Shown here piece after piece: positions 1-64,000 of a stretch of 64,000 nt of DNA. The stretch spans positions 48,116 through 112,115 of the forward strand of contig CANJBQ010000006.1 of NCBI GenBank assembly GCA_947472645.1, written 5' to 3'. The position numbers and the translations under genes were made by a program. Numbering within the stretch: the first letter of the stretch is position 1; each line of letters opens with the position of its first letter. The notes below the pieces were generated by a model. That model was not told where the DNA came from. It was given only the letters and a program-made list of their open reading frames with translations, and ran no database searches. Source of the DNA: Burkholderiaceae bacterium (lineage in GTDB: Bacteria; Pseudomonadota; Gammaproteobacteria; Burkholderiales; Burkholderiaceae).

Positions 1-465
1 ATGCTGTGCAATATCTGAAACTCCTGACATCTCACGCACTGGAAAGGACCAATCTAAACTACAAGCCTTCGCAACACCAACTATGTCAGTCCCTAAAGAA
101 GTATGGCTTAATTGCATACCAGTCTCACCATAATGACCATTATCGAGAACCACAATCGTTAAATTTTTAATTTTTTGGGCTCCAATACTAGCCAAACTTC
201 CTAGGCCCATCAACTGTTCGCCGTCACCTGTGATGACTAATACGGATTTTTGAGGTTGCGCAAGGGCTAATCCCAAAGCAAGAGCTGAAGCTCCTCCCAT
301 AGCGCCCCATAGATAAAAGTTTTCATCTCGATCCCCCGCAGCAAATACATCATATGAAGGCGATCCTAATCCCGTCACGATCAATGCCTCTGGACAGGCG
401 GCAATTAACTCCTTAACAAATATTCGGCGATCTATGTCACCTTGATGCGTTGAAGTTAAATTCAT
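1..465 (-). CDS. TPP-binding C-terminal subunit of a split TPP-dependent decarboxylase (sulfopyruvate/phosphonopyruvate decarboxylase beta-like), partial at left edge
   Basis: Manual reverse translation gives MNLTSTHQGDIDRRIFVKELIAACPEALIVTGLGSPSYDVF...ITGDGEQLMGLGSLASIGAQKIKNLTIVVLDNGHYGETG, with the TPP motif GDG..N. The ATG overlaps the upstream gene's stop (ATGA). Not in the supplied ORF list because it is open at the edge. Confidence 0.85.
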   Translation of the reverse strand, partial: MNLTSTHQGDIDRRIFVKELIAACPEALIVTGLGSPSYDVFAAGDRDENFYLWGAMGGASALALGLALAQPQKSVLVITGDGEQLMGLGSLASIGAQKIKNLTIVVLDNGHYGETGMQLSHTSLGTDIVGVAKACSLDWSFPVREMSGVSDIAQH

Positions 466-1001
466 TGAACACCCCATTTCTTGCGACCTATTAAGCTTTG
501 TGATAATAATATTGCTACTGCGTCTCCTCCAACGAATGCTGCGTCAAAGCCTGCACTCACAACATCAGCTACAGATTCAGGGCGATCAGCACGGAGCACA
601 TTCACTCCCATCATTTCAAATGCCTCTTCTGTTACTCGCCCCATCGGTGTTTGCCATTGATTAAATTCAGCCCACTCACCACGCATAGTAACTAGTGTTA
701 AAAAGGGGAACCGACAATTATTAATTAACGAAAACATATTGACGCAGTTACCTACACCACTACTTTGCATCAATAAGACGGATCGCTGACCACCCAACCA
801 TGCGCCGCAAACACTAGCGACACCCTCTTCTTCCGTTGTAACAGGTACGCCTCGCATGTCTTTATCTTCTAAAACATGGCGAATGACCTGCGCGTGTCCA
901 GCATCTGGAACGTAAGCCACTTGACTAACACAGCCAGCTTTGAAAATTTGAAAGATTTCATCCTTCCATGGATGAACTAGAGATTGTTCTTTTGAGTCCA
1001 T
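462..1001 (-). CDS. TPP-binding N-terminal (PYR) subunit of a split TPP-dependent decarboxylase
   Basis: 179 aa; ...VTTEEEGVASVCGAWLGGQRSVLLMQSSGVGNCVNMFSLI, typical PYR domain of ComD/phosphonopyruvate decarboxylase alpha-type proteins; coupled to the next gene. Confidence 0.85.
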   Translation of the reverse strand: MDSKEQSLVHPWKDEIFQIFKAGCVSQVAYVPDAGHAQVIRHVLEDKDMRGVPVTTEEEGVASVCGAWLGGQRSVLLMQSSGVGNCVNMFSLINNCRFPFLTLVTMRGEWAEFNQWQTPMGRVTEEAFEMMGVNVLRADRPESVADVVSAGFDAAFVGGDAVAILLSQSLIGRKKWGVQ

Positions 1002-1136
1002 ATTTGTACCTAATATTTAAAGTTGAAGAAGTATTGCGTAAGTCTCTCAATCCGTCCAATAGAAAATAATTGGCGTAGGTATCCAATTTCGACATAATTA
1101 CTTTTCCCATTGAGAGTGAGCTTAAAATAACTTACA

Positions 1137-1151
1137 TAATTCAATGAATTA
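1137..1151. promoter_or_regulatory. Perfect 15-bp palindrome TAATTCA-A-TGAATTA just upstream of the LysR gene; candidate operator
   Basis: Read directly from sequence: 7+1+7 perfect dyad, 10 bp before the TTG start at 1162, in the divergent intergenic region. Confidence 0.4.
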
Positions 1152-1161
1152 GAGGCTTATT

Positions 1162-2091
1162 TTGGAAATCAAGCAATTACGTACCTTTTTAGCTGTTGCA
1201 GCTTGTGGAAGCGTCACACGTGCCGCAGAAAAATTACACATTGTGCAACCAGCTCTATCGAGACAAATTCAAATGCTAGAGGATGATTTGGGAACCCCCT
1301 TATTCCAAAGAATGGGGCACGGAATGCAACTAACCGAGGCAGGACACCTTTTAGTGGTCCGAGCCAAACGAGCACTTCACGAATTAGAACTAGCAAAACA
1401 GGAGATTTCTGCCTCTCCTGAAGCAATTAGCGGTACGGTGGTGGTTGGCCTGTTACCAAGCGTTAGTGAACTTTTAGCCGGAAAACTGATCAATTCATTG
1501 AAAACCCAATATCCCAACTTATCCATCCGCATCTTGGTTGGTTACGTTGGCTATTTACAGGACTGGCTAGCAAAAGATGAAGTGGATATCGCCTTGCTAT
1601 ATGCTCATCAAGCATCCCCATCCATAGAAATTACCCCTTTATTAAACGAAAAGCTCTATGTAGTGGGTCCTAGTTCTGCACAATTAAAAATAGATCAGCC
1701 TATATCCCTAAAAGATTTAAAGCAGCATTCATTTATTATGCCGACGCACCCACATGGGCTGCGAACTCTTCTTGATCACGCCTGTGGTGTCTCAGGCATA
1801 GAACTAAACATTACAGCAGAAACCAACTCGATGGATACCCAAAAAAGCCTTGTTGCAGCTGGTGTTGGTTACACAATTTTACCTGGAGTCGTGTTATTTG
1901 AAGATATTAAACAAAATAAGCTATCAGCAGCTCCAATTATTGACCCCGAAATTAATCGACAAATTTCATTAGCCCTTTCTGTGACTCGTCATCCAACCTT
2001 AGCAGTTCGAAGAGTCATCGAAGAATTAAAGTTAATTATCAATCAGTCTGTTTCTGAAAATGATTGGCCAGGTGCCACACTTATTCAATGA
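1162..2091 (+). CDS. LysR-family transcriptional regulator
   Basis: N-terminal wHTH MEIKQLRTFLAVAACGSVTRAAEKLHIVQPALSRQIQMLEDDLGTPLFQR; 309 aa; TTG start. Confidence 0.95.
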   Translation: MEIKQLRTFLAVAACGSVTRAAEKLHIVQPALSRQIQMLEDDLGTPLFQRMGHGMQLTEAGHLLVVRAKRALHELELAKQEISASPEAISGTVVVGLLPSVSELLAGKLINSLKTQYPNLSIRILVGYVGYLQDWLAKDEVDIALLYAHQASPSIEITPLLNEKLYVVGPSSAQLKIDQPISLKDLKQHSFIMPTHPHGLRTLLDHACGVSGIELNITAETNSMDTQKSLVAAGVGYTILPGVVLFEDIKQNKLSAAPIIDPEINRQISLALSVTRHPTLAVRRVIEELKLIINQSVSENDWPGATLIQ

Positions 2092-2178
2092 CCTAGAGTA
2101 AACCCTGATTGCGTTAGCTATGCTTGAATTTGATAGCAGGCCATGTTGATTAGCATTAGACTTGAAAACCTATCTTCC

Positions 2179-2198
2179 TTAGAATAACAAGATTCTAA
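2179..2198. promoter_or_regulatory. Inverted repeat TTAGAAT-AACAAG-ATTCTAA upstream of coxG-like operon; candidate operator
   Basis: Perfect 7-bp arms, 6-bp spacer, about 45 bp upstream of the first gene of the Mo-hydroxylase operon. Confidence 0.35.
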
Positions 2199-2243
2199 AA
2201 GAGACAATTTCATGCTCACACAAACTATTTTTCAAAAATTAAA

Positions 2244-2690
2244 ATGATATTAACTGGTGAAATACAAGTCTGTGCGCCAAGAGATGCTGTTTTTAACAAG
2301 CTAAATGATGTTCCATTTTTTGCCTCCTGTATCGATGGAGTAAGTAATCTTGAAAAAATTTCAGAAACGCAATATAAGGCAACTTTAACCACTAAAGTGG
2401 CTTATATTCAATTTAAGTTTTTAGTACAGGTTGAAATTACTGAAAATATATTTCCTGAAAAGATTACTGCTAAAACTGAAGGCAATCCCATCGGTATGAT
2501 TGGGCGATTATTAGCGATCTCATCGGCAACTTTGGTTGCGCAAAACGAAGAAACAATCATTCAATATTCAATTGACTTGAAGCTGACTGGGAAATTAGGT
2601 GGCATGGGTCAACCTGTATTACGCTCAAAAACGAAAGAACTAGAACAGCAGTTCGCAAAAAATCTTCAAGCCGCTTTTACTAACGTTTGA
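2244..2690 (+). CDS. CoxG-like SRPBCC-family protein
   Basis: 148 aa; MILTGEIQVCAPRDAVFNKLNDVPFFASCIDGVSNLEKISETQYKATLTTKVAYIQFKF, typical CoxG/CO dehydrogenase subunit G-like; first gene of coxGMLS-like cluster. Confidence 0.9.
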   Translation: MILTGEIQVCAPRDAVFNKLNDVPFFASCIDGVSNLEKISETQYKATLTTKVAYIQFKFLVQVEITENIFPEKITAKTEGNPIGMIGRLLAISSATLVAQNEETIIQYSIDLKLTGKLGGMGQPVLRSKTKELEQQFAKNLQAAFTNV

Positions 2691-2700
2691 CAAGGCTCTT

Positions 2701-3567
2701 ATGAAACCATTTGCACTACATACCCCTCAATCAATCGAACAAGCTATTCAATATCTTCAAGATGACAATAGTTTGGTCAAACCCATGTCTGGTGGAACAG
2801 CATTAATGCTAATGATGAAAAGTGGCGTCTATGAACCCGAGGCTTTAGTTAGCCTATCTAAGGTTCAAACACTTCAGGGTATTGCTATTGATACAAATGG
2901 TGATTTACAAATTCAAGCAATGACAACTCTCAGCGAAATAGAACATTCCCCAATCGTCAAGCAATATTTTTCAGTCATTAGCCAGACTATGAAAAAACTC
3001 GCCAACGTTCGTGTTCGGAATGTAGCTTGCCTTGGTGGTGCTTTAGCTCATGGCGATCCCCATATGGATATGCCGCCTCTAATGACTGTTTTAGGCGCTA
3101 CCTTAAAAATTAATAGTGCCTCAGGAACTAAAAACATACCGATCGAAAATTTTTACCTTGGTTATTACACAACGCTATTAAGTAGTGGGGAAATCATTCA
3201 ATCCATTACCGTTCCGGCTCTCACAAATCGCTATTGCTTATATTTAAAATGTACTACGCGCTCAGCAGATGACTGGCCTACTTTAGGAGTAGCTATCAAT
3301 CTTGGATTGAAAGGAAAGCTCTTAGACTCCCCTAAAGTAGTATTAAGTGCCGTTGTCGAGACCCCAACACGTTTATCTGAGGTTGAAGAATTCTTAACGG
3401 GAAAAACTCCAAGCGAAACATTATTTATTGAGGCTGGTGAGATTGCCGCAAGCCATATTGAGCCTGAAGATGATGCCCGAGGATCGGCTTCTTATAAAAA
3501 ACAATTAATCAAAGTCTATATTCGTCGTGCTATTCAAAATAGTTTGCAAGGGAAGGTTCAATCATGA
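2701..3567 (+). CDS. Xanthine dehydrogenase-family FAD-binding subunit (CoxM-like)
   Basis: 288 aa; PMSGGTALMLMMKSGVYEPEALVSLSKV... and ANVRVRNVACLGGALAHGDPHMDMPP (FAD-binding medium subunit signatures). Confidence 0.93.
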   Translation: MKPFALHTPQSIEQAIQYLQDDNSLVKPMSGGTALMLMMKSGVYEPEALVSLSKVQTLQGIAIDTNGDLQIQAMTTLSEIEHSPIVKQYFSVISQTMKKLANVRVRNVACLGGALAHGDPHMDMPPLMTVLGATLKINSASGTKNIPIENFYLGYYTTLLSSGEIIQSITVPALTNRYCLYLKCTTRSADDWPTLGVAINLGLKGKLLDSPKVVLSAVVETPTRLSEVEEFLTGKTPSETLFIEAGEIAASHIEPEDDARGSASYKKQLIKVYIRRAIQNSLQGKVQS

Positions 3568-5831
3568 CTAAACCACAACTGGAATTTGGTCGATCAATAC
3601 CAAGACTTGAATCTCGCCAAAAGGTTTCTGGCTCTGCTGAATACATGCACCATTTTAATGCTCCTGGGATGTTGTATGGGAAAATATTTCGCAGCACAGT
3701 AGCTCATGGAAAAATCATACAGATTCACACTGAGGCAGCAGCAGCATATCCAGGCGTACACTTAGTTGTTACAGGTGAAGATATTCAAAAAGTAATTCCT
3801 AGCCCCTACTATGGTCCAGCTTTTCTTGACCAACCCATCTTGGCGCTAGAAAAAGTACACTTCATCGGAGAACCTGTAGCCGTTGTCCTATCTCATGACC
3901 CTCACATTGCAGAAGCGGCTTGTCAACTCATTGAAGCCGAGTACGAAGAGTTAAATGCTGTTTTTGATGAAATGGAAGCACTTACATCTAGCGCTATCGT
4001 GCATGATGAACTACGACCCTCCGGAACATTTCCGGATCTAAAACATTTAATTGGTCGCAAAAATACCAATATTGCTTTAGATTTTCATCTCAAGTACGGC
4101 AATACTGATGATGCTTTTGCAAAAGCTGGTCGTGTGTTTGAACATACTTTTAAAACCCAACAAGCAATGCATACCCCTTTAGAGCCAATGGTTTCAATTG
4201 CAGTACCTGGCGATCAATTAATCACGATTCATAGTGCAACACAAATGCCTTCTTTTGTAAGGCTAGAAATTGCACGTCTGCTTGGTTGGCATGAAAACCA
4301 AGTAAGGGTTAAAAGTGCTCATTTAGGAGGTGGTTATGGCGCCAAAGTCTATATCAAAGTTGAAGCCCTTGTTACTGCCTTAGCTCTTATTACAAAAGTT
4401 CCCGTCAAAATCTCCTTAACCATGGAAGAACAGTTTTATACCATCAGTAAACATGCGACAACCTTCAAAATGAAAAGTGCTGTCGATGATTCGGGGCGGA
4501 TTATTGCAAGAGACTGCAAGGTATATTGGAATGGCGGCGCTTATGCAGATATCGGTCCACGCGTAGCTCAAAAATCTGGATTTACTGCGGCAGGTCCTTA
4601 CGATATTAATAATGTTTCCATCGACTCTTTTGAAATCTATACCAATCGACCGCCAGCAGGTGCTCTAAGAGGGTTTGGTATTCCACAACTAGTATGGGCT
4701 TATGAGTGCCATACAGATATGCTCGCCCATGAATTAAAAATGGACCCTATAAAGTTTCGTCAATTAAATTTGTTACGAAACGGTGCAAAGCAAGCCACAG
4801 GTACAGTGATTACTCATATGGAATCAGACCTTGTACTAGATACTTTGGCGAAAAAAATGAATTGGGATCAAAGCTTTGATCGAGGTTCAGGAACAATTCG
4901 CAAAGGCAGAGGAGTTGCGATTGGCTTTAAAGCCTCAGTCTCTCCAACAACATCAACAGCACTTGTTACTATTCACGGTGATGGCAGTTGTCAATTGTCA
5001 ATGAGTACTGTTGATATGGGGCAAGGTTCAGATACTGGTATGGCACAAATTGCAGCGCATACCTTAGGGATACCAACAGAATCGATTAAAGTCATCCGAC
5101 CTGATACTGATATCACTCCTTATGATATGGGCACACTTGGATCACGCTCCACTTTTCATATGGGAAATGCAGTCAAGCTTGCCGCACAAGATGTTTTGGA
5201 CAAGTTAAAAGTTATGGTGAAAAAAGCTGGTTTAGATGAATCGATACAACATCTACCAAGTGTTATTTTACAAAAAACCTATGGTATGCAAGCTGGAACT
5301 GTAGTTGGTTTTGGTAGCTACAAACCAACCTATGCCCCTACTGATCCTGCTACTGGAGCATCTACTAACGTCACTCCTTTTTGGATGGTTGGTGCTAGTG
5401 GTGTCGAAGTAGAGGTTGATACCGAAACTGGTCATGTCCGTATAACGAATTTGATTAACGTGGCTGATGCAGGTGAGTTAATCAATCCTAAGATTGCATC
5501 TACTCAAGTGTCAGGAGCTGCGATTATGCAATGTGGCTTTACCTTTACAGAAGAAATGCTGTTTGATGAAGGTCAACTCACCAATGCATCCTTTGCTGAT
5601 TATAAAATTCCAGGGATTCATGACGTCAATTTCTCAATGGAAAATATTTGCGTAACAGCGTCGCACAAGGAAGGTCCATATGGCGCAAAAGGTATTGGAG
5701 AAACAGGTACTTTTGGGGTTTCCCCCGCGGTATCTAACGCCATATTTGATGCAGTTGGTGTGCGCATTACCAGCCTACCCATCACTCCAGAAAAAGTTTT
5801 TCAAGCATTGCTAGAAAAAAGTAAAGGCTAA
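3564..5831 (+). CDS. Xanthine dehydrogenase-family molybdopterin-binding subunit (CoxL-like fold, not a CO-dehydrogenase-type active-site loop)
   Basis: 755 aa; GGGYGAK, RPPAGALRGFGIPQ, GPYGAKGIGETGTFGVSPAVSNAI (Mo-site Glu motif GxGE). Start overlaps the upstream stop by 4 bp. Confidence 0.95.
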   Translation: MTKPQLEFGRSIPRLESRQKVSGSAEYMHHFNAPGMLYGKIFRSTVAHGKIIQIHTEAAAAYPGVHLVVTGEDIQKVIPSPYYGPAFLDQPILALEKVHFIGEPVAVVLSHDPHIAEAACQLIEAEYEELNAVFDEMEALTSSAIVHDELRPSGTFPDLKHLIGRKNTNIALDFHLKYGNTDDAFAKAGRVFEHTFKTQQAMHTPLEPMVSIAVPGDQLITIHSATQMPSFVRLEIARLLGWHENQVRVKSAHLGGGYGAKVYIKVEALVTALALITKVPVKISLTMEEQFYTISKHATTFKMKSAVDDSGRIIARDCKVYWNGGAYADIGPRVAQKSGFTAAGPYDINNVSIDSFEIYTNRPPAGALRGFGIPQLVWAYECHTDMLAHELKMDPIKFRQLNLLRNGAKQATGTVITHMESDLVLDTLAKKMNWDQSFDRGSGTIRKGRGVAIGFKASVSPTTSTALVTIHGDGSCQLSMSTVDMGQGSDTGMAQIAAHTLGIPTESIKVIRPDTDITPYDMGTLGSRSTFHMGNAVKLAAQDVLDKLKVMVKKAGLDESIQHLPSVILQKTYGMQAGTVVGFGSYKPTYAPTDPATGASTNVTPFWMVGASGVEVEVDTETGHVRITNLINVADAGELINPKIASTQVSGAAIMQCGFTFTEEMLFDEGQLTNASFADYKIPGIHDVNFSMENICVTASHKEGPYGAKGIGETGTFGVSPAVSNAIFDAVGVRITSLPITPEKVFQALLEKSKG

Positions 5832-5836
5832 TTTTT

Positions 5837-6319
5837 ATGACAACCAGCAAAATTATTTCTTTCCATCTCAATGGTAATCCCGTAACTATTGAGGTAGAAA
5901 ATCATTTAAATACCGTTGAACTATTAAACCAGTTTCAATTAAAAGGGGCTCGCGAAAGTTGTGGCCAAGGACTGTGCGGTGCATGCACTATTTTGGTTGA
6001 TGAGCTTGCCGTTTCAGGATGCTTAACCCCCGCTGTCATGCTTGATGGTAAGTCAGTTAAAACGGTTGAAAGTCTTAGCGCAATCAATGAAAAACTACAC
6101 CCGATTCAAGAAGCATTTATCGAGCAAGGCGCTTTTCAGTGTGGCTTTTGTACGCCGGGTTTTATTATGATGACAAAACATCTTTTAGATTTAAATCCGC
6201 ATCCTACCGATGAAGAAATACGTGACTTTTTTGCTGGAAATCTATGTCGTTGCGGCACCTATCCTGAAATCATTGCCGCGGTTCATCAAGCAGCTCAAAT
6301 ACTATCCCATTCTTCTTAA
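5837..6319 (+). CDS. 2Fe-2S subunit of Mo hydroxylase (CoxS-like)
   Basis: 160 aa; CGQGLCGACTILVD...C and CGFCTPGFIMM...NLCRCGTY (two [2Fe-2S] motifs). Confidence 0.96.
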   Translation: MTTSKIISFHLNGNPVTIEVENHLNTVELLNQFQLKGARESCGQGLCGACTILVDELAVSGCLTPAVMLDGKSVKTVESLSAINEKLHPIQEAFIEQGAFQCGFCTPGFIMMTKHLLDLNPHPTDEEIRDFFAGNLCRCGTYPEIIAAVHQAAQILSHSS

Positions 6320-6326
6320 GGTTTTT

Positions 6327-7805
6327 ATGCAAACATATGATCTTTTCATTGGGGGCAAATCTACCGCTCCATTATCCGGCAACTATTTTGATAGTTTCAA
6401 TCCATTTACTGGAGAGGTATGGGCCAAAGTCGCTCAGGGCAATGCTCAAGATGTAAATGCCGCAGTTCAGGTTGCGCATCAAGCTTTTTCTGAAGGGGCT
6501 TGGGCTAATTTGACGGCTACGCAACGTGGTTTACTGCTTCACAAACTAGGAGACCTTGTTCAGCGTGATGCTAGGGAGCTAGCAACGATTGAAGTAAAAG
6601 ACAACGGAAAACTTTTTGCTGAGATGTTTGGGCAATTAAATTACATTCCTCAATGGTTTTATTATTACGGCGGGCTGGCCGATAAAATTGAAGGTGCGGT
6701 CATACCTCTTGATAAAAAAGGTTTCTTTAGCTTTACTCGTAAAGAAGCTCTTGGCGTTGTTGCTGTCATCACGCCATGGAACTCCCCTCTCATGCTGACA
6801 GCTTGGAAAATTGCTCCTGCTTTAGCTGCTGGATGTACTGTTGTCATCAAGCCCTCAGAGTTTACTTCGGCTTCACTGCTGCATTTTGTGAAGCTTTTCG
6901 AAGAAGCTGGGTTTCCTCCTGGTGTCGTTAATGTGGTTACTGGCTTTGGTAAGGATGTAGGTACTCCGTTAGTAGAGCATCCATTGGTGAGAAAAATTAC
7001 ATTCACAGGATCTGATACCACTGGAAAACTCATTAACCAACAAGCAGCAGCCCATTTAAAACATATTAGCCTTGAACTTGGTGGTAAGTCTCCAAATATT
7101 ATTTTTTCAGATGCGAATATTGCAGATGCTGTGAACGGTGCTGTAGCTGGTATTTTTGCAGCAACTGGGCAAACTTGTATTGCTGGATCACGCCTACTCG
7201 TCCAAGATTCTATTTATGATGAGGTAATTGAAAAATTAGTTGCCCTTGCTAAAACCGCAAAAATGGGTGACCCAATGAGTAGCGATACGCAAATTGGTCC
7301 CGTTACAACACGTCCACAATATGAAAAAGTATTAAGCTATATTGATATCGCTAAAAATGAAGGTGCCAAGTTGCTAATGGGAGGGAGTGCAGCCACTCGT
7401 CCTGAGTGTGGAAACGGTTGGTTTGTGGAGCCGACTATTTTTGGTCAAGTAGATAACAAAATGCGAATCGCGCAAGAGGAAGTTTTTGGTCCCGTCCTCT
7501 CCATTATTCGTTTTAAGGATGAAGATGAAGCTGTAAAGATTGCCAACGATACTAAATTTGGATTAGGTGCAGGTGTATGGACTAGTGATATTAGTCGTGC
7601 TTTTAGAATGTCTGAAAAAATCAAATCGGGAACCGTTTGGGTCAATACCTACCGTGCCGTTAGTTTTATGGCGCCATTTGGAGGTTTTAAAGATTCCGGT
7701 TTAGGGCGAGAAAATGGCATTGAAGCCATTCATGCTTATCTACAGACGAAATGTGTTTGGATTAATACTGGGGCCCCTAGCGCTAATCCATTTACAATGC
7801 GCTAA
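6327..7805 (+). CDS. NAD(P)-dependent aldehyde dehydrogenase
   Basis: Start chosen at MQTYDLFIGGKS (39 codons inside the supplied ORF). VVAVITPWNSPLMLTAWKIAPALAAGCTVVIKPSE, FTGSDTTGK, LELGGKSPNI, GQTCIAGSR. Confidence 0.95.
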   Translation: MQTYDLFIGGKSTAPLSGNYFDSFNPFTGEVWAKVAQGNAQDVNAAVQVAHQAFSEGAWANLTATQRGLLLHKLGDLVQRDARELATIEVKDNGKLFAEMFGQLNYIPQWFYYYGGLADKIEGAVIPLDKKGFFSFTRKEALGVVAVITPWNSPLMLTAWKIAPALAAGCTVVIKPSEFTSASLLHFVKLFEEAGFPPGVVNVVTGFGKDVGTPLVEHPLVRKITFTGSDTTGKLINQQAAAHLKHISLELGGKSPNIIFSDANIADAVNGAVAGIFAATGQTCIAGSRLLVQDSIYDEVIEKLVALAKTAKMGDPMSSDTQIGPVTTRPQYEKVLSYIDIAKNEGAKLLMGGSAATRPECGNGWFVEPTIFGQVDNKMRIAQEEVFGPVLSIIRFKDEDEAVKIANDTKFGLGAGVWTSDISRAFRMSEKIKSGTVWVNTYRAVSFMAPFGGFKDSGLGRENGIEAIHAYLQTKCVWINTGAPSANPFTMR

Positions 7806-7828
7806 ATGACTATTCAGTACAAATTTCA

Positions 7829-9136
7829 GTGATCACACTTCCCGCTCGTCTCACCGAATTACAAGCTATGATTCAGCAAGGCTTGGTAGATCCTATTGCC
7901 GCACTTCATCATCAATATGCTCAGATTAGTGTCTTGGACGAAAAGTTTCATGCCGTCGTAAAAACTTTTCCGCCAAATGTTGGCCAAAAAGGCCCCTTAT
8001 TAGGTGTTGGTTTTGCACATAAAGACCTATTTAATCTGCGTGATCGAGAACCTGGCTTTGGCCATCACGCTGGCATTGAAAATACCTCAACGACCATGGC
8101 TGAAGTGATTCAGCAATTAGAGCAGGCTGGGGCATCACATCTCGCCGCTCTAGTGATGGCGCCTTATGCGTGTGGTGCAACTTCTCAAAACCCTAACTTT
8201 CCAAGAAGCATCAATCCACTCAACGAAATTTATGCGGTTGGAGGTTCATCCAGTGGAAGTGCAATAGCCGTAGCTTCCAAAATGTCCTATGTTTCTCTCG
8301 GAAGTGATACTACGGGTTCCGTACGAATACCGTCAGCTACTTGCGGTATTACCGGACTCAAGACCACTGCTGGACTAATTAGTCTTAAAGGTGTTAACCC
8401 ACTGTCAAAATCCTTAGACACCATCGGTATCTTAGGAAGATATGCAAAAGACATGCAAGTAATATTAGAAATTATTGCAAGCCACCCTTTGGATAAACCT
8501 ATTCAGTCTCCCCGGATCAGTTCGTGGCTACCTAAAAACATGATTGATCCATTAGTATCTTCAAGCATTGAACAATTTCTACTGAGTTTTAAATCTATTA
8601 AGCCCATAGATTTGACTGAATTTAAGGCTCTATGTGATGCTACAAATATAGTAATGGCATATGAAATTAGTACTCAATACGCCAAAGAAATTGCTTCAGA
8701 AAATCCACCAAAAGGTCTTAAATCTGTTGGAAAAATTGCCCAATCAATCTCTCTTGCTCAATATGAGCAAGTCATTCACTCTCGTCAACAACAATCCGAA
8801 TCATTTATCGAAAAATATCTATCAACATCTGATATTTTGCTGATACCCTGCCTTGGTCAATCACTGCCAAACTGGGGATCAGTCGAAATCGGTCACCCTG
8901 ACTTTTCTAGAGAGGCTTACTTGAGCTTATTTCAGTTTATGGGGTTTGTTAACCTCCTAGGCCTACCTTCTATCAGCTTTCCAATTGGAGATGATTCACG
9001 AGGGCGCCCAGTGAGTATTCAAGCTATTGCTCGCCCTCTTCAAGAGAAGACATTGCTAGATTTTGCCCATCAAATGGAACAACAATTATTTGATGGAAAT
9101 TGCTATATCGATCAATTCCATCACGATAGATCTTGA
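7829..9136 (+). CDS. Amidase (amidase signature family)
   Basis: 435 aa; GVGFAHKDLF (Lys), VGGSSSGSAIAVASKMSYVSLGSDTTGSVRIPSATCGITGLKTT (Ser-Ser-Lys amidase signature). GTG start. Confidence 0.93.
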   Translation: MITLPARLTELQAMIQQGLVDPIAALHHQYAQISVLDEKFHAVVKTFPPNVGQKGPLLGVGFAHKDLFNLRDREPGFGHHAGIENTSTTMAEVIQQLEQAGASHLAALVMAPYACGATSQNPNFPRSINPLNEIYAVGGSSSGSAIAVASKMSYVSLGSDTTGSVRIPSATCGITGLKTTAGLISLKGVNPLSKSLDTIGILGRYAKDMQVILEIIASHPLDKPIQSPRISSWLPKNMIDPLVSSSIEQFLLSFKSIKPIDLTEFKALCDATNIVMAYEISTQYAKEIASENPPKGLKSVGKIAQSISLAQYEQVIHSRQQQSESFIEKYLSTSDILLIPCLGQSLPNWGSVEIGHPDFSREAYLSLFQFMGFVNLLGLPSISFPIGDDSRGRPVSIQAIARPLQEKTLLDFAHQMEQQLFDGNCYIDQFHHDRS

Positions 9137-9193
9137 GGCTTTAAAATAGCTAAATACTATATTCAATAAATATCAACATAAAGGACATACCTC

Positions 9194-9967
9194 GTGGGCA
9201 CAATTAATTACACAAAAAACAAACATATCGCATATATTGAAGTTTCAGATCCTGAAAAATACAATGCCATGAGTCTATCTATGTGGATTGAGCTTAAAAA
9301 AGCGATCGATGATATTGATGCTGACAAAAATATTCGTGTTTGCATCATGCGCGGTAATGGTGAAAAAGCCTTTGTTTCAGGTGCCAACATCTCTGAATTT
9401 GAAACTCAACGTGGCTCAAAAGAAACCTCTGATCGTTATAACATTGCTGTTGAAGAAGCTCAACTTAGCTTATCTGACTGCCGAGTTCCTGTCATTGCAG
9501 CCATCAGCGGTATTTGCTATGGCGGTGGTCTTGGTCTAGCTCTTTCCTGTGATATGCGCTATGCCAGCCCTAACTCGAAGTTTAGAATGCCTGCAGGAAG
9601 GCTTGGTCTAGGTTACGGCTACCGTAATATGCAACAATTTTTAGCCAATCTCGGACCTATCTTTACTTCTGAAGCATTTTTCTCAGCCAATGTCTACCCA
9701 GCTGTTGATGCTGAAAAAATGGGAATAATTAACTCTGTAAAAGATGATGTATTTGGCTATACTCAGGCGCTTGCTGAACAAATAGCATCGAATGCTCCAC
9801 TAACCATTCAAGCAGCTAAACGAGCAATGCGCAGCATCATTCAGGGTGATACCTCTAACATTGATAGTATAAATGCGCAAATTAACGCTTGTTTTGTGAG
9901 CAAAGATTATGCGGAAGGCAGAAAAGCCTTTGCTGAGAAGCGTCAACCAGATTTTAAGGGGGAATAA
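9194..9967 (+). CDS. Enoyl-CoA hydratase/isomerase family protein
   Basis: 257 aa; VSGANISEFE, VIAAISGICYGGGLGLALSCDMRYASPNSKFRMPAGRLGLGY (crotonase fold). GTG start. Confidence 0.93.
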   Translation: MGTINYTKNKHIAYIEVSDPEKYNAMSLSMWIELKKAIDDIDADKNIRVCIMRGNGEKAFVSGANISEFETQRGSKETSDRYNIAVEEAQLSLSDCRVPVIAAISGICYGGGLGLALSCDMRYASPNSKFRMPAGRLGLGYGYRNMQQFLANLGPIFTSEAFFSANVYPAVDAEKMGIINSVKDDVFGYTQALAEQIASNAPLTIQAAKRAMRSIIQGDTSNIDSINAQINACFVSKDYAEGRKAFAEKRQPDFKGE

Positions 9968-10034
9968 GCCAACCCTGCAACAAACCACTTAAAACGATAA
10001 AATAACTATCTTATAAAGAGCTATTTCTAAACTT

Positions 10035-10919
10035 ATGTCGAACTCAGCGCCAGCAACCCAAAGCATTACTGTTGAAGAAGTCAACCATTTAAAAGAATGG
10101 ATTGGTAAAACGGAAACGCTGCATGATGTGATTGGCTTATTTCCAGTCCAAGCTTTAGCGGCAACATTTAATCAAGTCCAGACTTACAAAGATGGTGACG
10201 TTTTGCCTGAGTTATGGCATTGGCTCTATTTTTTACCCCACTCTCCTCTATCTGAGGTAGGGCCGGATGGACATCCCAAGCGTGGTGGTTTTTTACCACC
10301 AGTTCCGCTGCCTAGAAGAATGTGGGCGGGTAGTCGCCTAACTTGGCATCATCCATTAAAAATTGGTGACAAAATTACTCGTCATTCAACGATTAAATCT
10401 GTTGAACATAAGAATGGAAGATCTTCTGGCGATCTGATATTTGTTACTGTCGTTCATGAAATCAGTAATGAAGTGGGCTTGGCAATTTCTGAGGAGCATG
10501 ACATCGTTTATCGTCCAGTGCCGACGGATAATGAAAAAGCTGCAACGCCAGTCATCATCGAAGAAACCCCCGATTGGAGCAAAGAAATTGTTCCTAATGA
10601 GGTCCTATTGTTTCGCTACTCAGCTCTAACATTTAATGGTCATCGGATTCACTACGATCGTAAGTACGTCAATGAGGTAGAAATCTATCCGGGGCTAATA
10701 GTTCACGGCCCAATGATCGCTACTTTATTAGTTGAACTTTTGCATGAAAAACTTCCACAAATGCGTCTGCGCTCTTATGAATTTAAAGCAATACGCCCTC
10801 TGTACGATATCCACTCGTTTGCAGTGAATGGCAAAGTCCTTGAAGACGGTAAGATTTCTCTTTGGACAAAAAACTATGAAGGCTTTGTCAGTATGAAAGC
10901 CACCGCAACCCTCGCTTAA
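10035..10919 (+). CDS. MaoC/HTD2-like dehydratase, mesaconyl-C4-CoA or itaconyl-CoA hydratase-like
   Basis: 294 aa; ...HPKRGGFLPPVPLPRRMWAGSRLTWHHPLKIGDKITRHSTIKSVEHKNGRSGDLIFVTV...FRYSALTFNGHRIHYDRKYVNEVEIYPGLIVHGPMIATLL (double hot-dog hydratase). Confidence 0.85.
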   Translation: MSNSAPATQSITVEEVNHLKEWIGKTETLHDVIGLFPVQALAATFNQVQTYKDGDVLPELWHWLYFLPHSPLSEVGPDGHPKRGGFLPPVPLPRRMWAGSRLTWHHPLKIGDKITRHSTIKSVEHKNGRSSGDLIFVTVVHEISNEVGLAISEEHDIVYRPVPTDNEKAATPVIIEETPDWSKEIVPNEVLLFRYSALTFNGHRIHYDRKYVNEVEIYPGLIVHGPMIATLLVELLHEKLPQMRLRSYEFKAIRPLYDIHSFAVNGKVLEDGKISLWTKNYEGFVSMKATATLA

Positions 10920-10935
10920 ATTAGAAAAGTATTTT

Positions 10936-12102
10936 ATGCACAATATCCCAACACCAGATCAATATCAAGAAATCCGCGAAGCTTTACGCGACCTTAGCTC
11001 CAACTTTGATTCTCACTATTGGCAAAAAGTTGACGAAGCTCGGGGTTACCCAGAAGCCTTTGTTGATGCTTTAACAAAAGCAGGTTGGTTGGCTGCATTA
11101 ATTCCAGCAGAGTACGGTGGATCTGGTCTAGGACTTGCCGAAGCTTCCGTGATTATGGAAGAGATTAACTTTGGTGGCGGTAACTCAGGAGCTTGTCACG
11201 GCCAAATGTATAACATGGGCACTCTACTTCGCCACGGATCCGATGCGCAAAAGAAATTTTATCTTCCTAAAATTGCCTCTGGCGAACTCCGCTTACAGTC
11301 GATGGCAGTTACTGAACCAACTACAGGTACAGATACTACGAAGCTAAAAACTACCGCGGTAAAAAAAGGTGATCGCTATGTAGTGAATGGTCAAAAAGTA
11401 TGGATCTCTAGAATCCAGCACTCTGACTTAATGATTCTATTGGCAAGAACAACACCCCTTGCTGAGGTAAAGAAAAAATCAGAAGGCATGTCGATCTTTA
11501 TCGTCAACCTGAAAGATGCTATTGGACATGGTATGACCATCTCTCCAATCCTCAATATGGTGAATCATGAAACTAATGAAGTATTCTTCGACAACCTTGA
11601 AATTCCTGCTGAAAACTTGATTGGTGAAGAAGGCCAAGGCTTCAAGTATATTCTTGATGGTCTCAATGCAGAAAGAGTTCTCATTGGCGCAGAATGTTTA
11701 GGTGATGCTTACTGGTTTATTAATAAAGCACGCCATTACGCCAATGACCGTATTGTTTTTGACCGCCCTATCGGTAAAAACCAAGGTGTACAGTTCCCAA
11801 TTGCTGAAGCATATATTGAAACAGAAGCAGCTAACCTAATGCGTTTTCGGGCATGTGATTTGTTCGATCAACACCTTCCCTGTGGTGCCGAAGCAAATAT
11901 GACTAAATATTTAGCAGCTAAAGCATCTTGGGAAGCAGCGAATACATGCATCCAAACCTTTGGCGGGTTTGGCTTTGCTTGCGAATATGATGTAGAACGT
12001 AAATTCAGAGAAACTAGGCTCTATCAGGTTGCTCCAATCTCAACGAACTTAATTCTTTCCTATGTTGCTGAGCATCTATTAGATCTTCCAAGATCCTTTT
12101 AA
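10936..12102 (+). CDS. Acyl-CoA dehydrogenase
   Basis: 388 aa; AVTEPTTGTDTTKLKTTAVKKGDRYVVNGQKVWIS, GLNAERVLIGAECLGDA, QTFGGFGFACEYDVERKFRETRLYQ. Confidence 0.93.
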   Translation: MHNIPTPDQYQEIREALRDLSSNFDSHYWQKVDEARGYPEAFVDALTKAGWLAALIPAEYGGSGLGLAEASVIMEEINFGGGNSGACHGQMYNMGTLLRHGSDAQKKFYLPKIASGELRLQSMAVTEPTTGTDTTKLKTTAVKKGDRYVVNGQKVWISRIQHSDLMILLARTTPLAEVKKKSEGMSIFIVNLKDAIGHGMTISPILNMVNHETNEVFFDNLEIPAENLIGEEGQGFKYILDGLNAERVLIGAECLGDAYWFINKARHYANDRIVFDRPIGKNQGVQFPIAEAYIETEAANLMRFRACDLFDQHLPCGAEANMTKYLAAKASWEAANTCIQTFGGFGFACEYDVERKFRETRLYQVAPISTNLILSYVAEHLLDLPRSF

Positions 12103-12107
12103 TTCAA

Positions 12108-13286
12108 ATGAGACCCCTTGATGGCATTACAGTTGTATCCCTTGAACATGCAATAGCCGCACCTTTTTGCACAAGGCAACTGGCCGATTTAGGGGCTAGG
12201 GTCATTAAAATTGAGCGTCCTGTAACTGGGGACTTTGCGAGGAATTATGATCAGCGGGTCAAGGGTATGTCTTCGCACTTTACATGGACAAATCGATCCA
12301 AAGAAAGCCTTTGTTTGGATATCAAACATCCAAAAGCTTTCGAAGCACTAATGAAACTTCTAGCGAGAGCCGATGTACTCGTTCAAAATTTAGCGCCAGG
12401 TGCAACTGAGCGTCTTGGTCTTTCCTCAGAAAAATTAAAAGAACTCAATCCAAGACTGATCGTTTGTGATATCTCTGGTTACGGCAACGATGGTCCTTAT
12501 CGCGATAAAAAAGCCTACGATTTACTCATCCAAAGTGAAGCTGGCTTTCTATCAGTAACAGGCACAAAAGATACTCCTTCCAAAGCAGGTAACTCCATCG
12601 GTGACATCGCTGCAGGAATGTACGCATACACCAATATATTATCGGCGTTAATACTTCGCGGTAAGACAGGAGTTGGCTCTCACATTGATGTCTCAATGCT
12701 TGAAGCCTTAGGTGAATGGATGGGTTTTCCAATGTATTACGCTTATGAGAACGCATCTCCTCCTGCGCGATCTGGAGCATCACATGCCACCATTTATCCT
12801 TATGGCCCCTTCCCCGTTGGTGATGGTAATACCATCATGTTAGGTTTACAAAATGAGCGGGAGTGGTTGGTATTTTGTGAAAAAGTTCTCAAAACACCTG
12901 CGCTCGCTCATGACGAAATGTTTGCCTTGAATTTCAAACGTCATGAAAACAGAGTGCAGCTAGAGAAAATTATTGTTGATTGTTTTTCTAAACTTAATAT
13001 CAAAGAAGTCACCGATCTTTTAGAGAGTTCCCAAATTGCAAATGCACGCATGAATAATATGCAGGATCTTTGGGACCATCCGCAACTCAGCGCTCGTCAT
13101 CGATGGCATGAAGTTGGCTCACCCATCGGTCCCGTTCCTGCGTTACTACCACCAGGCGTAAATAACCAATATGAATATCGTATGGATGCCATTCCAGATA
13201 TTGGCGAGCATAGTGAGGCCATTCTGACTGAGTTAGGGTTCGATGCCCATACCATTAAAGAACTTCGAGAGGCTCAGGCTATTTAA
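12108..13286 (+). CDS. CaiB/BaiF (family III) CoA-transferase
   Basis: 392 aa; MRPLDGITVVSLEHAIAAPFCTRQLADLGARVIKIERP...YDLLIQSEAGFLSVTG...GNSIGDIAAGMYAYTNILSAL. Confidence 0.95.
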   Translation: MRPLDGITVVSLEHAIAAPFCTRQLADLGARVIKIERPVTGDFARNYDQRVKGMSSHFTWTNRSKESLCLDIKHPKAFEALMKLLARADVLVQNLAPGATERLGLSSEKLKELNPRLIVCDISGYGNDGPYRDKKAYDLLIQSEAGFLSVTGTKDTPSKAGNSIGDIAAGMYAYTNILSALILRGKTGVGSHIDVSMLEALGEWMGFPMYYAYENASPPARSGASHATIYPYGPFPVGDGNTIMLGLQNEREWLVFCEKVLKTPALAHDEMFALNFKRHENRVQLEKIIVDCFSKLNIKEVTDLLESSQIANARMNNMQDLWDHPQLSARHRWHEVGSPIGPVPALLPPGVNNQYEYRMDAIPDIGEHSEAILTELGFDAHTIKELREAQAI

Positions 13287-13289
13287 GAT

Positions 13290-14141
13290 ATGAATAAATT
13301 ATCGGCTCATCTTGCTTTGGCGCAAACTTTTTTATTCGCGCCTGGCCATCGTCCTGAATTTTTTAGTAAAGCTTTAAATAGCTCATCAAAAGCAGTGATT
13401 ATCGATTTAGAGGACGCGGTTCCTCCCGAACAAAAATCAGAGGCAAGAAAAAACTTGCAGGCACTTTTCAAAAACTGCTCTAAGGAAAACTTAGAGCGCA
13501 TCCTGATTCGTATCAACCCAATGGATGGGCCATTTACAGATGCTGATTTGGTATTTCTTAATACACTCAATGTGCCGCTGCATATTGTTGTCCCCAAAGC
13601 TGAATCGCTCACTCAATTAAACTCACTGTGCTCGGCTGTTCCTCATGTGCAATGGATCATACCGATTATTGAATCTGCTCTTGGAATTGATCGTGTGAAA
13701 GAAATTGCCACACATGCGCTAACTCTGCGTTTAGCACTTGGTAATATTGATACTCAGGCTGATCTTGGTTTAACCTGTGACGCTGATGAAACTGAGTTAT
13801 TGCCAGTAAGGTTTGCGATTACACTAGCGACACGACTTGCTCAAATTGCGCCGCCGATTGATGGTGTTACTACAGATATATCGAATCAGGAACTTTTGAA
13901 AACTGATACGCTACGTTCTAAACGGTTAGGCTTTGGGGCAAAGCTGTGTATCCACCCAAAACAAGTCGATGGGATTTTAGACTGTTTCAAGCCCACTCCA
14001 TCTGAAGTGGCATATGCACAACGCGTTGTTACAGCTGATCAAGAATCAAAAGGCGCCGCTGTGAAATTGGACGGGAAAATGATCGACCGACCAGTGGTTC
14101 TTCTCGCTCAAAGAACACTTAAGCTTGTAGGTCTTTCTTAA
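13290..14141 (+). CDS. HpcH/HpaI-family CoA-ester lyase (CitE-like; citramalyl-/malyl-CoA lyase type)
   Basis: 283 aa; TFLFAPGHRPEFFSKAL...AVIIDLEDAVPPEQKSEAR...LRLALGNIDTQADLG...GFGAKLCIHPKQVDGI. Confidence 0.92.
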   Translation: MNKLSAHLALAQTFLFAPGHRPEFFSKALNSSSKAVIIDLEDAVPPEQKSEARKNLQALFKNCSKENLERILIRINPMDGPFTDADLVFLNTLNVPLHIVVPKAESLTQLNSLCSAVPHVQWIIPIIESALGIDRVKEIATHALTLRLALGNIDTQADLGLTCDADETELLPVRFAITLATRLAQIAPPIDGVTTDISNQELLKTDTLRSKRLGFGAKLCIHPKQVDGILDCFKPTPSEVAYAQRVVTADQESKGAAVKLDGKMIDRPVVLLAQRTLKLVGLS

Positions 14142-14144
14142 GAA

Positions 14145-15362
14145 TTATTTTTTCCAACCAGACTCTTCTAAAAGTCTTATTTCCCAAGGAATAATGACTT
14201 TAGAAAAAATATTAGCATCTGTCCAACCTTTTACTTCTCGTCCTAAATGCCCACCTTTTGGATTAATCCAAAAATCTTTTGGAACATCTCCCGCTTCCAT
14301 CAACATCTTAATATCGGATAACAATACCTGAGAGTCATTAACGCCAGCTAATATCAACATTGGGCTGGTAGGGCGTTTCAATAGGTTTTGATCTTTTAAG
14401 GACATTTTAGGAACGTATGCTAATAATTGATCCAGATTACTGACTCCTTCATATACATTGATGGAGGCAGGTAAATAATCAAATAAATACTCAGGGGTAC
14501 TTAATTTCTTCTCAACGAATTTCGACTGAAAAGTATCGTGCACTGGCGGTGATTGCGCTACAGAACCAAGTAATCGATCCTTTTCAATGATTGCCATCTT
14601 CGTCGCCCAGTAGGCACCAAAGCTGACCCCAGAAAATATAATCCTCTTACTATCTACATCAGGCCTTTTCACTAAATAGTCTAATCCAGCAGACAACATT
14701 CTTTCTGCAGTTGGACTGACTTTGATAGGAGCCTGACCGGTTCCAGGGCTATCAATGACAAAAATTCCAACGCCATGTTTCAAAATTTGAGCATAACTAT
14801 CTGCGACAGTTTCTTTACGGCTATCCAAACCACTAACTGCATAAATCATCGGGACAGGTTTATTAGCGCTAGCATCTTTTGGTAATCGTAAATAAGCAAC
14901 TAACTCTTTTCCTTCAAAAGGTATCTTAATGACCTGTAATGGCGGGTCCATGTTTTTACTATATTGCAAATAAGCATCTAATGCCTTGTTATAGGACTCC
15001 ATTTTCCCATTAGATATTGGCGCAGGCCACTGACCAAAGAAATATAAACGCCATGCTTTCTTGTATAACGCACTCGCCTGTTCAGGTGATTGAGCAATTT
15101 TAGCTTGTTGCATATACTTATCAGCAACAGTCCCCCAAGCCTGAGCCCACTCATCTGGGTTGCGGGTTTTTATTTGCCCGAGAGCCTCTTTGACATCTTG
15201 AAGATCAAGTCCTATGAGAGGATAAGCTCCACCATTTTCTGCACGATAAAGAGCCTCTGCCTTAATCTCATCAATATTGCGGTCTTTTATTTGCGCTTGG
15301 GTAGAAAAAGTAGCGATAAAGACTACAACACTCATCGCAAACAGTATTTTTTTCAACATCAC
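14145..15362 (-). CDS. Secreted alpha/beta hydrolase (FrsA/DUF1100-like esterase)
   Basis: 405 aa; signal peptide MLKKILFAMSVVVFIATFSTQAQ; nucleophile elbow GVSFGAY. Confidence 0.8.
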   Translation of the reverse strand: MMLKKILFAMSVVVFIATFSTQAQIKDRNIDEIKAEALYRAENGGAYPLIGLDLQDVKEALGQIKTRNPDEWAQAWGTVADKYMQQAKIAQSPEQASALYKKAWRLYFFGQWPAPISNGKMESYNKALDAYLQYSKNMDPPLQVIKIPFEGKELVAYLRLPKDASANKPVPMIYAVSGLDSRKETVADSYAQILKHGVGIFVIDSPGTGQAPIKVSPTAERMLSAGLDYLVKRPDVDSKRIIFSGVSFGAYWATKMAIIEKDRLLGSVAQSPPVHDTFQSKFVEKKLSTPEYLFDYLPASINVYEGVSNLDQLLAYVPKMSLKDQNLLKRPTSPMLILAGVNDSQVLLSDIKMLMEAGDVPKDFWINPKGGHLGREVKGWTDANIFSKVIIPWEIRLLEESGWKK

Positions 15363-15516
15363 TTTTATCTCCTCATGAATTCCAATAGCGATACAAATTT
15401 AACTTTTAATTCTACCTCTGTTCATCCTTCAAGAGTGTGGGCATCAGCATAAACACTAATAAGCTAAAAGCTGTTTAGAATAGATAAATACATATAATAA
15501 AATTTGGAGAACGCTC

Positions 15517-16500
15517 ATGTGCTGGATGAAAAAAATCATTTATAGCTTTGTTGCATTATTCTACCTAACGATCTTAGTGCCCCCCCAAGCTCAGGCACAG
15601 AATTATCCTAATCGTCCTATAAAATTTATTGCTCCCTTCCCGCCGGGTGGAACCAGTGACGTATTAGGTCGATTTATTGCACAAAAGCTTTCAGAGGGAT
15701 TAGGGCAGCCTGTCATTGTAGAAAATCGTCCTGGTGCTTCTGGCAATATTGGTCATGATCTGGCGGCGAAAGCCCCTGCGGATGGGTATACTTTATTACT
15801 ATCCAACAGTAGTACTGTTGTGAATAACCCATTCCTTTTCAAACAGATGCCTTTTGATTGGTATAAGGACTTTACGCCCATTTCCATGGTTGCAAGTGCC
15901 GGTCAAGTGTTGGTGGTGAACCCGAATGTCCCAGCAAAATCGCTTACCGAATTAACCAATCTGATTAAAGCTAATCCAGGAAAATATAATTTTGGATCGG
16001 GCGGAAAAGGAATTCAATCTCATATTAGTGGTGAAATGTATAAATCTGCGGCAGGTGTAGATATTGTGCATATCCCATATAAAGGTACAGGTCTTGCGGT
16101 AGCAGATGCTGTCGCTGGGCAGATTCAAATGGTATTTTCTGATATGGCACCCGCAGTACCTTTTATTAAAAGTAATAAATTAAGAGCCCTTGCAGTCACC
16201 TCATTACAACGATCCGGTACGATACCCGATGTTCCAACGATGGCAGAACAAGGCTATCCAAACTTTGAAGCAACTGCCTGGTGGGCAATTGTGGGCCCTA
16301 AAGGGTTGCCCACTCCTATCGTTGAACGTATTAATATCGAATTAAGTAAAGTGATGGCAACACAAGAAATCAAAGAAGCCTTCGAAAGATTAGGCGTTTC
16401 TCCGCTCTACAGCAAACCTGAAGCTGTCTTTGAAAAATCACGCGCTGAATCACCCATCATTGGCGAAGTGATGAAAAAAGCCGGTATCGAAAAAGAGTAA
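15517..16500 (+). CDS. TctC/Bug-family tripartite tricarboxylate transporter substrate-binding protein
   Basis: Signal peptide ...PPQAQAQNYPNRPIKFIAPFPPGGTSD; VENRPGASGNIGHDLAAKAPADGYTLL; HIPYKGTG. Confidence 0.96.
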   Translation: MCWMKKIIYSFVALFYLTILVPPQAQAQNYPNRPIKFIAPFPPGGTSDVLGRFIAQKLSEGLGQPVIVENRPGASGNIGHDLAAKAPADGYTLLLSNSSTVVNNPFLFKQMPFDWYKDFTPISMVASAGQVLVVNPNVPAKSLTELTNLIKANPGKYNFGSGGKGIQSHISGEMYKSAAGVDIVHIPYKGTGLAVADAVAGQIQMVFSDMAPAVPFIKSNKLRALAVTSLQRSGTIPDVPTMAEQGYPNFEATAWWAIVGPKGLPTPIVERINIELSKVMATQEIKEAFERLGVSPLYSKPEAVFEKSRAESPIIGEVMKKAGIEKE

Positions 16501-16501
16501 C

Positions 16502-17335
16502 TTACAGCCTTAACATCTTAATGATGCCTTGAAATAATGGTGTCGATGTATCAGCCATTGCATCCATGATGCTGAAATGGTTGTGATGAGGCATCGCAAT
16601 ATCCCCTCGAAAACTATCTAGCCAAGTTGTTGCAATTAGTTGATTTTGTCGGTGAAATTCACTGGACTCATCCCCTCCAACACAAGTCCAAAAAGGAATT
16701 TCTGGTTTTAGTTGCTGATGGATTGGGCTCATTGCTTTAGCCGACACCAAATCAAGTTGAAGAATGGGGTTTAAAAAGCTAGCATAAATTAATGGCTCTA
16801 AATCATATAGGCCGCTAATTGAAAAGCCCCCTTTAATTTTTAAATTAGGTTGCGTTTTCCATGAACTACACAGCATCATGGCTGTCATATGTCCACCTGC
16901 CGAATGTCCAGACAAATACAACTCTTGTGGATTAGCGCCGTAATCTTGTGCATGTTCAAAGACCCACTGTGTAGCGCGATGAATCTGTTGAATAATTGTC
17001 TCTAATGTTACGCGAGGAGCGAGTCCATAATTAACAACAAAGACATTAGCTCCTGCATCAGCAATCGCTTTAGCAATAAACGAAAACTCTGATTTATCGG
17101 AAGCCCTCCAATATCCCCCATGAATAAAGATGAGGCACGGCGCATTGCTTTTTTTCGTCAAAAAAACATCAACGCGCTCGTCAATATCTGGGCCGTAAGT
17201 TAGATCGATGAGGCATTCAGATTGAGTGCGAGCAATCATCGATTTATTTTTCCAACCCTCCATGATAGCTAGATGATTGGCAACCGCTGGGCGAGGATTA
17301 TATTCCGCGTTACAAAAGGCCTCTGAATAATTCAT
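16502..17335 (-). CDS. Alpha/beta hydrolase (esterase/arylformamidase-like)
   Basis: 277 aa; LIFIHGGYWRASDKSEFSFIA; LSGHSAGGHMTAMML. Confidence 0.88.
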   Translation of the reverse strand: MNYSEAFCNAEYNPRPAVANHLAIMEGWKNKSMIARTQSECLIDLTYGPDIDERVDVFLTKKSNAPCLIFIHGGYWRASDKSEFSFIAKAIADAGANVFVVNYGLAPRVTLETIIQQIHRATQWVFEHAQDYGANPQELYLSGHSAGGHMTAMMLCSSWKTQPNLKIKGGFSISGLYDLEPLIYASFLNPILQLDLVSAKAMSPIHQQLKPEIPFWTCVGGDESSEFHRQNQLIATTWLDSFRGDIAMPHHNHFSIMDAMADTSTPLFQGIIKMLRL

Positions 17336-17341
17336 CTCAAT

Positions 17342-18319
17342 TTATAAAGACTTCAAAGCACGTTCGTAATAAGAAAGGTCAACTAATTTTTTTTCCTCTA
17401 AAGGACGGCCCTTACCAAACTGAGTTCGAATAGACAATAAGTTATCAAATCCTTTTTGAGAAAATTGAGCGTCCTTATCTAAACCAAAACCAGGCGTAAC
17501 AAGCGCTTGATAAGACTCTTGAACAATTACAGGATCTAACTTCATATTCTTTGTCAAAATGCTAATGGCCTCATCCTTATTTTTAGGATCAAGCGCCCAA
17601 CGAACCGCTAAGATCCAAGCCGCTATGTATCTTTCAATTACAGACTGATGATCAGCAATCCATGGACGCATAGCAAACATGCCTTGACCTTGATAAGGCC
17701 CCACAAAATCAACTAATTTACCAAGACTTTTTAGGCCAGCTTGTTTTGCTTGAATTGAAAATGGGGGATTCAAAGGAGCAGCAGCATTATCTTTACTCTG
17801 TTTCATGGCCTCTAATCTGAGCGCAGTTCTTCCAACAGGATTGAGTTTATATTCGGTTTCAGAAACGCCTGCAAGTGCTAGGGCCTTCTTCACCTGGAGT
17901 GCGTATGCCGTATTAGGCGCATCTACAACAAGAATCTTGCCACGAATATCTTGCAAAGAATTGAGCTCTGGTTGAACAAACAATTCATTCAAACTTGAAT
18001 CACCACCCATCAAAATCACTGATTCTTTTTCTTTATAGTCCACAATTGCCACGGAATTATCAACCGCTGAATGCGCAATATCAAACTTCCCCTCAGACAA
18101 ACCATCTCTGAGCTCAATCGAATTCATCGTATAGGTTAATTGAACATCTAACCCTTTTGATTGAAAAAATCCTTTTTCTAAAGCGACCCACATTGATAGA
18201 TTTTGAGCGCCAGGGAAAACAATAACCTTCAAGGTATTGCTAGCAGCAAAGACTGATCGGCCAAAAGCTTGGGCAATCAACATGGCTAGTGAATTTCCTA
18301 TAAATTGACGTCTCAACAT
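17342..18319 (-). CDS. ABC-type substrate-binding protein, NMT1/SsuA-like, probable twin-arginine signal
   Basis: 325 aa; MLRRQFIGNSLAMLIAQAFGRSVFAA; KVIVFPGAQNLSMWVALEKGFFQSKGLDVQLTYT. Confidence 0.82.
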   Translation of the reverse strand: MLRRQFIGNSLAMLIAQAFGRSVFAASNTLKVIVFPGAQNLSMWVALEKGFFQSKGLDVQLTYTMNSIELRDGLSEGKFDIAHSAVDNSVAIVDYKEKESVILMGGDSSLNELFVQPELNSLQDIRGKILVVDAPNTAYALQVKKALALAGVSETEYKLNPVGRTALRLEAMKQSKDNAAAPLNPPFSIQAKQAGLKSLGKLVDFVGPYQGQGMFAMRPWIADHQSVIERYIAAWILAVRWALDPKNKDEAISILTKNMKLDPVIVQESYQALVTPGFGLDKDAQFSQKGFDNLLSIRTQFGKGRPLEEKKLVDLSYYERALKSL

Positions 18320-18431
18320 CTGTATCTCCCCTATAAAGAAATGAGTATAACGACTTTTGCACCAATTTAGGAATGGGGCTAAATTGATTCAGATGTAAAA
18401 TTAAAATCAAACTTTTGTTCAAGAAAGCTAT

Positions 18432-19430
18432 ATGAAATCAGCATACCTTACCATATCAAAGATTCTAAAGGGTCTTATTCTATTTTCCTGTTTATTGAAT
18501 CTTTCAAGTTTTGCTCAAAGCTACCCTAATAAGCCCATCACCTTGATTACTCCCTTTCCCGCGGGAGGATCAACAGATTCGATTGCTAGAGCTATTGCTA
18601 ACCAACTGACTAAACAGCTTGGACAAACAGTTATTGTTGATAATCGCCCTGGTGCTGGAGGCAATATTGGTAGTGATGTTGTTGCTAAAGCAGCTCCGGA
18701 TGGCTATACATTACTAATTTTAAGTTCGAGTATTCACTCGATTGGTGCGGCACTAAATAAAAAAGTCTCATTTGATTACGATAAAGACTTTACGCCCATT
18801 ATTCACGTAGCTTCAGCGCCCAATATCTTTCTGGTCACCAAACAACTACCGGTCACTAATCTAAAAGAATTTCTTGATTATGCGAAAGCTCATCCGAATG
18901 CATTGAATTATTCCTCCGCTGGAACAGGTACCATCATGCATCTAACTGGCGAGTACTTTGATGCTCAAACTAGCATTCGTATGCAACATATCCCCTACAA
19001 AGGCTCTGGCTTATCAATGCCGGATCTTATTTCAGGGAAAGTACATGTTCTATTTGATAGTATTATTTCAGGTCTGCCTCACGTTAAAGATGGCAAATTG
19101 AATATCTTGGCAATTACTAGTAAAAAACGCTCCCCCCTCATTCCTGATGTGCCTACCCTGATGGAAATCGGCAAACCATATGGGTTGGGTAACTTCGTGT
19201 CTGAGGTCATCTGGGGGATTGATGGCCCAAAGAACTTACCTCCTGAAATTGTGGCCAAACTCAACTCTGAAATCAATAAAGCGCTCCAATCAAAAGAAAT
19301 CATGCAGGAATTTGCTAATTTTGGTGCAGATACGGGTGGCGGGACCCCTAAATTCTTTGAAAATCTAATCCTAAATGATCGTGCTCAGTGGGCTAAAATC
19401 ATCAAAGAACAAAATATTATTGCCGACTAA
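18432..19430 (+). CDS. TctC/Bug-family substrate-binding protein
   Basis: ...[70 protein letters not shown]. Confidence 0.96.
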   Translation: MKSAYLTISKILKGLILFSCLLNLSSFAQSYPNKPITLITPFPAGGSTDSIARAIANQLTKQLGQTVIVDNRPGAGGNIGSDVVAKAAPDGYTLLILSSSIHSIGAALNKKVSFDYDKDFTPIIHVASAPNIFLVTKQLPVTNLKEFLDYAKAHPNALNYSSAGTGTIMHLTGEYFDAQTSIRMQHIPYKGSGLSMPDLISGKVHVLFDSIISGLPHVKDGKLNILAITSKKRSPLIPDVPTLMEIGKPYGLGNFVSEVIWGIDGPKNLPPEIVAKLNSEINKALQSKEIMQEFANFGADTGGGTPKFFENLILNDRAQWAKIIKEQNIIAD

Positions 19431-19452
19431 TTAAAAACCCGAAAGACCCTTT

Positions 19453-21087
19453 ATGACATTTCAATGGGCTAACCCATATTCAACGATACGTATTCCTGTT
19501 TTTGCTAGAAATATCGTATCTACCTCTCAACCCTTAGCCTCTCAAGCTGGTTTAAAAATCATTCAGCAAGGTGGTAATGCAGTTGACGCCGCAATCGCCA
19601 CTGCGGCAGTATTGATGATTGTAGAGCCCGTCTCTAATGGCTTAGGTAGTGATATGTTCGCCATTGTTTGGGATGGAGAGAAACTACATGGATTAAATGC
19701 CTCTGGTGTTGCCCCTGCTGCTTGGAGTCCTGAATATTACGAGAAAAAATATGGCCTCGGTGCAAATGGCTTAGCAAATCGCCCTATGAGGGGTTGGGAT
19801 ACCGTTTCCGTACCTGGTGCTATAGCAGGTTGGGCAGCGTTACACAAAAAATTAGGGAAATTAAGCTTTTCGGAAATCTTGGCTCCCGCCATACAAATTG
19901 CGCACCAAGGATATGCGGTCACACCCATTGTTGCTCATAAGTGGGCTGCTGGTATTCCGGATCTGATCAACCAACCAGGCTTTAAAGAAATGTTTATGCC
20001 AAAAGGTAGAGCGCCACATATTGGCGAGAACTTTACAGCTCCTGGTATCGCTAAAACCTTTGAACAACTTTGTAAAAAGGGCTGGGAAGATTATTACCAA
20101 GGAGAAATTGCTGCTGCAATTGTGAAACACTCTACTGACAATGGCGGCGCTCTGCAAATCAATGATTTAAGAAACTATCAACCTGATTGGGTTGACCTCA
20201 TCTCAACGAAATATCGTGGTTATGATATCCATGAAATACCTCCTAATGGACAAGGAATAGGCGCCTTAATTGCACTCGGAATTTGTGAACAGTTCAATCT
20301 AAAGGACTATCCCGTCGATGGTGTATTAAGTCAACATATCCAAATCGAAGCAATGAAACTCGCTTTTGCTGATGTCTATGAATACGTAGCTGACCCTAAA
20401 AGCATGAAAATTAAACCAAGTGATATGCTGGATCCTTCTTATCTTAAAGAACGCGCCAAATTGATTGATTTAAAAAAGGCGACTCATTTTGGCTTTGGTT
20501 TGCCAAATACAGGCGGCACAGTTTATCTAACTACTGCAGATCAAAGTGGCATGATGGTGTCATTTATCCAAAGCAATTACATGGGCTTTGGATCAGGCGT
20601 AGTAGTTCCAGAGTTTGGTGTTAGTTTACAAAATCGGGGCTACGGATTTTCAATGGATCGTCGTTCAGACAATGTCGTCGCTGGAGGAAAGCGTCCCTTC
20701 CATACAATTATTCCAGCCTTCATGACAAAAGAAGTTGATGGTAAAACTTTCCCACAAATGAGCTTTGGGGTGATGGGTGGCGATATGCAACCACAAGGCC
20801 ATCTTCAAACTGTCGTTCGAATGTTGGATTATCAACAACAACCACAAACTGCTTGCGACGCTCCACGTTGGAAAGTGAACCGTGACTTTACTTTAGACGT
20901 TGAATCTAATCTCAATTCTGAAACAGTGATCGGTCTAAAAGCACTCGGACACGAACTAAAAAGTATTGAAGACCCTTATATGGACTTCGGTTCTGGGCAA
21001 TTTATTTGGCGTCAAACAGATGACTTAAATGACGGCTATGTCGCTGCTAGCGATTGTAGAAGAGATGGTTTAGCCGCTGGCTTATAA
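19453..21087 (+). CDS. Gamma-glutamyltransferase family protein
   Basis: 544 aa; QPLASQAGLKIIQQGGNAVDAAIATAAVLMIVEPVSNGLGSD; GGTVYLTTADQSGMMVSFIQSNY (Thr nucleophile region). Confidence 0.93.
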   Translation: MTFQWANPYSTIRIPVFARNIVSTSQPLASQAGLKIIQQGGNAVDAAIATAAVLMIVEPVSNGLGSDMFAIVWDGEKLHGLNASGVAPAAWSPEYYEKKYGLGANGLANRPMRGWDTVSVPGAIAGWAALHKKLGKLSFSEILAPAIQIAHQGYAVTPIVAHKWAAGIPDLINQPGFKEMFMPKGRAPHIGENFTAPGIAKTFEQLCKKGWEDYYQGEIAAAIVKHSTDNGGALQINDLRNYQPDWVDLISTKYRGYDIHEIPPNGQGIGALIALGICEQFNLKDYPVDGVLSQHIQIEAMKLAFADVYEYVADPKSMKIKPSDMLDPSYLKERAKLIDLKKATHFGFGLPNTGGTVYLTTADQSGMMVSFIQSNYMGFGSGVVVPEFGVSLQNRGYGFSMDRRSDNVVAGGKRPFHTIIPAFMTKEVDGKTFPQMSFGVMGGDMQPQGHLQTVVRMLDYQQQPQTACDAPRWKVNRDFTLDVESNLNSETVIGLKALGHELKSIEDPYMDFGSGQFIWRQTDDLNDGYVAASDCRRDGLAAGL

Positions 21088-21088
21088 A

Positions 21089-21910
21089 TTGATGCGAACT
21101 GAACTGATTACCATTGAAACAGACACGATCCCCATCGAGGGATTGTTTTATGAACCAACAGGGCCCATTAAAGGTGCGGCTTTATTTTTTCATGGTAACA
21201 CCATGAATTTTTATACTGGCGCCGCCAAGTTTTTAGGTCCTGCAATGGTAAATGCCGGTTTTGCTTTTTTTGCATTTAATCGACGCGGACATGATATTTT
21301 ATCGACCCGAGCCAGTAGAAATCCAGTAGGTGGTGCCTATCAAACCATCGCAGAGTCACTTGCTGACAATGATTATGCAAGACAATGGCTAATTAATCGT
21401 GTACATACTCAACCTATTGTGATTGGGCATAGCAATGGCGGCATGCTTGCCGTTGCTCATGTTGCGAAATATTCCAATACGCCTGCCCTTGTTTTATTAT
21501 CTGCTCCTCGGGGTGGTGTAGGCCAAGACTTAGTAAGAGGCTCTGAAAAATTATTTGCCATGGATCAAGTGGACCAAATTACTGCTCAAGCAAAAGAATT
21601 AGTTGCTCAAGGTAAAGGCAAAGAACTCATCAATTTACCCGGTTGGTGGTACATCATTAGTGCGGAGAGTTTTTTAGATCGTTTAGTCTCAGTTCCAAGT
21701 ACGATTGCACTAGCCCCACAAATTCATTGCCCAGTATTAGCTATTCGAGGGGATCAAGAAGATCAACATCGTTATCCTGCCGAAGAATTTAAAGCAGCAT
21801 GCTCTGGAAATGTTGATGTAAAGATCATTCATGACTGCGATCATTTTTACAATCAAAAAGAACGAGAAGTGGCTTTACAAATTACTCAATGGCTAAACCA
21901 TCAAGTTTGA
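21089..21910 (+). CDS. Alpha/beta hydrolase
   Basis: 273 aa; GAALFFHGNTMNFYTG; VIGHSNGGMLAVAH; HDCDHFY. Confidence 0.88.
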   Translation: MMRTELITIETDTIPIEGLFYEPTGPIKGAALFFHGNTMNFYTGAAKFLGPAMVNAGFAFFAFNRRGHDILSTRASRNPVGGAYQTIAESLADNDYARQWLINRVHTQPIVIGHSNGGMLAVAHVAKYSNTPALVLLSAPRGGVGQDLVRGSEKLFAMDQVDQITAQAKELVAQGKGKELINLPGWWYIISAESFLDRLVSVPSTIALAPQIHCPVLAIRGDQEDQHRYPAEEFKAACSGNVDVKIIHDCDHFYNQKEREVALQITQWLNHQV

Positions 21911-22030
21911 TATCGTCTATCCATAAAAAGTACGGGATAACCCCAAACCCGGAAGAGTTATCGAAGTAAAGATTGAATACTGCGTCTCAATTAACGTAAA
22001 CTATCTCTATAAGATCCATTAGGAGACAAT

Positions 22031-23032
22031 ATGAAAATTTTACAAACAATTGCGATTTTTGTTGGTTGTGCTTTAGGAGCATCATTCTCAAGCTTTGCCC
22101 AAAGTACGTTTCCTAACCATCCGATTAAATATGTTGTGCCTTTTCCGCCAGGTGGCGCTACTGATAATGTAGCAAGACCAGTTGCCGCAGAAATAGCACG
22201 AAGTATGGGATGGAATGTCATCATCGAAAATAAACCAGGTGCTGGTGGAAACATTGGTGCTGACTATGTTGCAAAGTCAAATCCAGATGGATATACCTGG
22301 CTGATGGCCTCTGTTGGAACACACGGGATTAATCAACCACTTTATACACAAGGAACTAATAAACTTCCGTTTGATCCGATTAAAGACTTTATACCAGTGA
22401 CATTGGTCGCGGAGTTGCCTAATGTCTTGGTTTTAAATCCGGCGTTTGCTGAGAGAAATAAAATCAATACGGTCAAAGATTTAATCGCTTATGCAAAAGC
22501 GAATCCTGGAAAAATTAACATGGCATCCAGTGGCAGTGGTACATCAATACATATGGCAGGAGAGCTCTTTAAATCGATGACTAAAACGTTTATGGTTCAT
22601 TTACCCTATCGTGGTAGTCCTCCTGCTCTTACTGATTTAATGGCCGGCAATACAGATATCATGTTTGATAATTTACCGTCTTGTATTAACTTTATTAAAG
22701 CAGGCAAGTTAAAAGCTATCGCGGTGACTAGCGCTAAACGTTCACCGGTATTTCCAGATTTGCCAACGATTGCTGAAGCAGCAGACTTGCCTGGTTATGA
22801 AGCCACATCTTGGTTTGGCATTGTGATTCCAGCAAAGACCCCGCCAGATCTCGCGGCAAAGATTAGTGATGCGGTAATTAGAGCAGTCAGAAGTCCTGCG
22901 GTTAGAGAGCAATTAAGTGCTATTGGTGCAGAAGCATCTGGCATGCCTAGTGATCAATTTGCTGAATATATCAAAAAAGAAATCGCGAAGTGGACGAAAG
23001 CCGTAAAAGACTCTGGGGCTAAAGTCGACTAA
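22031..23032 (+). CDS. TctC/Bug-family substrate-binding protein
   Basis: [64 protein letters not shown]. Confidence 0.96.
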
Positions 23033-23035
23033 TTT

Positions 23036-24688
23036 TTAAGAGAGTTCTGATAATCGTTTATTCGGTGTGATTGCCTCTGGTTCAGTAACAATCTCAATCA
23101 CTGCTCCTAAGTCATTTTTGATGGCATCTTGTAAGGCGCTAAAAAATTCTTTTGTTTTTGTGACGCGATACCCTGGTATACCAAAACTCTTCGCGAACAT
23201 TACAAAATTAGGATTCGTTAAATTAGTCCCTGATACTCTAGATTTAAATTCGCGCTCTTGATGCATTCTGATAGTTCCATAAATACCATTATTCATAATC
23301 AAAATAATGGGCTTCACTTGATACTTCATCGCAGTGGCAAGCTCTTGACAGGTCATCATAAAATCCCCGTCACCGGTCACTCCAATAACGACTCTTTCAG
23401 GGTAAGCAATTTTGGCAGCAATCGCCGCAGGTAGCCCATATCCCATCGAGCCATTCGCAGGAGCAAGCTGGGTCCTAAAGCCACCATACGAGTAAAAACG
23501 ATGTAGCCACGTTGTAAAGTTGCCAGCACCATTGGTAAGAATCGCATCTCTTGGAATGTGGTTTCTTAGCTCCGAAAAAATATTGGCTAACTGAATATCT
23601 CCAACAATCGGAACTGGTTGCATAAACTCAATTTGATCCGCTCTTGCTTGCTCATAGTTCTGTTGATTGGGTTTTAAGTTCTTCGAATTATGCATCAGAG
23701 CTTCGACAAATAATTTAGGTGAACAATTAATGGCATAGCTTGGACGGTACACAAACCCTAATTCTTCAGATCCAGGATGAACATGAATAAGCACTTGTTT
23801 TGGGGCTGGAACATCAAATAAGGTATAAGCTAAAGAAGTAATCTCCCCTAAACGATCTCCAATCACTAGCACCACATCTGCTTGTTTAAATCTTTCTACT
23901 AACTTGGGATTGGTACCAAGACCTAAAAATCCCACAAAAGCTGGACTGTCATTGTCGATTAAATCCTGATACCGAAATGATGTTGCCACAGGCACATTTT
24001 TTTCCTGCGCCCACTTTTGTAGTTGTTGAGATGTGAACGCGTCCCATGAACTACCGCCAATAATAACCATCGGATGAGTAGCTTGATCTAGAGCACTCAT
24101 CGCTTGTGCAAAGATCAGTGGATTTAATCCGGGTTGAACAACATGCGCTGAAAGAGTTGGTTTTTCAAACCCCTGTGCAAACAGAACATCTTCTGGCAAG
24201 GCTAGTACGACTGGACCTTTACGGCCAGACTGCGCTAAATGAAATGCTCTTGATACATACTCATCAATACGATCAACGCGGTCAATACTTCCAACCCATT
24301 TAGCACATTCCGAATACATCTTACGTAAATCCACCTCTTGGAAAGCCTCACGCTCAGCCATATCCGTTCCTACCTGACCAATCAACACAACTAGTGGCGT
24401 ACTGTCCTGAAAAGCTGTATGAACCCCGACCATCGCGTTAGAGGCGCCAGGTCCTCGGGTCACCATTAAAACACCTACTTTGCTAGTAAGTTTGGCATAA
24501 GCATCTGCCATGTAAGCTGCGCCACCTTCTTGTCGACAAGTAATAAACTGTAAAGAATCCTCATGATCATAAAGACCGTCCAAAAGAGCTAAGTAACTCT
24601 CCCCAGGAACACCAAAGGCAAACTCGACTCCTTGACGCGCTAATGCATTTGCTAAAATTTTTCCGCCATGCATTTTAATTTTTGTCAT
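23036..24688 (-). CDS. Thiamine pyrophosphate-binding protein (acetolactate synthase/benzoylformate decarboxylase-like)
   Basis: 550 aa; GGKILANALARQGVEFAFGVPGESYLALLDGLYD; VIGVTGDGDFMMTCQELATAMKYQVKPIILIMNNGIYGTIR. Confidence 0.93.
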   Translation of the reverse strand: MTKIKMHGGKILANALARQGVEFAFGVPGESYLALLDGLYDHEDSLQFITCRQEGGAAYMADAYAKLTSKVGVLMVTRGPGASNAMVGVHTAFQDSTPLVVLIGQVGTDMAEREAFQEVDLRKMYSECAKWVGSIDRVDRIDEYVSRAFHLAQSGRKGPVVLALPEDVLFAQGFEKPTLSAHVVQPGLNPLIFAQAMSALDQATHPMVIIGGSSWDAFTSQQLQKWAQEKNVPVATSFRYQDLIDNDSPAFVGFLGLGTNPKLVERFKQADVVLVIGDRLGEITSLAYTLFDVPAPKQVLIHVHPGSEELGFVYRPSYAINCSPKLFVEALMHNSKNLKPNQQNYEQARADQIEFMQPVPIVGDIQLANIFSELRNHIPRDAILTNGAGNFTTWLHRFYSYGGFRTQLAPANGSMGYGLPAAIAAKIAYPERVVIGVTGDGDFMMTCQELATAMKYQVKPIILIMNNGIYGTIRMHQEREFKSRVSGTNLTNPNFVMFAKSFGIPGYRVTKTKEFFSALQDAIKNDLGAVIEIVTEPEAITPNKRLSELS

Positions 24689-24736
24689 TTTTAAATACTT
24701 TATAGAATGTTGTTATTTATTGTTGTAAGAATTAAC

Positions 24737-25720
24737 TTATTCAGGCTTGATGTTTTTTTCTCGAATTACCTTTGCCCATATCTCTTTTTCATCCCGCATC
24801 ATCTGGGCAAATTGAGCAGGTGTGTTAGCCACAATATCATTACCGCCTTTCAAGGCAAATGCAGATACTTCAGGTATTGCCATAATTTTAACAAGTTCAG
24901 TATGCAGTTTGTTTTGTATCTCTGAGGGCAAATTTGGTGGGGCCAGCATACCCAACCAAATATAAGCTGCAAGACCTGGCAGTCCCATCTCACCCATAGT
25001 AGGGACATCTACCACGACAGTCGACCTCTTTTCAGAAAATAGCGCTAATCCTCTTATTTTTCCAGCATTAACCATTCCTTGAGAATTACCGACGCTGTCA
25101 CAAAACATCTGTGTTTCACCACCAATCAGCGCCGCTTGTGCAGGTGCGGCTCCTTTATAGGGAACGTGAACGACATTCGTTCCTGCCGCAATATTAAATA
25201 ACTCACAGGCCAAGTGACCACCAGAGCCTATTCCAACACTAGAGTAATTTAATTGGTTTGGATGCGCCTTTGCGTACTGAATAAATTCAGTTAAATTCTT
25301 TACTGGTAAATTAGAATTCGTCAACAAATACATTGGATACTTAATCACCATCGATAATGGAGAAAAATCTTTGACAGAGTCGTATGGCATTGGGGACTTT
25401 AATAACGGACTGATTAAGTGTGCGCTATTAGAAGTAAATAGAAGAGTGTAACCATCAGCTGGTGCATTCACGACCGCCAAAGTTCCAGGAGTTCCTGTCC
25501 CACCTACACGATTTTCAACAACAACAGGTTGTTTAAAAGACTCTGACATCTTACTGGCAATGAGCCTTGCATAATTATCTGTTGGGCCACCTGGAGGGAA
25601 AGGCACAATCACTTTAATTGGTCGGTTGGGATATGAGCTATCCGCACAATATGCAAGCGATGGGCTCAAGATACTAAAAATACATATCATTTTCGCTATT
25701 AAGCACAAGCTTAGCTTCAT
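24737..25720 (-). CDS. TctC/Bug-family substrate-binding protein
   Basis: SSYPNRPIKVIVPFPPGGPTDNYARLIASKMSESF; VENRVGGTGTPGTLAVVNAPADGYTLLF. Confidence 0.96.
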   Translation of the reverse strand: MKLSLCLIAKMICIFSILSPSLAYCADSSYPNRPIKVIVPFPPGGPTDNYARLIASKMSESFKQPVVVENRVGGTGTPGTLAVVNAPADGYTLLFTSNSAHLISPLLKSPMPYDSVKDFSPLSMVIKYPMYLLTNSNLPVKNLTEFIQYAKAHPNQLNYSSVGIGSGGHLACELFNIAAGTNVVHVPYKGAAPAQAALIGGETQMFCDSVGNSQGMVNAGKIRGLALFSEKRSTVVVDVPTMGEMGLPGLAAYIWLGMLAPPNLPSEIQNKLHTELVKIMAIPEVSAFALKGGNDIVANTPAQFAQMMRDEKEIWAKVIREKNIKPE

Positions 25721-25789
25721 GAGGTCTCCAATTTATTATATTTTTACTAGGGTAAACCAAAACTTAGTTTGTATCAAGATGAGGCAAGT

Positions 25790-26767
25790 TTATTCAACGA
25801 GGTATTCTTCACGCCAAAAACCTAAAGCTTGTTGGGCACAGCGATCAGAAAAACTAAAAATAACGGCCATGTCTGAGCTAAGGAATCGATAGGGCTCCCA
25901 GGATGGTACAACCATAACGTCGTGAGTAGCTAAATGGTAGGTCTGACTACCTACCTCCAAAATACAAGATCCTTGAGCCACGTTCATTACAGTATGCTCT
26001 GTCGATCGGTATGTTTTTCCCATAAAGCCCTTTGGTAACATCTGCATAAAAGCAGCAATTGTTGTTAAGGGATCTTTACCGGTTTTAGGATTGATGTAAC
26101 GTAACTTAAAGCCATGCACAGGATCCATTTGAGAAGTCGGCATTTGCGATAAGCAATCGAGTGAACTCTCCCAAGGATATATTAAGCTAGCGCAATGTTG
26201 ATCTAAGCGTTGACTCGTATGAGTAACGGGATAAATATCCTGTGGATAATTCTCACGAAAATGCGCTCCAAATAAACTCGTAAAGGGTGTATCTAAGCCG
26301 TCCATCCATACTACGGCTTGGCTGCCTTCATTACCATGATCATGCCAAGTGAAATTTGGTGTAACAACAAAGTCTCCTGGTCGCATCATCATCTTGACAC
26401 CGTCAACACTCGTATACGCCCCCTCTCCTTCCACCAGAAATCGTAAGGCATTTGGACTATGTCGATGCGAAGGTGCAATCTCACCAGGCATGATAATTTG
26501 CTGACCCGCATATAAGGATTGAGAGATGAAAGAAGATCCCTTCAAAGATGGATTTTCCATGACCAGGACGCGTCGATCTGCATCCTTTTTACTGATCAGT
26601 GCCACAGACTTTTCTAATAAAGGTCTCACTGCTTGATAAGCCCAATGCGCAGGCACGCAATGCGACCCTGGTAACAATTTCATTTGGCGCTCCCACAAGG
26701 GTAATAAATTTAAAGGGTCAATGGCCTCTTTAAATTGTTGTAACTCTGAACTATTACTTGGAGTCAT
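25790..26767 (-). CDS. Gentisate 1,2-dioxygenase-like bicupin
   Basis: 325 aa; LWERQMKLLPGS..PAHWAYQAVRPLL; GEIAPSHRHSPNALRFLVEGEGAYTSVDGVKMMMRPGDFVVTPNFTWHDHGNEG. Confidence 0.88.
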   Translation of the reverse strand: MTPSNSSELQQFKEAIDPLNLLPLWERQMKLLPGSHCVPAHWAYQAVRPLLEKSVALISKKDADRRVLVMENPSLKGSSFISQSLYAGQQIIMPGEIAPSHRHSPNALRFLVEGEGAYTSVDGVKMMMRPGDFVVTPNFTWHDHGNEGSQAVVWMDGLDTPFTSLFGAHFRENYPQDIYPVTHTSQRLDQHCASLIYPWESSLDCLSQMPTSQMDPVHGFKLRYINPKTGKDPLTTIAAFMQMLPKGFMGKTYRSTEHTVMNVAQGSCILEVGSQTYHLATHDVMVVPSWEPYRFLSSDMAVIFSFSDRCAQQALGFWREEYLVE

Positions 26768-26782
26768 ACCCTTACTCTTTTT

Positions 26783-27652
26783 TCATTCAACTATTGATGG
26801 TTTAAAGATAGACGCTTTACCACCGCGACTTTGCTCTACTGCAACTGTCATTGAACCAATTCTCTCAAATTCAATTTTGACTTGATCACCACCTCGAATG
26901 GGCCCAACCCCAGCGGGAGTTCCTGCAGCAATAATGTCGCCAGGCTCTAAGGTCATAATATGTGAAGCAATCTCAATCATCCCAGGGATATCCACAATTA
27001 AATCGCGTGTATTTGCATCTTGGCGTAACTCGCCGTTGACCCATAAGCGACCTTGTAGTTGAGTAGGGTCTCCTAATTCATCAGCCGTCATAATCCATGG
27101 GCCCACAGGACAAAAAGTATCATAAGCTTTACGAGCGACGCGCTCTTCCTTACCCCGCACCACAATATCCATCAGACAAGAATAGCCAAAGACATACTCT
27201 TTCCAATTTTCACGCGGAATATCACGGCCTCGTTTACCAATAATGATGGCTAACTCACACTCATGGTCAATTCTGCGATCTGGTAAATCTGGCAAAACAA
27301 TTGGGTCACTGGCACCACTCAATGATGAAGTTGGTTTGAGAAAAAAACCTAAATTATTTGCTTTTACTTCACGCCCCATCTCCGCTGCATGATCGTGATA
27401 ATTAATGGGATAAGCAATCACCTTCGAACTCGCGGGAATAGGTGTCAGCAGCTTCACATTGGCGAGAGGTATTCGTGGGCGATTCAGAGCTTTTTCCAAA
27501 ATAGGTCTGTAGTGGTCAAATTGAGCAATCAGGCGATTCATGGCAACGATAGGCCAAGCCTGTAATTCATGCTCAACAAGATCATTAACATCAATGATCT
27601 CATCACCAATCACAATGCCAATATGTCCTTCATTAAATCTAGCTAATCTCAT
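26783..27652 (-). CDS. Fumarylacetoacetate hydrolase-family protein (fumarylpyruvate/maleylpyruvate hydrolase candidate)
   Basis: 289 aa; RRIDHECELAIIIGKRGRDIPRENWKEYVFGYSCLMDI; DIIAAGTPAGVGPIRGGDQVKIEFERIG. Confidence 0.92.
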   Translation of the reverse strand: MRLARFNEGHIGIVIGDEIIDVNDLVEHELQAWPIVAMNRLIAQFDHYRPILEKALNRPRIPLANVKLLTPIPASSKVIAYPINYHDHAAEMGREVKANNLGFFLKPTSSLSGASDPIVLPDLPDRRIDHECELAIIIGKRGRDIPRENWKEYVFGYSCLMDIVVRGKEERVARKAYDTFCPVGPWIMTADELGDPTQLQGRLWVNGELRQDANTRDLIVDIPGMIEIASHIMTLEPGDIIAAGTPAGVGPIRGGDQVKIEFERIGSMTVAVEQSRGGKASIFKPSIVE

Positions 27653-27763
27653 GTTGATCCTTGAAATTGATTCAAACTATTTATGCATCTTTAAACTTAT
27701 ACTAAGATTATAGGTATAAAGAATTTATCTCAATGAATAAATAATAATCGGAGACGTCATATC

Positions 27764-27787
27764 ATGAAAAAATCATTTAAAAGATGA
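27764..27787 (+). other. Seven-codon ORF (MKKSFKR-stop) behind the GGAG ribosome-binding site, overlapping the annotated tctC start by ATGA
   Basis: Sequence cggagacgtcatatcATGAAAAAATCATTTAAAAGATGATTC: the GGAG is spaced for this ATG rather than for the ATG at 27784. Confidence 0.4.
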
Positions 27788-28764
27788 TTCATCACTTTTT
27801 CTTCAAACTCTTCCTAACGATTTTAGGCGCTTGCTCTATATCGACTGCAGTTTGTCAACCCATTGCAAATACCTATCCAAATAAATCAATCACAATCATA
27901 GTGCCTTACTCAACAGGGAGTACCGCTGATTTATTAGCCAGAAATATAGGAAATAAACTTTCTCTCAAATGGAATGTCTCAGTCATTATTGATAATCGCC
28001 CTGGAGCAGCAGGCGTCATTGGGACCGATGCTGTAGCAAAAGCTAAAGGAGATGGTTATGTCCTGTTATTTACAGCAACCTCTCACGCCTCTGTCCCAGC
28101 CATTAAAGAAAAACTACCTTACGACCCCATCAATAGCTTTACTCCTATTTGTTTGCTATCTACAAGTGCCATGGGTTTTGTCATTTCGCCTACCTTACCT
28201 TTTCAAAATTTTCCAGATTTCCTGAGCTATGTGAAATCGCATCCCAACGCCTATAGTTATTCATCTCCAGGGAGCGGAACAACGCAACATTTAGTGATGG
28301 AACTACTAAAACAAAAAACAGGGATGGAAATACTTCATGTACCGTATAAAGGAATCTCTGGGGCTATTACAGATGTTCTTGGAGGCCATGTTCAAGCGAG
28401 TATCGTCTCTTTACAAGCCGCAAATGCCTATATTCAAAGTGGGCAACTCAAGATGCTAGCGATACTTAGTGACGAGCGTTCTAAAGTTTTTCCGACTGTA
28501 CCAACCCTAAAACAACAGGGTATTAATGAAGTGATTGATACCTGGTATGGGGTTTTAGCTCCAGCAAAAATGCCCCCCGAAGTAGTCATGAAATTAAACG
28601 CCGAAATCAATAACATCCTTTTAAGCTCTGAAATACAAGAGCTCATGACAAAGCAAGGATTAATTAGTCAAGGTGGATCACCCGATAAAATGCTCTTACA
28701 ACTTCAAAATGAAATCCCGAAGTGGAAGTCGGTGGTTAAAAATGGCCATATCAATACGGAATAA
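27784..28764 (+). CDS. TctC/Bug-family substrate-binding protein (start uncertain)
   Basis: NTYPNKSITIIVPYSTGSTADLLARNIGNKL; IDNRPGAAGVIGTDAVAKAKGDGYVLLF; HVPYKGIS. Confidence 0.94.
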   Translation: MIHHFFFKLFLTILGACSISTAVCQPIANTYPNKSITIIVPYSTGSTADLLARNIGNKLSLKWNVSVIIDNRPGAAGVIGTDAVAKAKGDGYVLLFTATSHASVPAIKEKLPYDPINSFTPICLLSTSAMGFVISPTLPFQNFPDFLSYVKSHPNAYSYSSPGSGTTQHLVMELLKQKTGMEILHVPYKGISGAITDVLGGHVQASIVSLQAANAYIQSGQLKMLAILSDERSKVFPTVPTLKQQGINEVIDTWYGVLAPAKMPPEVVMKLNAEINNILLSSEIQELMTKQGLISQGGSPDKMLLQLQNEIPKWKSVVKNGHINTE

Positions 28765-28772
28765 AGGAAGCT

Positions 28773-29489
28773 ATGAGTATTATTGAAGATCTAGTAATCG
28801 CCTCTAGAGTATGCGTAGAACATGGTGTGATTGATGCCTATGGACATGTTAGCGCTAGAAATCCTTCGAATCCCAATACCTACTTTATCTCCAGGGATCT
28901 AGCGCCAGAATTTATTACCGAAGCAGATATTCTGGAAATGGACATGGAAAGTCAACCCATTAACCCGAATAGCCCTAAAAGCTATAACGAACGGTTTATC
29001 CATAGTGAAATTTATAAGGCTAGACCAGATGTCCATGCAATTGTCCATAATCACTCACATTCAGTTGTGCCCTTCAGTTGTACAAGCTGTGAATTGCGTC
29101 CAATATTCCACATGTCTGCCTTTATCGGCTTGGGCGTCCCAAACTGGGACATTCGAGAAGCTCAAAAGGGCACCGATATGCTGGTCCGAAATAGCTTTCT
29201 TGGGAAATCTCTTGCCGATAAATTAGGCTCTCATCCTGCAGCTCTTATGCGTGGGCATGGATCCGTCGTTGTTGGAGAAAAAATTCAGGTTGCCGTTGGC
29301 AGAACCATTTATCTGGACCAAAATGCAAAAATGCAATACCAAGCTATGATGATGGCAGGCAACCCAATGGAAGTTGTTTATATGGATGATGATGAAGTTG
29401 CTGCCAATGTGAAATGGCAAGAGTATTACCGGTCGTGGGATTTGTGGAAACGTAAGTGGCAAAAAAAACTGACTCAGGAAAAACCCTAA
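28773..29489 (+). CDS. Class II aldolase/adducin-family protein
   Basis: 238 aa; DAYGHVSARNP, IHSEIYKARPDVHAIVHNHSHSVVPFS, LMRGHGSVVVG (metal-binding His motifs). Confidence 0.92.
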   Translation: MSIIEDLVIASRVCVEHGVIDAYGHVSARNPSNPNTYFISRDLAPEFITEADILEMDMESQPINPNSPKSYNERFIHSEIYKARPDVHAIVHNHSHSVVPFSCTSCELRPIFHMSAFIGLGVPNWDIREAQKGTDMLVRNSFLGKSLADKLGSHPAALMRGHGSVVVGEKIQVAVGRTIYLDQNAKMQYQAMMMAGNPMEVVYMDDDEVAANVKWQEYYRSWDLWKRKWQKKLTQEKP

Positions 29490-29518
29490 CTAGTCTCATG
29501 GAGCCATCAGGCTAAGCC

Positions 29519-29950
29519 TTAAGCTAAAACTTTACCATGCACACCGGCAGCTAATGTTTCAGCTTCCCAACGCTTCATGGGTACAACTTCACCAACCGGA
29601 CCACCAGGCGATCTAAATTTAACCGGTAAATGCCCTGGCTCGGTTAAGATCTCACCACCATTATCTTTGACACTTTTTATAAAAGCCTCTAAATCTTCAA
29701 CTTCCATACCAATATGATGGATACAAGGTGCAGGTCCTGCGAAGTTGGCTTCATCAGCATCATCAGACTCATAATGAATGAGGGTTAAATCCATGTACCC
29801 ATCGGTCATATGGCACGAAATATGGTCACCATGTTTGCCTTTACGTAACACCGTATTAACGTGTTTATAGGCAAACACCGTCTCGTAAAACTGCTTGCTT
29901 TCTTCAATACTAATGACTCGCATAGCAATATGTTTGATCAAATTAGCCAT
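29519..29950 (-). CDS. VOC-family protein (glyoxalase/bleomycin resistance/dioxygenase-like)
   Basis: Start set to MANLIKHIAMRV; ISIEESKQFYETVF, CIHHIGMEVEDLEAFIKSVKDNGGEI. Confidence 0.88.
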   Translation of the reverse strand: MANLIKHIAMRVISIEESKQFYETVFAYKHVNTVLRKGKHGDHISCHMTDGYMDLTLIHYESDDADEANFAGPAPCIHHIGMEVEDLEAFIKSVKDNGGEILTEPGHLPVKFRSPGGPVGEVVPMKRWEAETLAAGVHGKVLA

Positions 29951-30050
29951 AAAATTCTCCCTATAGCGATAAGACAAGATTCAAATGAAACTGTTAATAT
30001 GTATTTTAATGATTTTATATATTTATAATCAAACTAATTAACCCAAGGAG

Positions 30051-30509
30051 ATGTCAATGAAATTCAACAAATTTACGGCTTTAGTTGTAGCTGTTGCATC
30101 AACAGTCATCACAGGTGTAGCTCTAGCGCAATTTGCCAAACCAGAGGCTGCTATTAAATATCGTCAAAGTGCTTTGACGATAATGGGCACTCATTTCGCA
30201 CGTATTGGAGCGGTTGCCAAAGGTGAAGTTCCATACAACAAAGATGAAGTGATGAAAAATGCTGCTATCGTCAATGCGATGGCAAGCCTTCCATGGCAAG
30301 GCTTTGGCCCTGGCACTGAGGGTGGAGGTGCTCTTCCAGTCATTTGGAGCGAGGGCGATAAATTTAAATCTAGCCAAGAAAAACTGATTGCTGCTGCAGC
30401 CGGCCTCAATAGTGCGGCTCAGTCGGGTGATCTAGAAGCGATTAAAAAAGCTACTGCGGCAACCGGCGCAACATGTAAAGGTTGTCACGATGATTTTAAA
30501 AAGAAGTAA
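30051..30509 (+). CDS. Cytochrome c-prime (class II c-type cytochrome)
   Basis: 152 aa; signal peptide ending ALAQ; C-terminal haem motif ATCKGCHDDFKKK. Confidence 0.93.
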   Translation: MSMKFNKFTALVVAVASTVITGVALAQFAKPEAAIKYRQSALTIMGTHFARIGAVAKGEVPYNKDEVMKNAAIVNAMASLPWQGFGPGTEGGGALPVIWSEGDKFKSSQEKLIAAAAGLNSAAQSGDLEAIKKATAATGATCKGCHDDFKKK

Positions 30510-30510
30510 T

Positions 30511-31176
30511 CTATTTCAATACATAGTATCTAAATAGTCCCGCTAAAACGATAATAATCACCACTGCCAGTCCGCGAATCTTGATATCATCTTTTGATGT
30601 CACTGCTTCAAGGGCTGGTATTTTATTATTCACTTCAACTTCCTTATCTCCATGAACCATTGGTCCTAAGAGATTTTCTTTCTTGACCCGTTGGTAATAC
30701 AGAATGGCTCCTAAATGTAAGGCTACAATTCCGTACACGAGCCAATGGTTGGTTTCATGAATCCAATTCATGAGCTTTACGATATCTTCAGAAACGTATT
30801 TAGCTAACGGGCCCTGAAAAGAAACATCATCATCAGTAAATAGTCCAGCGCATGCTTGAACAAGTATGATGAGCAACATGCCGATGACTGAAAGAGCGCC
30901 TAATGGGTTGTGGCCTAAATGCTTTACTTGATGATCCTTTAAAAACTGCTTGAGTTCATTGAATGATGGTATAAAAGAGCTAAAACGTGCATTGTAAGGC
31001 CCAACAAATCCCCAAATAATTCTAAAAACAACGAGCACAAGTGCGGTATAGCCACAATAACTGTGCCACACAATTTCCTCTATTAAATCAGTAATGATGG
31101 CGCCCAATACGGCAAACGCAAACAACCAATGAAATAATCGCGTTGGTAAATCCCAAATACGTATTTTTTTTAACAT
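30511..31176 (-). CDS. Cytochrome b561 family protein
   Basis: 221 aa; IRIWDLPTRLFHWLFAFAVLGAI; HETNHWLVYGIVALHLGAILYYQRVKKENLLGPMVHGDK. Confidence 0.93.
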   Translation of the reverse strand: MLKKIRIWDLPTRLFHWLFAFAVLGAIITDLIEEIVWHSYCGYTALVLVVFRIIWGFVGPYNARFSSFIPSFNELKQFLKDHQVKHLGHNPLGALSVIGMLLIILVQACAGLFTDDDVSFQGPLAKYVSEDIVKLMNWIHETNHWLVYGIVALHLGAILYYQRVKKENLLGPMVHGDKEVEVNNKIPALEAVTSKDDIKIRGLAVVIIIVLAGLFRYYVLK

Positions 31177-31381
31177 GTTTTCATTCCTTGATCGAATAAA
31201 TGATTCATAAAGCCTTTATTTCCATACATGCGATACCTTATATTTTCTATCATCAAAATCCATTCAAACTTTCGACCCTATTACTCAACAGCTTGATTAA
31301 TGAACACTCTCCAACATTTACCAATATTTACCATCGCCCTATATTTAATTAAATAAAAGATAAGTTAAGATTCTATCTTTT

Positions 31382-32353
31382 TCATTGCAATTGAAGTTTG
31401 GCATCTTTAATGAGCTTTTCTAATCGGGCTGTTTCATCGACTAAATGTTTTTGTGCAGCGACCGGGCCAAGCACATTAAATTCAATGCCCATCGGGGTTA
31501 AAGATTCTTGCGTACTTGGCATATTTGCCAAGTTCTCTAATTCGGTATTAATGCGTTTAATCACTTCAGGCGGCGTGTTAGAGAGCCCAAAAAGTCCAAT
31601 CACATGCACATACTCATATCCTGGAATCTTTTGACCTATCGCTGGTATTGTTGGGGCTAATTTTGAAGGCTGTAAAGACGCCACACCTATAATCTTGACT
31701 TGATTCGTTTTCACAAATCCGACTAAGGATGGAAGTGCTGCATACAGCGCTTGCACTTGTCCGCCAACTAATGCTGGGACCGATTGAGCAGTGCCTTTAT
31801 AGGGTGCGTGTGTAATATCTAAATTCAGCGCACTTTTCAGAGCTTCCATGGCCAAATGATGCGGCGTACCAATGCCTGAAGATCCATAATTAACCTGCCC
31901 TGGATGTGCGCGAACATAGGCTGCAAACTCCTCCACATTATTGGCAGGAATACTAGGTAATATCGCTAAAAAATTAGGCGCTCTGGCAACAAGCGCAATC
32001 GGCATAAAGTCTTTTTTAGGGTTATACGGAAGATTTGCATTAGTAATGGGGCTCATATTAAATGAGATCGTGTCTTGTACTAAAAAAGTATACCCGTCCG
32101 CAGGGGCGCTTTTAACAGTTTGGGCAGCAATTACCCCTCCGCCTCCAGGGCGGTTATCTACCACAATCGTTTGGCCTAAACGCTGACCCAGAGAAATCGA
32201 TAGCTGACGAGCCACAGTATCTGGCAACCCTCCAGGCGAATAAGGCACAATAAATTTAATGGTTTGGTTGGGATAGCTATTTTGTGCAAATGCTGACATA
32301 GCTATACCAGCCCACAAAAATATCAGGATACTCATCCTTGTATGGCTCTTCAT
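31382..32353 (-). CDS. TctC/Bug-family substrate-binding protein
   Basis: FAQNSYPNQTIKFIVPYSPGGLPDTVARQLSISLGQRLGQTIVVDNRPGGGGVIA; HAPYKGTAQSV. Confidence 0.96.
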   Translation of the reverse strand: MKSHTRMSILIFLWAGIAMSAFAQNSYPNQTIKFIVPYSPGGLPDTVARQLSISLGQRLGQTIVVDNRPGGGGVIAAQTVKSAPADGYTFLVQDTISFNMSPITNANLPYNPKKDFMPIALVARAPNFLAILPSIPANNVEEFAAYVRAHPGQVNYGSSGIGTPHHLAMEALKSALNLDITHAPYKGTAQSVPALVGGQVQALYAALPSLVGFVKTNQVKIIGVASLQPSKLAPTIPAIGQKIPGYEYVHVIGLFGLSNTPPEVIKRINTELENLANMPSTQESLTPMGIEFNVLGPVAAQKHLVDETARLEKLIKDAKLQLQ

Positions 32354-32390
32354 CTTGTCTCCTTTGAGATAAAGTGACTACTGATCATCT

Positions 32391-33380
32391 TTAAACTTTA
32401 AAGCTCTCTTGAACTTCTTTTACAAATATATTTTCTGGTTTTAAACGTTGACTAGTGATCCCTTGCTCAAATGCATATTGAGTAAAAGCATCTAGAGTAC
32501 TTCGGTTCTTTTCAATACCATATGGCCAAAAATCTTCTCCCATGATACTTTGAGAAACTTGCGCATAGTCTGATACCCATGGTATTGGATAATAAGATGC
32601 GGTAATATCTGCGGCACGCTCTATACTTCTTTCTTTTGCTGCTTCAAAAGCATGCATTAAGTTTTGAGCAATCCATCGATTCTGCTCATAAGTCTCGCGC
32701 TTAATTGCAATGACATGCATGATAGGGAAAATCTGTGTTTTCTTCCAATATGCCAACTCTAATTCACGGTAGTTGGGCAAGAGTCGTTCAACCAATTCAG
32801 GCTTTTGTAAAAAGACATCAGGGGGTCTAGCACTAAGAACAGCATCCACCTGTCCGTCTAACAATAATTGCGAAAGCGAATTCTCTAGCATTGGAGTGTA
32901 ACGAACCCCTTTAGGTAACTGTAGTTTTACTTTTTCTTTACGACCCGCTGTATTAACCCCAGCTTGATACCAATCAATATTCGTTAAATCCACCCCGTAT
33001 TCGTGGGCTAACATTCCACGAGAATAAATAGCCGCTGTCTGCGCCCATTCAGGGATACCCACCTTTTTCCCCGCCAAGTCTTTTGGTGACTTAATGGTAG
33101 ACCCTTTGCGAATATAAATCGATGAATGTCGAAAAGCCCTTGAAGGGAAAACAGGAATTAATACTAACCAAGGATCCGCCTGCGAAACTAAAGAGATTGC
33201 TTTAGCAAATGACATCTCTGAAATATCCCATTCGTGATATTTCGTAAATCGAAAAAATGTCTCTTCAATTGATAAGTGTATAGGGGTGATATCAATGCCT
33301 TCAGCACGAATACGGCCGCTCGTAAAATCTCGAATATGATCGTAATCGCCTACAGCGATGGATAACTTTAAATTGGACAA
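32391..33380 (-). CDS. 4,5-dihydroxyphthalate decarboxylase-like protein (periplasmic-binding-protein fold, no signal peptide)
   Basis: 329 aa; MSNLKLSIAVGDYDHIRDFTSGRIRAEGIDITPIHLSIEETFFRFTKYHEWDISEMSFAKAI; DLAGKKVGIPEWAQTAAIYSRG. Confidence 0.8.
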   Translation of the reverse strand: MSNLKLSIAVGDYDHIRDFTSGRIRAEGIDITPIHLSIEETFFRFTKYHEWDISEMSFAKAISLVSQADPWLVLIPVFPSRAFRHSSIYIRKGSTIKSPKDLAGKKVGIPEWAQTAAIYSRGMLAHEYGVDLTNIDWYQAGVNTAGRKEKVKLQLPKGVRYTPMLENSLSQLLLDGQVDAVLSARPPDVFLQKPELVERLLPNYRELELAYWKKTQIFPIMHVIAIKRETYEQNRWIAQNLMHAFEAAKERSIERAADITASYYPIPWVSDYAQVSQSIMGEDFWPYGIEKNRSTLDAFTQYAFEQGITSQRLKPENIFVKEVQESFKV

Positions 33381-33396
33381 GTATTTCCCCTTAAAT

Positions 33397-34359
33397 TTAA
33401 TCTAATTGCAAACGTAAGCCGCGAATCATTGCGCTGTATTTCAGCTGATCTTTTTTAATGAGTGCAGCAAATTCTTCAGGTGTTGTACCAAAGGGTTCTA
33501 TCCCTCCTGCTTTATTGAGTGATTCAATCATAGCTGGATCTTTTAACGCTTTAGTTACCTCAACCCTTAACTTTTGAATAATCGTATCTGGCGTATCTTT
33601 CGGGGCAAACAAACCAATCCAAATCGTATTATCAAATCCTGGATAAGTCTCAGCAATTGTTGGAACATCCGGTAAATCCTTAGAGCGCCGCGAACTTGAT
33701 ACCGCTATCGCCTTTAATTTACCGGAGCGAATTAATCCTGCATTCGATGTGCCTGAGAACATGGCGACACTATCACCGCCCATTGTTGCTGTTGTGGCTT
33801 CAACACCGCCCTTGTAGGGGATGTGTAATAGATCAATCCCAGCTCTAGCTTTGAGCATTTCCATCGTGAGATGGTGTTGACTACCATTGCCTCCTGAGGC
33901 ATAGGCTGGAGCGGGATTCATCTTTTTGACATATTCCACAAACTCTTTCAGATTATTAGCGGGAGCTTTTGGATTTGCTGCCAAAACAAATTGATTCGAT
34001 GCCAAGGTCGATACCGGCTTAAATTCTTTATTAGCATCCGGGTTCTTTGTATACAAATATGGATTGATCACAAATAAACTATCCATACCAACTAGCAAGG
34101 TATAACCATCTGCGGGCGCGTGCGAAACCACGTCAGCGGCTATGTTGCCATTTGATCCTACTTTATTTTCTACAAAAACTGAGAGGTTTAATTGTTTTGT
34201 TAGCGTATTAGCCAAAGCTCTGGCTACCAAATCCGGAGCTCCGCCAGGAGGAATTGGCGAAATTAGGCGAATCGACTTCTCCGGATAATTCTGGGCAATA
34301 CTAGGCAAACTAATACCACAAGTACAAATCCATATAGCAATATGAATCAGGTACTTCAT
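33397..34359 (-). CDS. TctC/Bug-family substrate-binding protein
   Basis: AQNYPEKSIRLISPIPPGGAPDLVARALANTL; VENKVGSNGNIAADVVSHAPADGYTLL; HIPYKGG. Confidence 0.96.
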   Translation of the reverse strand: MKYLIHIAIWICTCGISLPSIAQNYPEKSIRLISPIPPGGAPDLVARALANTLTKQLNLSVFVENKVGSNGNIAADVVSHAPADGYTLLVGMDSLFVINPYLYTKNPDANKEFKPVSTLASNQFVLAANPKAPANNLKEFVEYVKKMNPAPAYASGGNGSQHHLTMEMLKARAGIDLLHIPYKGGVEATTATMGGDSVAMFSGTSNAGLIRSGKLKAIAVSSSRRSKDLPDVPTIAETYPGFDNTIWIGLFAPKDTPDTIIQKLRVEVTKALKDPAMIESLNKAGGIEPFGTTPEEFAALIKKDQLKYSAMIRGLRLQLD

Positions 34360-34361
34360 CT

Positions 34362-35339
34362 TTAATCTGCTTTAATATTGGCGGATTTCACTAATTTTGC
34401 GTAACTAATCAGATCGTTATGAATCAACTTGGCTAAGTCCATACCATTGCCTCGGTATGGTTCAACCCCTGCATTAGACAAATTTTGCTTCACTTCTGGC
34501 TCATCCAAAATCTTATTTACTTCATTCTGAATCTTCGTGACAATCTCTGTAGGCATATTAGGTGGCCCCATCAGAGCATACCAAACTGCAAAATCCATAT
34601 CCTTAATACCCTGCTCTTTAAAAGTTAAGCTATCCGGCATCAAAGAATAACGATGAGAAGTTGTAATTCCTACTGAAGTTAACCGGCCTATCTTGACATA
34701 CTGAGAGACTAGGTTAGCACTAACAATTGCCAATTGAATTTGACCACCCACAACATCCGTCACTGCAGGAGCGCACCCTTTATAACCAATATGCGTAGCT
34801 TTAACACCTGTCTGTTCTTTGACAATCTCGACCATAAAGTGTTGTGGAGTTCCGATGCCGCAAGATCCATAATTGATGCCATTTGGATTCTTTTTTGAGT
34901 ATTCAATGAGATCTTTTAAATTTTTAATCTTCGTATTCTCTGCTGCAGCAAGGGACATCGGCGTTAACCCAAGCAACATAATCGGAGTGAGGTCTTTTTC
35001 TGGATCATAATTTAACTTGCCAGCTAAAGCAGCGCTCGTGACCATCGTTGAATTTTGTAGTAACAAGGTATAACCATCATTGGGTGAGCGAACCGCAGCC
35101 TCACTCCCAATATTGCCAGAGGCCCCAGGGCGGTTATCCACGACAATAGCTTGACCCCAAATATTTTGTAGTCTCGCGCTAATTTGTCGAGCCAAAATAT
35201 CTGATCCGCCACCTGTTGCATAAGGCACAATTAATTTAATCGATTTATTGGGATAGTTACTTTGAGCATAAGCCATGCTCATTGACAGCATAGACATGAT
35301 GAAGATGATTGCAAACTTCTGAGGAAAAATAATTCTCAT
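34362..35339 (-). CDS. TctC/Bug-family substrate-binding protein
   Basis: AQSNYPNKSIKLIVPYATGGGSDILARQISARL; VDNRPGASGNIGSEAAVRSPNDGYTLL. Confidence 0.96.
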   Translation of the reverse strand: MRIIFPQKFAIIFIMSMLSMSMAYAQSNYPNKSIKLIVPYATGGGSDILARQISARLQNIWGQAIVVDNRPGASGNIGSEAAVRSPNDGYTLLLQNSTMVTSAALAGKLNYDPEKDLTPIMLLGLTPMSLAAAENTKIKNLKDLIEYSKKNPNGINYGSCGIGTPQHFMVEIVKEQTGVKATHIGYKGCAPAVTDVVGGQIQLAIVSANLVSQYVKIGRLTSVGITTSHRYSLMPDSLTFKEQGIKDMDFAVWYALMGPPNMPTEIVTKIQNEVNKILDEPEVKQNLSNAGVEPYRGNGMDLAKLIHNDLISYAKLVKSANIKAD

Positions 35340-35358
35340 CGATTAAATCCTTATTCGG

Positions 35359-36078
35359 TTAGATTAAGCCTTCTTCTTGTTGGCACCAAAAATCCCACGC
35401 ACGTTTAATTTGCCCTTCATTCGTAGCCATTGCGTTGAGAGCTTCTTTTTCGTTTAAGAAATTAATCGGGGAATTCATTGTCATTGCTGAAAGTTGTAGT
35501 TTGGCATTCGACTCTGCGTAATAAGCTCTGAATACAGCGACTTCAACGGAAGGTGCTGCAATAGTGGCACCATGTCCACGCATCAATACAAAATTCTTGC
35601 GACCTAAAGATGTAGCTAGCGCTTCCCCTAAATTTTTATCTCGGATTAATAAATCATTGTCATCACCAGCGGTATCTCTGATCTCAAATCTAGCAACACC
35701 ACCTCCCAAAAAGCCACTCATATGATAAATAGGCTTAAGCTCAACATCGGTCACACTAAATGGAATCACACTCGCAGAATGGCTGTGCACTACTGACATG
35801 ACATCTGGACGCAAACGATAAATTTCACTATGGATATAGCGTTCTAAATAAGAGCGTTTATCGGTCTGCATAGCAAGCTCACCTTGCATGTCATACACCA
35901 AGATATCCTCGGGTGCGACTAGTGCTGGAGCTCGGTTACATGACAACAAAAAATGATCAGGTGAATTGTCCATCCGAGCACTTATATGACCAAAACCATC
36001 TAATACACCTAGTTTATATAGAATGCGGTTGGCTTTTGCTACTTTTTCCACTAACTCAGAATTAGGCTTAGGTGCCAT
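35359..36078 (-). CDS. Class II aldolase/adducin-family protein
   Basis: 239 aa; IHSEIYRLRPDVMSVVHSHSASVIPFS, LMRGHGATIAAPSVEVAVFRAYYAE; clearly homologous to 28773-29489. Confidence 0.92.
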   Translation of the reverse strand: MAPKPNSELVEKVAKANRILYKLGVLDGFGHISARMDNSPDHFLLSCNRAPALVAPEDILVYDMQGELAMQTDKRSYLERYIHSEIYRLRPDVMSVVHSHSASVIPFSVTDVELKPIYHMSGFLGGGVARFEIRDTAGDDNDLLIRDKNLGEALATSLGRKNFVLMRGHGATIAAPSVEVAVFRAYYAESNAKLQLSAMTMNSPINFLNEKEALNAMATNEGQIKRAWDFWCQQEEGLI

Positions 36079-36122
36079 GAATGTTCTCCATATTCAAACA
36101 TATTAATATTTTTGTTCATCAT

Positions 36123-36140
36123 ATCACTATTGGTAGTGAT
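36123..36140. promoter_or_regulatory. Perfect inverted repeat ATCACTA-TTGG-TAGTGAT in a divergent intergenic region; candidate operator
   Basis: Read directly: 7-bp arms, 4-bp spacer, between a class II aldolase (minus) and an FAD monooxygenase (plus). Confidence 0.45.
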
Positions 36141-36249
36141 TATTTTTCACAATCTTCGGTCTTTAACAAACTTGTGAAACGTCCACTCTTTGTGGTTAAA
36201 TGAGTGCATTCTTCCATATAAATCAATTCTTTACCTTCAAACATCCACT

Positions 36250-37869
36250 ATGTCAAAAGTTGTCAATCTTCAACCAGATGTTCTTATCATTGGCGCTGGA
36301 CCTGTCGGTTTGGCACTTGCCATAGAACTTGGTCATCGATCAATCTCCTGTTTGGTAGTTGAGCGAAACGAGCGGGTTGGGTATGCTCCTCGTGCAAAAA
36401 CTACGAATGCTAGAACCCGAGAATTATTTCGTCGCTGGGGTATTGCCTATCAACTCCGTAAAGCTTCTCCTTTAGGAATGGACTACCCTTCCAATGTGGT
36501 CTTTTGTACTCGACTTTCTGGCTATGAATTAATGCGTTTTGAAAATTCATTTTATTGTGCGCCCGGAAGAAATCCTCTTTATTCGGAACACTCCCAATGG
36601 GTTCCTCAGTATACGGTTGAAGAAGTCATGCGCGCCCATGCTCAAACTCTACCCACAGTTCAAATCGTCTTCAATACAGAACTGGTCAGTACTTCTCAAG
36701 AAGAAGGACAAGTAATTTCTTTAATCCGTAACCGCGGCTCCAACCAAACTCAAGAAGTTCGCTCACAATATCTCGTTGGCGCTGATGGGTCTCGCTCCAA
36801 AGTCCGCGAAGAAATCGGCGCTGAAATGGTGGGGGAACACGGCCTATCAAAAAACTACAATATTGTTTTTCGTGCCCCAGGCTTAGCGCAAGCTCATCAA
36901 CTCGGTCCTGCCATCATGTATTGGCATGTGAATTCAGATGCGCCAGGTTTAATCGGTCCTATGGATAAAGACCGCTGGTTTTTTATGCCAACCGGTGTGC
37001 CTAAAGATACGAAATTTGATTTGAACACTTCCGTAGATCTCATCAAAAAATCAACTGGGATTAATTTACCTTACGAAGTCCTCTCTTCCGACGAATGGAT
37101 CGCTAGTAAGCTAATCGCAACAAAGTATCAAGATCGTCGCATCTTTTTAGCCGGGGATGCTTGTCACCTTCATCCCCCCTTTGGTGGCTATGGTATGAAT
37201 ATGGGTATTGCAGACGGCGTTGACTTAGGCTGGAAAATTGCTGCCAATCTTCAAGGGTGGGGTGGGCAAACCTTATTGGATAGTTACGAAACTGAACGAC
37301 GTCAAGTTCACGATTTAGTGATGAATGAGGCCGTTGCTAACCATACCATTCTTGGTAACCAATTATGGCAAGAAGGACTTGAAGATCCAACACCTGAGGG
37401 GGAAGCACTTCGTCTAAAAACGGGACGCCATATCGAACTTTCTAAAATGCGTGAATTTACGACACTGGGAATTATTTTGGGTTATCGCTACGAAAACTCC
37501 CCTGTGATGAAATACGATGGTATGCCTTATTCAGAAAGTGACTACATTAATTATGTTCCTTCTTCCCGCGCTGGTTGTCTAGCGCCACATGCCTGGTTAC
37601 ATGATGGTACTTCTCTATATGATCATTTCGGAGCTGGTTTAACCCTGCTAATTAGTGACACTAAAAATGAGTCCCAAAGTGATCAATTTTTAGCCAGTTC
37701 AATAGAGTTTGGGATACCCCTAAAAATACTTAAGCCTCTTGAGCCAGGGATTGGGAACTTATATCCTCTTCGTTACACCATCATTCGCCCAGACCAACAT
37801 GTAGCTTGGCGGGGTGACGAACTACCCAGCAATCACTCAATCTTTTTAAGGCACTTCTTGGGTATGTAA
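36250..37869 (+). CDS. FAD-dependent aromatic hydroxylase/monooxygenase (MhpA/TfdB-like)
   Basis: Start set to MSKVVNLQPD; PDVLIIGAGPVGLALAIELG (GxGxxG), YLVGADGSRSKVREEIG, RRIFLAGDACHLHPPFGGYGMNMGIADGVDLGWKIA. Confidence 0.93.
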   Translation: MSKVVNLQPDVLIIGAGPVGLALAIELGHRSISCLVVERNERVGYAPRAKTTNARTRELFRRWGIAYQLRKASPLGMDYPSNVVFCTRLSGYELMRFENSFYCAPGRNPLYSEHSQWVPQYTVEEVMRAHAQTLPTVQIVFNTELVSTSQEEGQVISLIRNRGSNQTQEVRSQYLVGADGSRSKVREEIGAEMVGEHGLSKNYNIVFRAPGLAQAHQLGPAIMYWHVNSDAPGLIGPMDKDRWFFMPTGVPKDTKFDLNTSVDLIKKSTGINLPYEVLSSDEWIASKLIATKYQDRRIFLAGDACHLHPPFGGYGMNMGIADGVDLGWKIAANLQGWGGQTLLDSYETERRQVHDLVMNEAVANHTILGNQLWQEGLEDPTPEGEALRLKTGRHIELSKMREFTTLGIILGYRYENSPVMKYDGMPYSESDYINYVPSSRAGCLAPHAWLHDGTSLYDHFGAGLTLLISDTKNESQSDQFLASSIEFGIPLKILKPLEPGIGNLYPLRYTIIRPDQHVAWRGDELPSNHSIFLRHFLGM

Positions 37870-37905
37870 ATGTATTAAAATATCTTTAAAATATAAGGAG
37901 ACACC

Positions 37906-38892
37906 ATGTATAAAAGAATAATTCAATTATTCTCATTTGTTGCTATTTTCTGCACACTGCTCGCATCTAGTTACGCTCAAAATAATGTCGCTAATTACCC
38001 CAATAAGGTTGTTACTCTTATTGTTCCTTTTACTTCAGGAAGTGGCAGCGATACTATCTCTAGAATCATTAGCCCTAAACTTAGTGAACGTTGGAAACAG
38101 GCCGTCATAGTTGATAACCGTGCCGGTGCAAGTGGCAATATAGGTACTGATCATGCCGCTAAATCTGCTCCAGATGGTTACAGTATTCTTATGGCGATCG
38201 ATACCATGACCATGACACCAGCGGTGTACAAAACGCTACCTTATGACCCGATAAAAGATTTAGAGCCCATCGCTAGGATTGCTACATCGAGTTATGGTCT
38301 TGCTGTAACGAATACCCTACCGGCTAAAGATGTGAATACCTTAATGTCACTCATTAAAAGTAAGCCTGGCCAATTGAACTACGGCTCACCAGGAAACGGG
38401 ACGCCACATCATTTATCAATGGAATTACTGAAAAGTCTAAAGGGTTTAGATATCGTTCACGTTCCCTATAAAGGGATCTCCAATGCAACAACCGACCTGA
38501 TCGGTGGACAAGTACAAGTCATGTTCGCCACCTTTAATTCTTTATTGCCGTTTGCAAAGGCAGGGAAATTGCGCATGATCGCCGTGACTGGTCCAAAACG
38601 CTCAGAGCTAATGCCAGAAGTCCCAACCTTTACCGAGCAAGGCATCCCTGAATTAGAAAATCTTTATCCTTGGTATGGTGTTTTAGTTCCAACAGGAACA
38701 CCTAAAGATATTCAATCAAAAATCTACAACGATTATATTTCCATCATGAAACTTCCTGAAGTAGAAAAACAACTCAATGATTTAGGGATCTACGTCAGAT
38801 TAACCAACGGTGAACAATTGAAAGAGATTATTCAATCAGATATTGCCCGCTGGAAAAAAGTTGTCAAAGATGCCAACATACAAGCGAACTAA
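37906..38892 (+). CDS. TctC/Bug-family substrate-binding protein
   Basis: ANYPNKVVTLIVPFTSGSGSDTISRIISPKL; VDNRAGASGNIGTDHAAKSAPDGYSIL; HVPYKGIS. Confidence 0.96.
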   Translation: MYKRIIQLFSFVAIFCTLLASSYAQNNVANYPNKVVTLIVPFTSGSGSDTISRIISPKLSERWKQAVIVDNRAGASGNIGTDHAAKSAPDGYSILMAIDTMTMTPAVYKTLPYDPIKDLEPIARIATSSYGLAVTNTLPAKDVNTLMSLIKSKPGQLNYGSPGNGTPHHLSMELLKSLKGLDIVHVPYKGISNATTDLIGGQVQVMFATFNSLLPFAKAGKLRMIAVTGPKRSELMPEVPTFTEQGIPELENLYPWYGVLVPTGTPKDIQSKIYNDYISIMKLPEVEKQLNDLGIYVRLTNGEQLKEIIQSDIARWKKVVKDANIQAN

Positions 38893-38896
38893 TTAC

Positions 38897-39949
38897 ATGA
38901 CTACTCTTACCTCCACTCAACCTGTTATCGACATTTACAACCATGTCATGCCGCCTAGCTATATGGAGGAACTGAAAAAATATAGCAAAGATCCTGGTCT
39001 TTTAAAAAGAATGTCTTCTCTTCGCTTACTTTGGGATATTCCAGCACGCGTAGAGATGTTAAAAAAATGGCCTCAGGTAAAACAAGTCTTAACATTAGCT
39101 GTTCCCTCTCCCGAAATGTTAGTCGATGGTGATCTATCACCTAAATTAGCTCGTATTGCCAATCAAGGTATGTATGAGATGTGCCAAACATGGCCAGACT
39201 TTTTTCCAACATTTGCTGCTACCTTGCCAATGAATAACCCTGCAGCCGCTCTGATTGAAATGGATTATGCGATTGAGCATTTTGGCGCAAGGGGCGTTCA
39301 AGTTCTCTCAAGTGTCAATGGCGTAGCACTAGATCACCCTGACTATTTTCCTATTTTTGAACGTATGGCCAATCATCATCAACTACCTATTTGGATGCAT
39401 CCGATTCGTCTTGCGAAAAAGCCGGATTATGTCGATGAGGAAAAATCAAAATATGAGGTCTGGCAAGTATTAGGCTGGCCCTTCGAGACAAGCGTAGCCA
39501 TGTCTCGACTTGTATTTTCTGGAGTTCTAGAGAAATTACCAAACCTTAAAATCATTACCCATCATTGTGGTGGCATGATTCCTTACTTTAGTGGCCGTGC
39601 TGAAACCCTCTGGGCGCAACTCGGATCACGAAGTGCAGATAATAGTGAAGCAGATGTACTGAAGTCATTGAGTAAGCCTCCAATCGATTATTTCAAAATG
39701 TTTTATGGCGATACTGTCTTGGGTGGCTCTGCCTCAGCACTTCGTTGCGGCCTAGACTTTTTTGGAACAGATCATGTTGTCTTTGCCAGTGATTGCCCAT
39801 TTGACCCTGAAGGCGGTGAGATGTATATCCGTGAAGGGATCAAGTCTGTTTTTGCAGTGGGTTTAAGCTCAGAAGAAATTCATCAGGTGTGTTGCTCAAA
39901 TGCCAACCTGCTGATGAAAACAAAAATTAATGCCGGAGATAAAACATGA
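38897..39949 (+). CDS. Amidohydrolase-2 family protein (ACMSD/resorcylate decarboxylase-like)
   Basis: Start set to MTTLTSTQPVIDIYNHVMPPSY; LPIWMHPIRLA, KIITHHCGGMIPYFSGR, DHVVFASDCPFDPEGG. Confidence 0.9.
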   Translation: MTTLTSTQPVIDIYNHVMPPSYMEELKKYSKDPGLLKRMSSLRLLWDIPARVEMLKKWPQVKQVLTLAVPSPEMLVDGDLSPKLARIANQGMYEMCQTWPDFFPTFAATLPMNNPAAALIEMDYAIEHFGARGVQVLSSVNGVALDHPDYFPIFERMANHHQLPIWMHPIRLAKKPDYVDEEKSKYEVWQVLGWPFETSVAMSRLVFSGVLEKLPNLKIITHHCGGMIPYFSGRAETLWAQLGSRSADNSEADVLKSLSKPPIDYFKMFYGDTVLGGSASALRCGLDFFGTDHVVFASDCPFDPEGGEMYIREGIKSVFAVGLSSEEIHQVCCSNANLLMKTKINAGDKT

Positions 39950-40737
39950 TTATTGAAGCAAATGGTATAAAAATCCATTATGAAATTGATGGTGACGAAA
40001 ATAAACCTTGGTTAACGATGGTGACAGGTATTACGAATGACACAACCATGTGGGATGGCCAAATCGATACCCTCAAAAATGATTTCCATATATTACGGTA
40101 CGATCTTCGCGGACAGGGCAAAACCAGCGCTACTCATGGCCCATATTCCGTCGAATTACTGTGCCAGGATTTATTGGCTCTTTGGGATGCCTTAGCAATT
40201 AAAAAGAGTCATCTAACTGGGTTGGGACTTGGGGGCTCTATTTGCTTAGCTATGGGCATTCACCATTCTGACCGCATTATTAAACTAGTACCATGCTGTT
40301 GCCGCTCAAAAATGGTACCTGCCTTTGCTAGTATGTGGCAGGATCTGCTGAGCAATGTTCGTGACAATGGTATCGAGTCTATTGTAGAAAATACTGCCCA
40401 ACGTTGGTTCTCCGATACCTTTAAAACCCAATATCCAGAAAAATTAAATGCTGTGCGCCAAATGATTCGCGGCACAAGTGCTGATGGCTATCATGGCGTT
40501 GTGAGTGCTTTCATTAACCTTAATATTGAAGATCAATTAAAAAATATAAAAGTACCAACCATGTTAATGGGAGGTGCTGAAGATAAAGTGGGTGGTCCTG
40601 AAGATATAATGCGTACCATTGCAGAACATATTCCTGGGGGATCTTACATACCAGTTCCCAATGCCGCACACATTGCTAATCTGCAAAATCCAGATGGCTT
40701 TAATAAAATCTTGCATACTTTCTTAATGCAATCTTAA
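39946..40737 (+). CDS. Alpha/beta hydrolase fold protein (3-oxoadipate enol-lactonase-like) with atypical nucleophile elbow GLGLGG
   Basis: 263 aa; RYDLRGQGKTSATHGPYSVELLCQDLLALWDAL; HLTGLGLGGSICLAMG; VPNAAHIANLQNPDGF. Confidence 0.88.
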   Translation: MIIEANGIKIHYEIDGDENKPWLTMVTGITNDTTMWDGQIDTLKNDFHILRYDLRGQGKTSATHGPYSVELLCQDLLALWDALAIKKSHLTGLGLGGSICLAMGIHHSDRIIKLVPCCCRSKMVPAFASMWQDLLSNVRDNGIESIVENTAQRWFSDTFKTQYPEKLNAVRQMIRGTSADGYHGVVSAFINLNIEDQLKNIKVPTMLMGGAEDKVGGPEDIMRTIAEHIPGGSYIPVPNAAHIANLQNPDGFNKILHTFLMQS

Positions 40738-40758
40738 TCAAACAACCTGGAGCTATTT

Positions 40759-41721
40759 TTGAAAAAAATATTACAGTTATCTTTTGCCGCCTATTTCTTG
40801 ATCATTGGAGTAGCCTTTGCAGATACCTATCCTTCCAAAATGATCCGAATTGTAGAGCCAGCAGGCCCCGGAAGTGCGGTCGATAATGCGGCAAGAGACC
40901 TTACTCCAGGAATGTCAGACCTATTAGGTCAACAAGTCATTATTGATAATAAACCTGGCGCAAATAGCGCTATAGGAGCAAACGAAGTAGCCCGCGCACC
41001 AGCTGATGGATATACCTTATTCCACGGTAATGTCAACAATGCGCTCAATGATCTTCTGCTAAAAAATAACTGCTGTAAGTTGGGAGATGCTTTGGTGCCA
41101 GTAACGCGTGTGGTTAGCGTTCCATTAGTCATGGTGGTCCATCCATCTCTTCCTGTTAACAATCTTAAAGAGTTTCTTGCTTACGCTAAGGCAGAACCCA
41201 CCAAAGTTACAAACGCTTCAGGTGGCGCAGGCTCGATTACACAATTACTGGGTGAGTTAACTAAAACCAAAGCAGGTATTTCCATGACTGAAATACCTTA
41301 TAAAGCAATTGGTGCAGAAATGCCAGATTTATTGGGTGGACATGTCATGGTCGCTTATTTAGCCCCTGTCGTAGTTGCTCAACATATTAAGTCTGGTAAA
41401 TTAAAAGCCCTTGGAGTTGCTGGAGCCAAACGTATTTCAATCATGCCTGAAGTGCCTACTCTGGCAGAGGCAGGCCTCTCAGGCGTTGAGGGCGCAGGAT
41501 GGAATGGTATTTTTGTTCCAAAAGGAACTCCTGAACCTGTGATCACACGACTATTTGCTGAAATTAACAAGGTCATGAATACCTCTGGATATAAAGCAAA
41601 AGCTGCTACCTATGGCTATGAGATTGGTAGTGAAAGTCCTGAGAGTTTTAATCAATTTGTCAAAGATGAAATTGTTAAATGGGGTAAAGTCATTAAAGAC
41701 GCCAATATTAAACTCGATTAA
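40759..41721 (+). CDS. TctC/Bug-family substrate-binding protein (divergent, CC-containing)
   Basis: DTYPSKMIRIVEPAGPGSAVDNAARDLTPGM; IDNKPGANSAIGANEVARAPADGYTLF; TTG start. Confidence 0.94.
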   Translation: MKKILQLSFAAYFLIIGVAFADTYPSKMIRIVEPAGPGSAVDNAARDLTPGMSDLLGQQVIIDNKPGANSAIGANEVARAPADGYTLFHGNVNNALNDLLLKNNCCKLGDALVPVTRVVSVPLVMVVHPSLPVNNLKEFLAYAKAEPTKVTNASGGAGSITQLLGELTKTKAGISMTEIPYKAIGAEMPDLLGGHVMVAYLAPVVVAQHIKSGKLKALGVAGAKRISIMPEVPTLAEAGLSGVEGAGWNGIFVPKGTPEPVITRLFAEINKVMNTSGYKAKAATYGYEIGSESPESFNQFVKDEIVKWGKVIKDANIKLD

Positions 41722-41733
41722 AAAGAAATTCTT

Positions 41734-42570
41734 ATGCCCTACGCAAAAATTCGTTCTGTCAATATTTTTTATGAGACTTTCGGTACACATGGTCCTTGGC
41801 TGGCCTTAAACTCAGGCGGGCGTAATAGCCATGCAGAAATGGCTCCTTTAGCAAAACAGATTGCAGAAAAGGGTTTTCGCGTTCTCGTTCACGATCGTCG
41901 AAATACAGGCGCCTCTCAAATGCTATTCGAAGGTACTGACGGCGAAGAAGAGATTTGGGCAGACGACCTGTATGAACTCATGAAATCACTGAATGCACTC
42001 CCGTCCTATTTTGCTGGTTCATCGGCAGGGGCACGTTTGTCAATGATGGTAAATCGCCGACATCCTGAAGCCGTCAAAGGACTGTTACTGATGCGCGTGA
42101 CTGGTGGAGCTTTTGCGGCTGGAAGACTACCAAACATGTATTACCTACAGTTTATTCATGCCGCCAAAGAAAATGGAATGGCTGGCGTCTGTAATACTCA
42201 GCCCTATATCGACCGACTAGCACTCAACTCGGACAACCGCGCTTATCTGATGTCCCTAGACCCACAAGAGTACATTCGTCAACAAGAGTTTTGGCTAGAA
42301 AAATTTCTACTCGGTCCACGTTCACCAGTGATGGGGATGGAAAATACCGAATTGCAACAATTTAATTTACCAGTATTAGTCGTTCCTGGTAACGATAAAA
42401 CCCACGCTAGTGCAAATGGTATTACAGCACATCAACTCATACCAAAAAGCGAACTATTCCAGTTACCCACAACAGACCAAGATGTCGATTTGATCGCATT
42501 CCCATTGTGGGCAGAATTCTACCCACTTCTCACAAAGCGTTTCGTCAAATTTATGCAAGATCACCCATAA
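41734..42570 (+). CDS. Alpha/beta hydrolase
   Basis: 278 aa; VLVHDRRNTGASQM; YFAGSSAGARLSMMVNRRHPEAVKGLLLM. Confidence 0.88.
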   Translation: MPYAKIRSVNIFYETFGTHGPWLALNSGGRNSHAEMAPLAKQIAEKGFRVLVHDRRNTGASQMLFEGTDGEEEIWADDLYELMKSLNALPSYFAGSSAGARLSMMVNRRHPEAVKGLLLMRVTGGAFAAGRLPNMYYLQFIHAAKENGMAGVCNTQPYIDRLALNSDNRAYLMSLDPQEYIRQQEFWLEKFLLGPRSPVMGMENTELQQFNLPVLVVPGNDKTHASANGITAHQLIPKSELFQLPTTDQDVDLIAFPLWAEFYPLLTKRFVKFMQDHP

Positions 42571-42583
42571 ATCTACCGCTTAT

Positions 42584-43333
42584 TTACCAGGCAGTTTCTA
42601 ATCCATACTTTTTAATCAAGGGAACTGCTGGTCCAGATTTTAAAGTCTTTATCAAATCTTTTGTGGCCGCTAAGTCTCTCACTTGCTCATGAATGCCAAA
42701 AGCAAAAATGGTGACGAACTGAATCTCCGGTGGCAATGGCCCTACTAAATCAATTCCAGGAACCGAGAGTATCTCTGGTACTTGTTGAAACCCTATCTCT
42801 GCATCCCCGCGTTCTACAACGGCTCCGACCGGCTCACCTTGAATGACTTTTAATTTAGGGGCGATTGCCTCGGTGACTCCCATCTTCTGAAATAAAGATA
42901 CTAAATAAACACCACTCGGGCCTGTCGAATACGCGACTGATTTAGCGTTAAGCAACGCCGTCTTTACGGCTTCGGCTGAACTAATATCTGGTTTAACTGA
43001 ACCTTTTCTCATGCCAATGCCAATTCCAGACTTAACGTAATCTTGACGTGAGCCAGCCTGTATTTTGCCAAGTCGCGTTAACTCATCAATACCATTACTA
43101 GCGACAATGACGAGGTCTGCTGCCTCGCCACCCTTTAGACGGTTCATAATCTCCACAGTAGGTAACCACAATGTTGTGACACGATGGCCAGTTGCTTTTT
43201 CAAACTCCGGAATCATCGCTAAATAGGCTTCTTTAAATGCTACAGAAGATATCACCTTAATCTCAGATGCCATCACTTGCGCTCCTATTGTCATACCAAT
43301 CATCCCTATGATGATGGTGAGTATTCTTTTCAT
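42584..43333 (-). CDS. ModA-like substrate-binding protein
   Basis: 249 aa; signal peptide; EIKVISSVAFKEAYLAMIPEFEKATGHRVTT..ADLVIVASNGIDELTRLGKI; GDAEIGFQQVPEIL. Confidence 0.87.
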   Translation of the reverse strand: MKRILTIIIGMIGMTIGAQVMASEIKVISSVAFKEAYLAMIPEFEKATGHRVTTLWLPTVEIMNRLKGGEAADLVIVASNGIDELTRLGKIQAGSRQDYVKSGIGIGMRKGSVKPDISSAEAVKTALLNAKSVAYSTGPSGVYLVSLFQKMGVTEAIAPKLKVIQGEPVGAVVERGDAEIGFQQVPEILSVPGIDLVGPLPPEIQFVTIFAFGIHEQVRDLAATKDLIKTLKSGPAVPLIKKYGLETAW

Positions 43334-43369
43334 ATTGATCTCCCAAGGTTTATTCGTTGTTATAGTAAA

Positions 43370-43888
43370 TTAATGCCCAACATGTAATGCATTTAACAAT
43401 CTTGAAACCATGTTGTAGGCTGAAATCGTCGTAACAACTTCCAAGATTTCTTGATCATTAAAATATTTCTTCACAAGTGAGTAAAGCTCATCAGGTACCT
43501 GTACCTGCTTAGTCATCACATCTGTGAACTCTAATACTTTAACTTCTAGCTCAGAAAATCCACTACTCACTTTATCTTTCTGGAGCTCTTCAAGTTGCAT
43601 CTGAGTAACACCCTCTTTGAGGGCAATTGGTGCGTGAGCATCAAACTCAAACTGAGCACGATTCAAAACTGCTACCCGAAGAATCATCAGCTCACGAAGA
43701 CGTGCAGGTAATGAACTTTTATTTCTAACAGCAGTAAGTAATGCTTCCCAACCCTTTGCAATTTCAGGACTATTGAGTAATACCTGATACAGCGGAGAAA
43801 TTCGACCACGCTCTTTTAAAATTCGTGCTTCAATTTCTGCTAATTCAGGTTTTGAGCCTGGGACAACTTCTTGTATACGTTTATTCAT
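43370..43888 (-). CDS. Carboxymuconolactone decarboxylase-family protein
   Basis: 172 aa; LPARLRELMILRVAVLNRAQFEFDAHAPIALKEGV (CMD core; no CxxC). Confidence 0.88.
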   Translation of the reverse strand: MNKRIQEVVPGSKPELAEIEARILKERGRISPLYQVLLNSPEIAKGWEALLTAVRNKSSLPARLRELMILRVAVLNRAQFEFDAHAPIALKEGVTQMQLEELQKDKVSSGFSELEVKVLEFTDVMTKQVQVPDELYSLVKKYFNDQEILEVVTTISAYNMVSRLLNALHVGH

Positions 43889-43890
43889 AT

Positions 43891-44853
43891 TTACTCTGGT
43901 TTAATATTTTTATCTTTAATTAATTTTGTCCACTTATTGATATCACTCTTCAAGATCGTGGCCAACTCTTCCGCGGTAGATCCAACCAGGTCAGCGCCCG
44001 ACTGAAGCAATCGATTTTTAATCTCTTCTTGAGCTAACACCTTTTTAATTGCTGCATTGATGCGCTCGATTTCAGCTTTAGAAGTTCCAGCCTTTGCAAA
44101 CATCGCATACCAATTATTCGAATCTACTCCAGGCACGCCCATCTCCACAAATGTTTTAACCTCTGGTAGCGCCGGACTTCTTTTGTTAGAAGCAATACCA
44201 ATAGCTTTCAATTTACCGGATTTAATATAACTGATAAGACCTGGTATATCACCAAAAAATCCGTCTACGTGTCCGCCAAGTACGTCAGTAATGGCAGGCG
44301 CCGCACCTTTATAGGGGACATGGAGTAATTTTCCTTTAGTAGAGTCAGCAAGTTGCTCCATCGCTAAATGCGGTACGCTCCCCGTTCCTGAAGATGCCAT
44401 GGTGAGTTCTTTTTGTTTAGATAACGCCACAAACTCAACGCCATTATTCGCGGGGTTAGATGGATTAACTACTAAAACTTCGACGTTATTAACGACTAAA
44501 GATACTGGCGCAAAATCTTTTAGTGAGTTGTAGGGTAGCTTTTCATACAATCCAGGATTGATTGCCACAGCTCCAGCACTTGTAAACCAAAGTACTTTGC
44601 CATCAGCAGGTGCATTAATCATATATTCAGCGGCAATTGCTCCATTACCGCCAGGTTTATTTTCAATCAGAATTTGCGTATTGAGTTCTTTACCTAAAGG
44701 CTCAGCAATCGTCCTTGCCACAAAGTCAACAGGACCTCCTGGAGGAAAAGCCACTAACATCTTGATGACGTTATTTTGTGCCTGTGCCATCGTCATGCAA
44801 AAAAGACTCAATCCAATACTCACAAATCGATTCAGTAAATTTCTATTGTTCAT
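43891..44853 (-). CDS. TctC/Bug-family substrate-binding protein
   Basis: Start set to MNNRNLLNRFVSIGLSLFCMTMAQAQ; KMLVAFPPGGPVDFVARTIAEPL; IENKPGGNGAIAAEYMINAPADGKVLW. Confidence 0.95.
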   Translation of the reverse strand: MNNRNLLNRFVSIGLSLFCMTMAQAQNNVIKMLVAFPPGGPVDFVARTIAEPLGKELNTQILIENKPGGNGAIAAEYMINAPADGKVLWFTSAGAVAINPGLYEKLPYNSLKDFAPVSLVVNNVEVLVVNPSNPANNGVEFVALSKQKELTMASSGTGSVPHLAMEQLADSTKGKLLHVPYKGAAPAITDVLGGHVDGFFGDIPGLISYIKSGKLKAIGIASNKRSPALPEVKTFVEMGVPGVDSNNWYAMFAKAGTSKAEIERINAAIKKVLAQEEIKNRLLQSGADLVGSTAEELATILKSDINKWTKLIKDKNIKPE

Positions 44854-44866
44854 GTTTTTCTTTCTA

Positions 44867-45667
44867 TTAATCACACTTGGCAGACATTCCGCCATCAATC
44901 ACTATTTCAGTACCTGTGATAAATCGCGCTTCTTCAGATGCTAAAAAAACTGCTGCATTAGCCGTATCCATTCCGTCACCCATAAACGGTAATGGAATAC
45001 GTGCTTGGCGTTGCTCTAATATAGTGGATACATCACCGCCAGTCCGCTGCTTTGCTAGACGCGTCTCAACCATCGGTGTATGTAATTGCCCCGGCACAAT
45101 GGTGTTCACCCGAATATTTTGTTTGGCATATTGCACAGCAAGTACTTTTGAGAACTGAATAATTCCAGCCTTTGTAGCGGCATAGGCAATTTGAGCAGAT
45201 CCTGTCCAGCGCATACCGGAAGTCGAGGCCATATTAATAATAGAACCTGATCCTTGCTGAATCATACCGGGTAGTACATATTTACAGGTTAAAAAAACGC
45301 TCTTCAGGTTGTAATCGACCTGAGTATCCCAAATCTCTTCAGTCATCTCCACTGGCCCACCTTTAGCAGATCCTCCAACATTGTTGACTAAGATATCAAT
45401 GCGGCCAAAACGCTGAAGACACTCTTGCACCATCTGCTCAATCGAAGAGGATTGCATGACGTCAACAATCCCTTTATGAATATTCACTTTTTCTTCTTTA
45501 GCGTAGGAGAGTGTTTCATCCAAACGCGCCTCATCGATATCCGTGGCAAATACTTGCGCACCTTCTTGAGCAAACCGAATCGTCATCGCCCTACCATTAC
45601 CCCAGCCTGGGCCAACGGATCCTGCACCTGTAATTAAGGCGACCTTACCTTTTAATCGATCTGACAT
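44867..45667 (-). CDS. Short-chain dehydrogenase/reductase (SDR)
   Basis: 266 aa; GKVALITGAGSVGPGWGNGRAMTIRFAQEGA; IDILVNNVGGSA; YAATKAGIIQFSK. Confidence 0.94.
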   Translation of the reverse strand: MSDRLKGKVALITGAGSVGPGWGNGRAMTIRFAQEGAQVFATDIDEARLDETLSYAKEEKVNIHKGIVDVMQSSSIEQMVQECLQRFGRIDILVNNVGGSAKGGPVEMTEEIWDTQVDYNLKSVFLTCKYVLPGMIQQGSGSIINMASTSGMRWTGSAQIAYAATKAGIIQFSKVLAVQYAKQNIRVNTIVPGQLHTPMVETRLAKQRTGGDVSTILEQRQARIPLPFMGDGMDTANAAVFLASEEARFITGTEIVIDGGMSAKCD

Positions 45668-45690
45668 ATAGCGTCTTTTGTCTTGAATTA

Positions 45691-46554
45691 TTATTTAAAC
45701 CCATAAAAACGTTCTGGATTTTTTACCATTATATGCATCAACTTCGCTGAAGTATCCGCAATCTGACTAATGGCATCAACTAAGATCTCATCCTGAGGAA
45801 TATGGTGATGATTAGGATGAGGCCAATCCGTACCCCAAACACATTTATCCGTAAATTGATTCACCATGATCTTGGCTAATTGAATGCCCTGTGTATATGG
45901 CACTCCTTTTACTATTCGATCAACCCCACTCACTTTCATATGCATTTTAGGATCATCCATCAGATGCAACAAGGCCTGAAAATCTTTGTGATTTTCACCT
46001 AAGGTGGCATCTACTCTGCCGATATGGTCAATCATCACTGGAGCGGCTGACTTTTTGAGTTGAGGCGCTAACTCATGCACTAAATCACTACTAAAGTGAA
46101 CTTGTAAATGCATATTCAGAGGCTCTAAACGTTTGGTTAACTCTAAAATATCCTCCATGCTGTCACTATTTTTTAAATGCGCCATAAAGTTAAATCGTAT
46201 ACCCCGGAAACCTTGTAAATACATTTCTTTCAAGGTGGTGGTATCGACCTTCGCCGAACTTAAGGCAACGCCTAAATAAGTTCCTGGTCGGGCTTGCATA
46301 GCGTCCACTACTACCGCATTATCTAAACCATGTAATGCCGTTTGTACGATGACGCAACGCTCAATCGCTAAAAGATCATGCAGTGCAAATAAAGTCTCTT
46401 TTGGAGCATCAACAGGCGTAAAGTTTCTATGTTGAACATAAGGAAAGCGCTCTGCAGGTCCGAATATATGGCAATGCGCATCACATGAAAGAGGCGGTAA
46501 TCTTAAGTTAGGTTTTTTGGGGTGAACTTCATACGTTTGTATTAGATCAGTCAT
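45691..46554 (-). CDS. Amidohydrolase-2 family protein, 2-pyrone-4,6-dicarboxylate lactonase (LigI)-like
   Basis: Start set to MTDLIQTYEVHPKKP; LPPLSCDAHCHIFGPAERFPY; LEPLNMHLQVHF; VMIDHIGRVDA; CVWGTDWPHPNHHHIPQDEILVD. Confidence 0.9.
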   Translation of the reverse strand: MTDLIQTYEVHPKKPNLRLPPLSCDAHCHIFGPAERFPYVQHRNFTPVDAPKETLFALHDLLAIERCVIVQTALHGLDNAVVVDAMQARPGTYLGVALSSAKVDTTTLKEMYLQGFRGIRFNFMAHLKNSDSMEDILELTKRLEPLNMHLQVHFSSDLVHELAPQLKKSAAPVMIDHIGRVDATLGENHKDFQALLHLMDDPKMHMKVSGVDRIVKGVPYTQGIQLAKIMVNQFTDKCVWGTDWPHPNHHHIPQDEILVDAISQIADTSAKLMHIMVKNPERFYGFK

Positions 46555-47785
46555 TTTTATTTTTTTCCTCAATTAAATCTTTAACATGTAAGTTGCGCAG
46601 ATGAGGGGCGTATTGATAAAACCCAATTGCCACTAATACCGTGATTACGCCACCAAAGGCAATCGATGGGGCAAGTCCCATTAAGCTTGCCGCCACTCCT
46701 GACTCTAGCGCCCCAAGTTCATTTGATGATCCTACAAAAATACCATTAATCGAGCTGATTCTGCCACGCATATGATCCGGAGAAGTCAACTGGAAAATAG
46801 CGATTCGAACAACCACTGAAAGTGAATCAAAGCAACCACTTAAAAATAAAAAGAAAGCACTTAACCATATCGTTTCCGATAAGCTAAATCCAATAATAGA
46901 TATACCAAAACCCGCCACACCAACCAAAATATATTTCCCAGAATTTTTTAATATAGGGTTTCTAGCAAAATAAATACCCGTAATAATAGCTCCTACAGCT
47001 GGAGCCGCTCGTAAGATGCCTAAGGTCTCTGGGCCTTGATGCAAAATATCTTTTACAAATGCAGGCAGCATCGAAACAGCGCCACCAAATAGAACAGCAA
47101 GCATATCAATCGTCATTGCTGACAAAATAAGCTGATGATTTTTAACGTATTGAATACTCTCAATCAAGCTATCCCAAAAAGGAGCCGTATTTTTATCTCT
47201 TTTTAGATGTTTTAAATGGACGGTTAATACGCCATATTGACCAATTAAAGCCAATAACCCAGAGATAAGATAGGCCCACTGTAGACCCGCACTTGCAATG
47301 ATAATTCCTCCAATAGCCGGTCCAGAGACAACGCAGACCTGATACGCAGAGGATGCATACGCAGAATATTTTGGTGTCAGTGCGCGCGGTATCACTTGCC
47401 CAAAAATAGATTGATAGGCAGGTCGTAATAATGATCTTCCTATCCCCAAAATTGCTACCGATACATAAATGTGCATCTCGGGGGGGTCAAGGTCTCCACG
47501 AGCCACATACATCAAAAATATACCCATCAGTACATGTAATACGCAAGCAATCGTAGCAATACCTTTACGTGAGTACGTATCCACTAAATGGCCCGCAAAT
47601 AATGAGCATAAAAAATAAGGGATTAATTCGGCAAGACCCAGAAGTCCAAGAGATATAACGTTATTGGTAATATCAAATAAATGCCAACCTACAGCAACCA
47701 TCATCATCTGATAACTCAGTGTGGTTCCTACCCGATAAGCAAGAACCGCAGTAAAGTCTCTTTGGATAGCCTTAGAATTTTTCAT
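46547..47785 (-). CDS. MFS transporter (enterobactin exporter EntS-like subfamily)
   Basis: 412 aa, multiple TM segments; SLGLLGLAELIPYFLCSLFAGHLVDTYSRKGI; DHMRGRISSINGIFVGSSNELGALESGVAASLMG. Confidence 0.9.
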   Translation of the reverse strand: MKNSKAIQRDFTAVLAYRVGTTLSYQMMMVAVGWHLFDITNNVISLGLLGLAELIPYFLCSLFAGHLVDTYSRKGIATIACVLHVLMGIFLMYVARGDLDPPEMHIYVSVAILGIGRSLLRPAYQSIFGQVIPRALTPKYSAYASSAYQVCVVSGPAIGGIIIASAGLQWAYLISGLLALIGQYGVLTVHLKHLKRDKNTAPFWDSLIESIQYVKNHQLILSAMTIDMLAVLFGGAVSMLPAFVKDILHQGPETLGILRAAPAVGAIITGIYFARNPILKNSGKYILVGVAGFGISIIGFSLSETIWLSAFFLFLSGCFDSLSVVVRIAIFQLTSPDHMRGRISSINGIFVGSSNELGALESGVAASLMGLAPSIAFGGVITVLVAIGFYQYAPHLRNLHVKDLIEEKNKND

Positions 47786-47849
47786 ATAAAGAGTTTAAGC
47801 GAAATGATTTAACTCACTTCACTTAACCTGTCTGAGATGAAAAATGGTT

Positions 47850-50800
47850 TCAATGACCTGTGGCGGGCTCTTGACGATGATGGTCCGCAGCAATGAAGTA
47901 ATACATGGCTGGAACAACAAATAATGTAAAAATGGTTCCAATAGATAATCCAGTAAAGATGACGATTCCCATAGAGCTTCGACCTGCAGCACCCGCTCCA
48001 GAAGCAATAACAAGTGGAATCACACCAAAAACCATAGCTGCTGTCGTCATTAAAATGGGCCTTAATCGTGTGGTGCTAGCTACAATAATTGCATCTAACT
48101 TCGATTTACCCTGTTCTTGTAAATGATTGGCAAACTCAACCATCAAAATACCATGCTTACTAATTAATCCCATGAGGGTAACAATACCAACCTGTGTATA
48201 CACATTGATACTCGTTAATCCCAAATTAATAAAAATGAGCGCCCCAAAAATCGCCATTGGAACAGACACTAAAATCACAATCGGATCTCTAAAGCTTTCA
48301 AATTGAGCGGCTAAAATTAAGAAAATAATAATAATTGCGAACATCATCGTACCTACAAAGCCACCAGACTCTTTAACAAACTGTCTTGATGGGCCTGAAT
48401 AATCCACCGAATATCCCACAGGTCCAGCTTCTTTGACCGCATTATTAATAAAGCTAATCACCTCAGCTTCGGATACAAAGGGCGTCTTTACTCCAGAAAT
48501 GGTTGCAGAGTTTAATTGCTGAAAATGATTAATCGATGCAGGTACCACGCGACGCTCAATATGAGCCACATTCCTAGCCTGTATCAAGTTACCGGACGGG
48601 GTACGAATCATTTGATTCAAAATTTGATCTGAATTGAGTCGATTAACCTGTAACACCTGAGGAATGACTCGATAAGATCTACCAGCTACCGAGAAGTAAT
48701 TGACATACCCACCACCCATCGCCGAAGAAAGATCATTCGCCACGTCTTGTTGCGTCATACCAAGTGCCGCAACCTTGTCACGATCAATCACAAGAACATC
48801 TTGTGGCTTATCGATTTTTAAATCACTATCGACGAAAAAGAACATGCCGCTCTTTCGTGCCTTATCAAGGACAATTTGGGCGACATCATTTAAATTCTCA
48901 TACGATTCCGTCGTGTTGATAACGACCTGCACCGGTAAGCCTTGAGCACCTGGCAATGCTGGAAATTGGAAGGCAGCAACCCGGACTCCAGAAATCGTAT
49001 TCCATTGACTTTGCATATCTTGCTGAAACTTCGTTGCACTCTTTGTCCGTGATCCCCAATCTTTCAAGATGACTCCACCAAAACTGCTTGTTGGACTTGT
49101 AATCTGAAAAATTTGCTCGTACTCTGGTTGAGCACTCGACATCTGATAAATCTGGTCAGCATAGGTCTGCATTTGATTGACAGTGGCATTTGGAGGTCCA
49201 GATGCTTGCATCAACACAATACCTTGATCTTCGGTTGGAGCTAATTCAGACTTCGAGGTTGAAAATAGATAAACGACACTACATAAAATCAGAACACCCA
49301 TCACAATAATGACTTGCCAAGTAGAAAGTACGCTAGTTAATGTGCGCTGATACCCTGATTCAACTTTTGCAAAAATAGAGTCTATCTTTTGTAAAAATTT
49401 ACCAGGTGTTTGTTCGTGTTTCAAAATACGTGAGCACATCATTGGTGACAAGGTGAGCGCAACGACTCCAGAAACCGCAACTGATCCTGCTAGGGTAAAT
49501 GCAAATTCAGTAAAAAGAGCACCCGTCAAACCACCCTGAAAACCAATTGGTATGTAGACAGCAATTAAAACCACAGTCATTGCCAAAATCGGCATGCCTA
49601 ATTCACGAGCAGCTAAGATAGAAGCTTCTGTAGGGGTCTTACCTTCTTTTAAATGTCGGTCGACGTTCTCCACCACAATAATGGCATCATCAACCACTAG
49701 ACCAATTGCTAATACTAAGGCAAGTAAGGTCAATAAATTAATGGAATAACCCAAAACCTGCATCATAAAAAAAGTGCCAATCAGGGATAGGGGCATCGCA
49801 ATAATTGGAATCACAACTGCTCTGAAACTACCCAAGAATAAAAAGATCACTACAGTAACAATAATTAATGCCTCTAATAATGTTTTAACAACTTCATCAA
49901 TAGAGGTTGTAATGAACTTCGTCGAGTCATAAACGATCTCACCCTTCAGTCCAGAAGGTAGTTGTTTTTGGATATCGGGTAAAGTTTCTCGGACTCTTTT
50001 GGCAACATCCAGTAAGTTGGCCTCAGGCGCCACCTTAATACCAATAAAAACAGATTGTTGACCACTAAAAGCCACATTGGTCGTGTAATCTTCGGATCCC
50101 AAAGATACCGTTGCAACTTGCTCCAAACGAACAATGTCTGAGCCATTATTTTTAATAATCAGATTTTTAAACTCATCCAAAGTGTGTAGGTCAGTACCAG
50201 CCACCAAGTCCACACTGACCATATTGCCTTTTGTTGAACCTACGGTAGATAACACATTATTGGCTGATAAAGCTTTATAAACATCACTAGCCCCAATCCC
50301 AAGACCCGCCATTTTGTCTTGATCTAACCAAGCTCTTAGAGCAAATTTTCGACCGCCAAGAATCTCAGCAGTTTGAACGCCTTGTACGGAATCTAATTTA
50401 GGCTTTACAACACGTAACAAATAATCTGTAATGCTATTATTGGGTAAAACATCACTAACAAACCCCATGTACATAGCAGCAGTAGACTGACCAACAGAAA
50501 CAGTCAAGACAGATGCTTGTGCTTGAGGAGGCAATTGATTCTTCACTGAGGTAATTTGAGTATTAATTTGTGTCAGCGCACTATTAGCGTTGTAATTCAA
50601 ACGCAAAGTTGCCACAATCGTCGATATGCCACTGACGCTCGTTGAAGACATGTAATCGATACCCTGAGCCTGTGCAATTGCGCCTTCTAAAGGTTGTGTA
50701 ATAAAGCCCGCTACCGTAGCAGGGTCAGCGCCATAATATGCGGTGGTGATGGTAACGATGGCATTTTCAGTTTTAGGATACTGACTAACAGGAAGTGAGC

Positions 50801-50888
50801 CGACCGCCTTTAACCCCAAAAGTAAAATCAATAGACTCACTACAATCGAGAGGACTGGCCTTTGAATAAAAATATCGGACCATTTCAT
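47850..50888 (-). CDS. RND-family (HAE1) multidrug efflux permease
   Basis: 1012 aa; MKWSDIFIQRPVLSIVVSLLILLLGLKAVGSLPVSQYP; LALVLAIGLVVDDAIIVVENVDRHL; GLISKHGILMVEFANHLQ. Confidence 0.97.
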   Translation of the reverse strand: MKWSDIFIQRPVLSIVVSLLILLLGLKAVGSLPVSQYPKTENAIVTITTAYYGADPATVAGFITQPLEGAIAQAQGIDYMSSTSVSGISTIVATLRLNYNANSALTQINTQITSVKNQLPPQAQASVLTVSVGQSTAAMYMGFVSDVLPNNSITDYLLRVVKPKLDSVQGVQTAEILGGRKFALRAWLDQDKMAGLGIGASDVYKALSANNVLSTVGSTKGNMVSVDLVAGTDLHTLDEFKNLIIKNNGSDIVRLEQVATVSLGSEDYTTNVAFSGQQSVFIGIKVAPEANLLDVAKRVRETLPDIQKQLPSGLKGEIVYDSTKFITTSIDEVVKTLLEALIIVTVVIFLFLGSFRAVVIPIIAMPLSLIGTFFMMQVLGYSINLLTLLALVLAIGLVVDDAIIVVENVDRHLKEGKTPTEASILAARELGMPILAMTVVLIAVYIPIGFQGGLTGALFTEFAFTLAGSVAVSGVVALTLSPMMCSRILKHEQTPGKFLQKIDSIFAKVESGYQRTLTSVLSTWQVIIVMGVLILCSVVYLFSTSKSELAPTEDQGIVLMQASGPPNATVNQMQTYADQIYQMSSAQPEYEQIFQITSPTSSFGGVILKDWGSRTKSATKFQQDMQSQWNTISGVRVAAFQFPALPGAQGLPVQVVINTTESYENLNDVAQIVLDKARKSGMFFFVDSDLKIDKPQDVLVIDRDKVAALGMTQQDVANDLSSAMGGGYVNYFSVAGRSYRVIPQVLQVNRLNSDQILNQMIRTPSGNLIQARNVAHIERRVVPASINHFQQLNSATISGVKTPFVSEAEVISFINNAVKEAGPVGYSVDYSGPSRQFVKESGGFVGTMMFAIIIIFLILAAQFESFRDPIVILVSVPMAIFGALIFINLGLTSINVYTQVGIVTLMGLISKHGILMVEFANHLQEQGKSKLDAIIVASTTRLRPILMTTAAMVFGVIPLVIASGAGAAGRSSMGIVIFTGLSIGTIFTLFVVPAMYYFIAADHHRQEPATGH

Positions 50889-50937
50889 GGGAAAAATCTC
50901 ATAGATAATTGACTAAGTAATCTCATTTGTTCAATTC

Positions 50938-52122
50938 TTATTCTTGTGGCTTAGGATTTGCATTATTGGCAGGCTCTACCTTATTATTTACAATTAAAGG
51001 TGTGCCATTCTTCAATTTTTGTTGCCCACTTGTGACAATCGTTTCTCCAGCTTTGATGCCAGTTAAAACAGCAACTTGGTCCCCTCGAGTTGGTCCGGTT
51101 GTCACGAAAACTTGTTGAGCTATTAAGCTTGGTTTTCCATCTTTATCAGCTTCTCCAGATTTAGCAATATACACAATTGACCCATATGGGTTATAAGTTA
51201 CTGCAGTTTGGGGAACTGTCAAATAACTAATCTTATCTCCCATTTCTAATTTCAAACTAGCAAACATGCCTGGCAACAATTTTTTATCCGGATTACGTAT
51301 TAAAGCTTCTACTTGAATATTTCGTGTACTGGAGTCAACCTTTGGACTAATTGCAGTAACCTTACCTTCAAAAGATTTCTGTCCAAATGCGTCTGCATTC
51401 AAATGGACAATCTGATCTTTGCGTAATTGATCTGCAACACTTTGTGGCATCGTGAAGTCAACAAAAATAGGATCAATGGTTTGAATCGTCATTAATTTAT
51501 CCCCCGAATTCACAAATTGCCCAGGGTTTGTAGAAACAATTCCAACACGACCTGAGAAAGGGGCTCTAAGATTTTTCTTGGCAACAAGGGCAATTTGTTG
51601 TTCTACTTGCGCTGCCTTTGCTTTGTAATCTGCAGAACTTGAGTCAAATGCATTTTTACTAATGGCTTCAATCGCTAATTGCTGGCGATCCCTATCATTA
51701 ACAATTTTGGCTAAATCAGCCTGTGCCTGTAAAGCGTGCAATTGTGCTAAATCTGCATCTTGTGTCATCGCCATTAAGAGCATGCCTTCTTTCACATCGA
51801 TTCCTGACTTCACAAGAACTTCTTTAACAATGCCATTCACTTCTGTACTTAATTCGACGCCACGATAAGCACGCATACTACCAGATGCACTTAATTGGGG
51901 TTGCCAATCATCTTCTTTCACGATAGTCGTCGTAACTGTCGCTGGCGGTGCTCCGGCTCCCGCTAGGTATTTTTTAATCATGATGGTTTTAAATACGTTA
52001 AAACCAATGATGAGACCCATTAAGACACAAACACCAATCAACATCCAAATCATCCTCTTACGTAATAGGGATTTTTCAGGGGTTGATGCATCAGAAGAGC
52101 GTAATAGATTCAATAGGTTCAT
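50938..52122 (-). CDS. RND efflux periplasmic adaptor (MFP)
   Basis: 394 aa; VELSTEVNGIVKEVLVKSGIDVKEGMLLM; NLRAPFSGRVGIVSTNPGQFVNSGDKLMTIQTIDPIFVDF. Confidence 0.95.
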   Translation of the reverse strand: MNLLNLLRSSDASTPEKSLLRKRMIWMLIGVCVLMGLIIGFNVFKTIMIKKYLAGAGAPPATVTTTIVKEDDWQPQLSASGSMRAYRGVELSTEVNGIVKEVLVKSGIDVKEGMLLMAMTQDADLAQLHALQAQADLAKIVNDRDRQQLAIEAISKNAFDSSSADYKAKAAQVEQQIALVAKKNLRAPFSGRVGIVSTNPGQFVNSGDKLMTIQTIDPIFVDFTMPQSVADQLRKDQIVHLNADAFGQKSFEGKVTAISPKVDSSTRNIQVEALIRNPDKKLLPGMFASLKLEMGDKISYLTVPQTAVTYNPYGSIVYIAKSGEADKDGKPSLIAQQVFVTTGPTRGDQVAVLTGIKAGETIVTSGQQKLKNGTPLIVNNKVEPANNANPKPQE

Positions 52123-52124
52123 AT

Positions 52125-53672
52125 TTATTTCACTTCTTGTTGATGATTAGACATATTTGTGAGAGGCATACCTTTTGCATCCAATGGCTGATAAGCAGGT
52201 CCAGAACGATTCCACCACCCTCCACCGAGGGCGGCATACAAAGCTGCGGTATTGGTAAAGCGATCAGCCTGCGCTTGTATCAAATTTATTTTTGCTTGCT
52301 GATATTGTGTTTGTGAATTTAATACTGTTAGATAATTCGTTGTCCCCAATTTATATTGCTGGGTCACAATATTTAAATTTACGCCTGCATTTTTCTCTGC
52401 TGACGCTGCAGATACAAGGGTATTTGCAGAAGTATCTAAAGCCTTCAGTGCATTTGCAACCTCTTGAAATGCATTAACTACTGTAGCTTCATAATTGGCT
52501 GCAGCTTGTTCATAAGCAGCTTTAGCGGCATTTTTTTGAGCAATTAATGTCCCCCCTTGAAACAATGGCTGAGTCAGGCTAGCCCCTAAACTCCACAACA
52601 GGGAACTTGGGCCAAACAATGTCGCTGTCGTCAAAGCTTGGGTACCATAGGCTGCAGATAAATTTAATTGTGGGAGCAAATTCGCTGTGGCAATTCCAAC
52701 TTGAGCATTGTAAGCTTTGAGTGCGGCTTCTGCAGCTCGAATATCAGGCCGTTGCCTTACTAAATTCGATGGTATTACCTGAGGAACTTCACTTGGCAAA
52801 GTTAAGCCAGCTAAACGAAACTCCGGAATTTGACTTGTACCAGGATATCCCCCTGTATAAGCCACCAACATATTCCTCGTGATCGATAAATTTTTATCAT
52901 ATGTGTATAACTGAGATTGTGAATTAGCGACTAAAGTATTTTGTGAACTAGTATCAATTCTTGAAACAGTACCAATCGCAAATTGTTGTTCAATCAGTTT
53001 CGCAAGATTTTGTTGTGACTCCAGGATAGTTCTAGTAGCTTCTAATTGCTCTTTTTGTGCGGCATCTCTAATCGCCGCATTGACCACATTGCTAGTCAAG
53101 CTTAAGTAGGTTGCCTCTAACTGAAACTGTTGATACTCAGCCTGCGCTTTAGCATTTTCAACGGTTCTTCGCGAAGCTCCAAATACATCAATCTTGTAGT
53201 TGACGTTCACAGTTGCGTTATATAAATTATATTGATTTGGATCACCTGTAATTTGTCCAAAATAAGCTGCGGGTACCTGTTGTCGTGTGCTGCCAGTACT
53301 TAGTCCAACACTAGGGTAATAAACGCCTGTTTGGGCTTTAGCGCTAAACTGTGCTGCGCGCAAGGCTGCGTCTGCGGACTTTAGATTAGGATTTTTTTTA
53401 AGCGCCAATTGAACAATGTAATCCAGATCACTTGACTTAAATAAAGCCCACCAATCAGCAGGAACTTCTTTACCATCAACATAAGATTGAGGTGAACCAC
53501 CAATCACATTAGGTATTGAAGTTAATTTTTGTGGTAAATCACTTGAGGTTAGTTTTTCAATCTTAGGTGCAGAAGGTGCAACAAAATTAGGCCCTGCAGC
53601 GCAAGCAACCAAAAATAAAATCGATAAAAGGGCGGCAAATCCCTTCAATTGATAAAGTCTTAAATGCATCAT
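52125..53672 (-). CDS. Outer-membrane efflux lipoprotein (NodT/OprM family)
   Basis: 515 aa; lipobox LVACAAGPNF; SDLDYIVQLALKKNPNLKSADAALRAAQ; VRQRPDIRAAEAALKAYNAQVGIATANLLPQL. Confidence 0.95.
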   Translation of the reverse strand: MMHLRLYQLKGFAALLSILFLVACAAGPNFVAPSAPKIEKLTSSDLPQKLTSIPNVIGGSPQSYVDGKEVPADWWALFKSSDLDYIVQLALKKNPNLKSADAALRAAQFSAKAQTGVYYPSVGLSTGSTRQQVPAAYFGQITGDPNQYNLYNATVNVNYKIDVFGASRRTVENAKAQAEYQQFQLEATYLSLTSNVVNAAIRDAAQKEQLEATRTILESQQNLAKLIEQQFAIGTVSRIDTSSQNTLVANSQSQLYTYDKNLSITRNMLVAYTGGYPGTSQIPEFRLAGLTLPSEVPQVIPSNLVRQRPDIRAAEAALKAYNAQVGIATANLLPQLNLSAAYGTQALTTATLFGPSSLLWSLGASLTQPLFQGGTLIAQKNAAKAAYEQAAANYEATVVNAFQEVANALKALDTSANTLVSAASAEKNAGVNLNIVTQQYKLGTTNYLTVLNSQTQYQQAKINLIQAQADRFTNTAALYAALGGGWWNRSGPAYQPLDAKGMPLTNMSNHQQEVK

Positions 53673-53753
53673 TCGTTTTTACTCAATCTAGTTACAAGTC
53701 TTTTGTATGTTAGCACTCAATCATGAAAGCCGCTTCAATCCGATCGGAAACCT

Positions 53754-54377
53754 CTAGGGTTTTGGGAAATTATTGACTTCTTTCGATAAATCGTTTTCAA
53801 GTTGCGTGAATGTCTTACCCATGACTATTTGCTGAGCTTTTACAATCGACTTTGCTGTGTTATCTCCAATGTTCTCGCGCATAGTATATTTTTTTCTAAA
53901 AATAACATTATTCTTTTTTACACCATCCGTAATGCTTAAATAATACTCAATGGTAAACACTACAGCTGGAGTTTGATCTTTGCGAAAATCCGTATACATT
54001 TCATCAACCGAACCTTGCAATAAATATAAAGGCAGCAACGTATTGCCATTATTAACCGTAAACTCAAATATTCCTGCTGCATTTAACCACTGTCGCGTCG
54101 CAGTAGCCAACATTTCACTAGGCATGGTTATATATTCATTATAAAAATCTTTTTCATATTTTTGCTCGTCTAATCGATAGACTAATGATTTCGTATCAAA
54201 TGGTGAAGTAACGCTAATTGTCCCTTGCGTTAACCAATACTTTAATTGGTTTGTTCTTGGTGGGCCAGTGCGCTCTGGAACCACCCGCCAATGATCAATC
54301 TCTATCGGCGGCTGTTTAATCGCACAAGCTGAAAATAATAGCCCTAAAAAAATGAGTATTAAACGTTTAAATTTCAT
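53754..54377 (-). CDS. ABC-type transport auxiliary lipoprotein (PqiC/YmbA-like) of Mla-like system
   Basis: 207 aa; lipobox LLFSACAIKQPP; position at the end of an MlaE-F-D operon; overlaps the mlaD-like stop by ATGA. Confidence 0.78.
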   Translation of the reverse strand: MKFKRLILIFLGLLFSACAIKQPPIEIDHWRVVPERTGPPRTNQLKYWLTQGTISVTSPFDTKSLVYRLDEQKYEKDFYNEYITMPSEMLATATRQWLNAAGIFEFTVNNGNTLLPLYLLQGSVDEMYTDFRKDQTPAVVFTIEYYLSITDGVKKNNVIFRKKYTMRENIGDNTAKSIVKAQQIVMGKTFTQLENDLSKEVNNFPKP

Positions 54378-55285
54378 GGCGCACTCACCTCAGGTAATTG
54401 AATTTTAGCTGGAGGTGAGCCCAAAACGAGGACCGATGGATTTCGGCTTAAACTTCTTGAAAGATCGTTCATTTGCTCTGATGTTTGTTTAATTTGCTCA
54501 ATGGATAATTGCGTATCACCCTCTATGCTGTTTAACTTCTGTCGCAAAGCTACAGCACTACTAGACGCCTGCTGTGTAATGATGTCTAAATCTTTATTCG
54601 ATGCCACCTTATTCAATTGAAGAATGAGTTGATCTAAATCACGTATGGATTGATTGATTCCTCGAACATCCTTACCGTTCCCAACTATGACTGTATTTAA
54701 ACTGGTTAAAAGTTTAATGATATTTTCTTGTACCCTTGCAATATCAAGATCCTCCGTCGCGCTAAGCGCTTTGTTAATGCCCGCAAAGACGATATCGACT
54801 TGGCTGGGTAATGATGGGACTACAGGGTATTTTGGCTTCCAATCATACTCAAGTTCTGTATAGTTGTTAGCCTCGGATGACGAGTCAAAATCAATATAGT
54901 TAACCCCAGTAATTCCTGCAGATTTGACACGTGCTCGTAAGTTTTTTCGAACCATCTCGTCAATGTCGCTCGTTAACTCGTCTTTATTTAAAGGAACCTC
55001 AATCCGAATCACGACATATTGCTTTCGTTGAGCAATGGGTTTGTTATATTCGTAAAGATTCCCAGATAAATCAATCTCGATAACACTACCAATTTTGACG
55101 CCACGATAACGTGCAGGAGCGCCAACCTCAAGCCCAGTGACGGAACCTGTTACATACGTTTCGATAATGGCCGTTTTTTTATTAAACTTGCCAGCGCCGA
55201 ATACCAAAGTTAATGCAATTAATATTCCTATGCCCGCTAAAACAAATAAACCAAGCAGGAAATAATTATCGTTTTGTTTCTTCAT
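54374..55285 (-). CDS. MlaD/MCE-domain lipid-transport protein
   Basis: 303 aa; AIIETYVTGSVTGLEVGAPARYRGVKIGSVIEIDL (MCE domain) after an N-terminal TM segment. Confidence 0.93.
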   Translation of the reverse strand: MKKQNDNYFLLGLFVLAGIGILIALTLVFGAGKFNKKTAIIETYVTGSVTGLEVGAPARYRGVKIGSVIEIDLSGNLYEYNKPIAQRKQYVVIRIEVPLNKDELTSDIDEMVRKNLRARVKSAGITGVNYIDFDSSSEANNYTELEYDWKPKYPVVPSLPSQVDIVFAGINKALSATEDLDIARVQENIIKLLTSLNTVIVGNGKDVRGINQSIRDLDQLILQLNKVASNKDLDIITQQASSSAVALRQKLNSIEGDTQLSIEQIKQTSEQMNDLSRSLSRNPSVLVLGSPPAKIQLPEVSAP

Positions 55286-55287
55286 AT

Positions 55288-56034
55288 TTAAGGTGTACTC
55301 ACGCGGTTAAAAAAATCAAATACCTTTTTATTATCTGTTTGTGTCTTTAATACTTTCGGATCGCCCTGCGCAATAATTCCTTGAGCATCTTTATCTAACA
55401 TAATGACCCTATCTGCAATAGTTTCAATACTAGCAAGTTCATGAGTCACAATCACAAAAGTAATATCTAAGTTCCTTGATAAATCAATAATGAGTTGGTC
55501 TAACCCTGCAGAAGTTACCGGATCAAGTCCAGCTGAGGGCTCATCTAAAAATAAAATCTTCGGATTAAGTGCCATCGCTCTTGCTATCGCTGCTCTTTTT
55601 TGCATACCGCCACTAATTTCACTTGGCATCAAATTTTCATATGGTAATAAACCCACCAAATCTAAGGTACAGCGTGCGATTAAATTCATCTGATCATTGG
55701 ATAGGTCAGTATATTCTTCCATCAACAGCTTGACGTTGTCTAAAAGACTCATGGACCCAAATAATGCTCCTTGTTGATACATTACACCAAAACTAAGCAT
55801 CAAATCCTGACGATCCTGACCTTGTGCAAGGGTCAAATCATGACCATTGATCAATATTGAGCCACTTACCGGCGAATATAAACCAAAGAGATTTTTTAAC
55901 AAACTCGACTTACCACATCCCGAGCCACCTAAAATCACAAAAATTTCTCCGGCATTCACCTCAAAATTCAGGTCTTTCGATAAGATGCGATCTCCATATC
56001 CTACCGTTAAATTCTTGACAGTGATTGGTTTCAT
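55288..56034 (-). CDS. MlaF-like ABC transporter ATP-binding protein
   Basis: 248 aa; Walker A GGSGCGKSS, signature SGGMQKRAAIARAMALNPKILFLDEPSAGLDP. Confidence 0.95.
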   Translation of the reverse strand: MKPITVKNLTVGYGDRILSKDLNFEVNAGEIFVILGGSGCGKSSLLKNLFGLYSPVSGSILINGHDLTLAQGQDRQDLMLSFGVMYQQGALFGSMSLLDNVKLLMEEYTDLSNDQMNLIARCTLDLVGLLPYENLMPSEISGGMQKRAAIARAMALNPKILFLDEPSAGLDPVTSAGLDQLIIDLSRNLDITFVIVTHELASIETIADRVIMLDKDAQGIIAQGDPKVLKTQTDNKKVFDFFNRVSTP

Positions 56035-57200
56035 TAAAAACCTGTCTTGTAAGAAATATAAGCAAAAAGGCCATCAACTAATACGATGACAACAATACTA
56101 CTCACTACTGCTCTTGTAGTAGAGATTCCGACGGCTGCAGCACCGGTCCCAGTTTGCATGCCTCTCATACATCCAATACCTGCAACAACCACTCCAAAAA
56201 TCACCGACTTAATGACGCCAGAATAAATATCATCTAAGTCCACCATACTAATTAGACCCTTATATGATGTGATAAAAGGAATCTGATATAAAGTCATCGT
56301 CAACATGACAGCGAGGACGCTAATCAGATTTGCAAACATGGTCAAAATTGGTACGACAATTATTCCTGCAATCACACGGGGCATGACCAAAAATCGAATA
56401 GGGTTAATCCCCGCCGTTGTCAAAGCATCAACTTCGTTATTCACAGTCATTGTTCCAATCTCGGCAGCAAAAGCTGCAGCAGATCTTCCAGCAAATAAAA
56501 TGGCTGTAATTAAAGGCCCTAACTCTCTAAAAATTCCCTTGGATACTAGCGGCGCAACGTATGTTGATGCACCATATTGTTGTAGCCCAACTGCCGATTG
56601 AAAAGCAAGAATCACGCCAATTAAAAATGCGACTAGAGCAACAATTGGCAATGCTAAAACTCCGGCTTGTGAACCAGCAAACACCATATCTCGCCAACGT
56701 AAATCTAACGGTTTGCAGGCGACCCAAAAAAAACCAGCAGTGACCTTACCAATAAAATCAATTAACGATTTGATGTCCTGGAAAAAAGTGGCCGTGCTTT
56801 TTCCTAATCGGATAATCATTCGATCACTCAATTTTTCATCTTGCGCAGGGTACAGAGGATCAATAGGACTAAATCGGCTTAACAGCATTCGATATTTTTC
56901 ATCTAAACCATTGATCTGAAAATGCCCTTTTGCTAATTCTTGTTGGCGATGCAAATCGATGAGATAAGCAACTCCAGCACTATCAACATATTCAACATCT
57001 TTGGCATTGACAATGAGCTCTGGATGAAGAGAAGTACTTTTTTTTAACCACGCTTTTTGACGTGGCGTAATGTCATTCCAAATAGCTGCAACTGACGGGG
57101 TATCTAGGTGACCACGCAGAGTGAGCGTAGTTTTTTGAGGCGATAAAACCTCCCAAATAGCTTGCGTATTTTTAGTCACTTTATTTCGAGTATTCAACAA
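56034..57200 (-). CDS. MlaE-family ABC permease with N-terminal STAS (MlaB-like) domain
   Basis: 388 aa; N-terminal STAS LIVNAKDVEYVDSAGVAYLIDLHRQ; MlaE core RELGPLITAILFAGRSAAAFAAEIGTMTVNNEVDAL. Confidence 0.95.
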   Translation of the reverse strand: MLNTRNKVTKNTQAIWEVLSPQKTTLTLRGHLDTPSVAAIWNDITPRQKAWLKKSTSLHPELIVNAKDVEYVDSAGVAYLIDLHRQQELAKGHFQINGLDEKYRMLLSRFSPIDPLYPAQDEKLSDRMIIRLGKSTATFFQDIKSLIDFIGKVTAGFFWVACKPLDLRWRDMVFAGSQAGVLALPIVALVAFLIGVILAFQSAVGLQQYGASTYVAPLVSKGIFRELGPLITAILFAGRSAAAFAAEIGTMTVNNEVDALTTAGINPIRFLVMPRVIAGIIVVPILTMFANLISVLAVMLTMTLYQIPFITSYKGLISMVDLDDIYSGVIKSVIFGVVVAGIGCMRGMQTGTGAAAVGISTTRAVVSSIVVIVLVDGLFAYISYKTGF

Positions 57201-57329
57201 GGATGTCTCGAGAATAAAAAGATACCTAATGAAAAACTATGCATGGAATTCATTCTTTTTTCTATAAGGTATTGGGCAGGTTTAAGACTCTTAATGACTC
57301 GATTGTATGTCATTCTTTTGACTTCATAA

Positions 57330-57361
57330 AAAAAGAGGTCGCATTTCTGCGACCTCTTTTT
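57330..57361. terminator. Strong Rho-independent terminator (potentially bidirectional) downstream of CocE-like gene
   Basis: AAAAAGAGGTCGCA-TTTC-TGCGACCTCTTTTT: perfect 14-bp stem, 4-nt loop, A-tract and T-tract flanks, 13 bp beyond the stop of the minus-strand gene at 57374. Confidence 0.88.
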
Positions 57362-57373
57362 AAAACAACGAAA

Positions 57374-59119
57374 TTACTTCTTAGGTATGACTGGGCAAAG
57401 AATATAAGACTGATGCTTTGGTCCAGTATGTAAGGTGACTTGACCATCAAAAATCTCTGGCGGACGATCGCCAGGATGATTATGCGTAAATGGTCCAACA
57501 CCTGTAAATGGATATTTCATATTAGAAAGTCTTGCGCCTGTGGCGCCAGGATATACATAATCTTTACCACGTACAGTGAGACCAATACGGTAGCCAGCAG
57601 GAACCACAATGCTGGTTGGTAATACTTCGATATCTAACTCATAAATCTCACCCGGTTTGAGCAACTCTTTTTTCGTGTGGGGATGATACGGGCGATATGG
57701 CAATGACAACTCAGGATCCAACTCCCGATGCGAAGCTCTCAACCAACCTTGAGCAATCGGGGTGTTAGGATCTAAGGCCCCCTGGAACGTGATTTCTTTC
57801 ATATTCGGATCAAAGACGCGCATGATGATGAACATATCAGCATCTTGTGTACTAGATGAAACAAATAATTTTGCAGCCATTTGTCCGGTAATTTCAGTGT
57901 CTTGCTCAAGCGGCATTGTTAAAAAGGTAACGCCCTCTGATAAACCTTGATAAGTAACCTTGCTGTCTTTGTTAGCCTCTGCAGTTCCCATCATAGTGCT
58001 TGAAGCATCAATATACATCTTGGTCCATTGTGTTGAAGCAAGTGGCCATGAAGTTTCTGCACGCTCAACAAATTTTTCCCCAGGATGACGAACATTTAAA
58101 GAAACTTTCGGCTGTTGATCCCAGCCATTTTTTTCTCCCTTGAGGAAGTAATTAAAAAACTTGAGTTGCATCAAACGACCATAATCGGTATAAAAATGCG
58201 TCCAATGCTCAATACCATGCATTTCTAACCATTTATGCTCTGAAGCTGAACGTACAAATCCTTCAACGTTACCGCGGGTATGTAACCCCTGACCACCCCA
58301 GTTACCTGCTGATAAAAATGGTACTTTAATCTTGCTATAGTCAGGTGTGCGTGATTTCCAAAACTCATCATCAAATTCGTGCTTATAGGTGAGTCCACCG
58401 AAATCAAAACGATTAGCGCCTAACTCTTCTGTACTTAAAGTATCCGGTCCAGAAACCCAGTCTCCAGTAATCTTACTGCGATGTCCATTTTTACCTAAAC
58501 CATATTGAACTGTTTTAACCTGCATCTCGTACCAGTTTTCAATAAAGTTACATAAAATTCCACCATGGTGACTGAGGTCGCGATAAAAGTCATTGGCGCC
58601 TTCCCAAATACACATCGCGGTCAAATGCTTGGGCTGCAGTGCAGCAACTTGCCATTGATTCATTCCGTAATAGGAAATACCGTTGATACCAACCTTGCCG
58701 TTCGACCAAGCTTGAGTACCCGCCCAATCAATACAAATAGCAAAATCTTGTGCTTCTCTGGCGCTCCAAAGCTCCACATATCCTGGCGAACGTCCGCATC
58801 CTCTTGAGTCAACTCGAATCACTACATAATCTTCAGGTACCCATTTTTCAGGATCAACAACTTCCCATGACTGAAATTGATTGGTCGTATTTGCGCCAAC
58901 CTCTGGATACGTTTCAATCATCCGATCCCAGCAAGTCTTATAGATTTGCTCAAAATGTAAGTACTTGGCATATGGGCCGTATGTAATGATGGCAGGATAT
59001 TTACCTTCTTTAATAGGACGAAATACATCAGCACGAACAACAAGACCATCATCTAGTGTGATCGGAACATCCCAGTCAATTTGCATACCTGCACGAACTT
59101 CAGATTGAAAACTACCCAT
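57374..59119 (-). CDS. CocE/NonD-family hydrolase (X-Pro dipeptidyl-peptidase S15-like)
   Basis: 581 aa; VVIRVDSRGCGRSPGYVELWSAREAQDFAICIDWAGTQAWSNGKVGINGISYYGMNQWQVAALQP. Confidence 0.95.
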   Translation of the reverse strand: MGSFQSEVRAGMQIDWDVPITLDDGLVVRADVFRPIKEGKYPAIITYGPYAKYLHFEQIYKTCWDRMIETYPEVGANTTNQFQSWEVVDPEKWVPEDYVVIRVDSRGCGRSPGYVELWSAREAQDFAICIDWAGTQAWSNGKVGINGISYYGMNQWQVAALQPKHLTAMCIWEGANDFYRDLSHHGGILCNFIENWYEMQVKTVQYGLGKNGHRSKITGDWVSGPDTLSTEELGANRFDFGGLTYKHEFDDEFWKSRTPDYSKIKVPFLSAGNWGGQGLHTRGNVEGFVRSASEHKWLEMHGIEHWTHFYTDYGRLMQLKFFNYFLKGEKNGWDQQPKVSLNVRHPGEKFVERAETSWPLASTQWTKMYIDASSTMMGTAEANKDSKVTYQGLSEGVTFLTMPLEQDTEITGQMAAKLFVSSSTQDADMFIIMRVFDPNMKEITFQGALDPNTPIAQGWLRASHRELDPELSLPYRPYHPHTKKELLKPGEIYELDIEVLPTSIVVPAGYRIGLTVRGKDYVYPGATGARLSNMKYPFTGVGPFTHNHPGDRPPEIFDGQVTLHTGPKHQSYILCPVIPKK

Positions 59120-59159
59120 ATCAAATATCTCCTGTCTATATAAATCGAATTAAGTCTTA

Positions 59160-60323
59160 TTATAAATTGCGAATATTCAGAACCCTTTGTGCATTTGCAC
59201 TCAAAAGTGCAATCCGTTCTTTATTCGTCAGTTGTGTCTCCATAATATGTCCAACGGGGTCTAAACTCCACGGGATTGGTTGATCTGTGCCAATCATTAA
59301 CTGACTCGTACCAACCTGATTTGCTAAGTGTCTCAATGCCTCAGGCGTAAAAACCAAGGTATCAAAATATAACTGGCGAAGATATTCGGTTGGTTTTTTC
59401 TTAAGAACAACGGAGGTATTACAGTTGCTCGGCGAAATAAAACAACTGTAGTCCATGCGCGGTGCATATGAACCCAGGAATCCACCACCATGCGCGGCGA
59501 TAAATTTAATTTGCGGGAACCTCTCTAAAGTACCTTCATAAATAAGATGTTGCAACGCAATCGTCGTATCTAATGGATTGCCGATGACATTCGACATCCA
59601 GCCATTTCCTTTGAATCGTTTAGCAAGCTCTGGTGTACTTTGGGGGTGGATAAAGAATGCCGCGCCCAACTCCTGACCCTTTGCCCAAATCGGATCAAAC
59701 ATGGGGTCAGAAAATTCGATGCCTGCCACATTAGCCTGAATCGCAGCGCCCTTCATTCCAGGGGTCTTCATGATAGCTTCTAACTGTTTTACAGCTAAAT
59801 CTGGAAACTGCATCGCTAAACAACCAAATGCATTAAATCGAGTGGGGTACGCCGCACAAAGCTTTGCCAAATTATCATTATTAATTCGACAAATCTCAGT
59901 TGCTAACTCTCGATCTTTTCTATACCAATACGTGTTAATCGATAAAACCTGCATATCAATGCCCATCGCATCCATTGATGCTAGACGGTCTTTAATGACG
60001 TCGTCATTGGTAAAAGAAATGTAGTGTTGTGGACCACCTTTTACCGCTCCATTCACATACGTTCCAGTTCCTGCGAGGGCAACTGCCTCTTGAAAGAAAC
60101 AGTGAGCATGAACATCAATTGTTTTCACTTTCTTGCCGTCAATGATAGTGGGCGCTCGCTTAGTTCCTGCTAATGGGTGTCTAAAATTGAGGGTTGGATC
60201 ATTACCATAATCGCTTCCTCCTAGATCGCGTGTTTGGGCAACCGCGGTTCCCAACATCTCACAGGAACAAAAAGTAAGACCAGAAAATACCGTATTCTTC
60301 AAAAACCGACGTCTTGAACTCAT
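59160..60323 (-). CDS. Tat-exported amidohydrolase-2 family protein
   Basis: 387 aa; twin-arginine signal SRRRFLKNTVFSGLTFCSC; TIDVHAHCFF; AAFFIHPQ; KFIAAHGGGFL; LMIGTDQPIPW. Confidence 0.9.
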   Translation of the reverse strand: MSSRRRFLKNTVFSGLTFCSCEMLGTAVAQTRDLGGSDYGNDPTLNFRHPLAGTKRAPTIIDGKKVKTIDVHAHCFFQEAVALAGTGTYVNGAVKGGPQHYISFTNDDVIKDRLASMDAMGIDMQVLSINTYWYRKDRELATEICRINNDNLAKLCAAYPTRFNAFGCLAMQFPDLAVKQLEAIMKTPGMKGAAIQANVAGIEFSDPMFDPIWAKGQELGAAFFIHPQSTPELAKRFKGNGWMSNVIGNPLDTTIALQHLIYEGTLERFPQIKFIAAHGGGFLGSYAPRMDYSCFISPSNCNTSVVLKKKPTEYLRQLYFDTLVFTPEALRHLANQVGTSQLMIGTDQPIPWSLDPVGHIMETQLTNKERIALLSANAQRVLNIRNL

Positions 60324-60443
60324 TATGTCTCCTTATTTGTGGGAAGATTCCCTTTTTATTCATCGTAATGGATATCTACTTCATACTACTATGAGGGTTT
60401 TCTCTGAGAATCTACTCCCCTCAATGTGTGGCTTGAATTCTAG

Positions 60444-60998
60444 CTAAGGGAGAACAAGTCCACCTTCAGGAATAGGCATCCGCACTGCATTTAAAACTAA
60501 TGATACAAAACAAAAGTATCCAGCAGTTGCCAAAAGATCAATAATTACTTTTTCACCAAATCGATCCAAAGCTGCTTGATAGCTAGCATCAGAAATATCT
60601 TTTTCAGTCAGTAATTCGGAGATGAAGTTGTATATCAAGGTTTGATCTGGCGTCATCGTCGTTGGTTTTTTACTATGACCAATCGCATCTAGCGTCTCCT
60701 GACTGAGTCCCAACTCTAAAGCAATCTTGCCATGAGCGTGCCACTCATATTTCGCCGACCAAAAGCGCGCGATCATCAAAATCGCCATCTCTCTGAGCTG
60801 CGCAGGCAAGCTATTGTCAAATCGAATAATATCTCCGACTTGCATAATTCGGTCGGCCAGCGCGGGGTTACGCAATAAGGCGGCAAAAGGGCCACGAACA
60901 GCGCCCCTAGGACTAGCGAGCAACTTTTCGACAACAGCTTTCTGTGGCTCAGTGAGTTGATCTGCTGGAATACTCTTAAAACGGGGGGACTCTGCCAT
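60444..60998 (-). CDS. Carboxymuconolactone decarboxylase-family protein
   Basis: 184 aa; LPAQLREMAILMIARFWSAKYEWHAHGKIALELGLSQETLDAI. Confidence 0.9.
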   Translation of the reverse strand: MAESPRFKSIPADQLTEPQKAVVEKLLASPRGAVRGPFAALLRNPALADRIMQVGDIIRFDNSLPAQLREMAILMIARFWSAKYEWHAHGKIALELGLSQETLDAIGHSKKPTTMTPDQTLIYNFISELLTEKDISDASYQAALDRFGEKVIIDLLATAGYFCFVSLVLNAVRMPIPEGGLVLP

Positions 60999-61009
60999 AA
61001 AAACCTTTC

Positions 61010-62176
61010 CTATTGAACGATAGTTTGCATCAGTTGATATAAATCATTTTGCCCCTCAAAACCAATCCCTGGCCGATCCGACAAATACATCATTCCATCA
61101 CTCAGTTTGGCATCATCATGAAAACCAGCAAATGCACCAAATACATCTGGATATGCTTCACAACCACCTAAGCCAAAGCCTGCAACGATAGCCAAAGTCA
61201 TTAGGTTCCCACCGTGTGGAAATACTGAAGAACGACTCCAACCGAGCCCTTCCATCATCTCTAAGGTTTTCGCAAATTGAGTAATTCCGTAAGATTGTGG
61301 AACATCTATTTGAATAATGTCCGACTGAGCTCGAAGCCGTCCAAAGCGAATTAAGTTTTTAACATCAATGGTTGAAAATACATTTTCGCCAGTAGCAATC
61401 GGCGCGTCATATAGATCAACTAAGTCACTGAGTAATTCAAAATCTAAAGGATCAGTCGGCTCTTCAAGCCATCTAAGACCATAAGGTCTCAAGGCGTTCA
61501 CATACTCAATGGCTCTCGGTCTTTGCCAAGCAGCATTGGCATCTACAGCCAACTGTTGGGCAGACCCTACTATCTGGATTGCAGCATCAATTCTTGTCAT
61601 ATCCTCTTCAATCGACGCTCCACCAACTTTAATTTTCATGACTTGATAGCCTTCATCCATCCGCTTCTTAATCTCATCTTGTAATTGGATGAGACCTTTG
61701 CCAGGCGCGTACCAACCTCCACCAACGTAACAAGGAACTTTAGAAGGCAAATGAGCTTTGTTAAAAAGCTTCGCTAAAACCACATACAGTGGCTGTTGTT
61801 CGATCTTGGCAACCAAATCCCAGACAGCAACTTCAATGGTTCCAATGGGTACCGAGCGCTCGGTATGACCGCCAGGTTTCTCGCGTTGCATCATGCATGC
61901 TAAAACTTTACTAGGATCAAAGTTATTTCCCAACTCATTTAAAAGTGACTCAGGTTTTGCTGACATTATTCTTGGAATAAAGCGATCACGCATTTGCGCG
62001 CCACATGCATAACGCCCTGTTGAATTAAATGCATAACCAACAAGAGGTTGGCCATCTCGAATCACGTCAGAGATTACTGCAACGACAGAAGTTGTCATCT
62101 CAGAAAAATCAAAAGCCGCATTACGTAAATTACTGTTTAAAGGAACGCTGATTTCACGAATGGCTGTGATTTTCAT
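61010..62176 (-). CDS. Enolase-superfamily (mandelate racemase subgroup) dehydratase, D(-)-tartrate dehydratase (TarD)-like
   Basis: 388 aa; YQVMKIKVGGASIEEDMTRIDA (KxK), AVDANAAW, WLEEPTDPLD, ATGENVFS, SVFPHGGNLMTLAIVAGFGLGGCEAYPD. Confidence 0.85.
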   Translation of the reverse strand: MKITAIREISVPLNSNLRNAAFDFSEMTTSVVAVISDVIRDGQPLVGYAFNSTGRYACGAQMRDRFIPRIMSAKPESLLNELGNNFDPSKVLACMMQREKPGGHTERSVPIGTIEVAVWDLVAKIEQQPLYVVLAKLFNKAHLPSKVPCYVGGGWYAPGKGLIQLQDEIKKRMDEGYQVMKIKVGGASIEEDMTRIDAAIQIVGSAQQLAVDANAAWQRPRAIEYVNALRPYGLRWLEEPTDPLDFELLSDLVDLYDAPIATGENVFSTIDVKNLIRFGRLRAQSDIIQIDVPQSYGITQFAKTLEMMEGLGWSRSSVFPHGGNLMTLAIVAGFGLGGCEAYPDVFGAFAGFHDDAKLSDGMMYLSDRPGIGFEGQNDLYQLMQTIVQ

Positions 62177-62194
62177 CGAAAAAGTCCGATCTTT

Positions 62195-62824
62195 TTAGGT
62201 CAATGGAGCTGTTGAATACTTTTGAAAGCCTGGCCGAGCTTGCACCCTGACATACCAAGCATCTAAATATTTCATAACAGGCCGCTCAATAGGTAAGTTA
62301 TACCAACGGTAACAAAGAAGCGCTAATGGAATATCAGCAATCGTAAACACATTGCCGGCAATAAATGGACTTTTGCTCAAAGCTTGATCTAAGATCGCCA
62401 TGGTTTGAACGAACGCTTGACGTGTAGACTCTAGATCTTTTAAATTTCTTTGATCTTCGGGCGTTCTAATCCATCCCCAAAATAACGTTCTCATCGGTGG
62501 CCAACCCACCGTGTTATACCAATCCAGCCATTGATCAATCTTGGCACAAATTTGTAAATCCTCTGGATAGAGCGCCTTGTGTTGATCGAATTTACGGGTG
62601 AGGTAACGCATAATGCTGTGGGATTCCCAGAGAATAAAACCATCATCATCAATCGTTGGAACTAAACCATTCGGATTTTTATTTTTATATTCCTCTGTTT
62701 TATTGACCCCATATTCCATTCCGGCATCAATCCGATGAAAAGGTAAGTTCATGTCCTCACATGCCCATAATACTTTTTGTACATTAATCGAGTTTGTGCG
62801 TCCCCAAATCGTTAAATCACTCAT
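62195..62824 (-). CDS. Glutathione S-transferase family protein
   Basis: 209 aa; MSDLTIWGRTNSINVQKVLWACEDMNLPF; NPNGLVPTIDDDGFILWESHSIMRYLTRKF. Confidence 0.94.
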   Translation of the reverse strand: MSDLTIWGRTNSINVQKVLWACEDMNLPFHRIDAGMEYGVNKTEEYKNKNPNGLVPTIDDDGFILWESHSIMRYLTRKFDQHKALYPEDLQICAKIDQWLDWYNTVGWPPMRTLFWGWIRTPEDQRNLKDLESTRQAFVQTMAILDQALSKSPFIAGNVFTIADIPLALLCYRWYNLPIERPVMKYLDAWYVRVQARPGFQKYSTAPLT

Positions 62825-62941
62825 ATTTGCCTTATCGCTTGTTATTTGTCGTTCAATGATAAATCATTCGAAAAAAAATCAGATTACAATTTATAACATT
62901 GAGCATAAGCCTCATTCTTAAAAATATAAGGAAAACGAAAT

Positions 62942-63547
62942 ATGAACACGGCAGACACAAACCCGCTTGTAGAAAAACAATTAATTCGTGAAGTTGTCGA
63001 AAACTGGGTAGTGTGGCGTGACTCAGGACAATGGGAAAAATTTAAAACGGTTTGGCATAGTGATGGTGTCATGATGGCGACATGGTTCCAAGGTCATTTT
63101 GAGGAGTTTATTAAAGTTTCTATCGAAGGCTGGAACAAGGGCGTGAGTATTTTGCACTTCTTGGGCGGCTGTAGCGTAGAGCTGAATGGTCACCGAGCAA
63201 TCGCACAAACCAAAATGACAATCACTCAACGCGGCCCTGTCGACGGCGTCATGTGTGATGTTGTATGTACAGGTCGTTTTTATGATTTTATGGAAAAGCG
63301 TGAAGGCCGATGGGGTGTCGTACTACGTCAACCTATCTATGAAAAAGATCGTCTGAATCCCCTTGATCCAGCCGCTCATCTGGAATTAGATAAAAGCCTA
63401 CTAGAGCAGTTTCCGGAAGGATATCGCCATTTGGCCTATATTCAGACTAAACTAGGATTTACTGTTAAAACAGACATGCCCCAATTAAAAGGCCCCTCTG
63501 TTGAAGCGCTTTATCAACGTGGTCAAGATTGGTTAAATCATGTTTAA
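62942..63547 (+). CDS. SnoaL/NTF2-like nuclear transport factor 2 family protein
   Basis: 201 aa; LIREVVENWVVWRDSGQWEKFKTVWHSDGVMMATWFQGHFEEFIK...GRFYDFMEKREGRWGVVLRQPIYEKDRL. Confidence 0.87.
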   Translation: MNTADTNPLVEKQLIREVVENWVVWRDSGQWEKFKTVWHSDGVMMATWFQGHFEEFIKVSIEGWNKGVSILHFLGGCSVELNGHRAIAQTKMTITQRGPVDGVMCDVVCTGRFYDFMEKREGRWGVVLRQPIYEKDRLNPLDPAAHLELDKSLLEQFPEGYRHLAYIQTKLGFTVKTDMPQLKGPSVEALYQRGQDWLNHV

Positions 63548-64000
63548 AAAATATGGGTTAGGTTTACTGAGGTTACTCTTGCTAAGTTCCATTTGCTTGA
63601 TGGTTCAAGTAAAAGCTCAAACGAATTTTCCTGATAAGCCTCTCCATATTATTGTGCCTCAACCACCAGGTGGTGGCTTCGACTATGTAGGACGTGTCCT
63701 TGCTGACAAAATGGCTCCACTTATGAAAGAAAGCATTATTGTTGAAAATCGCCCTGGAGTGGGGACTGTAGTCGGTACGGATTATGTCGCCAAGCTTCCA
63801 CCCGATGGATACACTGCCGTTGTAGGCTCTATCTCCAATATGGTGATGAATCCTTGGCTCTATAAAACCCTACCCTATGACCCTATTAAGGACTTTGTTC
63901 CTGTAGGACTAGCCATCAGTTATAGCTATACCTTAATCGGACGAAAGGGTTTACCTTTTAATGATTTAAAAGGTCTCATCCAGTATGCAAAAGATAACCC
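63540..64000 (+). CDS. TctC/Bug-family substrate-binding protein, truncated by right window edge
   Basis: Manual translation MFKKYGLGLLRLLLLSSICLMVQVKAQTNFPDKPLHIIVPQPPGGGFDYVGRVLADKMAPLMKESIIVENRPGVGTVVGTDYVAKLPPDGYTAV; ATG overlaps the end of the SnoaL-like gene. Confidence 0.93.
   Translation, partial: MFKKYGLGLLRLLLLSSICLMVQVKAQTNFPDKPLHIIVPQPPGGGFDYVGRVLADKMAPLMKESIIVENRPGVGTVVGTDYVAKLPPDGYTAVVGSISNMVMNPWLYKTLPYDPIKDFVPVGLAISYSYTLIGRKGLPFNDLKGLIQYAKDN

Follow-up and report, generated by a model that had tools for sequence, protein, structure and literature searches.

The window analysed here, a stretch of 64,000 nucleotides whose right edge coincides with the end of its contig (C6, 112115 bases), carries between positions 14145 and 47785 an island in which TctC/Bug receptor genes are interleaved with genes for catabolic enzymes. 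The setting is probably freshwater and humic, and the host probably Polynucleobacter, judging in part from GC content and boreal-lake relatives. Eleven complete open reading frames between 15517 and 44898 match the Pfam TctC family (PF03401) with E values of 1e-57 or better and scores of 197-250 bits against a cut-off of 27. A twelfth match is partial because the assembly is cut at the contig end. These matches bear out the eleven complete receptors and the twelfth at the right edge that were listed in the initial annotation. The features are as follows (E values for receptors refer to PF03401):

15517..16500, plus strand: T1, TctC/Bug receptor (E=6e-65)
18432..19430, plus strand: T2, TctC/Bug receptor (E=8e-66)
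19453..21087, plus strand: gamma-glutamyltranspeptidase (GGT)-family enzyme, downstream of T2 (PF01019, E=2e-144)
21089..21910, plus strand: alpha/beta hydrolase (PF12697)
22031..23032, plus strand: T3, TctC/Bug receptor (E=7e-71)
23036..24688, minus strand: TPP-dependent enzyme (PRK08199 subfamily), tail-to-tail with T3 (NF006052, 750 bits, above cut-off)
24737..25720, minus strand: T4, TctC/Bug receptor (E=3e-66)
25790..26767, minus strand: gentisate 1,2-dioxygenase-like cupin enzyme (PF07883; TIGR02272 at 376 bits, under its cut-off of 442)
26783..27652, minus strand: fumarylacetoacetate-hydrolase-family enzyme (PF01557, E=8e-54)
27784..28764, plus strand: T5, TctC/Bug receptor (E=2e-69)
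28773..29489, plus strand: class II aldolase-family enzyme (PF00596)
31382..32353, minus strand: T6, TctC/Bug receptor (E=4e-62)
32391..33380, minus strand: NMT1-like orphan binding protein, between T6 and T7 (PF09084 at 24.3 bits, above cut-off; PF12974 under cut-off)
33397..34359, minus strand: T7, TctC/Bug receptor (E=1e-65)
34362..35339, minus strand: T8, TctC/Bug receptor (E=3e-64)
35359..36078, minus strand: class II aldolase-family enzyme, adjoining T8 (PF00596, E=2e-28)
36190..37869, plus strand: FAD monooxygenase (PRK06126 subfamily), upstream of T9 (PF01494, E=1e-75; NF004780, 550 bits)
37906..38892, plus strand: T9, TctC/Bug receptor (E=5e-74)
38843..39949, plus strand: amidohydrolase (PF04909), whose longest ORF overlaps the end of T9
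39946..40737, plus strand: alpha/beta hydrolase, upstream of T10 (PF00561)
40759..41721, plus strand: T10, TctC/Bug receptor (E=4e-62)
41734..42570, plus strand: alpha/beta hydrolase, downstream of T10 (PF00561)
42584..43333, minus strand: ModA-like orphan binding protein, SBP_bac_11 (PF13531, E=6e-36)
43370..43888, minus strand: carboxymuconolactone-decarboxylase-family protein (PF02627)
43891..44898, minus strand: T11, TctC/Bug receptor (E=5e-58); the start is likely the in-frame ATG at 44853
44867..45667, minus strand: short-chain dehydrogenase, upstream of T11 (PF13561, E=6e-59)
45691..46572, minus strand: amidohydrolase (PF04909)
46547..47785, minus strand: MFS transporter, at the head of the run containing T11 (PF05977/PF07690)
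63540..63998, plus strand: T12, partial receptor (E=9e-22, profile positions 2-103)

The fold of the island receptors can be considered fixed, because a profile of the eleven matches solved relatives over approximately 300 residues (2dvz, E=3e-102; also the terephthalate-binding protein 8hka, Bug27 2qpq, BugD 2f5x, and others). All eleven ORFs are intact and have hydrophobic N-termini with AxA-like motifs, both features being judged by eye and a simple pattern only. The receptors are under strong purifying selection, with dN/dS values of 0.03-0.11 in every computable comparison. Eleven receptors per 30 kb is the maximum for this genome and exceeds chance, since random placement of 154 genes gave a mean maximum of 6.2 per 30 kb, and none of 2000 draws attained 11. 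The array also extends beyond the window, with 14 further receptors in the first 48 kb of the contig. Recent tandem duplication within the island can be ruled out, as the window receptors are not close copies of each other and their nearest in-genome paralogues are just 36-47% identical.

It had been proposed that an enzyme lies beside every receptor. This holds for nine of the eleven; T6 is flanked by cytochrome b561 and the NMT1-type binding protein, and T7 by the latter and T8. For the aldolase-family enzyme at 28773..29489, the closest named model is 3,4-dihydroxyphthalate decarboxylase, with a score under the cut-off of that model. A scan of genome contigs for the gentisate dioxygenase found just two loci, both in boreal-lake MAGs. 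Three more orphan binding proteins of other families occur in the island stretch (at 17342, 32391, and 42584). Genome-wide, catabolic enzymes likewise make up the commonest families among 133 proteins encoded close to receptors on the same strand; the neighbourhoods considered cover 788 kb of sequence around receptors, in which ORFs were called by a simple procedure. In gene layout, small units of receptor plus enzyme are indeed present.

The designation of the island as permease-less is correct for TctA and TctB and otherwise too strong, because the run that includes T11 starts with an MFS gene; an RND pump follows this gene. The receptors might deliver to other permease families (MFS, ABC, TRAP, or others), encoded nearby or elsewhere, and Rhodoplanes TctC genes do occur beside ABC and TRAP genes (PMC5994714). 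Such delivery is improbable as a general explanation: transporters are a small minority of the nearest receptor neighbours, being absent from the 25 commonest families in one neighbour set and represented by two MFS and two ABC proteins among 121 in a second, and in the single distant genome having both, the MFS gene does not adjoin ahyB, its neighbour here. It would also leave unexplained the constant presence of TctA in multi-receptor genomes, described below.

No TctA or TctB gene was found in the window, as had been claimed, or elsewhere on contig C6. Cognate tctAB genes just outside the window were sought leftward and are absent there, whereas the right edge is the contig end. The island receptors do not belong to a complete TctCBA operon, tctA and tctB not being adjacent to them. 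Both channel pairs of the genome lie on other contigs (C8 and C2), each TctB adjoining its TctA. Receptors vastly outnumber channels: the 3.1-Mb genome encodes at least 154 TctC proteins versus two TctA and two TctB, i.e., approximately 77 receptors per channel.

The two pairs differ in their surroundings. The C2 pair has its own divergent receptor, and in all three genomes inspected the second tctBA pair is accompanied by a receptor of its own. The C8 pair lacks such a receptor; a receptor-less tctBA of this type lies between alaS and glnS in 23/23 genomes of the genus inspected (one of these loci is cut by a contig end after tctA). The occurrence of a receptor-less tctBA at a fixed place across a genus is new here. 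In four genus members, the alaS-glnS locus supplies the only TctA, alongside 17 (G251), 8 (G016), 6 (G005), and 4 (G011) loose TctC candidates. Among 250 sampled Burkholderiales genomes, 107 carry both TctC and TctA, four carry TctC only (one receptor each), one carries TctA only, and 138 carry neither. TctA is present in all 95 genomes with at least two receptors and in all 65, from 35 genera, with at least ten, a co-occurrence that is confounded by phylogeny and cannot establish channel use by every receptor.

It is also conceivable that the orphan receptors act mainly as sensors or periplasmic buffers feeding signalling systems rather than in import, comparable to BctC-BctE in Bordetella. 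BctC of B. pertussis has a signalling role in addition to transport (PMC5812351), and receptors without an adjacent channel are the rule here. Nonetheless, this appears quite unlikely. The annotated genes of 14145-47785 include no identified histidine kinase or regulator, and regulator families are missing from the 25 commonest Pfam families in both nearest-neighbour sets (254 proteins genome-wide), a listing that covers these commonest families only. Moreover, pure sensing does not predict the presence of TctA in all sampled multi-receptor genomes. Shared channels are favoured because of the receptor-less alaS-glnS tctBA and the presence of TctA in every multi-receptor genome sampled. The sharing of distant TctAB by the receptors, as suggested in the initial annotation, is the best-supported reading (at least 154 TctC to two TctA genes, a receptor-less tctBA in 23/23 genomes, and TctA in 95/95).

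In other Burkholderiales families, C8-type tctA (63-70%) shares a block with a GGT-family gene, a TPP enzyme and, in some cases, a TctC gene; relatives (50-56%) of the enzyme at 19453-21087 follow tctBA there. The order in those blocks (GGT, TctC, then TPP tail-to-tail) is that of 19453-24688 here, save for the inserted hydrolase. T3 was considered as the counterpart of the receptor in the tctBA-GGT-TPP block and rejected, as the TctC found there is closest to another receptor of the present genome (C16_25283 or C19_46105).

Conservation of individual units supports the cassette idea at the level of orthologues. T3 occurs in 76 of 186 genus genomes and, in all 72 that could be assessed, is adjacent and tail-to-tail to the TPP enzyme, although its other neighbours differ. 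In distant genomes, T9 is adjacent to the amidohydrolase at 38843-39949 (6/6), T8 to the class II aldolase at 35359-36078 (4/4), and T10 to both its upstream and its downstream alpha/beta hydrolase (4/4 each), whereas the TPP enzyme and T4 (0/3) or the FAD monooxygenase and T9 (0/6) are never immediately adjacent. Units persist while the junctions between them change. Gain and loss seem to affect entire units, block by block. It should be noted that no close T9 orthologue was found in a 300-genome sample of the order, where the best matches outside the genus reach approximately 44-46%.

The proposed correlation between receptor clades and enzyme families, in turn, found no support. On a tree of 148 receptors from this genome, receptors that share a neighbouring enzyme family are mainly dispersed; in most of the 22 families, there are as many changes on the tree as partner receptors, and class II aldolase partners are only slightly clustered (five changes for seven). 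None of 16 paralogue pairs with more than 45% identity shares an immediate-neighbour family. Enzyme family therefore does not predict receptor clade, and ligand prediction from neighbours is limited to orthologues. The idea that receptor-enzyme adjacency is better kept than other adjacency likewise found no support, the per-pair table giving 39/51 for receptor-enzyme and 16/19 for enzyme-enzyme pairs in distant genomes.

Within this context, the island might be an accumulation of catabolic genes, some of them acquired horizontally, with operon inertia keeping receptors and enzymes side by side; the ligand would then often have nothing to do with the adjacent enzyme. Such a scenario leaves room for a shared channel and none for predicting ligands from neighbours. 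The scattered partners, the distant paralogues, the unexceptional adjacency, and the variation in receptor candidates within the genus (approximately 4 to 158 per genome) all fit such a history, which is nevertheless the less likely one, albeit deserving serious weight: the T3-TPP pairing survives in 72/72 genomes despite differing surroundings, and the ligands of TphC and Bug69 match the neighbouring pathway (PMC8556258, PMC11452294).

The reading preferred here, with a probability of roughly 60%, is that the island comprises small catabolic units that have their own capture proteins and deliver to a shared, receptor-less TctBA. In this mechanism, each unit in the run would bring its own periplasmic Bug/TctC protein; the receptors may recognise different small molecules, probably carboxylates, and would hand them to the C8 channel, after which the neighbouring enzyme would act on the imported compound. 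Since receptors would move together with their enzymes and the channel would remain in place, a new unit could do without a channel of its own. The genome has two tctBA pairs, so the receptors may not all depend on the C8 pair alone. The further step, in which the one alaS-glnS TctBA is a common inner-membrane port for up to approximately 150 receptors and the units are plug-in modules, is more tentative, and we would not yet wager on it.

Orphan Bug expansions and receptor-plus-enzyme units are already published (Bordetella, Rhodoplanes, TphC, Bug69), and the kind of arrangement is known. For example, orphan TctC genes adjoin arylmalonate decarboxylases in beta-proteobacteria (PMC4996985); here, five Amdase-family proteins are encoded close to receptors, on the same strand, at other places in the genome, and none was identified in the window. 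Bug69 and Bug27 are quinolinate binders in nadC/nadQ operons, and their gene neighbours predicted the ligand (PMC11452294); the pathway is different, and the receptor cluster tracks it, whereas here enzyme family does not track clade. In Comamonas, the gene for TphC is part of the terephthalate operon, and TpiBA, the membrane pair with which TphC functions, is encoded at another locus (PMC8556258, PMC5812351). The island has the same layout, with receptor genes inside catabolic units and the membrane pair elsewhere in the genome, although TphC is one studied receptor and here approximately 154 receptors for two pairs are known from genes alone.

How orphan Bug receptors bring ligand into the cell is a long-standing question. 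A shared channel was proposed in 2003, for which, according to a 2018 review, evidence was still lacking (PMC5812351). With their receptor-less sole TctA and 4-17 receptor candidates, some genus members would make the idea testable by one deletion. Expansions have been described in Bordetella, Cupriavidus, Advenella, and Rhodoplanes, for which both shared-channel and sensing hypotheses have been put forward (PMC5812351, PMC5994714). The present genome resembles them in its many TctC-family proteins, very few TctAB, and receptors that are scattered and in small arrays. It differs in reaching a ratio of approximately 77:1 in only 3.1 Mb and in having one tctBA pair that is receptor-less and occupies a fixed place in the genus.

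Eleven complete TctC/Bug receptors (T1 to T11, left to right) were recovered between 15517 and 44898 by a Pfam search of the window, and orphan binding proteins of other types are interleaved with them; these proteins, an MFS gene and a truncated twelfth receptor are placed as follows:

17342-18319, NMT1-like orphan binding protein
32391-33380, NMT1-like orphan binding protein
42584-43333, ModA-like orphan binding protein
46547-47785, minus strand, MFS gene, first gene of the run that includes T11
63540-63998, T12, partial TctC/Bug receptor, cut off by the contig end

Neither TctA nor TctB is present in the 64-kb window. The initial annotation called this island permease-less, which is valid for TctAB only, since the T11 run includes an MFS gene and is followed by an RND pump with outer-membrane and fusion partners. 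Likewise, its statement that each receptor adjoins an enzyme applies to nine of the eleven, which directly adjoin a metabolic enzyme gene, but not to T6 and T7. No permease of their own type is annotated alongside the NMT1-like and ModA-like proteins. At 47850-57200, a set of genes resembling MlaE/MlaD/ABC lipid transport comes after the RND efflux pump and its HlyD and outer-membrane partners, all on one strand, an order kept in three compared genomes (G426, G444 and G445).

The genome (3.1 Mb, 103 contigs, 100% complete, 0.82% contaminated) contains at least 150 scored TctC matches among 158 candidates, and a purpose-built profile matched 154 within 788 kb of sequence fetched around receptors. 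The genome also has two TctA and two TctB. The window's eleven receptors in 30 kb are its maximum and outnumber those in any of 2000 random placements. Loose TctC candidates number 4 to 146 in 24 other genus genomes. TctA mostly numbers one to four in genus genomes, with none in the 83%-complete G022 and seven matches, including fragments of broken copies, in G017. The extra copies in G017 are broken up (e.g., C1:457117-457843 and C1:1100602-1101799), some with in-frame stops, and its alaS-glnS copy is intact. Two Burkholderiales genomes of 5.5-5.7 Mb (G289 and G319, family f46; loci L172-L176 and L246-L265) may carry approx. 600-700 TctC genes, which may exceed the published 434; their sampled contigs hold 121 and 108 per Mb (16 in 132 kb and 25 in 231 kb), and their loose candidates number 707 and 1007, the latter seemingly too many for the sampled density.

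One of the two tctBA pairs (contig C2) follows its own divergent receptor, as in G002 and G010. The other (contig C8) lies without a receptor between alaS and glnS, as in all 23 genus genomes inspected, one of which reaches a contig end after tctA. In four genomes this copy is the sole TctA, alongside 17, 8, 6 and 4 loose receptor candidates. Among 250 Burkholderiales genomes, 107 have both TctC and TctA, 138 neither (among them G064, whose TctA match falls under the family cut-off), one TctA only and four a single receptor without TctA. TctA is present in 95/95 genomes with at least two receptors and in 65/65, from 35 genera, with at least ten, receptor numbers being loose first-look counts in some genomes and TctA being recorded up to "at least six". 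Because kinship among genomes inflates the formal p-value, the 35 genera are the fairer figure. The favoured mechanism is that many receptors would share one or two TctBA channels.

Gene neighbourhood also ties part of the window to the channel. In several other families, a C8-type tctA is followed by a gamma-glutamyltranspeptidase-family (GGT) gene, in some by a TctC, and then by a convergent TPP-dependent enzyme; the order at 19453-24688 is that block without tctBA and with an inserted hydrolase. T3 is not the closest relative of the TctC in those blocks, so the window's version may be either inherited or re-formed. A second GGT-family gene lies immediately downstream of another receptor (C77:1524-4108, locus L007), which makes two receptor-GGT pairings in this genome.

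When 22000-41999 was searched as DNA over 186 genus genomes, the closest relative was G445 (86% identical, collinear), the others being lower. Orthologues mapped in fetched loci showed that entire units are preserved and the junctions between them vary:

T3, TPP enzyme
dioxygenase, FAA hydrolase, T5, aldolase
NMT1-like protein, T7, T8, aldolase
T9, amidohydrolase
hydrolase, T10, hydrolase
CMD, T11, SDR

Two relatives, G370 and G456, have the dioxygenase unit placed directly against the FAD monooxygenase/T9 unit and lack the window's intervening units at that place. These units were delimited after the conservation data had been viewed, and grouping alone is no test of cassettes. In distant genomes, adjacency is kept for T3-TPP (9/9), T9-amidohydrolase (6/6), T8-aldolase (4/4) and T10 with each of its two hydrolases (4/4), and is absent for TPP-T4 (0/3), hydrolase-T3 (0/3) and FAD monooxygenase-T9 (0/6), usually through one additional gene. 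Summed over every receptor-enzyme pair of the island, adjacency in these genomes is kept in 39/51 cases vs. 16/19 for pairs of enzymes, so that receptors and enzymes show no special tendency to stay adjacent. T3-TPP stands out as the strongest single pair. Both genes occur in 73 genus genomes, on the same contig in 72, and in all 72 they are adjacent and tail-to-tail, with a median gap of 62 bases. The remaining genome has them near the ends of two separate contigs, and adjacency is therefore not assessable.

Genome-wide, 133 same-strand neighbours lie within 60 bases of a receptor (125 Pfam families matched). Alpha/beta hydrolases, FAD monooxygenases, class II aldolases, arylmalonate decarboxylases, UbiD, SDR, amidohydrolases and TPP enzymes are commonest, although the survey of these and of the other 121 neighbours covers the 25 most frequent families, and less frequent regulators or transporters could go unseen. 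The expectation that receptor clade correlates with neighbouring enzyme family does not hold within this genome. When 148 receptors were placed on a FastTree phylogeny, the fewest changes equalled the number of partner receptors for most of the 22 enzyme families with several partners, class II aldolases being a mild exception (five changes for seven partners). Paralogue pairs 40-45% identical share an immediate-neighbour family in 7/283 cases (random, 1.2%), and those above 45% in 0/16. Since enzyme family does not predict receptor clade, the suggestion that a partner tells the ligand is transferable between orthologues only.

The nearest in-genome paralogue of each window receptor is only 36-47% identical, so they did not arise by recent copying of one another. 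Against three relatives, receptor dN/dS was 0.03-0.11 and that of the remaining genes 0.02-0.13 wherever a value could be obtained (synonymous sites were saturated in several comparisons), i.e., both are under strong purifying selection.

Earlier publications already cover orphan receptor expansions, few TctAB, receptors located within catabolic operons, and the proposals of a shared channel or of sensing (PMC5812351, PMC5994714, PMC8556258, PMC11452294, PMC4996985), and in river communities that include Polynucleobacter, TTT genes have been linked with lignin-derived and humic compounds (PMC7597016). Added here are the receptor-less tctBA at a conserved position, an order sample in which every genome with several receptors also has TctA, and a clade test that came out negative. 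A limited literature search found no prior description of the receptor-less pair, which is weak evidence of novelty. The island itself is a real, unusually dense case of a known kind.
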